Shown here piece after piece: positions 1 through 64,000 of a stretch of 64,000 nt of DNA. Positions within the stretch are counted from its first letter, which is position 1, and the number at the start of each line of letters is the position of its first letter. Both the position numbers and the translations under genes were made by a program. Origin of the DNA: Protonemura montana (Eukaryota; Arthropoda; Insecta; Plecoptera; Nemouridae); assembly GCA_947568835.1 (NCBI GenBank), contig OX387606.1:3658001-3722000 (forward strand), given 5' to 3'. The notes under the pieces are model-generated. The model was not told the DNA's origin and ran no database searches. It saw only the letters and a list, made by a program, of their open reading frames with translations.

Positions 1-417
1 TGTTTAATAGTGTAGTAAAATACTAAGCTAAAGTAACCAACGGCAACTGACGTACTATACTACATTGGAATTACCAAAAATAATCTAAAAATGAAAAGTA
101 AACAAACTTTACAATCCAGTAAAAATAAATAACTGACCACAAAGACTACTTGGGGTTCAGCCTTTACTCTTTTTTGGGGAACTAGTTTGTATTGTTGATT
201 AAGTTAAAGTATAAGGAAACTCTATATCCAAAAATTAAATCGCATCAATTGCATGCCTTGATAGAGGACAAAATCACATATGCTCGATGCTTCTACTTCT
301 TGCATCGAGTCCAAGGTTTGAAAAAAAAAAGATCTTGAATCAACGATGGCACTGATACAGTTGGCAACTAAAGCCAAATGGGACGACCGTAGTCGGACGG
401 CGTTCTGGTGTGAATCA
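1..417. other. 3' flank of the RNF17-like gene
   Basis: AT-rich sequence downstream of the TAA at 418-420. It should include the 3' UTR. I see no coding exon and no clear canonical poly(A) signal on the minus strand. Confidence 0.5.
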
Positions 418-3106
418 TTACATATCGGTGACTTCGAGGATCCCGCTTGCTATCAGTGGCTCGATTGCCAAAGTCTTTGTCCCTTTGACGTACAACTTTA
501 AAGTCAGAGTGGGTTTGCGAGCCTGAAACCCAAAATACGGAACCTAATTTCAGCAAAACGACACAGCGTACAGCATTTCATCCATGCAGCATTTATCGAA
601 ATGAGCACTGCAGTAAGGAAGGGAAGAGGGAGTCTTTTTGACCTCGAACAAGATCTCCCATTCTAATGAAACAATGACAAAAGCAATACATTTTAACCCA
701 TTAACGTCCAAGAGAAAACTACGAGCAAAAATTATGTTGAAATGTAATTGTTAATTGATCATGACATATAAAGCAATGTAACATATGAGAAAAAATTGAA
801 AAAATAACCTCAAACTTTTAGAGTTCAATACTATCATATAGTTTCAAAATAATCAATTACTTTCATGATAATCATAGCAAGAATACACCAAATCACGCTT
901 CGAATAGGTGTACACAAGCGTGTACGGTGTGTGGTAATGGGTTAAGGTGTGTAGGTACATGTGTCTTAAATAGTGGAGCTGAGATTCCTTTATTTTAGCC
1001 TACCCTTTTTTTCAAGAACTCAATGTGCACAACGCTGCTCTCTCATGGATGGCTGCAAGATGTGAAATCACTCGAATTGCAATTGCTAGCAATGTGCTAA
1101 GTATGTTATTATTAGGAACACTAATAACCTCTCAAAAGTTGGTACCCAAACAGGGACTTAAAACCAGACTGCCACATGTAGCGAGTGTTAAACCTAGGAG
1201 ATTAGTCTTTCTCATCAAGTACACAAAAATTCTCTCACAAATTATGTGTCGAGTAGTTCAATTGGTTACAAAAACACCTGCATAAGCCGGAGATCGGGGT
1301 TTGAGTCCCCGCTTGGCCACTAATTTTTAAAAGCGTTATCAATATTCCTCATTAATAAAATTATTGTAAGATTTTTTAAATTTCTCCCCCATTTGCACTC
1401 CAAATAACGCAATCGTCTAACTTTTTGAGTTTGCTACAATAAATAAAAGATGTGCCATTGAAGAAAAAAATAAGGCCAAAAAGTAAAAAAAAATACCAAA
1501 ATTCAGCCCCAAGAAGGGAACGTAGGCCCCGGGGTCGCGATCTCGACTAAGCGAAACTAAGTTTCGAAAGGAAATCTCAAAAACTGTAGCAACGCATAGA
1601 CTCGAGTTTTTACGGAAAGTTAACTCAAACACAGGCTCTTTAATAGACAGATATTGCACACAAATTAAATAGTAGTGCTAGCAAAAGAGAGCGAGAGAGA
1701 GAGAGAATGACTCACGAGAACGCTGGCGGTGAAAGTTTTACCCAAGAGGGCACGAGCGAGCGCATCTTGACCGGCCTTGACCGAAACGCCCGGCGCCAGT
1801 TTGAAACCCGACAGGACGGCGTTGGCCATCAGCGCTGGCAGCGTTGTCCACTCACGGCGACATTCGCACACCCTGCGGGCCAAACCAGAGCCGACTCTTG
1901 AATCGAATCGGACAGAGACAGGCATATCTAGATCGGCATCAGTACAGGTAGCCAGGGACGAGTGCCCATTTAGTGGTCACGAGTAATCCTCCATCCTGCA
2001 TATTACTATGAAGACCTAATTGTTACAGAGATTATATGGATACATGCAATTATAACACAGCAATCTGTGTTTTTAGGTTTTTAATCACTGCACAAATTAT
2101 TACTTACATTTTTACTGATCCTCTTTGAAACTCGGTGATTGTCACTTGGGCACTACAAGAACTTTATGAATTCGTCTAATAACCACCAGTTTATTATCAA
2201 GCCCTGCTTTTTGCACTTCTTAAATTTTGTGGTTATCTCTATTACTTTTTAATACTGAACTAAAAAAAGTACAGCTAAAGAGGCTGACCCTAAGGCAATG
2301 TGCAGGCAGCTGAGAAAGCATATTGCTAGCGCTATTTTCAATCTAGGCCAATGATCAAGAACGATATTTGTGGAAAGACAAGCGCACCTGTCGGGCGAGA
2401 CCTTCTCGTAGGCCGAGGTGTCCACGTCCCATACCATAAGGTCTGCGCCCCTCAGTCCCGAGAAGATCGCACGCCCCCACTGGCCGTCGCCAAACTGTGC
2501 GGCACAACACAACGCTGCCGAGAAATACAGAAGAGTTAGAGCCAGTTTGTGATCGTAGCGTCTTGCAGTACTGTCCCGCCTAACTCAAGAAAATAAATGT
2601 CAAAAAATTCTTTGGCTATCAGTTGGGCGGTGAATTCACTACCTTGCTTGAATTTGTGGCATTCTATAACTGTTTTACGCTTTTCTTGTTGAAATGATAT
2701 TCTCGACCTTAAGTCGATAATTAACTGTTCCAGCTCACAAAGAATAACTTATAGTTATTTCAAAAATGTTGATGCTGCCCACAATCCACTGTCGCTTCAC
2801 TGACTGCTCTTGCCATTAAGAACTAGTTTTGAGATACTTCTGATCTTTACGGAGGGACATTTTTGCATGCTCTGTCTACTTTTCAAGACTTGACTAGTAA
2901 ATTTACATCCGAAATGTTAAAGAACCAAGGCAATCTAGTTTATGTGCATTGGTTTTCTCTGCTGATAAAGAGCATGACAAGCATCGAAATAAATATTAAA
3001 CTACGGTAGAAAGGCAATCTTAGTGCGCTTGCTTACGGAAGGTTCTCTTTACGAGTAGCGGCTGCATCGGCGCTTCCTTCTGCATCAGTGCTTTCAGCTC
3101 TTTCAG
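418..3106 (-). other. Extended Tudor 5 and C terminus of the RNF17-like gene (degenerate core)
   Basis: Exons 28-31 encode the last 154 residues. Exon 28 ends PLLVKRTF and splices at C|GTAAGC to exon 29, whose core reads CCAAQFGDGQWGRAIFSG and then LMVWDVDTSAYEKV in place of VDYGN. Exon 30 has LPALMANAVLSGFKLAPG, the usual post-core strand. Exon 31 ends LAIEPLIASGILEVTDM and then TAA, similar in character to the C terminus of known RNF17 proteins. If exon 28 were not spliced it would stop at a TAA just downstream (about 3021). Confidence 0.78.
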
Positions 3107-6100
3107 CTGAAACAAACCATGCCATGTCAGGTCAGTGATAGATTCTTCCAGGGATGTTCCTGAAAGAAAACTCAATGTGTCAGGAGTGCTGACTCATGCA
3201 TGATAACAAAATCCAGGGGGAGAGAACGGTAGACTGACAAACAAGAACAGGACCAATCCCTGCATGAGCTCAATTATCAACTTTGCTCCGAGAGCTTGAT
3301 TTGCCGAAACTAGTGAACTCCACTGCACACACTTGACGAGACTAGCCACGCTATATTAGCCTAACAGATTGCCACCAATTCCAACTTGTGGGTAGACAAA
3401 TTTCAACAACGCAGATTTCTGTGCAAGAAATTCTGTCCAGAAATTCTGTTCGGGTTTGCAACTTCTACCCTGCCAGAATGACCACGAGCCAGGACATGAG
3501 AAGACCATGAAGGTCTTATAGGGTGAGAACAGAACGCACCTTCTCCAGCCGACTCATGGACAGGGGATCCCTTGGGATGACTCTGACTGCCTGCAAGGAC
3601 TCGACGGACTGCATGACCACCTCCACGGAGGTGGCTTTGGGGAATATGTGGTGCTGGAACTTGAGAGCGACAGCAGAGTCTGCTGCGTCTTTTTCTTTGC
3701 CACTGGCTTCCAGCTTGTCCACCGAAAGATTCAGAGACGAAGAGGCTGCTGGCACTTCTTGTATAGCCTCCTTGGTCTCCGAAACCTCTCCATCTTCAGG
3801 AACCGAACTAGACACACCTTTGCTGCCCTCTTTATCGTCGTCTGCTTTGTCTTTTTCTTTGCGACTGGCTTCCAGCTTGTCCGCTGAAAGATTCTGGGAC
3901 GAAGAGGCTGCTGGCACTTCTTGTATAGCCTCCTTGGTCTCAGAAACCTCTCCATCTTCAGGAACCGAACTAGACACACCTTTGCCGCCCTCTTTATCGT
4001 CGTCTGCTTTGTCTTTTTCTTTGCGACTGGCTTCCAGCTTCTCTGCTGAAAGATTCTGGGACGAAGAGGCTGCTGGCACTTCTTGTATAGACTCCTTGGT
4101 CTCAGAAACCTCTCCATCTTCAGGTACCGAACTAGACACATCTTCTTTATGGTCGTTTTCACAGTCCTCGAGGTCTGAAAGAAGTTCGTTTCTGGCGTCA
4201 AGGATTACATCTTCTGTGTTGTCCTCATCATCTTCATTGTCGTCGCTGTCAAAAATAATTTCCTTTTCAGAGTTGAGGGTCACACCTTCTCCAGTTCCGA
4301 GAAACAGAACTTCATCATCGTAATCTTCCTCGTTCGTGGATTTCTCACTAATAATGGAAGACTTATCACCGGCAATGTCAATCTTGTCGTCTGAAGCTTT
4401 GCTTTTACCGTCAACGATTGAATCTACCGATCCATTGAATTCAACTTGATTCGTAACGGCCACAGTGTTGTCTAGTTTGCCGTCAATCTTGATATACACT
4501 TCTTCTGAAGCAACGTCCGGATCAAAGCACTCTTCCAGCGACATCAATCCAATGGGCAACTTTACTAAGCCAACGGTTTCTTCGTCGTCTTCCTCATCGC
4601 TGCACTCGATGATGTCGGGCGAAGACTGCAAAAACATAGCATCAAGAAACCAAAATTAAGACATTTACGTAGAAAAGAATGGGTTAGGGAGAATCTATTT
4701 CTTTCATTGCAGCTTGACTAGTCAACTCATGTCCAACATAAGTCAACAATTGCTCTGAAAGCCAACTTCTAGCTTGAAATCCCCTGCCCCATTCTTGCAA
4801 ATATTTTTCAGTTGATTCGTACTGTGCCAAAGGCCTGGGATAACAAATATCTTGATTGGGAAAGTAAAGGGAGAGTCTGGAACTTACCGAGCGGGAGTGG
4901 CAGGCCGCGATAGTGAAGATTCTTTGTTTAAAGTTTCCGCTGTAGCCTTTATCACAGGAGAAGTTGACAGCGGAAACTTTACGCAAAGAATCTTCAATGT
5001 ACTTTTCCAATCAACAAATTTGTTACATATTTTTCAGTTCACTCCAGAATTTATTAGAACCACTTGGCTTGAGTTATGTGCACACTTGCCTTCTATGAAT
5101 TCGTCAACAAGCAAAGACCCCACAACACCATCCCCTTCCCAAACACCAGGCAAGGGCAACAGAAGATAAGCTACCCGAGTCAGGTATTGGATAGGTGACC
5201 ATCACACACATGACCAGTTCTGTTCGGGAGAGAGGTTGGAGGCATGAAAGTTAGAAAAACAACTTCATTTGCCTAGCTTATCAATAGAGATAGGATAGTT
5301 ATGCAAAATAAAGCCTCAAAACATGCAAGAAAAAATGGCAAAACATGCAAAAACAAATGCCAAAATAAGCAAAACATGCTAAATCCGTAAAAATAAGGTA
5401 AAAGGTGGATTAGTGGGTAAAAACATACATTTATATATTTATATCATTATGTATTTGGTTTTATCAACTATACATCAATACATCAGCACAATGGCTAACT
5501 AAAATCATTTCAATATTCAGCGGCATTAACCGATGCCGCCTATCTGATAGAATGCTTTTATATGATCTTTAACGATCTTTCAACATCACACGATGCAACT
5601 GGGGCATATTTTAAATTGCAAATTTGAGTGGGGGACAAATTATCTTCTTAAAAATCATATGTGCCTTCCACCATAATTCTCTGAACTCCACACAATAGCT
5701 TGTAAGAAACATTCTTTTAGAGCACACAGTCAAGTTTATTAAACGCTACTTTGGCACGGCCACCGGGAGCTTTAGAAAGTTCCAAGTGCAGATCTTGAAT
5801 AATCTGAAGCGATGTCGTTAGTGGTTCTCCAAACGTCTCTAGTAATTTTGGAAAGACCTAACCACTTCCCTTCTACATAAGACTCAACATCTGCGGTAAC
5901 AAAATTCCTCTATATAGATGGATTTAAGGAGATAAGATAGGAGATAAGATAAGAGAACATTTCATTTATAGAAAGGGATGAGAGGGTTGGGAACTAGATA
6001 TTCCCAGGAATTACCTATTTACCAGGTGCTTTACTGGACCCCTATTCACTAACTCGGTGCGGGTTTGGTGCGGCTTTGAAACTGCGGCTTTTGGTCGTCG

Positions 6101-9100
6101 CCTGAAAGCCGCAAAGTTTTGTGTTCACTAACTATTCGTATTTAGACCTAGCGATGGAATCGCTAAACGGGCGGAAATGTCAGAGTCGATAAGTCTGCTA
6201 AATAAGCAGAAATTCAAATATTTTCGGATGAAAAGTGACAGACGACAAGCTTGTAAGGGCCAATATCCAGCCAATTTAAAATGGCAAACAAGATAGGTTG
6301 ATTAAAAAACCTGTAATTTGGATAATGCTAACAAAAGAAGATATTTTCGAAACTATTCTTTATGCTTAGTGCATTTATCCAAAGGAATTGCGCAAGTTGG
6401 TTTTGTTGAGTCATATTTTCCAGCCTCAGATGATCCATAAATGGAAAATATGTGGGTACACAATCCATTTTCCACCGCTATCGACAAAAACCTCTCGCTA
6501 TCAAATTCTGATAAACTGATCGAGGATTAAACTTTAGATTAATATTCTTTTTTTCAGAGATCACTTTACTTTGACTTTTGCACTATCCTGAACTTAGTGA
6601 AAAAGTGCCATTTTAAGGAGTTTATTTTGGCAAGTGGAGATTAAAAAAAAAAATTGCGTAAATCCTTCGTCTATAAAATGCTCCATTTTTTAATTCTTTG
6701 GCTCGAAGAGAAATAGGCCCAAGTGAAATTTTCCAAAACTATTTCAATTTTAAAGATTTGAAATTTTAACGAGTTATCGATATTTTTCCTGCTTAATTTT
6801 TACAGGTTAGTTTGATATCATTTTTTGTACACATTATTTGAAAAAAAAACAAGAGAATATTCAGAAGATTTGGCAAAAAGACCAAAACATGCAAAAGCAT
6901 GCAAAAAACCTGAAATATTAAATTTCCGAGAAGAGTGCCCAAATATGCAAAACATGCATGGTAAAAATGGTATTTTTAGAACCAGGGAGTGATAAAATGG
7001 ATATGCTATCCACATTTCTACATGGGATTTAATGCATAAATCAAAACATGCAATTGCATAACTATCCTATCTCTACTTATCAACCTCTTGACGGCATGGA
7101 TTTGTGGAGGAATCTTGCTGTTCGAGTTGTACCGTCCTTTGTAAGAGACGTTAAGCCGGTGGTCCCCTTGGTGCTCTTCGACAGGAGTAGGCTACATGCT
7201 GGCCCCGGGTTTACTCTCCTCCCTTCTAGGGTAGGTTAGGTTAATCATGATCCTCATCCTCTCATTCACCGACGCCATTGGACCAATGCAGCAGGGCCCG
7301 TTGTCAAAACAGCGCGTCGTTAAACACCACAGTTCAAGATAAGCTACATATATTTTTTTTTTTATGTTTTCAGTTTCCACGAAACTTCCAGAGAACGCCA
7401 GGGTTTGGCTCTGCAAGGCTCACCAGTTCTTCGCGGGATTCTGGCTCGGGGATCGTCCTTGGTGTGGTACTGTGCTCAGAGCTGCGATCAGAGTCACCGG
7501 AAGACCGGGACTTGCGGGAGCGACGCTTGCGCTTGATGCTCAACGGCGAAAGGCCCGGCACCATGCCAGGCGTCACCTTTGCGTAACGTGCCACGCCCAA
7601 CACCACCAACAGCGACCCGATCTCGGTGCCATCTCCACGCACCAGAACCACCTGATGTAAAAATGGGATTTTTTGTCAAACTTCATAGCATTTATTAAAT
7701 TTTATCAACGATCAAGTGATAATGTTGCCGTTCTTGTGGAAAAATACAAACGAAAAAATTAAAATAAATTCACGTTTTTTGGCACGGTGACTATTAACAG
7801 TGTGCATCAACAAACGAAGAGTGTTCTTCTCAACAGGTGTCTATCTCGAATTGCTTTTAAAACTCGAGATGACAAAGCCAGCAGCTGGAACACATACATT
7901 ACAGCTTTCAATAACCATAACCGTATAGTTTGTTGTACCGTTAAGTGTGCAGGTTATAGGTAGAGGCAGAACGTTAATGTTAAACTTTCTGCGTGAAAGA
8001 TGGCCGCCAAATGACTACTTTACCGACGAAAATGCAGAGTACTGGAACAGGCCGTTAAGTGCAAACCACTGTCGCGTGAAATTTTACTTCGATATTTCTC
8101 GTAGGCTTACTCGCTTTTGAGACTTTTCATGCTCAAAAGATATCCATCAATGTCTACCTCAACGATTAATATACTTGTAACGATGTTCAAAAGCGAGTAA
8201 CCTACGAGAAATATCAAAATTAAATTTCATACGACAGTGCACTTAACGGGGTGTTCCGGTACTCTGCATTTTTGTCTGTAAAGCAGTCGATTGGCGGCCA
8301 TCTTTCACGCAGAAAGTTTAACATTAACGTTCTGCCTCTACCTAGAACCTGAACACTCAACAGTTGTACTGTTTCGTGTAGCAACAAGTTACCTGCTTCG
8401 AGCCCAACAAAGGCCACTGACAAAGCGAAATGCAACTCACTGTGGTGGGGTCTGGGGTGCCTTCGGGGCTCCGAACGTGCACCGTGCATTGCTTCTCGAC
8501 GACGTTCACGTGCAGCGTGTCCAGGCCGTCACGAGTCCAGCGTCCGTCCTCAGAAATCTGTCGGGCATGACCACAATCAGGACTTGGGACAACTGCAATG
8601 GCCTCTCCTCCGATTAGTTGCGCTCCCTCTCCCATACCGTATCCACTACAATCGATTTCCAGCCTCGTGGCACTCTATTCGATTGATATATATGTATTGA
8701 TGTTTAAAAAAATAATTCTTTTAATATGGAGGTTTGTTAAAAAGGTCAGTCACAATCACCATCGGGAGGTACCCACCATTACAATGTGTTCCCAGCTCAT
8801 TTGCCAAGCAGAAAGTTTAACAATAACGCTGGCCTTCTGAGGTCAGTGTGTTCAGTAGCCAGAGCCCACAGACCAGCAGAAAAGCCCCAAGCGTATGTGC
8901 TGATTTTCTGGCGGCTCCCAAGGAGCAACAGGGACACGTGGTCCCAGACACGAATATTGTGTGGAACGGACGCGTTATGAAAACGCTACTCACCGGTCGG
9001 ACGTTTGCCAGCGCCACCTTGCGGCAGAGCACGGGGATCTCAGCAAGGAACGTCGTCGGCCAGATTTCGCGCGAAGGAAGAGTGTCTAGTGAACCGTAGT

Positions 9101-12100
9101 CCACGAAGATTACTTCCCAGCAACCGTCTGACAGCTCCTGCAATCACCATCACTTTGGTTACCATCACTGTGGTGCAGTGTTGAGTAGGAACTTAACGGA
9201 AGTAACGCGTTCCTTGTAACGCGTTCTTTTTCGGGAACTTTCGCGGTAACGCGTTCTTTTTTCTTGGTAGTAACGTAACGGAATAACCGTTCCTTTATAC
9301 CAAGAACGTAAAACGACATTTACGTTCCCGTTAAAGTTCCTATTTTCGGCATTCTTGTGGGTATTTGGTATTTCATTTTTTAATCCTTTCGGGTATTTAA
9401 AAAAATAGATAAACTTGCCCATTAGCCATGTCACATGTCAAAGTAAGTTAACGCTGCATTGTTCTCGACATCCCAAAGACTGAGTTCCTCTTTCCGTCCA
9501 TGCATCATGCATTTTGCCAAAAAAAAAACCCAAGATCACTGTGCAGGTGTGGAGACTGGAGAAGCGATGAAGTGGGGTTCATCGTAAACAACCAATGAGC
9601 AATTAGCATCGTGAGGGAAGAGACACCCCCATCCCCCAAAGTATCTGCTCATCCCCCTACATTTAAATCTTTGCTTTGCCCGCGTCTCGTTCAGTTTACA
9701 GTCGTCACTCGTCCTGTGGTTTCAGTCCACGGTTTTCGCTATAGAGCCCTTAAACGTTTTACTATTCGAAAATGTTAAGCCTTTTTTTGTTGGAAGAGCA
9801 AGACGGCATTGGCTCGAATTTTCGTGCCAAATGCCTTTTGTGTGTTCCGTTTCAAAAGTTTTGGTATAAGTCGAGAATTTTTAAGGAACTGAAATAGGAA
9901 CTTAGTTCCTTTTGAGGAACTATTCAGTTCCTTTTTATTTTTAGGAACTGAAACTGAATTAAGTTCCTTTTTAAAAGGAACTTAATCAAGACTGCTTTGG
10001 TGACTTGTCAATTGGTACAAGAGAAAGGCTTGAAGCTAAATAATTAACAGAATAAAATGAGTGAGCAGACCAAACATGAATGGAAAGTATTTTCTTCCTA
10101 CAAGGAAAACACACAATTTCACACCAGAAAAATTAAATTTTCTAAAATGACTTTGAAGTTTGAGTATATAAACTTACACCTTTTGATGTTTTTCTTTAGT
10201 TACTTTCATATATGTAGTTATAGCGATCGCTATCTCAGTCTTTTCCTGACAACTTAACGTCCATTCACAACAAAAATAGCAGTTAAATGTAACGTAAACG
10301 CAAATTAGGGTTATGCGAATTATTGAACAATTTCTAATGTTAATGCCATGTCGCCGATATCGTCTAGTTCTTACTTTATTTCCTGGCACCCCTGATATAG
10401 GGACGTTGAACTCATTACCATTTCAAGGGCCAAACATCAAATGAACTCTGGTATTAGCTACCCCAGAAAGAGACTTGATTTTTGGGACACATTTTTTTTT
10501 AATAAGTCAACTTGCTCATCAAGCCTTGCAGCCCAGATCGACAGAAGACAGTTTGGTGTTATGCAAAAGCAGACAAGAAACAAATCGTACCGTTCCTGCA
10601 AGGCGCCTTTGAACCATGGAACAAGCAGGCAGGAAATATCGAAACCTATTGGCATTGCTAGAGCCACGATTATATGGTGATGCGCGAAATCGCGAATTGT
10701 TCTTATCTCTTGTTTTTCTTACAAATGAGTGCCATTCATTGAATTCCCAACTCAAATATGTAAGAAGCTCATCGCGACAAAACGCGAAATTCACGAAAAA
10801 TCATCCATAACAACGAAATCAACTACTTCCCGCGAAATCATCGCGAAATGAGCCTTTTCCCATCCAATTATCTTCAATTTCAGATAATCTGTTCTTTTTT
10901 CATTTTTATCAAACCACATTTCACGGAAAATAAATAAACAAACAAAATAACCCTTTTCACTAAAATGTGTGTATTTTGCGAAATAGCCACTAATTTCCAT
11001 TCAAAAAATTTAAATGTTTATTTTATCTCTCTAAACACACATTTCCATGAATTTGTCAGATTATTTCCCCCAGTCTTGTTGTCAGGTCTGTTCCTCATCA
11101 AACGCTGTCAACATTCCTATGTTTAGGGGGTAGAAGTAGTGGGGCAAATTGTTTGCTGTAGGAAACCATTGCCATTTGGTTGGCTGAACCTTCCCCTCCT
11201 TGCCATGTGAGCACCAGCACCACATGCATTCAGTCTATATAGAGATTAGCTGGGATTTCAAATTTCAATGGGGTGTATTACATTTTTGACTTTTGAGGAT
11301 CAAGCAAAGCAACTCTTTGTGAGTGATGGATCTATTTTGATGTGTGGAATCTAGAACAGCAGACTTGTCTGGGAGAAAAAAGACAATCTTGCAAAGTATG
11401 TTGTTAGTGCCAGGCAGTGGGTCAAATTCAAATTATCATGGACACAAAAATCTCAAACCCCTCACTGACAAACTTTTTAGTTTTAAACTCTTTTTGGAAA
11501 ATTAGTGTTACAAATAGGAGCTAATTGAAATTAATTAAATTTTGCATCAATAATAATAAAAACATGGAGCTTATACGAATAAATTTTTCTTGTGTCTTAT
11601 TTGTTTTGTAGTTTCCTTGTGGCGTAACAATGTATTTTATGAAACATAAAGGTATTAGCTACATTTTATAGGAACTTATTGAACAGAAACACTATGTTTA
11701 ACTATTCTTCTTTTTTTCGTCACCTATGTCCGAAATCTGCTATAGACATGAAATTCTGTACTTTTTCCATAACACCGCCATAACACCGAAATCCAAAAAG
11801 CTTACCACGAAATTAACGAAATCATAACACCATAAAATCTTGGCTCTACCTATTGCCATTGGACAACATTTAAAGAACTCCTAAACGAAGCAAGAAGCCT
11901 ATTTGTACCAACACGAAATCTGAAAAATAATCCCGACCCTGTCTATTACACCAAGGACATACGTGTACTGAAGAAAAAGTGTAGACAGGCATACCATTCA
12001 CGACTCCTCAACAACCGATTCAGTCTACTTACCACACAACTGAATGAGGCCAAAATAGAAGCCCTGGACAACTATATGCAGAATTTACTAAATCCTGACA

Positions 12101-15100
12101 AACCAGGAAATTGGGACCGCTTCCATAGACATGTCAAAAAAAAGAAAGGAAACTTTAATGGGATACCGGCATTAAAAAATTGCGACAACACCGTCTCTCT
12201 GTCAGATGAAGAAAAAGCCAACACCCTCAATGAAAACTACAGCCAAGTCTTCAGCAACAACCCCATTTGGGACATTAACAACAGCACAGAGAGTTCACAG
12301 CAAGACAGTCAGACGAGAGAAACCAAGTTTTCAGTTTAGCGTTGCTGCTGTCAACACCGTAATAAAAAACCTCAAGCCGAGCACAGGGCCCGGTCCAGAC
12401 GATGTGACGGCTCAAATGCTAAGAATGGGCTATCCCATAGCATGGTACCTCAACCGATTGTTTCAAATCTCCATAAACAACGCTGAGCTACCAGAAGACT
12501 GGAAGAAAGCAACGATAAGGCCAATATTTAAAAGTGGAGCTTGTGACGATCCAGCAAACTATCGACCAATTAGTAACACTTCAATTACATGCAAGCTGAT
12601 GGAACGCATAATTGCAGACTACATCCACAAAATATGGGAGGAGAACCAGTGGCTGTTCGAGAACCAGCATGGCTTTAGGAAAGGTTACTCCTGTGAATCA
12701 TCCCTCACAGCCTTCGCTCAGGAGCTATCTGAATCCGTGGATCAGGGTGAGCAGGTTGACGCGATCCTCCTTGACTTCTCAAAAGCCTTTGATGTGGTAC
12801 CCCACAGTCGTCTCATGGACAAAATTGCAGCAATGGGATTGGACGACAGAGTCACCGCATGGATAAAGGCATTTCTTTCAGACAGAACACAGAGAGTCCA
12901 AGTGGGACAGGCTCTATCGGACTCGAAAAATGTTGAATCTGGCGTAACACAAGGAAGTGTGCTAGGCCCAGCCCTCTTCATTGGCTACATCAATGACTTG
13001 GCAAGCGGCATTCAGTCTAACATTCGACTGTTTGCCGACGACTGCATTGTATACAAGGTTATAAAGTCTGAGGAGGACCAGCAGTGCCTGCAGGAGGACT
13101 TGAGCAACATCAGTACCTGGGTGAACCTCAACATGATGAAACTTAATACAAAAAAAACAACAGTAATAAGTTTCACCAGCAAACTGCACCCTTCACCAAC
13201 AGCGTATGAATTACAAGGCGAAGCACTCACCAAAGCCACAAGCTGCAAATACCTCGGCGTAACACTCACATCAAGTCTGAGTTGGAACTACCACACCGAG
13301 AAGATAGTGAGCAAAGCGAAGCGGAGCCTACATTTCGTTATGCGCAACATCCGAGGTAGTGCCCAAGCAACAAAAATACATGCTTACAAGTGCCTCGTAA
13401 GACCGTTGCTTGAATATTGCAGTGGAGTGTGGGACCCATACACAGCAACCATGATCGACAACATCGAAAGCATCCAAAGGCGAGCGGCAAGATATGCCAC
13501 TAACAACCACAAGCGATGGTCTACAGCAACCCAGCGACCACAAGTAAGCGTGACAGCACTCCTCGAAAACCTAAAGTGGGAGTCTCTGGCGTCGAGAAGA
13601 CGGCGAGTCTCATTGAGGTGCCTCTACAAGGCAATGACGGGAGCCCCGGCCTGGAACAACCTCCTAAAACTAACATCAAAAGCGGAGCGCCATGGTAGGA
13701 ATGACCACAACAACAAGCTGCTTCTTAAAAGATATAACACCAACTCTGGGTTGCAGTCATTTCTTGGAAGAACCACAAGATATTGGAATAATTTACCGCC
13801 AAGCACCATGAACACCCTGCCCGGAAAGTCAACATTTGAGAAGGCTATTGCACTGGCACATAGGTAGCCATGATTAATCCAGTGCTATCCTAAGCTATAT
13901 ATCAAAGATTAAAATGTAAATTTACATCAAAGTTTAAATGTATCTTTTAAAATGTATAATAATATTATTATCAAAACATGTAGTTAATTAATAATATTTA
14001 TATTGCTTCTAACCACCGGTATAGTTGTACCAAAGTTATGTAATAAATAAATAAATAATATCTCGAGTATCTTGCAACGTGGATTAGAACTGCACCGCTA
14101 CGAGTTATGGCTCACCTTGACCGTCTCCGCACGATACCACAGGTTGTCGAGATGGTAGCGCGTGACGCAGGGCATGCCCGGGCGCAGCGCAAATTCTCCC
14201 GCCGGCGGCGGCGCCGCATCGAACCGGCGCTGAAGCTGTGCGGTCATCGATATCAGCGTCGACTCAGCTGTACGATACAGAAACTGTGTCAACCCTTTTC
14301 ATAGCACAGAAATCACTCAAAGAATGCCATTCAAATTCATTGCATATTTGCAGAGGGCTAGAAATAACAAGGTATGTGGGTTTCTGGAAAGATTCGATTA
14401 AAAACGTTTCTGAAAATTTTCAAAAGCATTTGTCAGTTGTATGCAGATTTGATAAGGAAGAGATACCGACAGTTTTATTATTGTTGGATGCTTTGTCAAA
14501 ATAGCGCCAGCATGCGCTTATTTCGGCAGTTCACCTACATTCGACTAGTTAGTGAGATTATGTTGTCTATAGCCGGTCCACACGGCCTCCAAGCGTGACA
14601 GCAAACACAATCATCTCACAACACGTACAACTTAGTTTTAATTAATTAAACATTAAATATGAAAAACAATCCATCAAACTGAATATTTACTGTAGTGGCC
14701 TTTTTCTGCAGAAATTGGCCAGCAATTTTGGAAATTTGCTACCCACATCCCTAGCAATGGCCCCACAAGTGTTTTATAACTCCTTGAAAAGCTAAAATAG
14801 ATGGAACAGTAAAACCCAGAGGGATGGTTAGATGTCAAAGGAAAAGACTGACAGCCTGTCGTCGATTGCTGAATGGTTTTTAGGAGTTTTTCATTCTTCC
14901 GTTGGCTGGGAGCGCAGTGAAGATGTAAACGCATCTTATCAGTGATTGCTACTCCAACAAGCCGAGACAATATTCTAGACTTGCCAAAGGTGCTTCATCA
15001 AATTTTCTATATGTCTTCTATATTCTATGTCTTTTCTATTTTCTATCTTTTCTATTCCTCTATATGTATACAAGTATTCTTATAAGAAAACTATTTAAGT

Positions 15101-18100
15101 TTCAGTAAATCGATGGCTGATCAGGGAATTAACAGTGCACTACATCATTATTCAGCCAAACAAATGCTCAAGACTGCAACGAAACGGAGTGTTAAGAGTT
15201 TTTGAACAATTGGACACTTGTTGCAAACAGGTGCCGAACACAATTAAAAGCGCTGCTCCGGTCCAACGGGGAAACAGGCTTACCATGAATGCTGTGCAGA
15301 TAGATGTAGCCGTTATTGTCGACATTCGTTGGTATGGCTTCGAATGCCACCATGTCGACGGCTTCGATCGGCAGCCAACTGCCGGGCTGCAGTGACCGGT
15401 CTGTTGGCACGCCCGGCCAAAGGTCCGCCTCTGGTGGGTCTTCCTTCACCTGTCCAGCATCAGGTGCTTGTTAGTAAAGATCGACGCACCCTATCGCCAG
15501 GTAGCGTCCCGTTTAATGGAGGCTTAGTCCAAGCGCAGGCTGTGCACTGCTGAATTTTGTACTCACGTTGGGTACGTGAAAGTCTACACAGATCATCCGA
15601 GGTACAGTTTTACCAAAATCTACCCCTAGTTGAAGTGTTTGAAACAATCGCCATGGCAATTTACACATGCAGTGAAATTCAGATATTTCTGTGATTCAAA
15701 GGCTTAACTTGTAATTGAAGAATTTGGTAAAACTGTTCCTGAGGATGTAAACTTCCCAACACTAGTATGGAAAGATTATTCAACACATTTGAATTGTCAA
15801 CAAGTTACCATGTAAGGCAAAGTAGAAACTAAAAAGGATTTTAACAAAAAAAATCTTGAAACATTGTGATTTGTCACTTTTTAGCAAGCATTACCTGGTC
15901 TGGGAAAGTCCAGTCAACAGCTTCCTTACTCTGTTCGACTTCCTGAGTCACTTCCACCGACGACCACAATGGCCACTCCTGGACCCTGTAACCGGGAATC
16001 ATGTTAGCCAACGGGCCAATGGGTTATGCCATCTATCCTATGATAGGCCAGTCAACTGCCAGATCTGCTCATCTCTGTGGTATTTGGATCGCTCAAGCTG
16101 GCTTTTCTTTCATCCCACTTGGCTCAAGCAGCTATCACGAGTTTTCCTTGCGATGAAGATAAAAAATGTGGGCAGCGGAAAACAGTTTGCGTACCCTCGG
16201 ACAGGCAGGGCCAAGCCGTTGGCGACGAGTTCCTTGTTGAGTGAGACGAAGCGTTCCACTGCCGGGTCCAGCGGCCCGCTCAGAACGGTCTCGCGTGCCA
16301 GCAGTTCCACCGGCAGCCGGCCGTCCGTGATCTCACCCTGCAACAACGGAAACGCTCAGAACAAAGTCGGGGTTCACTCGAGCTTGAGAGCCGTGAAAGG
16401 TTGCATCTCTAGCCTTGTTGCTGGCAACAAATACAACTGGTGCCAAAATATGTCAAAGACATAACTCTGTCAATAAATGACTAAGTCCTCCTACAGCCAA
16501 TGCGAGCAGAGGTCCAGCAAGCTAAGATTAGACACTTAATATACATTCCAATCTTGAAAAAAAATCAGTGTAAAAGGAAGATGATTAAATGATGATAAGC
16601 TATGTCAACATAAAGGTGAGGGCATGAAGTGCAGACTTCAAGGACGCATTTGTTGCACTGGGACAGTCAAAAGATCTGTCGAACAAGCAGTGTCGTCTGA
16701 GCAGGTCTTGTCCTGTAACTTCACTCGAGGTTCAAAATGAGAACTCCCTTTTCTTTGAAGTGATTCAATCAAATGACTGCTATTTTCTTTTCTCGCTGGA
16801 AGAGGAGTCACTGAACCGCTTCCCCGTAAAGTCAGTGAAAAATGCCATCGATCACGTACCCGCTTGATGATGTGTGTGGGTTTGTGAATGCCTGTCCATC
16901 GAACGGCAAACTCTCCTGCCTTGTGGGTCCATTCGCTTCCGCCGGCAGGCACCACGCCTCCGATGGAGACGGGGAAAATTGCCTCGCGCACGCGCATGAA
17001 GCTCTCGTCGAGCGGCCGCAGCAGAGACAGAGGCACGCGCTCACGGCAGACAATGTCTCGGAGCTCAATCTGCGGGGCATCGGAACAACATGAAGTGGAA
17101 GGCCACTTCTCTCTGTATTTGTGACCATCTTTTTAAAACTTGTTCCATGGCTTGCAAACCATTTTTTTTTTATTTTAAAAATTAATATTATTTGAAGAAA
17201 ATTGGGGTTCCAAAAGACTATGCTCGAAGGTGCTTTATGCACATGGCACCGCACTGCTTATAGGCTTGAATAAAGATAATGCTTAATTAAAGATAATGTG
17301 CCTAGTGTTTTTCAATTCACCTCGACGACAGCTTAATGTGATAGGCAACCAAACCATCGCACAACCAGTGAGACATAAGTTAATAAATTATAAATAAATA
17401 AATTTGTTATGAATGCAAAGAAAATTCTCATCTAGGTATCACTTAAATAGATTCCTTAGCAAGGACAGGAATGTCAGCAAAGCCAACTGAGGAATTAGCT
17501 CTCGATGCCGGCGCTAACCAACCGATGACAACAGGCCGGTGCTTTCTGCATTTTTCTGTTAACTCATTTAATGGCGTAAGACTCACGAGCGCAACCGCGG
17601 CGACTTCGTCGACCTCGCGCACGATGCCACGGTGCCATTTGCGATCGGCCGAATGCAAGGCTGCACAGCGGTCGCCCGGTGTCCACGAGCGGTCAGTCGG
17701 CTTTGACTTGGCGTAGAACAGGTCCATCGATACCTTCATGCTGCCGGGAATCACCACTCGATGTTAAGTGAGCCTCTTGTTAACTCTCACACCAAAAACC
17801 TAGATCGGTACGTTGCAGCTCTCGCAACATCATCTAATTGCATGGGCGGTTAGAATTGTCAACGCTTTGTTGGGTTTACTGATGTTAATCATTCCAATCT
17901 TGTTTGATATATGCTACAAAATAAATAATTATAAATGGTACATGATTCTAACATGTTATGCCATCTTTGATATTGGTCTGGTAGTTTGATCATACACTGA
18001 ATGTTGCTCAAATTGCCAGAAGTCATAAACTGAATAGGCACCCTCAGAAGAACTTCAATCTTTGGACAAAATCCGCTTGGAGGCCCAAGAGGTCTACAAG

Positions 18101-21100
18101 GTCCCGTGTGGTGACCTTGTTACCACATGTGGATCTTGCTCAGGTTATTGTAGACTAATGCAGGAGCAACCGCTAGGTTGGACTTACTCGTTGAAGTGAT
18201 AGATGGCCGACTTGATGGAGATGAACATCTGATCAGGAGTGACACACTTGACGAACACGATCTCGGTGAGCGAGCCATCGGTGATGGACTCGGGGCGGAT
18301 CGGCATGTGGACGATGTCCTCCAGTACGGCCTGGTCGCGGCGGGTCTGGTCATCCAATGGTAGCAGCCCGTTTACGAGCGGGAAAATCTCATCCGCAAGG
18401 GACAGCGCTGGAATGGGGAGCATCGTCACACCCTGCCGCAACTGACACTTTCATATTGTTTGTCTTTTGGGATTATTTGAGGATTCGTAAGAAATATAGG
18501 TACCTGGCTCCCAAAAATACCATTGCCCGACAGCACCCCAAGCTTTCCCCATGTTTAAGTTGACATAATGACCAACTCATTAACCCCTGCAATACTAACA
18601 TTAAAATGAACACACAAAATCTATTGGGAGGGAGTGTCCTTGCATGCCGCACCTGATCCCGAGCAATGCTCAAGTGTTTGTGGCAGGACGACCACCTCCG
18701 AGTCTTCCTCGCCGTCTTCGTCGCTGTCTTCCGATTGGACGAAGCCGGGAACGGCAACGCGGACCGCCAGCTTGCTCCTCGTCAGCTCACGCGCCACATT
18801 CACGCCGGCGCTGTTGATAACCACGACTTCGTAGCGCCGCGAGGCGTCCAGGATCTACGCAATCCTTGCATTAGTGCGTTGCAGCGATCTTTGAGTGGGA
18901 TTTGTTAGGGGGGGGGGGGGGGGGGGGGGGGGTTGATTGAATTCAAACACCTAATAGATTTTATGGATAATATAAAACAAATGATGATTGACAACTTCTA
19001 GACAATGATTTTAGTTTTCACGGAAAGGGTTTCCTACAAACACGAGTCTCTCCCCACGAGTCTCAGCCCGTTGTTCTTGAGTTTGTAAAATGACTGACTT
19101 GACAAATGTCACGGGAACAGCTTTTGAGAATGTTAGAAAATGCAGAAGTTATAGATACAGACATCTTCTGAGATTTAGACTGCAAAGGGTTTTAAACAAT
19201 GAAAATCAGGCCGTACAGATACCGGAGCACCTCATTCTCTGCGCCAGCATTTGGCGTGCAATGCAACCTGTCATGCTCACATACCTTTTGCACGGTGATT
19301 TCAATGACCTGGCCCTCAGTGAGATTGTCGACCATTGCGGCGGCTTCTGAAGAGTACACCTCGGTCCCGTCAGAAGGCTCTATGCCGTACAGACGACACT
19401 CAATCGCCTGAAATATTACGCAGAAAAATATTTTGTTGAAACTTACTCGACACATGCCGATGGCTACAACGAATTTACGTATAATTTAATCTCCTATCAA
19501 GCACGTCTTACGTGTTCAGTCTTAAACGCCTCGTGTACAATTGGTTGCTCCAGTGATTACGTACCAACGGTGGTATCTTGGTAAATCGCTCAGGCAGACG
19601 GCGGATGTCATCGTTGCTGACCTCGTCCGAGTTTCCGTAGTCGACAAAGAACACCTTGACCCGGCGCTCGGGCAAGACTTCAGTCACCAGCGCCCGGTAC
19701 CACATGGCATCCACCGAGAAGTGGGCCGCACAAGCCAGTCCTGCAAGCAGCCAAATAAAAGACGTGTAAGATTACGCTTTTCAATACCGACGCTGATAGG
19801 AGCTAGGCCACAAACAGCCACATAAGAAATAACAGCGAGCTGCTAGTATTTTAGCGAATAAAATATTAAGGAAACCCACAATACTTTTCAATCTGAGTAA
19901 GAGAAGAGGAAAGTATTGGTTACGGCATTTACCGGTAGAAGGAAAGCGGTGATAGTAAGTCGCGATAGATGATTCCTGTTTTGACAAATGTTTCGATTAG
20001 TGACTTTCTAGCCAAAATGTTTAGCAACGAAAGAAATATCTGTTGCGGCGCTTTGTTTCTGCTGGGAAATGCTGTAACCATTCCACTTTCCCTTTACACA
20101 TATCCATTCACCAGCACAATACTCACCAGCATTAAACCATGAAATTTTATAGTTCAAACTTTACGTATCATTGAATCAGGTGGGCAAAAACACTGGTGTT
20201 TAAAATTGTTTTGCGCTAATCCAATTCTCTTGAACCCATTTCAAATGAATGTCTACCATTAACATTTTGCAGCAGGTATGCTCCGACTAATTAGTGATTA
20301 CCATACGTCAGTGCCTTGGGGCCTCCGCACAAGTAACTTACAGACAATTTCCAGACCTCTTGGAATAACCCAAGCGTGGCATACCGCTCATCACAATGGA
20401 TTGGTGTCAACTAGGTGTCCCTGGGACATGACAATCTAAAAGGGTCTGGTGAAAATCAAAACCAGGACTTGGTCTGTGATTCCATTTTGTACGATCTGCA
20501 TGGCAAATAGGCATGAGAACACTTGAGATACCTAAACGTACTCTATTATTTTTGGGAGAATTTAAAAACTAAAAAATCAAGTGGGTCTTATATGGACAGA
20601 GTTTTGTTGATGAAAGTCATAAAGAAGCATGGCAGCAGGCTCTCCAATACCTACATCTTCATTTTATATTAGGCTCATAGAATGTTACTTCTCAGAAAAT
20701 TATCTTTTCCTGTCAATTCAAAGAATTTAAGTAAAAAATGTGGAAGGTCTTTGAGAGAATGTAGTTTAGTGAGGCATCCCCCCCCCCCCCCTCTCCCCAC
20801 CAACATCACTCACCAAACATACCAAATTTGAGTGTGGCCTATGGGGTTTTTTAATCAAATTTCACATGTTCAATTAAGACAAAATGACAATATGGGCCCA
20901 GATTGATTACACTTGTTGGTGCCAGTATCGCTACAACAGTTCCCCGCAGACTTACCCTCCACGGGCAAGTGAACGGGCAGGTTTTCACCATCACCAGCAG
21001 CGTTGAACAGCGGCTGACAGAGTGCCGTCAGCTCTTCGTTGTGGCAAACGATCTTAGCGCTGGCGTCACGATCTTGACGGTGCACGTAGAAGCAGTCGGC

Positions 21101-24100
21101 GGTCTCGACGTGGGCCACTTGCGCGGCAAAGCACTCGTCAAGGCGCCAGCGTCGCGGCACTGGGTACGCCACTACGGGTGGCCTCTCAAAGCTCGACGGC
21201 AGATCCATCTACGGGGGAAACAAACGCGGTTAGATCATCAAGTTAGATAAGTGTTGTGGCACATTCTTCGTAGAAACAATGCAAGTGGTTTTTGAAACTT
21301 TGTGTTTGAAATAGATGGGGGAAAAGACTGATTCAATGAATTTTGCAAAGTACGATGTTTGAAGAAAATTCCACTTCGCCAATGATGTATTTGATAATTG
21401 AAAAAAAATTAAAAGTTTGGTTTGAGTTTGTGATTTGAAACTTGAAATGTAGCAGACTTTTAGTTCAAGCTCGGTTAAAATTGTGAACGGTTGGCACAAC
21501 CGTTCACTGTCAATTGATCATTGACATAAAATGAACAATTGTATGCACGATTGAAACTAGGGATGTCTGAAACAAATCGCCAATCACTCAGGTACAAAAT
21601 CGGTACTTGCGGGTAATTTTTGTTGCACAAAAAAATAAAATGGGACAAGCCTGTACCAAAAAAAAACTAGGAAAGCTATGACGATACCAAGAACTCCACT
21701 GCATGGCCATCACGCAAACAACCTACTTCCAAGTCGTTGACGGCCGGCACCGCGATGTACTGAGCGAACTGCATGAACACGGCTGCGTCGGCGACTGACA
21801 GCGGCAAGCCTGCCGGCTTGGCGCCAACAACCTCGCCCACGTCCACGTTAACCAGGCCATTCTCGACCGAGTATACGCGGCACGTCAGCCAGTTCCTGCC
21901 AGGAGGAACGAAGACACTTTCGTAACGAACAGACTCTCGGCAAATGGGGTAACAAAGTCGGGATACGATAGACTGGCCTGAATCGGTACATCATCATCAA
22001 AGCCCAGCAGTTGTGACCTTTGAATGTTATGAAATGACTTTTAATCGAGCAGCAGAGTAAAGCAAAGACCTCTCTGGGTAAAGACATAACAGTAAACTAC
22101 ATTCAGAGTCAGTTGCATTCCCCGAAAGCCACATGCCAACTCACCCGTCAGCGATCTTGACAAACCACTGTATGGCTGCATTGCTCCACTCTCCGCCTCC
22201 TCGAGGATGTGCCTTATGAAGGCAGCAATGAATGGCGAGGGGCGGCACTGTGGCCAAGGCGGGTGGCAGCGAACGGATACACCCCTGGTCGACCTGGCCC
22301 TCGTTGCCGTAGTCTATGAACAGCACGTGCGGCGCAGGAGGTTCGACGGAGCACACCAGCGCGCGGTACCAGCGACCATCGCCCGCGTACTTGGCCAGGA
22401 CGATGTTGCCTGCGCAACGCAGATAGGAGGTTAGAGGAGTCACTCAGACTGCTTTTGTTAGTAGGACTAAAATAAGAGTTTACGGTGCAAAAAGAACTAT
22501 TTTAATACTGAACTGGGGAAGTTTTTCTAAGAACTTAAAGGTTAGGGCAATGCAGAAATATAACTCAGAGTACCATACGTTTCCAAGTTACATAGGATCG
22601 GAAACGATTGTGATCTGAAAGAAAATTTAGATTCAGTTATCTATTGTCCCACTTGTTTAAGGGGCATTTACCCTACAAAATGAATTTTTACCATCGATTT
22701 GGAAGATTTAATAATGACATTTGGACTATAAAAAAAAACTCGTATGTCCACGGCCGTCCGTGCAGAAATTGTCAAAGTCCACGTTTTTAGGTTTGGGTGC
22801 TTAGAAAAACCACTCCCATAAGAAATAACCTGTAGTGCTTTTTCGACCCCTAGCACCTAGACAAACCTCTGATCAGATAAAATTCAAATAATTTGAGCAC
22901 AGTCCTCCATCCTTCCTCTGTGTTGAAATAATTTGGCTTTATGATACGATAATTCGTTTAGCCACGGTAAGCGAATTACCGCAGGTATGTAATTAGCATG
23001 TTGCATATTTTCGTGCAGTGCCGCTCTGAGCGTGCCGCGGCTGAGCCGTAGCGTGAGCGACAGCGCTCGAAAAAAGAGTTGGTAGGGAGGGGATACTCTT
23101 GGCGACTTTGGCCAACGGAGCGGCCACAGGCAAAGACAGTATTCTGAGAATCGTACTCAGCTCGCAGATCGCGCCGCGCGAAAAGCCAAAAATCTTAAAC
23201 AATTAATTGCAGATCAATTTTTTCAGAAAATTATTTTAAATAGGTCAATTTCAATTCATACTAAAGTTACAAATCTAAGGTAAAAAATAATTTTGAAGGG
23301 TAAATGCCCCTTTAAAGGTTTGAATTTTTGCCTGCCACTTATTAATGCTTTTTGTAAGAAATCATTGTTTACTACCATTATCCCAGCTTTCCCAGCCTTC
23401 TTCCATTCTTGTCGAACATGCACAAGCTAGACGCAGGCACTTTCTAACACAAAGACATTCAAGAAGATTATTATCGCAGCCAGGAAATGAAAAGTTGGCC
23501 TTGATCACGTTGGTAAGACGTCAAGATTTTCCAGACACAATTTAGAACGAATAAACTTACCGTAATCGACAGTCTCTGGTACAGCGAGCTTGCGGAACAT
23601 GCTTTGGATTTTCTTGGAGAGCCGATCGCGGAACGTCACGTCCGCAAGACGGATCACGTAGAAGTCGGACAGGTCCACGACGTGACTGATTTTCACTACC
23701 TCGCTGGTGCCTGATAGACATTACAAACAGAATTCTATTCTTATTATTTGAAAACTATATATTTTTTTCTATAATCTTTTTTACATTAAAAAAAAAAAGC
23801 AGATAAATGAGATTATGTGGCTTTTTCCATTAACTGCAGCCAAAAGAACAGAAGCTGCAAGCAAAATACCACCCTTCAGGAGACTAAATGGCTACTACCG
23901 TTATCATTTGAATCTCGGTATGGCCTCGGACATTCAAAATGCTCGAGGCTGCCAAGGTCGGATAACAACCTAAAAACATCCTGCCCAACGCAAACACAGC
24001 AGAAAAAAATCAATTGCCCGAGGGCATCTTTTTTGTACTTGGATAATTGGACAGTGGGGAAACCCGTCAACATCCCTATGCATAAATGTGGATAATAGAA

Positions 24101-27100
24101 TAAGCAGGGCTACAAGGTGATAAGCTACAAGACAACCTAAGAAGTCCCATAGACATCTTCAAACTAAGAACTGCAACTGTATACAGCAACTAACACATCA
24201 TCTATCAGCCGAGATCAATGACACTTCTATCTGAAGTTCCAGGGAATTTATTTATTGGCACAATGGAATTTTAATAACCTCAAGACGTACGTTTACGAGG
24301 CAAAAACCAACTTTAAAAAGCAACGACCGAATGACTCGATGTGCAATAGCTGCACGTACCTGGGGCAATGAATCCGTGCACGGCATCCAACGAGTCGACC
24401 TCGCCGATGCTGCCGAGGGACGAACAGACGCTGCTTGCTCGGGACTGTATTCCCTTAGGGCCCGACGGCTGTTCCAGAGCAGCGAGCAGCGCCGATGCCG
24501 CTTCCTTTCTGGGGGCCGGTAAGTCTCGAGACACAGCCCCAACCTCGGGGAGCGGAGCTGAAAAACGGAAGAAAAGCCGTCAGAAAAAAAATTGCTAGAT
24601 CGCAGGTGACCAATGTTGTCCTGAAGATATTTTTGAGACAGGCAGTTTATAAAGATTTATTTTTTATTAGATGGGGAAATAGATAACAAATGAGATACTG
24701 ATGGATAGAAGCGATGGATGAGTTACAAGTGCCCGGGTCCAATTTTATCATCTGCCTCCATCCTTTTTAGACATCCAGGGGCCTGACTTAAAGCGGCCAT
24801 TTGGCAGTGCTACCATGGTGCTACACAATACAACCAGTTGAATTGTATCGCCCAGACCTAGAGCGACACTTTCCAACATTACTTAAGTTCAGCACCACTA
24901 GCAACCGTTATTACAGTGGTATACTACAAAGGAAGCATCATCATGAAGGGAAGCTGGGTTTCAGTTCATCATAACAGTGCAGTGAGGACAAAGCAACCAA
25001 TTGCAAGAAGTGTTACTGAAGCCACAGTCCAGACTTACTGATAATGATGGTAATTAATACTACTGCTTTAGATTGGGGTTACTACTTGATGGTGCTAAGA
25101 TGATTGCTATTGACATAATATCAGAGTTAGGAAATAATCATTCTAGGTAAGGTAGCTGATAACAGCACAGGTCTTTGACCGCTTTGATACACTGGTAAAA
25201 AAGCTTATTAAAGTACAGCCAGTTTGGCAATGAAGTGACGAACCGTACCTTGGTCAATGATACCCTCGTGGAGAGTCCAGCCATCAGCGACAGTCTCGCA
25301 GCGCGGAAACACCGCCAAGCCTAAGTCGTCCGGAATTTCCAGCACTGCGCCCAAATCCATGGCATCCAGGAACACCTCCTTGTCCACGGAGAACCTGCGA
25401 GAGAACAAGTCAGCGGGACTATCCCACCTGCTCTTTGCCACGTCACATTTCTTTTGTGTCCACGAGGTGTAGCAAAAGAATACGTAATGTAAGTAAAAAA
25501 TAAATATTTAGCTCGAGGTCAAATGTGACAATATCTTCACTATTATGAGTTTTGTTGAAAATAAGGGACCTCCAAAGTGACAGCCAATCAGCCATCCACA
25601 TCCTATACTATTGTTAAGTATATGTTCATAAAACTGGCATAGTCCTGACATTGCGATTTGAGGCACTGGTATAAGGCCTTAAATGCTGTTAAACCTAAGG
25701 TTAAACAAAATGGATTGGCAAATGAAATAAATGAATAGAGATCTACCCACGATTGACGTAGCAATAAGCACAAGCACAAGCACAGCACTCGTATTAATAA
25801 AAATGTATTATCTTATGGGACTGCTCACAATCAGCAACGCGCAAGGGGCACACGCGTAGCATTTTACAATCTTCAATCCCCACTTTTTTTAATGTTTTCT
25901 TACCGTACAGAGCCGATGTCATCTCGTTTGTACAGCCGGCATGGCGCCGCGCAAGCCTCCTCCAGGCTCTGCAAGAGCCACAGACTCTCTCGTGGCTCGT
26001 ATGACTTGCTGCAAGCCGCCAGCCTGCCAGCAAAGACGTTGGCGTCAGAATCGCACCCGAATCAGTTTCAAAGCCGGGATGCTTAACCCTCTAGCGCTCC
26101 TATTTTAACTACCAACCCCAAGGGGATAACAAGATGCCATTTGTAGCCCTGGCGTTATGATTGGTAGCTCGCTGCTAATGAAACACTGTGCTAATTAACA
26201 CCACTGCTGCACCAAGCACACAATCCCAATTTCAAGTGACAGTGTAAGCACATTTTCTAGAGGCCCTAACTTGAGTAACACTTTGTGAAAATAACTGTAT
26301 TCTCCTCAATGCACAGTGATCATCATTTGAAATGCAGTATGCCTTCTTTAAAATACTAACATTGATAAACCTCTGATTTTGGTAGGTTAAGTTGCTGAAC
26401 TGACGGCAAGAATCGAACAAAAAATCCTCACCCTTTGTTGCGTTCCAGGCTTTGCACAACGCCGTCGATGAGTTTACGGCGTTCGCCTGAGGCGGCCTTG
26501 GCATCAGCAAGCTTGGCACGCAGACGCATTCCATACAACTGCACCTGTGCAAACTGCCACGCGATATGCTCCGAGATTTGCTTGTCCACGGCATCCCAGT
26601 CAGCTGGCTGGTGTTCTCCTAGATGCAATACCTGTAGAGCATCGAGCGGGGTCAGAGATTCGCGAGGATTTTGTTGGTTAGCAACAATAGCGGATCAAAA
26701 CAGTTCCCAATAGCACGTGAGAAATTATGCACCGACCTTGATTGTGTTTTCCTGTTCGCGCCGTACTTCTTGAGCTTCAAGCACCAGCTCTTTTATCTTT
26801 GGTTCATACTTTGGCCCCTGAAAGCAGATTGGGTGTATTTTATTAATTGTCGTGAAATTGTTACTATTTTACTTACAATTCACTCTTATATATTAAAATG
26901 GCCATCAGTTTTTAAATGTTGTCTAATGTATACTATTTATATACTATTAATTAATTACAAAATACTTTTCTTTACCTTTTCTTAGGGTTTAACAAGTAGC
27001 ATTGGCAATTTACATAAAGCTTTTCCAAAGAGGATAACATTTTTTGAGATAGCAAAGAATAAAGCTTCTCCATTTATAATGAAGCTGTCACAGTTAGCAA

Positions 27101-29753
27101 GGAACATATAAGTGATCCAAATAGTCAACTGCATTAATTACTCATCTCATCTAATAAAAAATAAAGCCTGACAATAGTGGTTGCACGAGAGTTCCAAGCG
27201 GAACTACCAACCATGTACGTACCAGGTCTCCCATGAATGCAATTTGATGCCCCTGGTGTTCTCCTTTCTGCAGCAGGTTGCAGTACGCGCAAATTGCGAC
27301 GTCACAATCCTGACAGAGGAACTCGAGCCTCTGTTCAGTGTGCGTTGCACAGAATATGCGTGGCTTCACTATTGGCACCAACTGCACCGCTTGCGGAGCA
27401 GAGGGCTGAAATGTTTGGCCACTTAGCGCTATTACGCGGTGTGTAGTTTGCTCAGCCGGCCCGTGTCTCTGTTGGTTGCCAAATGAGGTTTGCTCAAATT
27501 CCAGTGGCATTGAAAAAATGTTACTCTATGTGTATTTATGGTCTCTTTTCTTCACAGAGGTTAAAAGATTTGAGCAAATGTATCAAATAAGTTCAGTAAT
27601 TAGCATGCAATCAGCATTTGATTCAAATTAAATGCTTACCTTACTCAAGCACTTCTGACAATAGTTTTTGGCACATTTAATACAATTTACAATTGCCAAA
27701 TCAAACTGGCACACATCACATTCACCTGCAAGGAAATGTGATAATTTACTGCCTTGATAATGAATAATACAACTCCACGTGTATCAAATAGACAATTGTC
27801 ACATTTAAAGATTAATTTGTGACCTAGGCAGTGTTATCAGTGACAGCCTATAAGTTTGTTATCACTATCAGTTTCTAGCTATTCCAGCTGTGTGCATACA
27901 AAAAAGTCATACTGAACACTATCTTGTCAGTCAGAAACACTAAAAAACCATCCTTCCTCTATTGACAAAAATATCCTCAAAATTCCCATGGCAAAAAAAA
28001 ACAAAAAAAACTTAGTGTTGAGAAGTTGAGAAGTAGTGTTGTGCTAAGCTAAAATAAAAAAAGTTTTTCTTTTGGAATACAGGCAAATTCAGATTGTGCA
28101 AGGCTGATATTGCTCTGCTCAAAATACCGGGTAGTTTTTTAAGGGTTTTTTTTAACAATTCACGCTTAAAAAGTCCAAAAAACAATAAAAGCTGCAGATC
28201 ACTAAAAATAAATGAAAGTGTAATGATTTAAATTTAAAATTAGTAACTGCATTTCATATTTAAGAAGCCCTGGGAAGATTTAGTTAAAACTAGGTGTACT
28301 TACACATAAATAAACTTTGGGTTTGGAAAAATTTCCCATGTCAAAATATTTTTTTTTTTTTGCGTTTGATGGGCCTGCAATGCCAGCACCAGCAACAGGT
28401 TCACTGTCCTTCTGATTGGCCCTAGGTGTCCTAATTTTTTTTTGTCAATTTTTGTGTGCTTTTCAAACAAATTTACTAATGCAACTTCAAGTTCTTTATA
28501 TTTGGCAATTTGGCGCTTCTTTGCTATAACAGCATATCTGCATGGATTTGCTGGTATTCTGACCAATTCTGACCATCATATCTATAATCATATTCAAGAC
28601 AATGATGGGAGAGCTTTTGGCCACTGCCAACTGGCAGAATTATGTGGCGCCCGGCCATCCAACAATAAGAAATAATTAAATTTGCTTTCGCTCCAGTGAA
28701 TGCGCAACCGGCACAGGTAAATGACACAACTTAACTAGGTAGGAAACAAACATCACCTCAATCCAATAATCGCAGCTGTTCCTCGGTAACAAGTTAAATC
28801 CTGATCTATCTCCAGCACTTGAGAACAATAAATTGTATCATGTACAAACTATTCAAACCAACAGAAATCAACATTGAAATTTAAAGTGTAAAAAAATTCC
28901 AAGAAAACCTACTAGGATGGTTTTTTAACTACCTCAAAATAGTGCAACGAAATCTCGAACACGTGCTGGGTGATCCCCTGAAGTGAAGAGGGTGTAATTT
29001 TATAGTTAAATGGGTTATGGGCTATATAGGCATGTAATGCATACAAAACATCACAATTGGAAAAATGGAAAATGTATTTGTATTTTGAAGAGTCAACTTG
29101 GGGAGGGTCTGTGCCCATTTGCCCAAAGCATGGGCTGCCTCGGCACTAAACTCATGGTATACAAATGCTTACTTTTCTCTTCAGGAACTGACAACGTCTT
29201 CTTTTTGGATTTGATGCCACTTAAGGGAGCCCCCGCAGGCAAATATTGTGGTCCGGGAAAAGGTGGTTGCTTTTGCCTTGCTTCTGAAATGAGGATCAGT
29301 CCTCCCATAATTCCCAAGTGAGGGGGAAATCCAGTTCTATGCATGTCCAGGCGCCGATGTGCTACAATTCCACATTCCCTACACTGAAGTCCATCTCGGA
29401 AAGATCCTCCACAGAGGACACATATCGCATGACCACAGGGTAAAATCACAGGCATTCGACTTCCACCTACCCCAGGATTCGCTGAAATGTAACAAACATT
29501 AAAATGCCAATGGGTATATAAGGATTCGTTGTGGTTAACTTTGCCAATTTGTCTAAGTACGGAAATACATTAGCAATGCGCACAAACTTATGTACCGGTC
29601 GTGAATCCGCCACCTTACACTGTAACCTAGAAATGAATCCTGCAAGCAACTGCAAAATCAAAACTGTAATTCTGGGTTTATGGCATTACCGTTGAAAAAG
29701 AAATTTTTTCTGCAGTGTGTGCACGCCACAGAGGGTGCGAAAGTTGTCTCCAT
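418..29753 (-). CDS. RNF17: RNF17/Qin-type RING, B-box, five-Tudor piRNA-pathway protein, about 31 coding exons
   Basis: Germline Tudor scaffold. Family members (vertebrate RNF17/TDRD4, Drosophila Qin/Kumo) act in nuage and piRNA silencing. Exons, 5' to 3': 29753-29690, 29481-29173, 27725-27640, 27468-27223, 26817-26737, 26631-26432, 26023-25904, 25394-25249, 24557-24360, 23710-23561, 22409-22145, 21895-21727, 21208-20956, 19740-19565, 19407-19285, 18854-18653, 18432-18188, 17740-17587, 17069-16860, 16337-16195, 15985-15895, 15449-15284, 14267-14116, 9137-8994, 8557-8441, 7651-7424, 4625-3540, 3106-3037, 2514-2388, 1872-1716, 522-418. Order of domains: RING (about 11-65), two B-boxes (125-230), helical region (236-417), five extended Tudors (484-1995), with a 362-residue acidic exon between Tudors 4 and 5. 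The start is the ATG just before the first RING cysteines; the stop is TAA at 418-420. About 1,994 residues. The join 18653/18432 is out of phase by one base; every other join agrees. The RNF17/Qin call is secure from architecture; choosing between the two names is convention. Confidence 0.9.
1248..1320 (+). repeat. tRNA-like sequence, probably a tRNA-derived SINE head
   Basis: An A-box-like word TAGTTCAATTGG lies at 1254-1265 and a B-box-like word GGTTTGAGTCC at 1298-1308, inside a GGGG-loop-CCCC T-arm. The 5' half does not pair convincingly with the 3' end, so this is more likely a SINE head or tRNA pseudogene than a working tRNA. It lies in the last intron of the RNF17-like gene. Confidence 0.5.
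3540..4625 (-). other. Long acidic exon with three 54-residue repeats (RNF17-like gene)
   Basis: A 1,086-bp exon encodes 362 residues dominated by Asp, Glu, Ser and Lys, with no cysteine-rich or enzymatic motif. The last third consists of two full copies and one diverged copy of a 54-residue unit that begins VSSSVPEDGEVSETKE and contains EVPAASSSQNLS and KLEASRKEKDKADDDKEG. The exon has a clean acceptor (4626-4628) and donor (3534-3539), both phase 0, and links Tudor 4 to Tudor 5. It is probably a disordered spacer. Confidence 0.85.
3680..4140 (-). repeat. Three tandem 162-bp coding units
   Basis: The + strand word accgaacta recurs at 3802, 3964 and 4126, a spacing of exactly 162 bp. The units encode the 54-residue acidic repeat. 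Units 1 and 2 are nearly identical, and the one nearest the 3' end of the exon is more diverged (Leu for Gln, Gly for Arg). The period is a multiple of three, so copy-number changes keep the frame. Confidence 0.9.
4852..5014. repeat. Interrupted hairpin element
   Basis: Positions 4915-4943 and 4967-4995 form a near-perfect inverted repeat around a 23-bp loop. Positions 4852-4866 (ttgattgggaaagta) pair with 5000-5014 further out. The left arm carries extra sequence between the two paired blocks. It probably represents a small fold-back or decayed MITE in the intron before the acidic exon. Confidence 0.6.
5175..7330 (+). mobile_element. 5S-rRNA-headed SINE, split by a hAT-like insertion
   Basis: 5175-5284 and 7076-7330 are the two parts of one SINE whose intact relatives lie at 43951 and 45871. 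The head resembles the internal promoter of 5S rRNA (GTATTGGATAGGTGACC), so it belongs to the SINE3-like class. The body shares GACGGCATGGATTTGTGG, and the tail shares GTCGTTAAACACCAC. The 5' end is truncated. The interruption is precise and flanked by a target duplication. Confidence 0.8.
5285..7075. mobile_element. Non-autonomous hAT-like transposon, 1,791 bp
   Basis: The terminal inverted repeats are perfect for 21 bp, beginning TAGAGATAGGATAGTTATGC at 5285 and mirrored at 7055-7075. They are flanked by an identical 8-bp target duplication CTTATCAA (5277-5284 and 7076-7083). Just inside each end are several copies of AAAACATGCAA, the clustered subterminal repeats expected for hAT transposase binding. 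No transposase-length reading frame exists, so it would need a helper in trans. An 8-bp duplication is characteristic of the hAT superfamily. Confidence 0.88.
7939..8362. repeat. Fold-back (long inverted repeat) element
   Basis: The left arm (about 7939-8120) and right arm (about 8187-8362) are inverted copies with scattered mismatches. Both contain TAGAGGCAGAACGTTAATG, AGATGGCCGCCAA, and a CTCGTAGG..ACTCGCTTTTGA block, around a spacer of about 65 bp. It lies in the intron between exons 25 and 26 of the RNF17-like gene. No reading frame is present. It could be a MITE or an inverted duplication of one repeat family. Confidence 0.75.
9176..9994. mobile_element. Non-autonomous hAT-like element, 819 bp
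   Basis: The left end begins CAGTGTTGAGTAGG. The reverse complement of the right end begins CAGTCTTGATTAAG, so the ends are imperfect inverted repeats with the CAG start common in hAT elements. The flanks CTGTGGTG (9168-9175) and CTTTGGTG (9995-10002) match in 7 of 8 bases, a decayed 8-bp target duplication. Both ends carry many GGAAC/GTTCC subterminal motifs. No transposase is seen. Confidence 0.72.
10659..11848. mobile_element. hAT-like non-autonomous element nested in the LINE, 1,190 bp
   Basis: The ends are inverted repeats: TAGAGCCACGATTATATGGTG at the left matches the reverse complement of the right end with two mismatches. The 8-bp flanks are GGCATTGC and CCTATTGC, a poorly preserved target duplication (5 of 8 match). 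Removing the element and one flank restores the LINE reading frame. Subterminal CGAAAT/ATTTCG words are repeated at both ends. No transposase frame is present. Confidence 0.7.
11860..13870 (+). pseudogene. LINE reverse transcriptase, frameshifted remnant
   Basis: The reverse transcriptase domain shows LLDFSKAFDVVPH (motif with the first catalytic Asp), GVTQGSVLGPALF, YINDL and FADDC, the last being the catalytic DD pair of the usual FADD box. A C-terminal LINE region ends near WNNLPPSTMNTL. An upstream frame (12076-12339) that stops near 12337 and the main frame (from 12206) overlap, so one base has been lost or gained near 12325. The element lacks the N-terminal endonuclease. It is unlikely to be active. 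Confidence 0.85.
14300..15120. other. Intron sequence without a recognised element
   Basis: This lies between exons 22 and 23 of the RNF17-like gene. I see short AT-rich runs and low-complexity pyrimidine stretches near 15000-15060, but no exon, no terminal repeats and no coding similarity. Confidence 0.4.
15895..18432 (-). other. Extended Tudor 3 of the RNF17-like gene (degenerate core)
   Basis: Exons 17-21 (residues about 930-1210). The SN-like part contains LTEIVFVKCVTPDQMFISI. The core keeps GDRCAALHSADRKWHRGIV, but the strand that normally reads VDYGN reads AVALIELRDIV. The module therefore probably lacks methyl-arginine binding and may serve a structural role. Exons 18-19 and 19-20 join in phase 0; 20-21 joins in phase 2. 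Confidence 0.75.
18909..18933 (+). repeat. Poly-G run
   Basis: About 25 consecutive G residues lie in the intron just upstream of RNF17 exon 16. The run is prone to length error in sequencing. It lies near the only phase conflict in the gene model, but it is itself intronic. Confidence 0.9.
20779..20792 (+). repeat. Poly-C run
   Basis: About 14 C residues sit in the intron between exons 13 and 14 of the RNF17-like gene. Similar C runs lie near 36003 and 57993, so long G/C homopolymers are recurrent in this genome. Confidence 0.85.
21727..23710 (-). other. Extended Tudor 1 of the RNF17-like gene (cage intact)
   Basis: Exons 10-12 encode an extended Tudor (residues about 484-678). The SN-like N-terminal strand reads VKISHVVDLSDFYVIRL. 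The Tudor core has GDGRWYRALV followed by LFIDYGNEG, so the Trp/Tyr and D-Y-G-N positions that bind symmetric dimethylarginine in Piwi proteins are present. The C-terminal SN-like half follows, DGNWLTCRVYSVENGLVNVD. The split of the SN-like fold around the Tudor core is typical of eTud modules. Confidence 0.85.
24360..26817 (-). other. Helical (coiled-coil) and linker region of the RNF17-like gene
   Basis: Exons 5-9 encode residues about 236-483. Exons 5 to 7 are rich in Glu, Lys, Gln and Leu with a heptad-like pattern (for example KELVLEAQEVRREQE), as expected for the coiled coil that follows B-boxes in TRIM-like proteins. Exon 8 looks folded, and exon 9 is a Ser/Pro/Ala-rich linker before Tudor 1. 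Phases across the five exons are 0, 2, 2, 1 and 1 and all join cleanly. No catalytic motif is seen. Confidence 0.7.
27223..29753 (-). other. RING plus two B-box zinc fingers of the RNF17-like gene
   Basis: This is the N-terminal E3-like module, residues 1-235. The RING ligands are CTHC at residues 11-14, then CGHAICVLC, then CREC, giving the C-x2-C / C-x-H-x2-C-x2-C / C-x2-C order. Exon 3 (27725-27640) is a B-box1-like finger with CDVC, CIKC and CQKC pairs. Exon 4 holds a canonical B-box2 with C-x2-H, CQDC, CAYC and a closing H-x2-H. The exon 2 donor (AAA A|GT) joins exon 3 in phase across a 1.45 kb intron. The exon 4 acceptor could be at 27468 or at 27405; both keep the frame. Drosophila Qin also has RING and B-box domains, whereas human RNF17 is usually described with RING plus Tudors. 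Confidence 0.88.
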
Positions 29754-31134
29754 GATTGTTAATCTCTTAGATCGTTGACGTAAAATGCAAAAACGTGAGC
29801 ACGCTACATTCTTTCGCACATCCTTGCCATGGCTTGCATTTGACGACGCGCACATCAGGCGCACATGCCGCCAAGCCTAACATGATTAGTACCTCATTCG
29901 ACGCCAGCATCGCCTAAGCAGCACTGTTGTAAAAATAATTTGTTCAAAATATTTAAAGGAATTCACAAGTTTAGCATTATGCTCGATATTGTAATAGGTA
30001 TAACTATTACACTATGTGTCATAGTCAGATTTTTTATAATAAAATTGGAGAAGATAAAAGGGTTAGGTAAAATAAAGTAGAGTACATACATAAAAAATAT
30101 CTAAATTCTATAAATCATGTTGTAAATTACATTTTGGAATCGTATTGCAGGACAGCAGAAACACAAATATAAACGAACTGTTATTGGTAGGCAAAAAGGT
30201 TTGAAAACAACCCAATGTTGTTACGAGAAGGTTGATATACTATTAACTGTTTAAGGCCGGCATGTTGTGTCCCACAGTCCGAAACATTATAAATAAAGCA
30301 GCCATGCCTCCGTTGTAAACACTGCACATGGATGTTTGACTGCTAACGTTGATTTCCCATAATTTATCCAAGGATTGTTAAGAACGAGAAATATTTAACT
30401 ATTGTGGTATGCTTATAGGAGCAAAACTTTTAAATGTCAAGTTTACCACACACTCTGACGCCAAAGAACGAAGACACCAATCACGGTAAGTTGGTAACAG
30501 TTTGGGAAACAACACGTTCTGATAAGAAAACACTCAGAGTTGTTGTCGCAGAGGTGGCTTCACTGTCACACAGTCGTACGATTCGAGTCACCTGCTAATC
30601 GGTCGACAACCTATAATCACGGAAAATTCAAATATGTCATAATGAAAGCGAAATAACCAGGTAAACCATGTAAAATAAAAACAAGGGGTGCTTGCTCTGT
30701 GCGGTCATAGACTTTCCAAGTGGATTCAAGAACGTAACACTAATCTAGACTTTTCCTGGTTGAGGGAACACTATGTTTTGTTTTTCCATGTATTTTATTT
30801 CTCAGTCACTGTTTTCCTGACTATTTTTCCCCAATGTTTTTTAACTTGATAAAGTCTATAAAACTCAATCACAAGGACTGCTCTTACCCTTGAAAAAGTA
30901 ACAGGTACAAGTTACGAAACATTGGGAAATTTAGTTGTTCTTCACTTAGCATTTAAAACCCAGTTCAAATAGTTTTTGTCAAAACTAGTGCTAAGGTGAG
31001 ATAAAGTAGACACGAGTCTAAAAACTATCATCTGTGCAAACCTATTCATTTTACTGCTATAAAGGTAAGCAAAAGCATCTGAACGATGTCTCCAAATGAG
31101 CTTTTGTTTTAGCCCAGGCTCAACGGAATCTTAC
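29754..31134. other. RNF17 promoter side and GOLT1 3' side
   Basis: This interval holds the region upstream of the RNF17-like start codon and the 3' end of the GOLT1 gene, both on the minus strand. It also carries a dispersed repeat at 30918-30980. A possible last GOLT1 exon starts near 30591 on the minus strand. No other coding signal is seen. Confidence 0.45.
30918..30980 (-). repeat. Dispersed repeat shared with 46312-46370
   Basis: The reverse complement reads AAAACTATTTGAACTGGG, then AATGCTAAGTGAAG, then AACTAAATTTCCCAAT. The same words with few changes occur on the + strand at 46312-46370. Neighbouring text (GAAAAAGTAACAGGTACAAG..GAAACATTGGG) resembles the 3' ends of Penelope-like or other retroelements, but I cannot assign it. 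Confidence 0.55.
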
Positions 31135-32005
31135 CATGCTAATGCCGGGAAAGTTGAGCACGGTGCCGATGAGAGGTACCCTCCGCAGGAAGTTGATGGC
31201 TGCCGGAAAGAAGCCACTGCCGACAGGAAAAGATATGAGCTAGTAAAACCAGAGGTTAGGAATCTCATAGATCGGATCGGAATCTAAACGCATAAAAACT
31301 CCAACCCCTACTTCAACAGATAGAATATTTTTTTTCAACTTTTTGTCAAAAAGTAAATCTGATCATAAAAACCTGACACTTTAGAAAGACATTTCTTTGG
31401 GACTGCTGTGGACCCAGACGTTTAAGTCTCCTTTTAGTGTCCACCAATAGTGGCTAACTATTTCTTCTACCTAGAGACATGTAAAAGCGTAATGACCATC
31501 AGAATATGTAATTACCTGAACAGCAGCACAAAGCCATATGTCTCCACGAGCATTCCGACCAGCGGCCAGCCCAAAAGAACAATAGCGATGCCACCAAAAA
31601 AGCAGGCTGTTGCTCGTGCCTTGTGCGTTTGAAAGAAGAAGCGAAACGTCCGCTCCAATCCAATTACGCATGCTAGCCCTGAGATAAATAGAATCTGTCG
31701 AGAGAGCTTGTGGTATAAGAACAGTTCAGGATAGATATCTAGATTACGTACAAAGCGGTATGAAAAGCCATTGAACTTACATTGCCGATGGCTAGTAGAC
31801 CTTTGTCAAACAGAAGTAATACACCGAGAAAAAGAAACGAGACTCCAAAACCGGCCAAACCGACTCCAATCTCTGTGGAAATAAAAGAGCGGTTAGCATA
31901 GAAATCTATACCTTACCTACCAGAAAGGTCGAAAGCCACCCAAGAGAAAAGGAAATAATAGCTTTCAACATCAGACTCACTTTGTACATCGGTGATCTCG
32001 AACAT
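31135..32005 (-). CDS. GOLT1B: GOLT1/GOT1 vesicle transport protein, last exon uncertain
   Basis: A small four-helix membrane protein of ER-Golgi transport. Exons: 32005-31981 (MFEITDVQ), 31872-31781, 31694-31516 and 31216-31135, all in phase (1, 0, 2, 0). The sequence follows the family closely: KIGVGLAGFGVSFLFLG, LLLFDKGLLAIGN, GLERTFRFFFQTHKARAT, GWPLVGMLVETYGFVLLFR, GFFPAAINFLRRVP, LNFPGISM. Four hydrophobic segments are visible. About 126 residues are covered against roughly 138 in the human protein. Reading through the last donor gives VRFR and a stop at about 31121. A spliced last exon is more likely; one in-phase candidate starts at 30591 (VTRIVRLCDSEATS…). The gene is divergent from sulfotransferase A. 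Confidence 0.92.
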
Positions 32006-32984
32006 GTTTTCAACTGTCACTACACCCTTGTAATTAGAAGGACCTTTAACAAGAGGTCAGGTCTAACCTAAAAACTCCACGTCATAGCATTGTTTATAAT
32101 TACAGCAAAAAATTGGGTGAAGCAGTTGTCATCACGGGTCTAACTGGTTTTAAGAATGGGATAATTTATAAGCTATTCAAACTCTTAGAAGTTGATGGAG
32201 ATAAACAAATAAAAAATGTAGGGTCACGGATAATTATCTTATCGGGGTAGTCTATTTCAGAGAGCAGCCGTCGGCCGGAACGTCAGGGTCGATGTAATAT
32301 TTGAATTTCTGAATCGACTCTGAAACTTAAATAAGTGAGGGAAAAGAATTCATTCGTCTTGAAGCTTGCAGTGACTAACATTATTTGCATTGTGCTGTTA
32401 GTCCAAACTAGACGCGTTTTACAAGAAAGATCATTTAAAAAAAGTGATGGAAAATATCCTAATTATAATTTACTAAAAATAAACAAAGCACAGTTTCGCT
32501 CTGCTGTAATATCAAAAGTAAAGCCGTATGCGTAACTACCATATCTAACCGGCTGTGGTAACTACATAACCAAAGTTTCTTCTATCATCATATTTGAGAT
32601 AAAATTTAAATCAATTTCTTTTAAACTCTGTAACAATCAATGACCCAAATTCATAGTCACTGATCTCCCAACAAAAAAACACGTAACAATAATCAACTCT
32701 CTCAAAGAGACGTAGACCCCATGTCCTAGCTGTACCTTTATTATGCAATCGACCAAACACAGATTGCTAAACATTCGTGTGTTATCGGGTCATCACTTTT
32801 CCTATCATCTTGTCCTCTTGTCAGCCGACGTCTCATTCGCGTGGTAGGTGCCGAGGCGTCTACAGCCGAAACGAAGGTTCCTACGCCAGTGACCGCGAGT
32901 CAGGACGTGCCATTGCCACAGTGCGTGCAATTGTTGGCGGTGTTAAGTTCAAAGTCAGGCGGGGGACAAAAAAAAACGATTCCG
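32006..32984. other. Intergenic region between GOLT1 and sulfotransferase A
   Basis: A 979-bp divergent intergenic region. Its last 150 bp (from about 32830) match, with gaps, the region upstream of sulfotransferase B (about 41690-41870): both share GGTGCCGA and ACGAAGGTTCCTA. This is probably 5' UTR and promoter copied in the tandem duplication. The long open frame before the ATG at 32985 is not required. Confidence 0.55.
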
Positions 32985-35900
32985 ATGGCTGCCAACAATG
33001 AACAGTTGTCGTGTAACGGCGTGAACAACAATGGGGAGCTACCGGGGCCCGTGGTGCAGGTGGAGCGAGAGGATGGCCCCGTCGCCGCAATCCTTCTCGA
33101 CGAGTTCATGCCGAAATTTCGCACGGGCTATGTCAAAGTGGGCGCCGGCGAAGTGGTTTTGCCCGAGTATTATCGCGTGTTCGCCAAGAGGCTGGAGTCG
33201 TTTCAGACGAAAAGGGGCGACGTTTTTGTGGCTTCGCATCCTAAAGCAGGTAAGACTATGATTATCTTTATGATTTTTTATGATTAGCAGGTATGATTAC
33301 CCATTGCAAAAAAACGAAGATTTACAATCTAGAAATAAAAGACGGAAAGGTGGCCTTTAGAAGCACCAAAGGTATACTCTTTTAATAAGTAGAAGAAATG
33401 TATTATATTTAGGCGCTTCATTTTATAAATATTATAATAGACTGCCACCCAAGCTCAAAACCCCAAAATTAAGCAGAAAGAGTTTTAAAAACACAGCAAA
33501 GCATTATTTAATAACACATTGTTTTTATAGTATCGATGAATTTTTAGAAAAGAAGGAATGCACTTGCGACGTCTTTTGTATAAATGATGGAATTTTGTGA
33601 TTATGACTGTGAATTTGTAATTTAATTTTTACTTTATTTTAGTTTTATACATTCTGACAATTTTCAATGCTTGTAAAAATAACTACTGTTTTTTTTTTAC
33701 GAAAGGGCATGGACCAGCATACGGGACAATGAAATGTATAAATATAAATAAATTAAAAAAAGACGAGTTGAGCGGTACTCATTATTATTGGCAAGTTGTA
33801 TAAAATGGTTTCCTTGAGATTATTTACTTAATAATTAGTGAAGTTATTTGAGTTCCTACAGAACATGATACGTAATCGTTCCCATGTTTAGATAAGAACT
33901 TTGTTTTCTTTCATCAGCATTCATCTTTCATTTCATCATTTCATCAGCATTTCGTAATTTCATGCATCTTTCAGCAGCATCTCGATAGCAAAAGGTTTAC
34001 TAAGTGACTCAATTACTTTTAAGTTGTGAGTGAGATTTTGATTGTCGTGGCTTGAAGGCATAATGCCGCCGAGAGGTCGAACCAGTGGTTCCTCACAACA
34101 TTAAGTTTAATCAACGGAGAGGTCCATGGTCTGCTTAACAATTGAAAAGAGAAATCTTTGTTGATTGCTTTACCAACGTCCGATCCCACAGCACCCGAAG
34201 AGGAAATTTCTTTACAATATGTCTGTGGCGCAAAGACCACAACAAGGAAACTCGACAATCAATCTTATGCCCATTACCAGTACCATACCGCAAGAGAAGA
34301 GCAAAAGGACACAACTCAACCAATAAAAATAAAACTCTTCAAAATTTCCTCGAAACCACTTTGTTCCTCGACCAGCGCACGTGGTCGCCGTCGCCAAGGC
34401 CTCTAATCGGAGGCAAGAAACTCCCGGAAGAAATCATCCATGCAAAGCACGAAGGCGTTTGTTTTTCTCCATTGCCACCGTAATCGGCGTCCACCTACTT
34501 CGCCAAAAGTTGCAAGAAATCAATCCGGTCCACGGAGATCAAGGTCCCAACCTCCGCCCTTCGAGTGATAAAACCTCACAGGACACAAAGTTGGAGCCCA
34601 TTCCGTAACCATGCCATCGACGTCGACGTCGTTTACCGCGCTCGGGGACTCCAATCTGGAGGTGCTGGTGAGCGACCACTTCAAGTCGGATTTCCGTTCC
34701 GGCTACGTGCGCTCCAGGGGAGGCGTTTTGCTACCTCGAGCGTTCGCCCGCTATGGCGACAACGTCGAGACAATGGAGATACGAGGCTCCGACCTCTGGG
34801 TCGTCAGCTTCCCGAAGACGGGTGAGCGATGAAGTGATCTACATTTTCTCAAGCGTTTAGCTACCTATCGAAGAATCAACTGATATTTAAAAGTAGACCG
34901 GGCTTTTATTGGAGCGCGATTCATGCTTAGGGCCATCATCACCTGCTGAAGCATGAACTCTAATTGATTAAGCTTGGCAAATTATGTCACAACATAATGC
35001 AAAGAGCATAGCACAGATATTGTCAAGTAAACGACCTTACCACAAATAACCTTACCATAGAACAATGGTAACAACAATGCCTCCTATCAACGCCGTAAAT
35101 AAATCAACATAAACCAGAACAAATTAGAGCAGTAACTGATAGGTGTCAGTCTAGATTTTGTTACCCAGCTTTTTTAGACTTGTGTAATGACTCGGGGACG
35201 GAGATAACAGAACGTCGGCAATTACTGAGCTGAAATCGTACCCTGGTGTTGCTAAGAAGTTGAAAGCAATGCTACTTTACTTTATAGCTGGTATTGCGTC
35301 AACGATAAAAGAGACACGTCTCTTTTTATTATTTTCAACACTATAACCGTCTCAAAAATCGATGCCCAAACGGGGACATCGATTGGCCGTTTGGGCATCG
35401 ATTTTTCAGACGGTTTCAGTGTTGATAATAATAAAATACCCCGCGCATTGCAAGCGTTTGCAATTTAAATAAGATTTCATCCTAAGACATGTCTCTCTTT
35501 GCGTCAAGGTCGAAGGTTTGGGGTTTCACCCTCAGAGGGTTACTCGAAAAGACCGGGGCTTTTGGCAACCACTGTTTGCCCGTTGAGAGCGCAAAATGCG
35601 GACAGGTATCTTACCACATTGTGCTTCATTTAGTTTTTCAATTTTCAATGGTACGATTTTAGATGCGGGCTTCCTTTGATCAAGAATTGCGATGGGGGCA
35701 TGTCTTCCACGCTGATTTTACAAATTTGAGAAATATCGAGTTTAGAAAATGGATTTGTAGAAATTGAGATCTCGCTGCATTTTTTTGTCAGGTGCATATG
35801 ATTTGAATTAATTCAAAACATTTATCAACGCATTTTGAAAGTGAAGTTATACACACCAACTGATTGGTAATGTACTGGAATTTTTGCCTAACTGCTTAGA

Positions 35901-38900
35901 AGGCGGTCAAACGAACAATGCGGGTCGAATCATTCGATTGATCGATTACAGTTCGATGACCCAGTGAGAGCGAAGAATTGTGTGGTTCCTTCTTAATCAT
36001 AGCCCCCCCCCCCCCCCCCTCCCCTCCCCTCCCCTTCACAAAACCCTCATCCGACGACTTACAATGAAATTGCCAGTCATTTCCTTTGAGACAATTTACG
36101 CTGCTAGATCACTGGGTCATGATTCATGAAGTCTGTCGCGTGCACTCAATTTCTTATCTGCTTGCAATTTTATCCAAGTCATAATATAAACAATTTATAA
36201 CAATATCGTACGTCATAAGTAAACAAACCGATTGTCAAACCAGTGCGTCGTTAAACACCACAATTCATCGCCAACTGCCCAAGAAATGTATTTACATTGT
36301 ATATAGGGAATGCTTCCTGCAGTGCATTGAGTGTGTAGGTGTAGGGCCAGGGTATATGTTAAACTTTCTGCTGAGCAAACGAACAGACAACACGTGCTAA
36401 TGGAAGATACAAACTCGATGGCGTTTTCGGCCGTCCTTCTGAGCGAACCTCTACAATTAAATAAACACTGCTCAAAATATCGATACATGTTTATCAATCG
36501 TTGAAGAACGCTAATGCGACCAGAGTCACGCGGGCAGAGATTGCAAATAAAAAAATGGGTCAGGTCTTTAAAAACAAAATAAAAAATAAATAAAAAAATG
36601 TGTAAAGGAGAAGTGGTTATTATTTCACATTTTCATATTTTAAAAAACGTACGGCGAATATAACAAAGGTCAAAAGGTCCAATTAAACCATAAGAAAAAA
36701 AGTAGCAATTCCACGACTTCAGCCTTAAGCACGGTTTCTTTTTTAGGTGTCCAAGTACTAGCATCTTAGTAGCATCCTTCAGTTTTGTCGCGGTGAAGAG
36801 TGGTAGTACGACCACACAAATCACACAAATCAACTGCTCTGCACCACTTGTTTCTATAAATTGTATATCGAGAGTAAATCAGTAGTGTCAGTTTCACGGA
36901 CATGATCTGAATAAAAATGGGTCCTTTAATCAATTATGTAGAATCGACTTCCTCATGTGTATGCCTACGCGGAGGTTAATTGGTCTTACGCAGCTCAGGG
37001 GCAGCTCAGGGACAGGTTTCTGTCTTGGGCGAAGTGAAGTTGTTGGGAAATGGGGGGACATAAGCTTAAGGTTCTTTTTGAGTCAAATTTACGAGATTCA
37101 AGTGAAAAAATGCGGCATCGTTGGTGATTTCAGAACTCCCGTGAGAGGAATTGTCTAAAAAAAAAAGCCATATTGGCTCGATCGGTAGAAACTGCAGGTT
37201 GCTTTGGGATAATTCGCATAAAAACAAGTCTTGTGCATTAAAATGTATTTGCCACAAGCAACTTTTATTGAAGTTTAGTAGCTAAGTTACAGAAAGGAAA
37301 TTCACAAATGTTTACACGAATGTTTACATGAACTCGGTAGGCGATTCTTCATTAATAATTCTATGGTATTTGGTGACATATGAACAGAACATTTATATCA
37401 TACAAACTGTGTATTTATTTTCGATCTACTCTAAAGTGTGCATTTTTCGTAATGTTGGTTAGCCTTTGTTTTTAAGACGAGTACACTTGTACTTATATGT
37501 ACAAGGTAACAGTACTAGTTAAAATCATCCAATTCAGCAAACTGTGTTTTTTTCTTTACAACAACTCACGCACAAGGTTTTAACCTCGTGTGGGGTTTTT
37601 GCTGTAAGGTCAAGGTAATGTTTAGAAAATAAGATTACTGTCAAATAGAAAATATTTCGGTTCCTAAGAATAAAGTTGAGGAAAAGAAGACAATTAGAAA
37701 AAGAAATAGACCTCCTGACCAAATCGTCTTAATTGTTTGGGTGTCAAATGTAAATTTAAATGTTTTTTTTTTTAATTTGTTTTTTGCTTTAAAAGTGACA
37801 TTGATGACGTAAAAACTACACAGGCCAGTACTGGACATAATCACGATATAAAAATGCATTCTAAACAACATTCTACTGAACGACCTGATCATGTTTCAGG
37901 TACCACTTGGTCACAGGAGATGGTCTGGTGCATCGACAACGACTTGGACTTTGTCGGCGCCGAACAGTTCTTGCCGGAGCGCTTCCCCTTCTTGGAGTGA
38001 GTCGTAGTACCATCTCGATGAAGGCTGATACTAAAACCTCCCTCATTTGCTGAGTTTCTTAAACAAGCTACTTATTAATACAATGCCCAAGAGCCAAGGT
38101 CAATGCAAGCGTCTTGTACATCAGGAGACATTTTCAAAAGAGGCTGGTTTTTAAAATAGCCCAGTGTTAGCGTCGTGCTCAGTTCGTTTTTAAGCTTTTG
38201 GCAGTATCATTTAGCTGTCATTGGTTGATTGGTTACTTGATTGATTGGTAGATTCATTTTTTTTTTTAAACAAGAGTTCGGCTAAAAACAGCCAAGCTGC
38301 TGAAGCATCATTTAGCCGAAAAAATCACAATCATCGTCATAAGCGAAACATCAGATAAGATAATTACAATTAACTAAAACAGACACTGCATGCTGGCATT
38401 GATCCTCCAAGTAAGTACTTTTCAAATCAACGTATTGGGAGGGACATTTCACGTTTTACCGTTGGCGTTTCAGCATCTGAATGGGTTTTTTTTTAGGCGG
38501 CCCATCCAACAATCGTTCCCAACACAATCTAGCTTAACCTGATTTGCAGACACACGGCTCTGTTCGACTACTCGGACATAATGCCGCGCATGCCCGAGCT
38601 AGTATTGCCGGACTACGTGACGGACTCTGTCCGCTTTGTCGACCAGCTGAAATCACCGCGGTACATCAAGACGCATCTACCGTGGGACCTGCTGCCCGGA
38701 GAAATACGGGACGGCGTCAAACAGCCAAAGGTGTGTCAAGACGAAGTTGTTATGTGTTATGGGAGACCAAGCAGAGATAATAGTTGAACAATTCTGAATC
38801 CCTGGCCGATATCCAATTCTTTGGCAACACAACATCAGTTTTAATTGGAGAATGGGAGAATGTTTGTGCTTGTCATGCACTATCAACACTTAAAATGACA

Positions 38901-40270
38901 CTTGAATTGCGGTTCACTACTAGGATTGATTGCCACAATCGTGAAAATCTTGCTACCGACATGAACGTTGGTCACTGGTGCATCTACTAATTTTAATTTT
39001 TATCCAAACATTGATGACCCCAAATCGGTAATCTTCGGAGATAACGATATAAAATAACAAATCGACATCGACCATAGGTTAGGCTAAAAACCAGTGCTAA
39101 AAAAATGTAATAGCCTTATTGTTTTTTGGTAGATTTGTAGTAATCATGACCAGTAATTATGTTTGGTTCGATTGATGACTACTTGCGCAAATAGCGCTTC
39201 GATCGCCTAGTCTCCAATTCAACATAATTTCCCCCTCCCTTCCGGGCAACAAAACAGAAGGACAAGGTGTCTAGTCTTCTTGCACAAGACGTATAATACG
39301 TGTTTTATACACGAACTCTATTTCATATTTCAGCACCCTCTATTACGCCAAGGGGGCCAACTTCAAATAACTTTAAAAGTATTGTTAAGTCATTTTTACT
39401 TAATCACCCATTTTATACCATTAGAGAATTTCTTGAGCTCTAAATTTATAATTTATATTTGATTTACATATATTTTATACCTTACTATTTTATACTTTTT
39501 TTTTGACATGTTCCATACTATATTGTATAGTGTTACGGAATAAAGAATATGAATATAAATATGAATATGAATCGTGCCCACAGATCGTGTACGTGGCGCG
39601 TAACCCCAAGGACACGTGTCTCTCGTACTACCACCACTGCGTTCTTCTCGAAGGGTACACCGGCACGTTCGAACAGTTCGCCACGCTCTTCCTGGGTGGC
39701 ATGCGTGAGTTTTCCCAAAGTTTGGGTAGTTTGTTTCCAAAAACTGAACATTTGTAAGGGATGGTTTTTGAAATGAAAAACTCATTGGGAACTTATGTAC
39801 AATTTGTTCCAGTGACCTTTGCACCGTTCTGGCCGCATGTCCTGGGTTTCTGGGAGCGACGGCACCAGGACAACGTTCTTTTCATCAAGTTCGAGGATAT
39901 GAAGAAGGTAATTATTCCAAGCGTCAATAGGTGAACATTATGCACGGTTTTGTAACGCCTGGATCTGGGATTGCAGGATTTGGGTAGTGTGATTCGCAAG
40001 ACAGCCGACTTCCTGGGCAAGACGCTGTCAGAGGAGCAGGTGACTCGTCTGGAACAACATCTGAGCTTCGCGTCGATGTCCAAGAACCCCTCGGTCAACT
40101 ACGAGGTGGTAATCGAGATCAACAAGAAGTACGGCTTTGTGGGTGCGGACGGCAGTTTTATGCGCAAAGGGCAGGTCGGCGAATGGAAGGCAGCGATGAG
40201 CGCAGAGTTGATCGCTAAGTTCGACGCGTGGACTGCTCAACATTTGCAAGGCACTGGATTGACGCTTTAG
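32985..40270 (+). CDS. Cytosolic sulfotransferase A, six exons
   Basis: This is a PAPS-dependent sulfotransferase of the SULT1-like superfamily, moving sulfate to small hydroxyl or amine substrates in the cytosol. Exons: 32985-33249, 37900-37996, 38550-38730, 39584-39704, 39813-39907, 39977-40270; total 350 residues. Visible motifs: the 5'-phosphosulfate loop PKAGTTW across the exon 1-2 join, KTHLPW with the likely catalytic His163, the 3'-phosphate-binding [14 protein letters not shown] with Ser195, and the C-terminal RKGQVGEWK near residue 316. The N-terminal 85 residues begin with an Asn-rich tail. All six intron phases equal those of gene B. Intron 1 is 4.65 kb and contains another first exon. 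A possible poly(A) signal, ATTAAA, lies near 40405. The substrate cannot be told. Confidence 0.93.
33400..33755 (+). mobile_element. LINE 3' fragment
   Basis: A short translated stretch ([18 protein letters not shown], then [10 protein letters not shown], then FYSIDEFL) has the C-terminal LINE pattern. It is followed by an AT-rich UTR ending in TATAAATATAAATAAA. It lies in intron 1 of sulfotransferase A. This is a 5'-truncated copy of a CR1/L2-like element. Confidence 0.7.
34611..34821 (+). CDS. Alternative or orphan first exon of a sulfotransferase
   Basis: A start codon opens 70 codons ending [11 protein letters not shown], then a GTGAGC donor in phase 1, the same phase and motif position as exon 1 of genes A and B. 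It aligns with the last part of their exon 1 ([11 protein letters not shown] against MPKFRTGYV) but is clearly diverged and has a different N terminus. No own body exons lie between it and 37900. It could splice to exon 2 of gene A (giving 332 residues) or be the relic of a lost paralogue. Confidence 0.75.
35324..35436. repeat. Near-perfect 50-bp-arm hairpin (MITE-like)
   Basis: Positions 35324-35373 and 35386-35436 are inverted copies sharing ATCGATGCCCAAACGG and its complement, with a 12-bp loop (GGACATCGATTG). Only a few mismatches occur near the base. It lies between exon 1b and exon 2 of sulfotransferase A. No reading frame is present. Confidence 0.85.
35440..35480 (+). repeat. Dispersed repeat shared with 53597-53637
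   Basis: The 40-bp stretch with CCCGCGCATTGCAA and CAATTTAAATAAGATTTCA recurs with about two changes at 53597-53637, 18 kb away in an intron of the unrecognised gene. It abuts the hairpin at 35324, so the two may belong to one element family. Confidence 0.7.
36003..36018 (+). repeat. Poly-C and C/T-rich run
   Basis: About 16 C residues are followed by CCCCTCCCCT repeats in intron 1 of sulfotransferase A. Simple sequence; length may be unreliable. Confidence 0.85.
36228..36268 (+). mobile_element. Tail fragment of the 5S-type SINE
   Basis: GTGCGTCGTTAAACACCACA matches the tail of the SINE copies at 7300 and 46270 on the same strand. The head and body are absent. It is followed by unrelated sequence that shares GTTAAACTTTCTGC with 7979 and (inverted) 8312. 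Confidence 0.6.
39325..39575 (+). mobile_element. LINE 3' fragment ending next to a coding exon
   Basis: Translation gives a C-terminal LINE pattern ([20 protein letters not shown]) followed by an AT-rich UTR and a GAATATAAATATGAATATGA tail. The tail stops about 10 bp before the AG of sulfotransferase A exon 4 (39584). The polypyrimidine tract of that intron has therefore been replaced or pushed away. Confidence 0.7.
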
Positions 40271-41883
40271 AACAACGCTGGAAGGAAAAAAAGAAACGTT
40301 ATGTGGATGGAGATATTTTAGACAGTGTTCGACCCATGGTTAGATTGTGGGGTCTGCATTTCGTGGTATATTTTTGTAACCAAATGTAAAATATTTGATT
40401 GTTGATTAAAATACGATGAGAGTGTCGTGTGTCTGCAAAGTTGTCGTTGTTCTTCGATGTGTCCTTCTGACGTGTCCGCAGTAGATCGTGATACTTCAGT
40501 CGTAGATCGGTGATAGAACAATAGGAACTACTCAAGGTTTGTGCTGGGTCTGTTGTTGAGAAGGATAAAATGACAATCGATTGATCCAACATTTTGCTTT
40601 AAGGAGAACAGTTAGTATTACTTTTGGGGTTCACATATCTGAAACAAAGAAAAAACTCTTTTACTACAAAAAAATAAAAGACGTTAACTTGTTTACAATT
40701 TTTCCTCGCCTACTGGGAAAAAACTGAAAACACCTGTTTTAAAATCTTTTCGTTTTTCCGGCTATTTAAAATGCCAGCCGCTGGTCAATTTTAACCTCGT
40801 GTCTTTCCAGTACGGTTAACATCACTACATTACACGGTATAGAATGAGAGCTTTATGAACTGCAAATTCTTATACGGCAAACACGGATAGAGTAGGATGT
40901 CACATTTACAAAATTTTGAAAACAATTAGCAGAAAGAAACCGCATGAGGCGACGCCTCGTAGGCTCGAATTAATAGTGAAAAATGACTTTTATCGGAAAT
41001 AGGGGCAGAAGAGCCCGATGCTTTTCCCCCATTCGAAGATTCGGAGGAAACTACAGCGTGAAAAAACCACAGCCAAGGTATAGCCGGGAAGGGAAATACT
41101 TTCAAACAATGTTCACTTTTAATCTGTAGTCGTTTCTTCGACCAACAGATTGGCTGGAATCTAAAGATTTATAAAAATCTTCTGTGACCTACTCATGGCT
41201 AGATCCAACCGTGAAAGTGCAATGCTGCAAGTTGCACTCGGGCTGCATCTGGTAGATGCCACGACTTGGCGCTGTGCCTATTTCAAAGAAGGTTAGCATA
41301 TTACATTTTTTTTCTAAAACCTGATGACGAAGGTGTCGCCCACACGGAGAATAACTTCATTTCATTCGCAGAGACCTTCAGTTCTTAGGTCAAACATTTT
41401 ACCAGAACGAACTTGAAAAAGCATAAAATTGGTGAACCGAACTTAAAAAATAAGCATGATAGATAGCATGTACCATTTTTCAAAGCAAAGTAAATAAATA
41501 TAGGCTAAGAGATAAAACGCTCATATGCAACATAACTAAAATTGCTTTCGCGCAGCCCTAGCCAGGCACCATATTACGTAATTCCCTTGCAGTCCATTTG
41601 ACTTCTTTCGAGATTTAAGAAAATGTAATGGCACTCTTATTCGTGTCCACAGGAAACTGGGACCAGCCTCCTGATTCTATCACTGCGCTGGGGTCTCCCT
41701 CACGTAGTGGGTGCCGATGAGGCGGAGCATACCGGCCTCTTGCCAATGACGCGTTCGATGCAACGAAGGTTCCTATAATGCAACTGCAGCGAGTCAGTAA
41801 AGAAAGCTTCTCACATATCAGTCACGTATCGTGTTGTCATAGCAGTGGTGGTGATTGCATTCCGATAGATATACTTGATCCCG
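40271..41883. other. Intergenic region between sulfotransferases A and B
   Basis: A 1.6 kb stretch holding the A gene 3' UTR and the B gene upstream region. The 41690-41870 part is related to the sequence upstream of gene A. No separate gene or clear mobile element is seen. Confidence 0.5.
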
Positions 41884-44800
41884 ATGGCTGCCAACAATGA
41901 ACATTTACCGTCCAATGGCGACAACAACAATGGGGGTCTGCCTGGGCCCGTGGTGCAGGTGAGGAGAGAAGATGGCCCACTCGCCGCGCTCTTGATTGAT
42001 GAGACTTTGTCGAAATTTCGCAAGGGCTATGTCAAAGTGGGCACTGGGGAAGTGGTGATGCCCGAACACTATCGCTTGCTCGCTAAGAGGCTGGAGACGT
42101 TCCAAACGAGGGCGGACGACGTTTTTGTGGCGTCCCATCCTAAAGCAGGTTAGTGTTTTATTCAACGACTTAACTCCCGAAGGATCGTCAGATGAATGCA
42201 ACTTTGACGGACTATATTTTTGATGAATGCACAAACGCCTTCATAGCAGTGAGTTTAAAAACACTTGGCATGTTTAGTAATAAACGTATTTGAAGAATAA
42301 AAAGCTCCAATCAAAGTTCAAGCCTTCTCAGTTTTCATGCAATATGCATAGGCGACTTCGATAAGCAAGCTCAGATAATTAAAGGCTACAAAACCTTTAA
42401 ACCCGATGTTTTCGCTAATAAATAGTTCTTATCCTGAAATCACGATGCCATTTGTTGGCTTCGAAACAAATACTTGAATAAGTCTTTGCTTTCTCTTACT
42501 ATTTTACTTTAATAACTTTATGCTCGTCATTATTATTATTATTGTACAAACGTTTATACCATGACTCGTGCTATACTATTATTGTATTTAGTGTCAGGAA
42601 CACAAATAAAAATAAAGAAAATAAAGAAGTAATTACGTTCGATGAAAATATTGATCATTTTTTAGACTAGTCGGGCGAAAATTACCGCACAAAATAACGT
42701 AAAAATACGCACAAAATGGACAGGGATTTTTAAAAACTATTTACAGACCGTAAGTGATGTAATTGTAGTTTTATCCAGTGGTAAGGCCCTGAAAACAAAA
42801 ATATTTGTAGTATATGAGGTCTAAGTACCAAGTATTTAAGTATCTAGTGTCTTAACAAAGCCATGCCATGACATGTGGTCGAGAACGTTGTTTGAATTCA
42901 CTTATCAACGGTGCAACCGCTCGCGTGCCAAGATAGGAGATAGGTGTGATCTTGCAGGTGACCTCAGAGCATATCTTCCTATTTTTCCGGATATATTTTC
43001 ACGGATATCAGCTTTACTTTTTTAATAAATTGACATATGTATCAACTCATGCTCATGATCGATGATTCATTCAATCTAGGACAATTCCAAGACAGCCTAA
43101 AAACCACTAAATGAATCAGAGTTTTCAAAAAAGAGGAGAGTTCAATCAGCAACAATTATACCCCCATAGTATTTCAATCAATATTCGCAAATATTCTGGA
43201 ATTCGTGAATGTATTATTCCCCACCGACGACATAGTACCACTAAACAGCACTGCTTAATCAAAGGGAATTTGATCCAATCTGCGATAGCAAACCTCACTC
43301 ATTTCCTTGGGGCATTTGGGGAAAAATTAATGAACGTATCGTAAAAAAAAACATCGAAATGACAAGAGTTCTGCATTAATGAAAATAATGTGCTCCAACA
43401 AAAATGTACTCAAACTTATAGACTATCTACTCAGAAATGCATTTTACTCAGAGAATTCTGCATTGGTGTATGATGCCATGTCTATGTTTAAATGTAGATA
43501 TATATAATGCTTTTATATAAATATATACGAATAGAATAAAATATTTGTAAATATTAAATATTAAATACTTATAATACCTACCTAGTTTATAATAGCAGAC
43601 ATCGCTATTATTTACCATGTACGATCCAAAGTGAATAATCAACCATAATAATAATTATTATTATTATTATTATCAGTAATAAAAACATAGTATGCACCAG
43701 ATAGATTGTACACAAGTGCAACGAGAGCCAGAACATGCAAATATGATGTACTTCTTGTTTCGCAACTGAAATGAAACGATTAAACCTGTTCACCTTGCGG
43801 TGGTCATGTGCACATTGACAATGATTTTGCAAAAATTAGCAAACGTACTTGCCTACAATCTACATAGCTCTCCAGTTTGAACTCTGCTCAGTTGGGACCA
43901 ATTTTTTACCCCACAGCAGGAGGTTGCTCTTAAATACCCTTGACTGAAGAGTTTGGCGTGTTAGAAACACCGGTTCTCGTGAGATCACCGAAGTTAAGTA
44001 ACACTGCGCTGAGTCAGGTATTGGATGGGCGACCATCATACACATGACCAGTTCTGTTCAGGAGAGAGGTTAAAGTGATGAGAGTACAGCAACTTCATTC
44101 ACCTTGCTTATCAACCTCTCGACAGCATGGATTTGTGGAGGAATCCTGCTGTTCGCGTTGTACCGTCCTTCAGAAGGGACGTTTAGCCGATGGTCCCCTT
44201 GGTGCTCTGCGACAGAAGTAGGCTACGTGCCGGCACCGGGCTTCCCCTCCTCCCTTCTAGGCTATGTTAGGTTCATATCGCCAGGTAGCCTCGCATGTGC
44301 GTGTGCGTTCTAATGTTCTGGCCCCTGCCTTAGTAAGATCGAAAATCTGGACCAGCCACCCAATTACAGCGGGTGAAAGACGAGGCCAAAAATTCGGCTA
44401 ATTTGGAAATAACCGATGAATATCAACAAAATTAGCGGTGAATTTTCTTGTAAAAACCTAATAGTTTTACCAACTGTGCTCTATAATTCCCTAAGTTTTA
44501 TCAACGATGCCAAAAAACGGGTTTTACACGTTTTTAAAAACCGCATCAACTAAAATATTGGACAATTCAAACTAAAAAAGAACGGTATTCCGTCGCAAAT
44601 ATGTCCAGTTTTCATGACAACCGTGTGAAAGATTGTCTCCGGTTAGGTAAGGTCTATCACGCGCCAGAAATCGCGCAACCCCTATTTGAATACGACGAAA
44701 ATGCGAATATAGTTTTTTTACCTGATACGAATATTTTTAGGATTTGCCTCGGCTCCAAAATATCTCACCAGCCGCCATTCAATGCAACTTCAGTAATGAC

Positions 44801-47545
44801 ACGCGCATGTTTCAGGGACTACGTGGACCCAGGAGATGGTATGGTGCATAGCCAATGATCTGGACTTTGTTGGCGCCGAGTGTTACCTGCTTGAGCGCTT
44901 CCCCTTTCTCGAGTAAGTAACTAGCCGGCCTACGGCTATGAATCTGGAGACAGATGAAAGGTCTAGTTGACGACGCCGGGTATAATGCAGAAAATATCTG
45001 GAATTTACGGGCGAGAGGACGCCAGGACGTTGAAACAGTAAAATGTACGCTTATTAGATCAGGACCTTCCTGGAGTTATTCGTTGGATTGGATGACGTGG
45101 TGCGTGACCTGCAATGCTCCAAGATTATAAGCTGGGTATTCCGATACGCCATGCTCTTTAGGACATGGAAGGGTCAATAGCTACTTTTAGAGAAGAAATC
45201 CCGAAATTCATATTATTATTATTGTTATGTACAGCATTGTTTCGTGCCCAAATACACGCTATAGCGCGAGCAGGCATCTAGTCCTTGATCATTAAGTCCT
45301 CGAGATCAGCGATTTATATTTCTTAAATGTCATTATGTATATTTTAAATGAAGAAAGCCTAGGTACGGACGGCCAGGGTTTATCCTTATCAGACCAGACA
45401 AAGAAATAGTTTCAAGCTTCAAAAGCCAATTTGACATTAAAATGGATCTATTTCTACTGAATGACTATTTTACAATGTGCTTCCAATAGAGATTAAAGTT
45501 AAGGATCACAATAACTTACTGCGTTTTGCCTAATTGACAATTTTTTGCACGCAATCTACGAGTTTTTTAAGCGCAAAATCAAGTGTACATTGGCATTCCT
45601 GAAAGCACATCGTGTTATTAATATCCTTGTTATTATTATTGATTGTTGCAGTTACAGTTTGCTGTTCGACTATTCTGATGTGGTAGAAAACTCGTCCGAA
45701 ATGAACTTACCTGACTACTTGACGGACTCGTTCCGTTTTGCTGACCAGCTAAAATCTCCGCGGTACCTCAAGTCACATCTTCCCTGGGACCTGTTGCCCG
45801 TAGAAATACGGGACGGCGTCAAACAGCCAAAGGTATAGCTTGCAACTCCTTATTTAGTGCCAACCGAACGGTTTGGCGTGTTGGAAACACCGGTTCTCAT
45901 GAGATCACCGAAGTTAAGGAACACTGCGCTGTGTCGGGTATTGGACGGGTGACCACCATACCCATTGACCAGTTCTGTTCGGGAGAGAGGTTGGAGGGAT
46001 GAAATTTGGTACAGCAACTTCACTCGCCTTGCTTATCAACCTCTCGACAGCATGGATTTGTGGAGGAATCCTGCTGTTCGCGTTGTACCGTCCTTTGGAA
46101 GGGACGTTAAGTCGGTGGTCCCCTTGGTGCTCTTCGACAGGAGTAGGCTGCGTACCGGCACTGGGTTTCATCTCCTCCCTTTTAGGCTAGGTTAGCTTCA
46201 TCATCATCCTCATAACCATCCACTCATTCACCGACGCTATTAGACCAGTGCCGCACGGCCAGATGTCAAAACAGTGCGACGTTTAACACCACTAATCAAT
46301 CAATCAATTAAGAAAAACTATTTGAAATGGGTTTTGAATGCTAAGTAAAGGACAACTAAATTTCCCAATCAATCAATTATTTAGTACCGAACTAAAATCC
46401 AGACCGAAATGGTTGACTGAAGGTGTTGTCAAAACAAGCAATCACATCAACCCAAAATGAGTCTCTTGACCAACTCTCCGCAGATCGTGTACGTGGCACG
46501 TAACGCAAAGGACACATGCATCTCCTACTATCACCACTGCGTCCTTCTCGAGGGGTATAACGGCACGTTCGAACAGTTCGCCACGCTCTTCCTGGCTGAT
46601 AAGCGTGAGTGAACTTACGCCCCTTGCCCTTTTCAGATGCATCTGTCACAATGCTTTGAAACCAATCAAAATTTATAAAAATGTTAATTTTTTTTTCCCA
46701 CGAGTTCCCAATATTTTTGTGCAAAACGTTTGTAAAATGAAACTGTTTGGAGGTGATTGATTAGTTCCTATCTCTTTCCATTTTCTTTTCATTCGTATTT
46801 TTGCGACAATTTTTAATTTCATTTCATAGTGAACATTTTATAATTTACTGTAGATTTTACCAAAATTAATTTGATTAAAATAGTTGAAAATTGTTTTAAG
46901 AGATTCGTTGTGTCAGAATAGTTCTTACCTCTACTTTTTCATGTATTCATATGTAATTTACCACCAACAAGTCAAAGCGCCGAAAGTGTAAGCAGGTATG
47001 CTTCTGAAATTGCATAAGTGATCTCAATTGTGTTAAAGTATATTCCGTCGTTTCCGCCAGTGACCTACGCACCATTCTGGTCGCACGTTCTGAGCTACTG
47101 GAGGAGACGTCACTGCGGCAACATCCTCTTTGTCAAGTTTACTGACATGAAAAAGGTACATAAACTCAATAGTCTGTGGACTTTTCATTCGTTTCTGCGC
47201 GGAATTTTCCTCTGCTATAGCACGGCATGTGACTGAATCTTTCTGTTACAGGATCTAGCTGGCGTGATTCGCAAAACAGCCGACTTCCTGGGCAAGACGC
47301 TGTCAGAGGAGCAGGTGACTCGTCTGGAACAACATCTGAGTTTCGCGTCGATGTCCAAGAACCCCTCGGTCAACTACGAGGTGTTGGTAAATAACGTCAA
47401 GAAAAGCATATTCATCGGCGCAGATGGCACTTTTATGCGCAAAGGGCAGGTCGGCGAATGGAAGGCAGTGATGAGCGCGGACATGATCGACAAGTTCGAC
47501 GCGTGGACTGCCCAAAATTTGCAAGGCACTGGATTGGAGCTGTAG
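41884..47545 (+). CDS. Cytosolic sulfotransferase B, six exons, tandem paralogue of A
   Basis: Same enzyme class and layout as gene A: exons 41884-42148, 44816-44912, 45652-45832, 46484-46604, 47061-47155 and 47252-47545; 350 residues. Exon lengths and phases are identical to A. Motifs: PKAG-TTWTQE for the 5'-phosphosulfate loop, KSHLPW with the catalytic His, VARNAKDTCISYYH, and RKGQVGEWK. Differences from A cluster in exons 2 to 5; exon 6 is almost identical for its first 115 bp. Introns 1 and 3 each carry a 5S-type SINE, and intron 2 a LINE remnant. Poly(A) signals AATAAA occur at 47663 and 47693. All key residues are kept, so the gene is probably functional. Confidence 0.93.
42500..42630 (+). 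mobile_element. Probable LINE tail
   Basis: An AT-rich stretch with ATTATTATTATTATTG ends in a run of AATAAAAATAAAGAAAATAAAG, the kind of tail left by retrotransposons here. No coding remnant was recognised, so this is weak. Confidence 0.35.
43951..44275 (+). mobile_element. 5S-rRNA-headed SINE, copy 2
   Basis: The head (43951-44045) follows 5S rRNA: GAGATCACCGAAGTTAAG, then GTATTGGATGGGCGACC, which cover the 5S internal promoter boxes. The body has CAGCATGGATTTGTGGAGG and TTGTACCGTCCTT. It lies in intron 1 of sulfotransferase B. The usual tail (GTTAAACACCAC) is missing, so the 3' end is truncated or replaced. Confidence 0.85.
45360..45530 (+). mobile_element. LINE C-terminal remnant
   Basis: One frame reads FYNVLPIEIKVKDHNNLLRF, the pattern of the end of LINE ORF2 proteins. 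No tail or 5' part is present. It lies in intron 2 of sulfotransferase B. Confidence 0.5.
45871..46305 (+). mobile_element. 5S-rRNA-headed SINE, copy 3 (fullest)
   Basis: This copy has the 5S-like head (GTTTGGCGTGTTGGAAACAC, GATCACCGAAGTTAAG), the shared body, and the full tail with TCATTCACCGACGC and GACGTTTAACACCACT, ending in (AATC)n. It sits in intron 3 of sulfotransferase B, same orientation as the gene. It is the best reference copy in the window, at about 430 bp. Confidence 0.88.
46312..46370 (+). repeat. Second copy of the repeat at 30918-30980
   Basis: Words AAAACTATTTGAAATGGG, AATGCTAAGTAAAG and CAACTAAATTTCCCAAT match the inverted copy at 30918. It directly follows the (AATC)n tail of the SINE. 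Confidence 0.55.
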
Positions 47546-48225
47546 TCGAGGCACTGTACCTACATTGTGATTCACTGAAAAAACAACACACACACATATG
47601 GCTGTAAAATATACTGTAATAACATTTTTTAAGTGATCGGAATGTATTAATTTTTGTAACGAAATAAATTTGTTGTAAAATATGTTGATGAAAATAAAAT
47701 CATGAAGATATAAACATGCTAATTAATCTCCTTCCTTAATCGTTTACTATTTCCCCGCCCTTCGACACGATTTTCTACTTCAATGAAGAAAATTGTGATA
47801 ATTTTATTTTATAGTATTTTGATCATTTAGTGATTATCGCGAGTCTGGAGTTGTAATAGCAAAATATTCCAACAAGCGGTTATATTTCAAAGCCAATTAG
47901 ATCAGCAGTCAATCGTATCTCCTTTCAAGGAGGTTCTTAATTGTTTTTGCTATACTTTACCAGTTTTATATTAGTTTTCATCAGTTTTTATTCCGAAATC
48001 TCGCAACTGCCCCTGGAACGACCTTTCGCTTGTAATTGTACGTAAATTTATATTATTTCCTATCCAAATCCAACATAGTTATCCCCAAAAAGAGTAACTG
48101 TAGATAACCGTGTGTTTGTGCTCAGCAACGATGCATACAACAGTAATTTGATCGAACGTCGATCAAATAATTGCCATAGATTCGACCTGACAATTCCGAT
48201 CGCTGTCAGATCTGGAGCCAGCGCT
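47546..48225. other. Intergenic region between sulfotransferase B and the 11-exon gene
   Basis: It holds the sulfotransferase 3' UTR with two AATAAA signals, then AT-rich sequence and the promoter side of the next gene. Both genes are on the + strand. No further element recognised. Confidence 0.5.
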
Positions 48226-51200
48226 ATGGCCAATTTTCAAGGAGGTAAGCACTTTGGCGCCAAATCCACAAAACATTTTTATGCTGTGTTATGGACTGCT
48301 AGCGGGGACAGGTTCCATTAGGTATGTCCTCTTTTCCCCAGAACTCGAGGAGAAGATGGAAAGGTTCGAGCTGAACTTGAGGACTTTGAGCGAGGCAAAG
48401 AGAAAGTACTCTGTAGAGGGTCTCTTTGGATGGATAAGTTCGCCCCGATCGACAGCGGTACGTGTACAATTTAGGGGCAACTCTTCACTGAAAGCGTGCC
48501 ATGCTTCCACCAACTCATCACAAACCAGTATGAGGATATATATTCGCAAATTTCAAACTTTGAGTGATTTTATTGCAGGTAGAAGACTTTGATCCGTTCT
48601 GTAAGCGAGCAATCGAGGTAGATGAAGGACAAGAAAGCCAAAAGAATTACATCCAGACGCAAGAAGAGCAACGCCTCGAGACACACGAAGATTCAATCTG
48701 CGCCGAAGACCACGACGAACACACATACAACGTCCACGTCGCAGCACCCCAGGACGCCGAGGACACCGAGGACGCCGTCGACGATACGAAATATAACAAC
48801 CTCGTCTCAGTGTCAGAGACGTCGATGTTGACAACACAGGCGGTCGAGGAGGTGTCTCTCCCAAAGCCCACGACCAGGACCGAGGTGGCCATCCATGACA
48901 TCCTTTCAGGCATGATGGACACCGTCAAGCACCTCGCTGTGAGCAACAAGAAGATGCAAAGCGACCACCAGGAGAACGAGACGCTCCGTTTGGACCGGAA
49001 GCTGCGACGTCGGCAGTCTAGGGTATTGACGAAGATGCTGTCGGTGGACGCCGACGTCGATACGGCCATGGGGGAGTGCGCTCCGTCCACGCCCAAGGTA
49101 AGAAATCAACGAAAATCGAAAAAAATAGTTGCTTGGAGCATGAAAAAGATATTCGAAATGATAACTAGTTAGGACCTAAAGGCAATTATAAAAGCGGGTA
49201 GAGGTGAAACCTGGTGCCTCTTGTTTAGACGCTTGATGATGGAACGACGCCCTTGGTGCAGCCGCCGACGCTGCCGTTTGATGCCGAGTACCCGCGTGTG
49301 GAGGCCGACAGGAGCCTGATGAGGAAGCCGGCGCTAACCGACGCCATCCACGAGCACGTCGAAGGATCTAACCGGACCAAGCGCAAACGCACGCTCGGCC
49401 CGTTCACGCAAGTGAAGGTAACAACGCCCTCCCCCCTCCTCCTACTTCCTTTTCGATCCGAGAGATGTTTTGAGCGTCGAGGTAAAACGCTCTGGTGGGA
49501 AATTGAACTTTATTTTATATGGCGTGGTATTTTTGGTAGTGCATGAGTTATAGGCTGGAAGTTGACTTCCCACTCTTTGGCGCATGTTTAGCTGCTATGG
49601 TCGCAGCGACCCTTTGCCTCCAAGTCTAGACTATAAGATATCTGGAGCAAGGGAGGGCCAAATAGTGGTGCACACTCAAATAAATTCGCTAGGTTTCAGC
49701 GAGCGAATCGGAGGACACTACTTTCACGGAGAATTCCGCTGGTTCAAGCATTTACTACAAGGAGTACCGGCCGCCGAAGCTGCGACCCTATCCGCTGTTA
49801 AACCGCATAGTACGTTAACTTTATTATAGGGACTTGCTTCTCAGCGCTCTCTCAAAGAAGCAGAACGCACTGAAATGGTTCGCTTCTGAGGTGCTCTCCA
49901 TAGGAAGGTCTCCGGTAGGAGGTTTTCAGTGCGTATCAGTAGACTGGTCTCAAATTTGAATATCTGTCGTGGACATACACTATAATATCACAATGATAAT
50001 CGATGCTCGTACCAAAAAGGTAAAAAGATATTTAATATATTTTAAAAGAGTACTTACTAGTGAAGCATGGTAGATTGGAGTCCAGCCCACAGGTCAGAAC
50101 AGTCCATATTTTATTTGGGTTTTGAAGTGCGTCCAACAATCCAAGACGAATTTATGTGCGCTTTCCTGACCTACTTTCCTGCTTTTCTGTCCACAGGGCC
50201 GTCGCTTGTCGGACGAAGCCATCGGCCGGCACCGACGCATGCACAAGCGACGCTCAGCAGCGGCGCCGGCGGTGGTGTCTTCGCCAGACGAGTCGCCGCG
50301 CGCCGTCGTCGAGCTGTTTCTGAACCCTTGGGCCTCCGGGGGTGGCGGGGGTGGCAGTGCCGGCGGTGCGGACGCACACAGCAGTGGGTCAGACGAGAAA
50401 GCCGCGCCGAAGCCCGAGCCACGACGGAGGATGAGCGTGCGAGCTGAACCGTCGGCCGGAAGCGACGCCAAAAGGGGGGAGGAGCCGTCGACGGTCAAGG
50501 AGCAGTCCTCGCCCAGGTAGGCAAAGTGCCGAAACGGTGCTCGGTTGGGATTGAGGCGTACGACAACTAATTTTTGTTAATTCAAAGCATGAGCCCTGGC
50601 CATGTGCTTTCGGTTTAACAAGATGCCGGTACCAGCGTAGGTTTCAAAAAGTCTTAAGATGAAACAACTCAAAGCAAAGTATCCACCTTGCTTTGTATAG
50701 CATGTTTTATTTTCAGGTATTCTTCACCATGTTCGCCTTCAATAAATACCTCTTCTCATTTCTTCCCTTTGGTGGCTCCAGCATATGTCAATCCAAGGTC
50801 ACATTTTACTTTCATGTTCCCATCCATTGCTTCTATCTTCTTCATCATTCGGTCCATTTCTCATTGAAGAAACCCCAGTTTTTTCACAGTGCTACCAGCT
50901 TCCTTTTTCATAAACTCCATACTACCCATCAGCCCGTCACAATCGGCACAGAACCATTTAATGTTATCTTCAGATTTTATCATATCTGCTTCTTTCTTTG
51001 TAATATTTGCACACTTTATATGGAAAAGTTTCCCATAGATTTGGTCACATTTGATGACATTATCAGCTGATGACAGAACCTAGTTGCATAAGCCACTTCC
51101 GCAATTATCCCTATCCACCATATTGCACGGGAAATGCATTCTTGTTGCGTCAACTGATATTTCACTTCTATTGCACGATAATAATTCGAATCACCACATG

Positions 51201-54200
51201 CACACAATCCACTATATACTGCGTTATTTAAATACATAATTACATTTTCACACTCTTCTTACAACGCTTCAACATCGCGAACTTTGTAATTGAATCGGAG
51301 CGATTTAAGTGCACCCCTCTACCAGTTGGCCATCTTTTGTATTGTAAATGTGAATGAAAATGTGGAACCTATGACAACATGCATTGTGGAGTGGATTACC
51401 TTGCTGCTATACCTACGCTCCGACTGCCGTAAGGGAGGTGTCGCCGCGGGTGCCGATCCACCGCCGACCGAAGCCGTTGCCCACGGCGACGCCCGCCGAT
51501 GCAGCGCCCCCGGTCAGGCAACGCATCAGTTGGCGCTCCGACGTCGTCGTCCGCCCGAAGGCAGCTGCTGCTGCAACAACATCTCTTACTGACGAGCCCA
51601 CCCCCGCCGACGCAGATGGCGTAGTGGCACTGGCCCGCAGGCCGCGGGTTCCACGACGCAAGACTGCTAAGCCCGTGGTGGCCGATGAGACGGTGGAGCG
51701 GGTGGTGGAGCTGGAGCTTGCTGAACCAGAGGTGAGGGCCATGTCTTAGGGCCATGTCATTGGGCGCTAACAGTAAGGTCATGCAGAACGCATCGGAGAT
51801 CTGAGGTGGTTAGAGACCAATAAAGCGGGTATGAAACCAAGCTGGAGCGATTCCCGAGCGCTGTCCATGTCTCAGCCCGTGCCCGACACCGCGCCAACGA
51901 CGGCGTCAGTGCAGCGTGGTCGAGGTCAGCGCACGCGCGAGCGACAGCAGCGCTGGCAGCAGCGTCAAGACGACATGGCGGCACGTGCGATCGCTGACGA
52001 GGTGACCGCGAGTGTGCGTGCCCAACGCCAGTGGCTGCGCGCGCAGGAGGAGCTGGGTGGCGAGGAGGCCATCCTCACGCGCAGCTACGAGCTGCCCACC
52101 GTGTCGTCGGTGATGAAGCGCGTGGTCAAGAGCTACATGCCCGCCGTTGGGCTGACTGGTATACCGTTTGTGGTGGGCACCTCCACGTCGCCTACTCACC
52201 ACTGTGGACTCAAGCTACAGGCCGAGCTGCGCAAGTTCAAGCTTAAGCTGCCCAACAAGCTTGAACACAACAGCTCGGGTGAGCATGCTTTGTCTTGCGG
52301 TTTAGTTCTTACTGTGGTTATATACCAATTCAGTTGCGTCTGCGGAATTAAATCCTACCGCTTCCTCAGGAGCATCTTCCTATGGTCTTACCACTGTCCA
52401 ATGAGCGGAGCAAAGTATCTAGCAAAATATCATGCTCTCATGGGTCATGGATAATCTTAAGGACCATGAAAACTCGTGTGTTTAAAGCAAGATATATGAT
52501 AACATTTTCAGAAGAACATATTACAAATATGAAAATGTATGGCTTGCACCAAAGAAATCATCAATAAAAAGGGTATTCCACCGATCAATCAATACCCTTG
52601 CACGATTCCAGAAATTTGCTTGTGGGAGGAACAAAACAATTGATGAAAACCCCCAAAGTGTTATGGTCCAACGGTTACAGCGTTGACAACGTGCACCGAG
52701 AGCGAGTTGACAGCTTCGCGCTGGTGCCCGGCGGCGGCGAACGCAGGCCGGTGTCTGTCGAGCCATACAACGCTTGGTACACAGCGCCCAGAGGACCGCT
52801 GGGGCGACGCGTGCACGGAACCCAATTGCACGTGCTGCGTGCGCAAGACACAGCCCGCTGACAAGGTGACTGCCTCACACGATAATATTCTGCAAGTACT
52901 CTCACTTAGACTCCCTCTCCGGGTACTGTACCTACTGCAGTGTGTTTGACATATGAAGTAGCAGAGACTACTCCAATTCTGAAGTTGTATACGTTAGCTG
53001 CTTTTTGTGGTAGAGGAATGAATCATAACTACATCCATCCTTCCGTTAAAAATCTTTCAGTTTAACATCCTTCATTGCCAAATAAATGTATTGTTTGAAT
53101 GTATAAATGTGCAGAGATGTATAACAAAGTATAACAAAGCAAGTCAATAAACACTGTGTATCGTGAGGTCCCATGCTTGTGTTAGGTCCTGCACCAGTAC
53201 GTGGGTAGCAGCATGGAGATGACTGTGTCACCGAGCAGCAGCCGCCTAACCGGCTCGCGACTCGACTTGAGTGCCGCAAAGGCGTCGGCTGCTGCCCTGC
53301 CGATTGCGGGGTCGTTGAGTAACACGGCGTCGATGCTGTCCAAGACAGACCTCCACGGCGAGTCGCTGCAGACGTTGAAGGTCAAGATTGGTGGTCTCAA
53401 GGAGTGTCTCTTAAGGTTGCAAGAAAGATTCACTCGGCTGCATGCGTGAGTCGTTGTTTGTCTTCTGTTGCCATTCCCTGTAGACTCGAGTGGAAGGGGT
53501 GGTTTGGTAACTAGCAGAGCAAGTATGTATGCAAGAAGTTTGCAAGCATTCGAGAGACTGGTACTACATGTGTATATTTGATGGAAACGTTACTATCCCG
53601 CGCATTGCAATCGTTCGCAATTTAAATAAGATTTCACATACACTCTTCAGGGTTTTAATCTTCAAGTGAGGTTAGTTGACTAAACCGCTGAGTGTATAAA
53701 TTAATTATCACCTATAAACACGCTAGGAGTGACTAGCATACAAACATTTGTATGCTAACGGGGCACAAGGCTTGGGTGGTTTCGTGGATAAACAAGCACT
53801 TATTTGGTTTTGGTTGCTTGTTTACGACAATGGTTCTAAAATATGATACGTGAAGAGATCTGGTGAATTACCTGTAATTATTACACGTATGATTTTTAAA
53901 GTAAGTAACGATTTAAAGAAAAGGCTGACAAAGCTTCACAAGCGCAAGGTATAAGGAAGATGTACGACTTGCATAATACAATATAAGCAAGGACTTCATC
54001 ATTGCATCTAGATTGGGCAAAACATGGGCAACTATTCCCATTTCCCAATTACTAATTTACTGTGGGTTTTAGCTTTCCGCAGTAACGGAAAGTTGCGGTG
54101 TGTCTATATAATCTACAGAATCATCCAAATAAACAAATAACCTAGCAGGAAGGTGAAGTGCTATTGAAAATAATTTATTCATTTTCAATCATTCTTACAA

Positions 54201-55152
54201 ATGATTATTTCACGATAAGTGGTAAGGTGGTATAATTAGTAATATTAACTAATGATGACGAGTTTGGTTGCAGAATGCGCACCGATTCCACCTTGGACCT
54301 GACTGAAAAGCAGATTGCTGATCTAGACAGGAAGATAGAAAATAAGGAGCAGGAGATCAACGTGGTGCTGGCGCTCATGAGAGAGGTAACCAGGGTCAGC
54401 CTAGTGTCAAGCCAGATCAACGTCAGCAATCAGAAATCGCTCAGCTAGGTTCGACAAACCCATTCTCGGCAGCGACTAACTGGATTATCTTTCTTCAAAC
54501 ATTTAATGTCTGTCTGCTGAATTAACTTTTAAAAGAAGAAGATTTCCAGTATTTCCAGCATTTCCAGTAGGGAGCTTAACCAGCAAGCAGATCGGGAGGT
54601 CCCGGGTTCGTATCCTGGCTCGGTTGCACATTTTTCCAGTCTAGCTTCCTTTCCAACTCCATGTTTGTTTATAAACCACTTAGGATCTTTACAACCAGCA
54701 AGTAATACAACTGCGTTGCAATATGTTTGAGCTCCAATAAGATTATTGAGAAACCACAATACCTTGGTGAAATTGTATCAATCAAATACAACATGATGAG
54801 AAAGTCAGTGATCATTTCCATATCATCAGTAGCCGTGGTCCTGAAACACTTCTAACCCAAATAAAATGCCTTCGAATAAGGTTTGATCTAGCACCACCAA
54901 GCACTTGCATGCTGGTGACTCATCATTAGATATGCTTCCTGGGCCCAGTTATGCAACAGTTTTGGCACGGTTCCAAACACAAGAATGGAAATTCCCCAAT
55001 ACGAGATATGTAAGTACAATAATTGGTTACAGATCTTCACGCTGAGCCGCAGCCAAAAGGCGAGCGTCGTCAGCGTGGCCGAGTCAACAAGAAGTCGGAG
55101 ATCGCGCCGCACCTTTGGCGGTGGAGGCGGACTCGCGCTGCAGAGGAAGTGA
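48226..55152 (+). CDS. Unrecognised 846-residue coiled-coil protein, 11 exons
   Basis: Exons: 48226-48244, 48342-48457, 48579-49097, 49229-49417, 50197-50516, 51434-51731, 51876-52278, 52681-52865, 53186-53445, 54274-54385, 55033-55152. All ten joins are in phase and the total is 847 codons, so the model is solid even though I do not recognise the family. Seen: an acidic N-terminal half, a basic patch (RKLRRRQSR), an Arg/Gly/Ser/Pro-rich middle, a block IPFVVGTSTSPTHHCGLKLQ that looks conserved, a Cys cluster (CTEPNCTCC) in exon 8, two helical segments (LQTLKVKIGGLKECLLRLQE and EKQIADLDRKIENKEQEINV), and an Arg-rich tail. No signal peptide or membrane segment. The style resembles centrosomal or spindle coiled-coil proteins such as SPICE1, but that is a guess. 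Confidence 0.85.
53597..53637 (+). repeat. Second copy of the repeat at 35440-35480
   Basis: CCCGCGCATTGCAATCGTTC and AATTTAAATAAGATTTCA match the copy at 35440. The hairpin that precedes the other copy is absent here. Confidence 0.7.
54569..54630 (+). repeat. tRNA-like SINE head fragment
   Basis: GGGTTCGTATCCTGG at 54604-54618 fits a pol III B box in a T-arm-like context, preceded by GCTTAACCAGCAAGCAG. It resembles the inverted tRNA-like sequence at 63325. It lies in an intron of the 11-exon gene and cannot fold as a full tRNA. Confidence 0.45.
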
Positions 55153-55729
55153 GCCCCGCCAGCGCGCCAGTGTACACTCCAAATTTTTATGCAATGGCCG
55201 ATGGGTTCACAGGAGTAAAGTTGATTTTTACATGAGAATTACAAGAAAAAGGATTGTCGTTTGATTGGTTTGTTGGAAAACGTTGTAATAGCTGGTACGG
55301 TACACGGGGAAATGATTGTTCTGGCCCTAAATAAGTGTACAGCATTTTAGTGCTCTGTATTAGTCTAGTATTTTGGTACTAGAATTCGTTACATTGTCTT
55401 AAACACAGTACCTATGTTTAACCAAATTCAATTATAATTCATCCTTTTTATAAGTCTTAAAAGTAGTACCATGGATTTAAGAGCTTATGGCCATAGGCTC
55501 TTTTACCGATGGTAGAACATAGCTTAGTGACACATCTGATACACCTTTTTATGTAGCCTAAAATGTTCTGCTGTATTTTTCATTCAACTTTATATATTTC
55601 TATGCAGTGGTCACAAAACCCATTTACCAGCTGGTTCAATGCAAGAACACTTGAAATATTGTTGCATTGATAGCTAGTTGAATTGTGTGTCGTCTCAGCT
55701 GTGTGACTGGATCAATGCTTGCCGGCTTC
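55153..55729. other. Convergent 3' intergenic region
   Basis: It separates the stop codons of the 11-exon gene (+) and GPALPP1 (-), 577 bp apart. AT-rich, with no exon or mobile element recognised; it should hold both 3' UTRs. Confidence 0.5.
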
Positions 55730-58700
55730 TCAGAGAAACTTGGTATTGCCGCGGGAGAATCTGTCGTCAAGTAGCTGTGCCTTCTTGAGCACTGCGTTCT
55801 TCTGGGCTTCATCAAACCGGTTTGCCTGTAGGTCCTTGTCTCTGTCGAATGGCCGCCGCACTTTCTTCTCGCCTTTGCGTGCCTCTGCTTCTTTCTGCGG
55901 AAGCAAAACACGACTGCCATTGTAAAGCACTAAGTAAAAATACTAGAAAAGGAATTTGCCAGTGGCTGATATCCATGCTTCAAATGATGTCGGCGCATTA
56001 ACTATATCAATGGCACCAAGAGTCATCAAGACACCAAGCCTAAAATGAATGGAACAACTATATTTTGTAAATTCTGCTTTGGTTATAATTGACCTACATT
56101 ATTCCAGCTGCATCCAAATTGCAAACTCGACTGAAATGATTGGCAAAGATGAAGAGGGAAACACTGAACAAAGGTAAAAGGAAAAGGGTACTATCATCAC
56201 AAAGCTGACCCAGTAGAACCCACTTTTTGCTTCTTGCGCAGCTTCTTCTGATGTATCTCGACCAGCGACTCTTTCCGTTTCTTCTTGTTGTGTTTGTCGG
56301 TGATCTTCTGCATGCGCCGGTCACGTTCGGCCTGCTCCACCTGCAGCTGGATTGCTGAGCTCGAGCATTCTGCTTCCTGGCGTTAAAAAAAGGAAGGTTG
56401 CGTTAGGAAAAGGTTAGGATACAATGATAAGAGAAAGATATGCCTTTCACAAAGTTGAGTAGACAGCAACCGAGAACTTTAAAGATTATCTAGCGTGCTC
56501 AACGAGTGTGCTGCCTATTGCTTTGGGGAGGCTTGCCACATGCAAAACGTCTGTTTATACTGCAGAAGAGAATCATACGGTACATGGCAAGGGCCAGCAG
56601 TAACCCTTGCGCCCCAGTTTACATGAAGGACTCGTGCAGACCTTTTTTCAAATGTTTTTCTATTTTAAGTCTACCTTGTCTCTTCATACAGACTCTTATC
56701 ATCTTGACAGCCCAGAACATTTATCGGTTGAAAACCGATGCTATGGTCCATGAGCATAACACTAGATGTAAGCGAGACATTAGATTAGCATCTGACAAAC
56801 CATAAATGTACCAAAGTCCTCTAGATGTGGGTTCGAAACTCTACAACGCCTTACCGAGTAATTTTACAACAATGTCAATCGAAATTTTGCAACTAAGATT
56901 AGAAACTTATTTACAAGAGAAATGTTTTTACTCTACAGAAGAATACCTGCGTGACACCACACAAATGTATAAATAAGTATATACAAATTACTGTTTCTTC
57001 TCTCTCTTTATTTATGATGTTTTTTTAGTGAACTGACTATGTTTGTAAGCCAACAAAAATGTATCTAAGATCTGTAAATATTACTTTATTGTATTGTATT
57101 TATTTTATTTTCTATTGCATTGGACATGCTCATACCCGGAAGGATCAATCGAACAATCAAATAAAAAATAAATAAAAATACGTAAGAAGTTTCTACATGT
57201 ATGAATGGATTGCATATTTCACAAACTAGCTTTTAGATGAGGTTTTTTTTTTAATTCCTTATTCTATCTTACTTGCAAATGGGAATTACTCGATGAAACA
57301 GAATACAAGGATTGATCTTGTGGTCGAGGGCACCTTTCAAAGTTTGTATCAAAAACCTATAAAAAGCTCTTGGGGAGTTAAAAAATTAGAGTGTAGAAAG
57401 ACTGGTGATTGAATGGTGTGGTTACCGGCTGCGGCTTTCGCTCGGTGCCAGGCACATGCGTCCAGACGGAGCGATCCCCCATTTCGGGTCGAGCCCGAGC
57501 TCGGAACTGCCGAGGTCCAAGCCCGAACTCTTGAGCCCTATCAGGAGGGAGCTCCAGCATCCAGGTCTCGCGGCCGCCTTCCACAGTCTCCTCGTCCTGT
57601 CGGATAAATACATTTGAGAGGAATGGCATAGTGTTTTGACAATGGGCCACGCCGAGCTTGGCAAGAGTAATGACATGTCTGACTTGGCCTAGAAGCTAAT
57701 ATGTCGTCTAGCTAATGGCTCACCAATTCATCGACTCTTAATACGGAACTGTTTAAATCTTAAGCTATCAATAAACGAATAATAATAAGAACTAATGTAC
57801 TGCTGTATAGCTGTGCAAATATCTCCACTTGTTCCTGCTGAAGAGTTCAGCAAAGGTCTCAGTCCTGGGGCTGGATCCAAATGTGACAACAGGAGCTTGA
57901 TAATGATCAGCTGATCAGACAGCATTTCCAGATTTTCAGGGGTAGTAGCCATATTGATGGTTAGGGCTCTTTAACTATTTTTTTGGGTCTGCCCCCCCCC
58001 CCCCAGCCCCTGATGTTTTAAAAATGATCACCTAAAAACTCAAATGTTAGAAGTTTAGCTCAGTAGCTTAGTAGCTCAACTAAAGCCCAGCGAGCTCTTG
58101 TCGTAATTGCTCTAAAACCCCATAGTGAAATAACAGTCACATAAAAAGAGCCCATAGAAAAAATTAATCGAACATCTCAGCTATCAGTCCAAGGGCACAA
58201 ATTTCACAACACTTTCCATAAGCCGCAAGGTCTCACCTCCCCGCGAAGCCTTCGAGCCATCTTATCTGCACGGCGTTCCATCTCACGCTGCAGATATCCG
58301 GCATCCGGTTCAAAGCCCTCGGGCAACGGCACCGGGCCAAGAACGTCATCATCATCCTCACTATCCAGGTCTCCGGGAGGTGCCGGACCCACCGGCAGCT
58401 GCATGCCCGGGGGCAGTGCCGGGCCCATCACCTTCACGACCGGTTCTATTCGGAAGCCAGGAGGCAGGGCGGGGCCGTAGCTGATTCGTTCCTCATCTGA
58501 TTGGTCGGAACCGTGTAGTTCTAAGACTACATCATCGTCGTCATCGCTGTCTGTTAGAGGTTGGTTTGGTGAGGAGATGGGACTTTTTTGTTTAGTTGAT
58601 ATACTTGGTCCGGCATGCTGGATACTTATCGACTCTGGTTTTTGCAAGTGTGGTGGTAAGGACGGCCCTATTGACTCTGGTTTTTGCAAGTGTGGTGGTA

Positions 58701-59085
58701 AGGACGGTCCTATTGACTCTGGTTTTTGCAAGTGTGGTGGTAAGGACGGCCCTATTGACTCTGGTTTTTGCAAGTGTGGTGGTAAGGACGGCCCTATTGA
58801 CTCTGGTTTTTGCAAGTGTGGTGGTAAGGACGGTCCTATTGACTCTGGTTTTTGCAAGTGTGGTGGTAAGGACGGCCCTATTGACTCTGGTTTTTGCAAG
58901 TGTGGTGGTAAGGACGGTCCTATTGACTCTGGTTTTTGCAAGTGTGGTGGTAAGGACGGCCCTATTGACTCTGGTTTTTGCAAGTGTGGTGGTAACGACG
59001 GTCCTATTGACTCAGACTCAGAATCTGATGAGTCTGGAGCCAACAGGTGGCGCAGATGTGGAGGCAACTCTGGCCCAATCGACAT
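55730..59085 (-). CDS. GPALPP1: GPALPP motif-containing protein 1, four exons
   Basis: A conserved nuclear-type protein of unknown biochemical role, defined by GPALPP motifs and the C-terminal DUF3752 region. Exons: 59085-58237, 57596-57426, 56376-56224, 55894-55730, all phase 0; 445 residues. The N-terminal exon has GPELPPHL, nine GPSLPPHL units, then YGPALPPGFR, MGPALPPGMQ and acidic runs. The C-terminal exons match the family well: ETWMLELPPDRAQEFGLGPR, GDRSVWTHVPGTERK, ESLVEIHQKKLRKK, PFDRDKDLQANRFDEAQK, LDDRFSRGNTKFL. I chose the ATG at 59085 (MSIGPELPP); the open frame extends further but only from a TTG. It is longer than the human protein, mainly because of the repeat. Confidence 0.95.
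56490..57180 (+). mobile_element. LINE 3' fragment in a GPALPP1 intron
   Basis: The fragment encodes LFILQKRIIRYMARASSNPC and then YNALPSNFTTMSIEILQLRL with a stop between, the C-terminal part of a LINE ORF2. A 3' UTR ends GGATCAATCGAACAATC followed by AAATAAAAAATAAATAAAA. It lies antisense to GPALPP1, between exons 2 and 3. Confidence 0.8.
57993..58004 (+). repeat. Poly-C run
   Basis: About 11-12 C residues in the first intron of GPALPP1. Simple sequence. Confidence 0.8.
58631..59008 (-). repeat. Nine tandem 42-bp coding units in GPALPP1
   Basis: The period is exactly 42 bp and the unit encodes ESIGPSLPPHLQKP. Copies are nearly identical, differing mainly by one C/T site (GGCCCT or GGTCCT on the + strand); the ninth unit has AACGAC for AAGGAC. 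A partial, diverged start of the unit follows at 59009. The near-identity points to recent expansion. The period of a multiple of three keeps the frame. Confidence 0.97.
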
Positions 59086-59441
59086 CGAAACGGAGGCTGC
59101 AAAAAAAGCAGCAACTTTAGCAGGAGTACAAGTCAAGGACGTATCCTTGCCAGTGTGACAAAGGTTTCAATCAAATAACTGTGGATGACTAGATGATGCT
59201 GCAAGATTTATTGCTTGAAACAAAAGTGGTCCTGGCAACATCAAGTTAAGTAACACTCAAAGCAACTTCAGACACAACTAGCTGGCAACTTAACAAACAA
59301 CTTTACTGTATATTGTAACCAGAATTTCCATCCCACTCCCACCTTTAACAGAAATTAATGATTTATACAAATTAACAATCTCAAACTTAATCTAAACACA
59401 CCACATTTTCTAGCAAGGCAATGCATTGCCTCAAATTCTGT
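59086..59441. other. Region between GPALPP1 start and TAMM41 stop
   Basis: A 356-bp interval with the GPALPP1 promoter side and the TAMM41 3' UTR. TTTATT at 59207-59212 is AATAAA on the minus strand, a likely TAMM41 poly(A) signal about 230 bp after its stop. Confidence 0.6.
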
Positions 59442-60455
59442 CTAAGCTAGTGTCTTTGGCCGGGCTTGCATCATTTTGACCACCTTCCTTGCTGCATAGC
59501 GCACCGACTTAGTCATGCCAGCCGTCAAGATGCTCTTCAAGCTCTGTCGGACGCTCGACGCCCAGACGAGTTGCTGCAGCGACCGCAACACTAACGACCC
59601 GCACTCAGGATGCTGTGAGACATCTCGGAAGACGTCTTCGGAGTCCTGTCTCCGGCCGCCAGGTGCGGCATTCCATCGCCGGACGACTTCGCGTCTCAGA
59701 GAGTCCGGAAGCGAGGTTAGGTGCAATAGTCGGGAGTTGGCGCCAATGTCTTGGCTACAGTCACCACCAGCTGTCACTTCTAGAGACGAAGACAGTTTTT
59801 TCACGGACGACGCATACAGGCGACGGAATTCTGCGATTTGAGGCTCGACGATGTTCGAGACTTTGTTCTTGTCCTCGCCGAAAGTCATGCGAAAGTCACC
59901 GGAATATGATAAACCAGCTAGGGTGCGGTAGAATTCGACTTCGGAGAACGTTTCAGGAAGTATTAGCAGAGAGGCGTGTGCTGCAGAGAGGAGGTTGTTT
60001 TGAAGCGATGTTTTCAATTTGGCATCTGGAGACTTCAGTTCCAGTACCGGTTTGTGTAAGCGGCCGGCGAGATAGAGCTCAGACCAGTCACAAAGGTCTG
60101 CGGCGAGGTCGGCACTTGATACGACACCATACTTGACCAGCGTGCCGCTGGAGAGGGGGACTAGAGTGTTGAAGTAAACACGAGCGCTCCACTGAGTCTG
60201 CACAAACGTTATTGCATCATGGCCCAGGATTCGTAGGCCAGAGTAGTGGCTGGGATTTTGGACGATGTTCTCACGATGCCATGAATGGGGGTCGTCGACG
60301 GCGATGATCAAGTCAATCATGTTGTTTGCCGTTGCGGTGCCAGCCTGCTTGAACACTCCCGATCCGTAAGCAAAGCAAAATGATACATCTTTGGGGAGAA
60401 TCGATAGAATACCCCTGTAGACTGGCGCGATGCTGACAATTTTGTTTGCTGACAT
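59442..60455 (-). CDS. TAMM41: Mitochondrial CDP-diacylglycerol synthase TAMM41, single exon
   Basis: Tam41-type phosphatidate cytidylyltransferase of the mitochondrial inner membrane, matrix side: CTP plus phosphatidic acid gives CDP-diacylglycerol for cardiolipin. One uninterrupted exon of 337 residues. Family features: FCFAYGSGVFKQAG near the N terminus (nucleotidyltransferase-like G-S-G loop), DLIIAVDDPHSWHREN with the Asp pair, NPSHYSGLR, GVVSSADLAADLCDWSELY, AGRLHKPVLEL, LAGLSYSGDFRM, and SSVRQSLKSILTAGMTKS near the end. The start at 60455 (MSANKIV) is the first in-frame ATG; upstream in-frame codons offer only TTG. The usual gene in animals has introns, so the intronless form is notable. 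Divergent from NDUFA12. Confidence 0.95.
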   Translation of the reverse strand: MSANKIVSIAPVYRGILSILPKDVSFCFAYGSGVFKQAGTATANNMIDLIIAVDDPHSWHRENIVQNPSHYSGLRILGHDAITFVQTQWSARVYFNTLVPLSSGTLVKYGVVSSADLAADLCDWSELYLAGRLHKPVLELKSPDAKLKTSLQNNLLSAAHASLLILPETFSEVEFYRTLAGLSYSGDFRMTFGEDKNKVSNIVEPQIAEFRRLYASSVKKLSSSLEVTAGGDCSQDIGANSRLLHLTSLPDSLRREVVRRWNAAPGGRRQDSEDVFRDVSQHPECGSLVLRSLQQLVWASSVRQSLKSILTAGMTKSVRYAARKVVKMMQARPKTLA

Positions 60456-60772
60456 TCTGAAGTGTCTTGTTGACCCTGCCTGAAGGGTGTCTTGAAGTGT
60501 GTGTTGAGACGCTTCCAGCCAACTCAATTCATTTACCAGATGCTGAATTATATGCGCCTTTAAAAGGCACGCCGTTGAACGGCATTTATTTCCAAATAAT
60601 ATGTGTTAAGACAATATTTAAGTCTGGAGTGCAGGAATCGTACAGAAAGAAATTGTAACCTTACCTTCTTCGCTTGTTGATGTATGTGACTAACAGCACG
60701 ACTGCAAACGAACTATATGATGGTTGTCGTGTGTAGTGCGCACAGCGTCAACCAACAGCTGGGTTCGCAAAA
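60456..60772. promoter_or_regulatory. Probable bidirectional promoter, TAMM41 and NDUFA12
   Basis: Only 317 bp separate the divergent start codons of two nuclear genes for mitochondrial proteins. It includes a run from 60640 to 60772 with GTGTAGTGCGCACAGCG, a symmetric TGCGCA core. No TATA box is evident for either gene. This is inference from spacing and orientation. Confidence 0.55.
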
Positions 60773-61553
60773 ATGGCGTCGAAAGTTTTAGCTCTTGACA
60801 AAATCTCGAGATTATTTCAGATTTTCAAGCAACACGGCGGTATTCTGGGCACGTTGGGTAAAATTTACCGAACAGATGAAGCCAAGCTTGGTAAATTGGT
60901 AGGCGAAGACAAATATGGCAACAAATACTTCGAGAACAACATGTATTTCTATGGTAGGTCTTTCGAATGATAACTATTTTGTGATTTCCTGATCTGGAGG
61001 AATATTACAATTCCTGTAACCTAAGTCAATTGTGGATAAAAAATTGTGTGGTCTCCATTTCCTTGCTTCCACATGTTTTATACCCAAAAATCTGTTTTTT
61101 CAAGCTTCTTTAAATTTATAGGACGGAATCGGTGGGTGGACTACTCGCCGCAAGTACACATGAACTACGACGGATCGCAAGTCCCCGCTGAGTGGTTCGG
61201 ATGGCTACACTACAAGACGGATCTCCTCCCAAGCCAGGTAACATACTGGATTCTCCAAACTCTGATTCTTGCCAAAGATCAGTCTAGTTACCTGCACAGG
61301 TAGTTAATTGTACCTGCCGATTTCAAGTAAACAAAGCATTATGACATGTAATTGGGTTCAAATTATTGTGCGTTTGGTTCTGTCAGCTGTAGACCAGTGG
61401 CTTACATTGCACTTGTAATTTTAGGACCCCGGAAGACCAAAACACCCGTGGATGGCAGATCACACCGAGAACAACTCTGGCACTGAAGATGCTTACATGC
61501 CGTATAGCACAGTGCCACCCAAAATCCAAGCGTGGGTTCCCCCAAAGCCATGA
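60773..61553 (+). CDS. NDUFA12: Complex I accessory subunit NDUFA12 (B17.2), three exons
   Basis: An accessory subunit of NADH:ubiquinone oxidoreductase in the mitochondrial inner membrane, matrix arm. Exons 60773-60953, 61122-61237 and 61425-61553; 141 residues, like the 145 of the human protein. Family features: HGGILGTLGKIYRTDEAKLG, LVGEDKYGNKYFENN, RNRWVDYS, SQVPAEWFGWLHYKTDLLP, HPWMADHTENNSGT, AYMPYSTVPPKIQAWVPP. The start is the first ATG. A poly(A) signal ATTAAA lies at 61644-61649. It lacks the intron after the GKIY position that the neighbouring copy has. Confidence 0.96.
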
Positions 61554-61947
61554 GCAGCGAAACCGATTCGTGATCTGTCTTAGTCTGGCTAGGCACTATA
61601 CTATGCTGTCATGTACTGTACATAATGTTTAATTTAAAAATCAATTAAATATAGATTGTTTGAATTCAACCAAATTATTCTGTGCATTGATTTCACAACA
61701 GGTGACCAGATCTCCAGAACCTTCACCAGAACCTTTGTTATTAATGATTTTAAAATTCTGTACTTTTCAGCATTTTGAAAGAATGGACTCCTTTGGTTGT
61801 CAATACCCAAAAATATATTTTTGGATATTTCTTCTTGGCAGTGGAATCCCAAAACATTCGTTTGTTCAGTGTTCTCTCCAAATTCACTCTTTCTGCCAAA
61901 TTATTTGACAGTTGGAAAATTGACAGATTGAAAGTGTCCTTTTTAAA

Positions 61948-63954
61948 ATGGACAAGTTTGCAAAGTTTTTCAAGCTTATAGAAGCCCGTGGTGGTCTTAT
62001 GGGATCTTTAAGCCGAATTTATGTGTAAGTTGATATAGTATAGTATATAGAGCAACCACTCAACTGGTAGCCAAAACCAAAGACAACAAAATTTGATTTG
62101 GTTAACATACTTGCTACACTTTCTGAACGAAGCTTCAGATTGAAAAAATATTTTTAGACCTCTTTAATGATTGATGAATATCATACTGAAAATTAATATT
62201 TTTTTTAATCAGTCACAACCCTGTGACTGAGGGATTGCTAGGGATAACAAATGTTTCTGTGTTCTTCTCAAAGGCTTTTTTTTTCTAAAATTTGCCAAAA
62301 ATATCCATCTTGGTAATTTTTGTTTGTGTGTGAATGGTTTTGTACTGTGAGAATTGCTTTTTGACCCTAAAAAGGACCTTAACGTATGCCAACGTTTCAC
62401 TTTTGCTCAGGGCCGAAGAGTTTATTTTGGGTTAAATCATAGATGATATGTTTTCCAATGCCTATTCTCCTTAAAATGATTTTAAGACTGCTTTTTTGTT
62501 AGTCATGAAGCAATAGTTTACTTGGTACTAACAAATATCGTCCTAAGTAAAACTTATCTCGACAGCATGGACGATCTGAAAGCCGGCACTCACATGGGCA
62601 CTGACAAATACGGAAATAAGTATTACGAGAACCGCGAGTACTTTTTTGGTATGTAACTTGGTATCAAACATCTACTTCCAACTTCACATAGATAATTATA
62701 TTTAACTTCACTGATTTTTATTTATACCTCTCACACTCGGTACAGGAGGAATCGGCGTTTTAAATTCCAAACCCAAGTTAGTTCCATCGTTATCGTATCA
62801 CCAATTATTGTTGCGGACTTTTATCGGCTCTAATCTTAACGTAGAGGGTATCATTACCAACTTAGTGCATGCAGTTGTGTTTAGGTCGACACAGGTGGGT
62901 GGAGTACTGCGAGGAAGTCCACGTCAACTACGACGCCTCCCAAGTTCCCGCCGAATGGTTTGGCTGGCTGCACAGCACTACGGACTTGACACCTGATCAG
63001 GTTAGCTGCTGCTGAAGTTGTTTTATTTTGCTGTCAGTGGTGAAGCCACTGTTTCAGAGCTGCAAGGCCAGTTTATGATCAGTGAAAGTTTAAGGATGTT
63101 ACTAAGTCAGGGTAAAATTATGAATTTCATGATTCCTAAATTCTGAATCCTGTATTTTAAATAAAAACAGCTTTAATATACAGAAACTCAATATTCAAGA
63201 TTGATCGATGCTTGAAGATTGATTGCTTGCTTGGGACTAGATACAAAATTTGTAAGTGGTTAAAAACACCTAACAGTTCATAGACGAATTTGAAGAGGCT
63301 GGAATAAAATAGAAGAACGGTTATGTCCAGTACAACTGCGATTCAAACCTGCCCGGGATCCCCCTTGCCAGTCAGGAGCCTGCTAACTGTTGTCCAGGCG
63401 CACAGCCTCCCACATAGTTGATCTCCAAAGCGAGAAGAGGTTCAGCAACTCCAAACATGCATCCAATTTTCATCCCCGAGAGAAATAACATTTTGAAATT
63501 TTAAGTTTTTCTGGTTGTGATGCCAATTTAATTTCAAAACTTTTCTTCCCGCTATCTTCCCCTTGCTGATCCTGCTATCCAGAAAAACCCAGATCGTGTT
63601 TCTAGAAATGATAAAAACCACTCCAGTATGCTAGCAGGGATCAGTCAAGCAGCGCTGACTCCAAAACGACCATAAAAAAACAAGGTCAATTTAAAAAGAT
63701 GGTCAATTAACCGGCAGGACTGTAACCGGCCGGAATACTGCTGGATGGCCCCGCACACAGAGAACGGTTCCGGCACAAGCCAGCAGTACGTTCCGTATAG
63801 TACTACCGTTCCCAAGATTCATGTGTGGACGCCGCCAGGGGAAAAATGCGTTCCTGACAAAGATGGTATGGCACATGATACACTCTATCAGTCCTTGGAT
63901 ATTTATTTTAGGCTCAGGCTTTATCTTCTGTGCAAACACTTCACAACGGTCTAG
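61948..63954 (+). CDS. NDUFA12-like tandem paralogue, four exons, 3' end uncertain
   Basis: Exons 61948-62024, 62566-62648, 62885-63000 and 63718 onward join in phase to give a complete NDUFA12-type protein: ARGGLMGSLSRIY, GTHMGTDKYGNKYYENREYF, RHRWVEYCEEVHVNYDASQV, PAEWFGWLHSTTDLTP, YCWMAPHTENGSGTSQQYVP, YSTTVPKIHVWTPPGEK. It differs from its neighbour by an extra intron within the first 26 codons, by several cysteines (CEEV, DCNRPEYCW), and by a longer C terminus. Exon 4 either reads through to TAA/TAG at 63952 or is spliced at a GTATGG donor after 63865 to an exon beyond the window. It is closer to NDUFA12 than to the assembly factor NDUFAF2. Confidence 0.85.
63325..63410 (-). repeat. tRNA-like SINE fragment, inverted
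   Basis: On the minus strand GGCTGTGCGCCTGGACAAC is followed by TTAGCAGGCTCCTGACTGGC and then CAGGTTTGAATCGCAG, whose last part fits a pol III B box. It resembles the copy at 54569. It lies in the last intron of the NDUFA12-like gene. Confidence 0.4.
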
Positions 63955-64000
63955 TGAAAATGCTTTCTTCACCTGAGTGCACGTTTAAGAGTTCAAAACT

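Follow-up and report, generated by a model that had tools for sequence, protein, structure and literature searches.

Do the short exons spread over the first 29 kb of a stretch of the genome of Protonemura montana (Plecoptera, Nemouridae) form a single gene, and is that gene a counterpart of RNF17 and Qin? Relatives of RNF17 (in mammals) and Qin (in flies) help small RNAs to silence jumping genes. B-box zinc fingers following a RING are a feature of RNF17/TDRD4/Qin, and two B-boxes combined with five Tudor domains make up the Qin/Kumo layout. The window considered here is the whole stretch analysed, 64,000 nucleotides of contig OX387606.1 (assembly GCA_947568835.1, positions 3,658,001 to 3,722,000), and all positions below are counted from its first letter. 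We consider it probable, at roughly 0.8, that it carries an apparently single-copy RNF17/Qin (TDRD4) orthologue of this insect, acting as a germ-granule scaffold for ping-pong.

Read from the sequence along the minus strand, from 29753 to 418, 31 coding exons are joined through introns that all have GT-AG ends (30/30), in phases that agree throughout, into a protein of 1,985 amino acids with no internal stop. The original prediction had given the same start and end, which are identical in the rebuilt chain, and had counted 31 exons in frame with one exception; the 31 in-frame exons stand, while no frame exception was found. The domains it had announced (RING, B-box1, B-box2, helical region and five extended Tudors) are all recovered in the joined protein, the RING by motif and the helical region by a weak match, and this earlier model and its reading are right once exon 4 is extended. 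The first version of the chain encoded 1,964 amino acids, to which the corrected exon 4 adds 21; most of the domain, PDB and statistical figures given here come from that first model, in which every residue beyond 153 carries a number 21 below that of the final one. The features are as follows:

418..29753, minus strand: RNF17/Qin-type gene, coding span (31 exons, 1,985 aa)
29173..29753, minus strand: exons 1-2, RING finger (eight C3HC4 ligands C11, C14, C37, H39, C42, C45, C55 and C58)
27640..27725, minus strand: exon 3, six cysteines of B-box1 (ligand motif)
27223..27468, minus strand: exon 4 with corrected start at 27468, last two histidines of B-box1 followed by B-box2 (B-box2 fragment, PF00643, E=3.8e-11)
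24360..26817, minus strand: exons 5-9, linker and partly TRIM-like helical region (weak TRIM3 match across exons 4-7, E=2.7e-4)
21727..23710, minus strand: exons 10-12, extended Tudor 1 with complete aromatic cage (PDB matches to Drosophila Tudor, E=5.7e-9, and to TDRD1)
18653..21208, minus strand: exons 13-16, extended Tudor 2 with complete aromatic cage (TDRD1 4b9w, E=6.1e-16, aa 687-840 of the first model)
16195..18407, minus strand: exons 17-20, extended Tudor 3, cage lost (Drosophila Qin 7oc3, E=1.4e-11)
15895..15985, minus strand: exon 21, short linker between Tudors 3 and 4 (gene model)
7424..15449, minus strand: exons 22-26, extended Tudor 4, cage nearly complete (DYGS; Drosophila dSND1 2wac, E=7.1e-12, across exons 22-25)
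3540..4625, minus strand: exon 27, acidic linker of 362 aa with about three tandem copies of 54 aa (gene model and repeat)
418..3106, minus strand: exons 28-31, extended Tudor 5, degenerate, cage lost (TDRD1 5m9n, E=0.0012)

Several properties of the first model are those of a real coding chain. GC content is 0.566 in exons vs 0.393 in introns, and 29 to 87 stops interrupt each of the five remaining frames once the exons are spliced. When 2000 chains were drawn at random from AG-started segments, with the 31 exon lengths preserved, none stayed open and the longest ran through 3 exons. At least 7 of 9 consensus positions are found in 25 of the 30 donors, against 4.6% of 1818 GT sites, a comparison that is partly circular since the sites were chosen by eye. 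The start ATG has an A at -3 and a G at +4; a longer N-terminus than the chosen ATG provides is possible, because the frame is open upstream to a stop at 29879 and contains one more ATG, 34 codons before the chosen start. Support for the joins themselves comes from homology: 18 of the 30 junctions are spanned, with 3 aa or more to spare, by a match to a Pfam domain or a solved structure, among them that of the 4,978-base intron 23, which splits Tudor 4. Seven of these 18 fall in weak matches, namely 1-2 (RING, under cut-off), 4-5, 5-6 and 6-7 (TRIM3, E=2.7e-4), and 28-29, 29-30 and 30-31 (TDRD1, E=0.0012). The 12 junctions that fall outside any such match are 2-3, 7-8, 8-9, 9-10, 12-13, 15-16, 16-17, 20-21, 21-22, 25-26, 26-27 and 27-28.

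Could the last three of these mark the border between two neighbouring genes, one with RING, B-boxes and four Tudors ending near 7370, the other a small one consisting of Tudor 5 preceded by the acidic linker (4637 to 418)? Besides the lack of homology at these joins, exon 26 can be read past its donor to a stop at 7370, and an ATG at 4637 lies 12 bases upstream of exon 27 and in frame with it. Yet intron 26, which leads from Tudor 4 to the linker and Tudor 5, has GT-AG sites and matching phases, the joined protein has five Tudors, the number found in Qin, and it would take a coincidence to place a solitary, degenerate Tudor gene immediately downstream in the matching phase. Two separate genes are, in our view, unlikely, and a single 31-exon gene is retained. 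Such a gene may nevertheless have alternative ends: reading past exon 26 to 7370 would terminate the protein after Tudor 4, reading past exon 28 to the stop at 3021 would terminate it before Tudor 5, and, going by the sequence, either end might be used.

The N-terminal RING finger is present by motif, not by curated score. As a 72-aa fragment it matches Pfam zf-RING_5 with E=4.5e-5 and 23.8 bits (cut-off 27.9), C1_1 scores above zf-RING_5 (E=1e-5, 25.7 bits) yet under its own cut-off of 26.5, Pfam lists no RING family for the full first-model protein, and NCBIfam gives no match for the RING. In RINGs of active ligases, a hydrophobic residue contacting the E2 typically occurs in the first C-x-x-C, a Pro in the last C-x-x-C, and a linchpin Arg after it. 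The RING here appears to be devoid of these residues, and the protein may or may not act as a ubiquitin ligase; for Qin itself, such activity is implied by the title of a 2011 paper by Zhang and colleagues.

The B-box region follows, and its completeness depends on exon 4. In the first model this exon (27405-27223) left B-box1 without its last two zinc ligands, whereas the acceptor at 27470-27469 (exon 27468-27223) restores them as H155 and H163. This correction takes the PF22586 score of the B-box1 fragment past the cut-off of 27 (31.3 bits, previously 22.7), while PF00643 gives 21.6 bits instead of 12.0 and stays short of its cut-off of 24.1; the B-box2 fragment obtains 43.4 bits against the same cut-off, and B-box2 is also found on the full protein. 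The start at 27405, with which B-box1 would be incomplete, was replaced by 27468 because of this Pfam gain and of the ligand spacing. Splice sites do not discriminate, as the five open acceptors of exon 4 are not separated by pyrimidine score (5-6 of 12) and the 27405 acceptor (TTTCAG) appears no poorer than its 27468 alternative; nor does the match to MID1 help, since its whole-sequence score is 31.8 bits instead of 31.2 and its best single stretch drops from 30.2 to 25.2 bits. The tandem of B-box1 and B-box2 is shared with MID1 and other TRIM proteins (2jun, E=1.2e-6), and of the TRIM-type layout (RING, B-boxes, coiled coil, C-terminal domain) the RING motif and the B-boxes are present, the helical region giving a weak TRIM3 match (E=2.7e-4). 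In contrast to TRIMs, Tudors are found here where those proteins have TRIM C-terminal domains.

Five stretches of the full first-model protein match Pfam TUDOR (E=3.9e-85). Taken as fragments, Tudor 3 reaches 30.1 bits against a cut-off of 23 and Tudor 5 falls just under it with 22.7 bits. The acidic linker before Tudor 5 owes its 54-aa units to a 162-base tandem repeat at 3678-4144 (2.9 copies, 95% matches). In the alignment, at the positions that we take, from SND1 and Tudor structures, to form the aromatic cage, Tudors 1 and 2 keep all residues (Y/F, Y, F, Y, N), and Tudor 4 differs by an S at the N position. The same positions read H, H, L, I, C in Tudor 3 and F, G, D, T, A in Tudor 5. An AlphaFold prediction of the core exon of Tudor 1 (22147-22407) had a mean pLDDT of 40.4 and was left unused. 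A split of tasks between the Tudors is a tentative proposal from these residues: Tudors 1, 2 and 4 might read methylated arginine, and the cage-less Tudors 3 and 5 might bind by another mode.

To which family of multi-Tudor proteins does the gene belong? In the PDB, Tudor 3 matches Drosophila Qin (7oc3) with the E-value listed above, the next match being TDRD3 (E=8.1e-5), and the alignment covers residues 57-238 of the 242 of 7oc3 over 182 residues, crossing three splice junctions. The reverse comparison, in which the Qin fragment was set against each of the five Tudors together with 755 ORFs (45 aa or longer) of other Tudor loci (15 stretches covering at least 27 Tudor matches outside the window), gives 45.6 bits for Tudor 3 vs 20.6 bits for the best other ORF; this somewhat favours Tudor 3, as the paralogue ORFs were unjoined over introns, several of them being long all the same. 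When the Qin fragment is searched exon by exon in the genome, a locus on contig C11 comes first (E=0.10) and the RNF17/Qin locus has E=0.83, a ranking that we attribute to the spread of Tudor 3 over four exons; once joined, Tudor 3 wins.

The remaining Tudors could be taken to indicate a protein of another family, of TDRD1 or Tudor/TDRD6 type, having gained a TRIM-like N-terminus independently: the best PDB matches of Tudors 1, 2, 4 and 5 are with TDRD1, Tudor or SND1, although 7oc3 is the sole Qin-named chain among the results and the matches include no RNF17- or TDRD4-named chain. Such an origin is very unlikely, given that the match of Tudor 3 is specific to Qin and reciprocal, and that a separate multi-Tudor locus with a 710-aa frame lies on contig C11; the MYND zinc finger, a feature of TDRD1, is absent among the six Pfam families found at E<=1 on the full protein. 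The RNF17/Qin identity proposed in the original prediction is upheld by the domain order and by the reciprocal preference of Tudor 3 and Drosophila Qin, orthology being drawn from one domain of one member of the family.

The gene appears to have no second copy: with its first 1,519 residues as query (exons 28-31 lying outside it), 27 of 31 genome matches fall in the RNF17/Qin locus and identity does not exceed 37% in the remaining 4, 31 of 40 candidates having been scored. It is hardly conceivable that the locus itself is a decayed or non-expressed copy. Its Tudor 5 and RING are divergent and its introns contain sequence resembling mobile elements, but 1,985 codons are open, all 30 introns keep GT-AG ends, and the same 1,519-residue query found no better copy in the genome.

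The introns contain several elements of their own. A 563-aa frame with a reverse transcriptase match (PF00078, E=2.7e-34) occupies 12176-13867 on the plus strand, antisense in intron 23 and inside the coding region of Tudor 4, and appears LINE-like by eye. An inverted repeat at 7937-8364, in intron 25, has 127-base arms that are 91% complementary and a second pair of 39 bases, and looks like a small foldback mobile element. A run of 25 G is found on the plus strand of intron 15 (18908-18932).

Other genes share the window. The plus strand carries at least two ends of sulfotransferase genes (PF00685, E=4.3e-20 and 3.6e-21) between about 32700 and 47600, where the frames 32730-33287 and 41869-42153 resemble sulfotransferase ends by eye with no Pfam match, and the region is probably a tandem sulfotransferase array. 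Further along, on the minus strand, an uninterrupted frame at 59442-60605 encodes TAM41, the mitochondrial phosphatidate cytidylyltransferase (PF09139, E=1.5e-108), and a 320-aa frame at 58204-59166 contains, by eye, about nine tandem copies of a 14-aa unit, ESIGPSLPPHLQKP; the latter has no Pfam match and is reminiscent of GPALPP1.

Compared with known systems, the closest is Drosophila Qin/Kumo, given as a RING plus extended Tudors in the available part of PMC12014135. Tudor 3 aligns along 7oc3, whose cage positions read V, Y, L, L, E, so that the cage lost here is also mostly lost in Qin (1/5 kept, a Tyr). The two proteins differ in length, 1,985 aa here vs 1,857 in Qin according to the accessible text of PMC12014135, the domain comparison being limited to 7oc3. 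Likeness to mammalian RNF17/TDRD4 lies in the description of TDRD4/Qin as a ZnF-RING plus multiple Tudors (PMC12147562, as far as its text is available). B-boxes or five Tudors go unmentioned in the passages available from PMC12014135 and PMC12147562 that describe Qin. Qin is paired with mouse Rnf17 as its counterpart in the available portions of PMC4269861 and PMC12014135, and mammalian RNF17 is required for spermiogenesis (PMC3929691, available in part).

By analogy with these systems, the protein would serve ping-pong piRNA amplification as a scaffold in germ granules. Methylated arginines of PIWI proteins would be bound by Tudors 1, 2 and probably 4, the cage-less Tudors 3 and 5 would offer methylation-independent docking surfaces, and assembly of the protein would fall to the RING/B-box/helical part, whether or not this acts as a ubiquitin ligase. 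Together these parts would hold Aub/Siwi-type and Ago3-type PIWI proteins together with Vasa or Spn-E, the outcome being ping-pong between different PIWIs rather than within one (heterotypic). According to the accessible part of PMC11094040, Vasa, Siwi, BmAgo3 and Qin form the silkworm 'Amplifier' complex, Spn-E, Siwi and Qin another complex, and Aub-Aub ping-pong is increased in fly qin mutants; a role like that of silkworm Qin (BmQin) in both complexes would be expected here. BmQin differs in its reported location, silkworm Spn-E and Qin being placed in P-bodies rather than nuage in the same text, and PMC12014135, in its available part, assigns fly Qin to nuage. In the wasp Nasonia, Nv-qin is given as an oosome transcript (PMC6785909, available part).

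A PIWI partner is found in the genome, where a 148-aa frame matches silkworm Siwi best (E=3.4e-33 vs 1e-10 for the best Argonaute); it is one of six places that together hold 23 PIWI-domain matches. Elsewhere in this genome, a 270-aa frame of a hemocyanin-family gene has an insect arylphorin, a storage protein, as best match (E=3.7e-69), which marks the host as an insect, and a cluster of several hemocyanin-family matches (G000:C5:7158099-7195289) is perhaps a prophenoloxidase array.

What does this locus bring to the family? Our literature search, which covered few subscription papers, found no report on RNF17/Qin of this species, a weak negative. The gene is an ordinary one, extending a known transposon-defence factor to one more insect. 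Its short exons, the 5-kb intron with a reverse transcriptase frame in Tudor 4 and the 2.8-kb intron that precedes the final linker and Tudor 5 make it easily split in annotation, for which a correct 31-exon model is useful. If the proposed split of Tudor tasks is true, the methylation-independent surface of Tudor 3 would be an ancient and conserved element of the scaffold for ping-pong, because the loss of its cage is largely common to Drosophila Qin; this shared loss is a small, testable point on how Qin may dock its partners.
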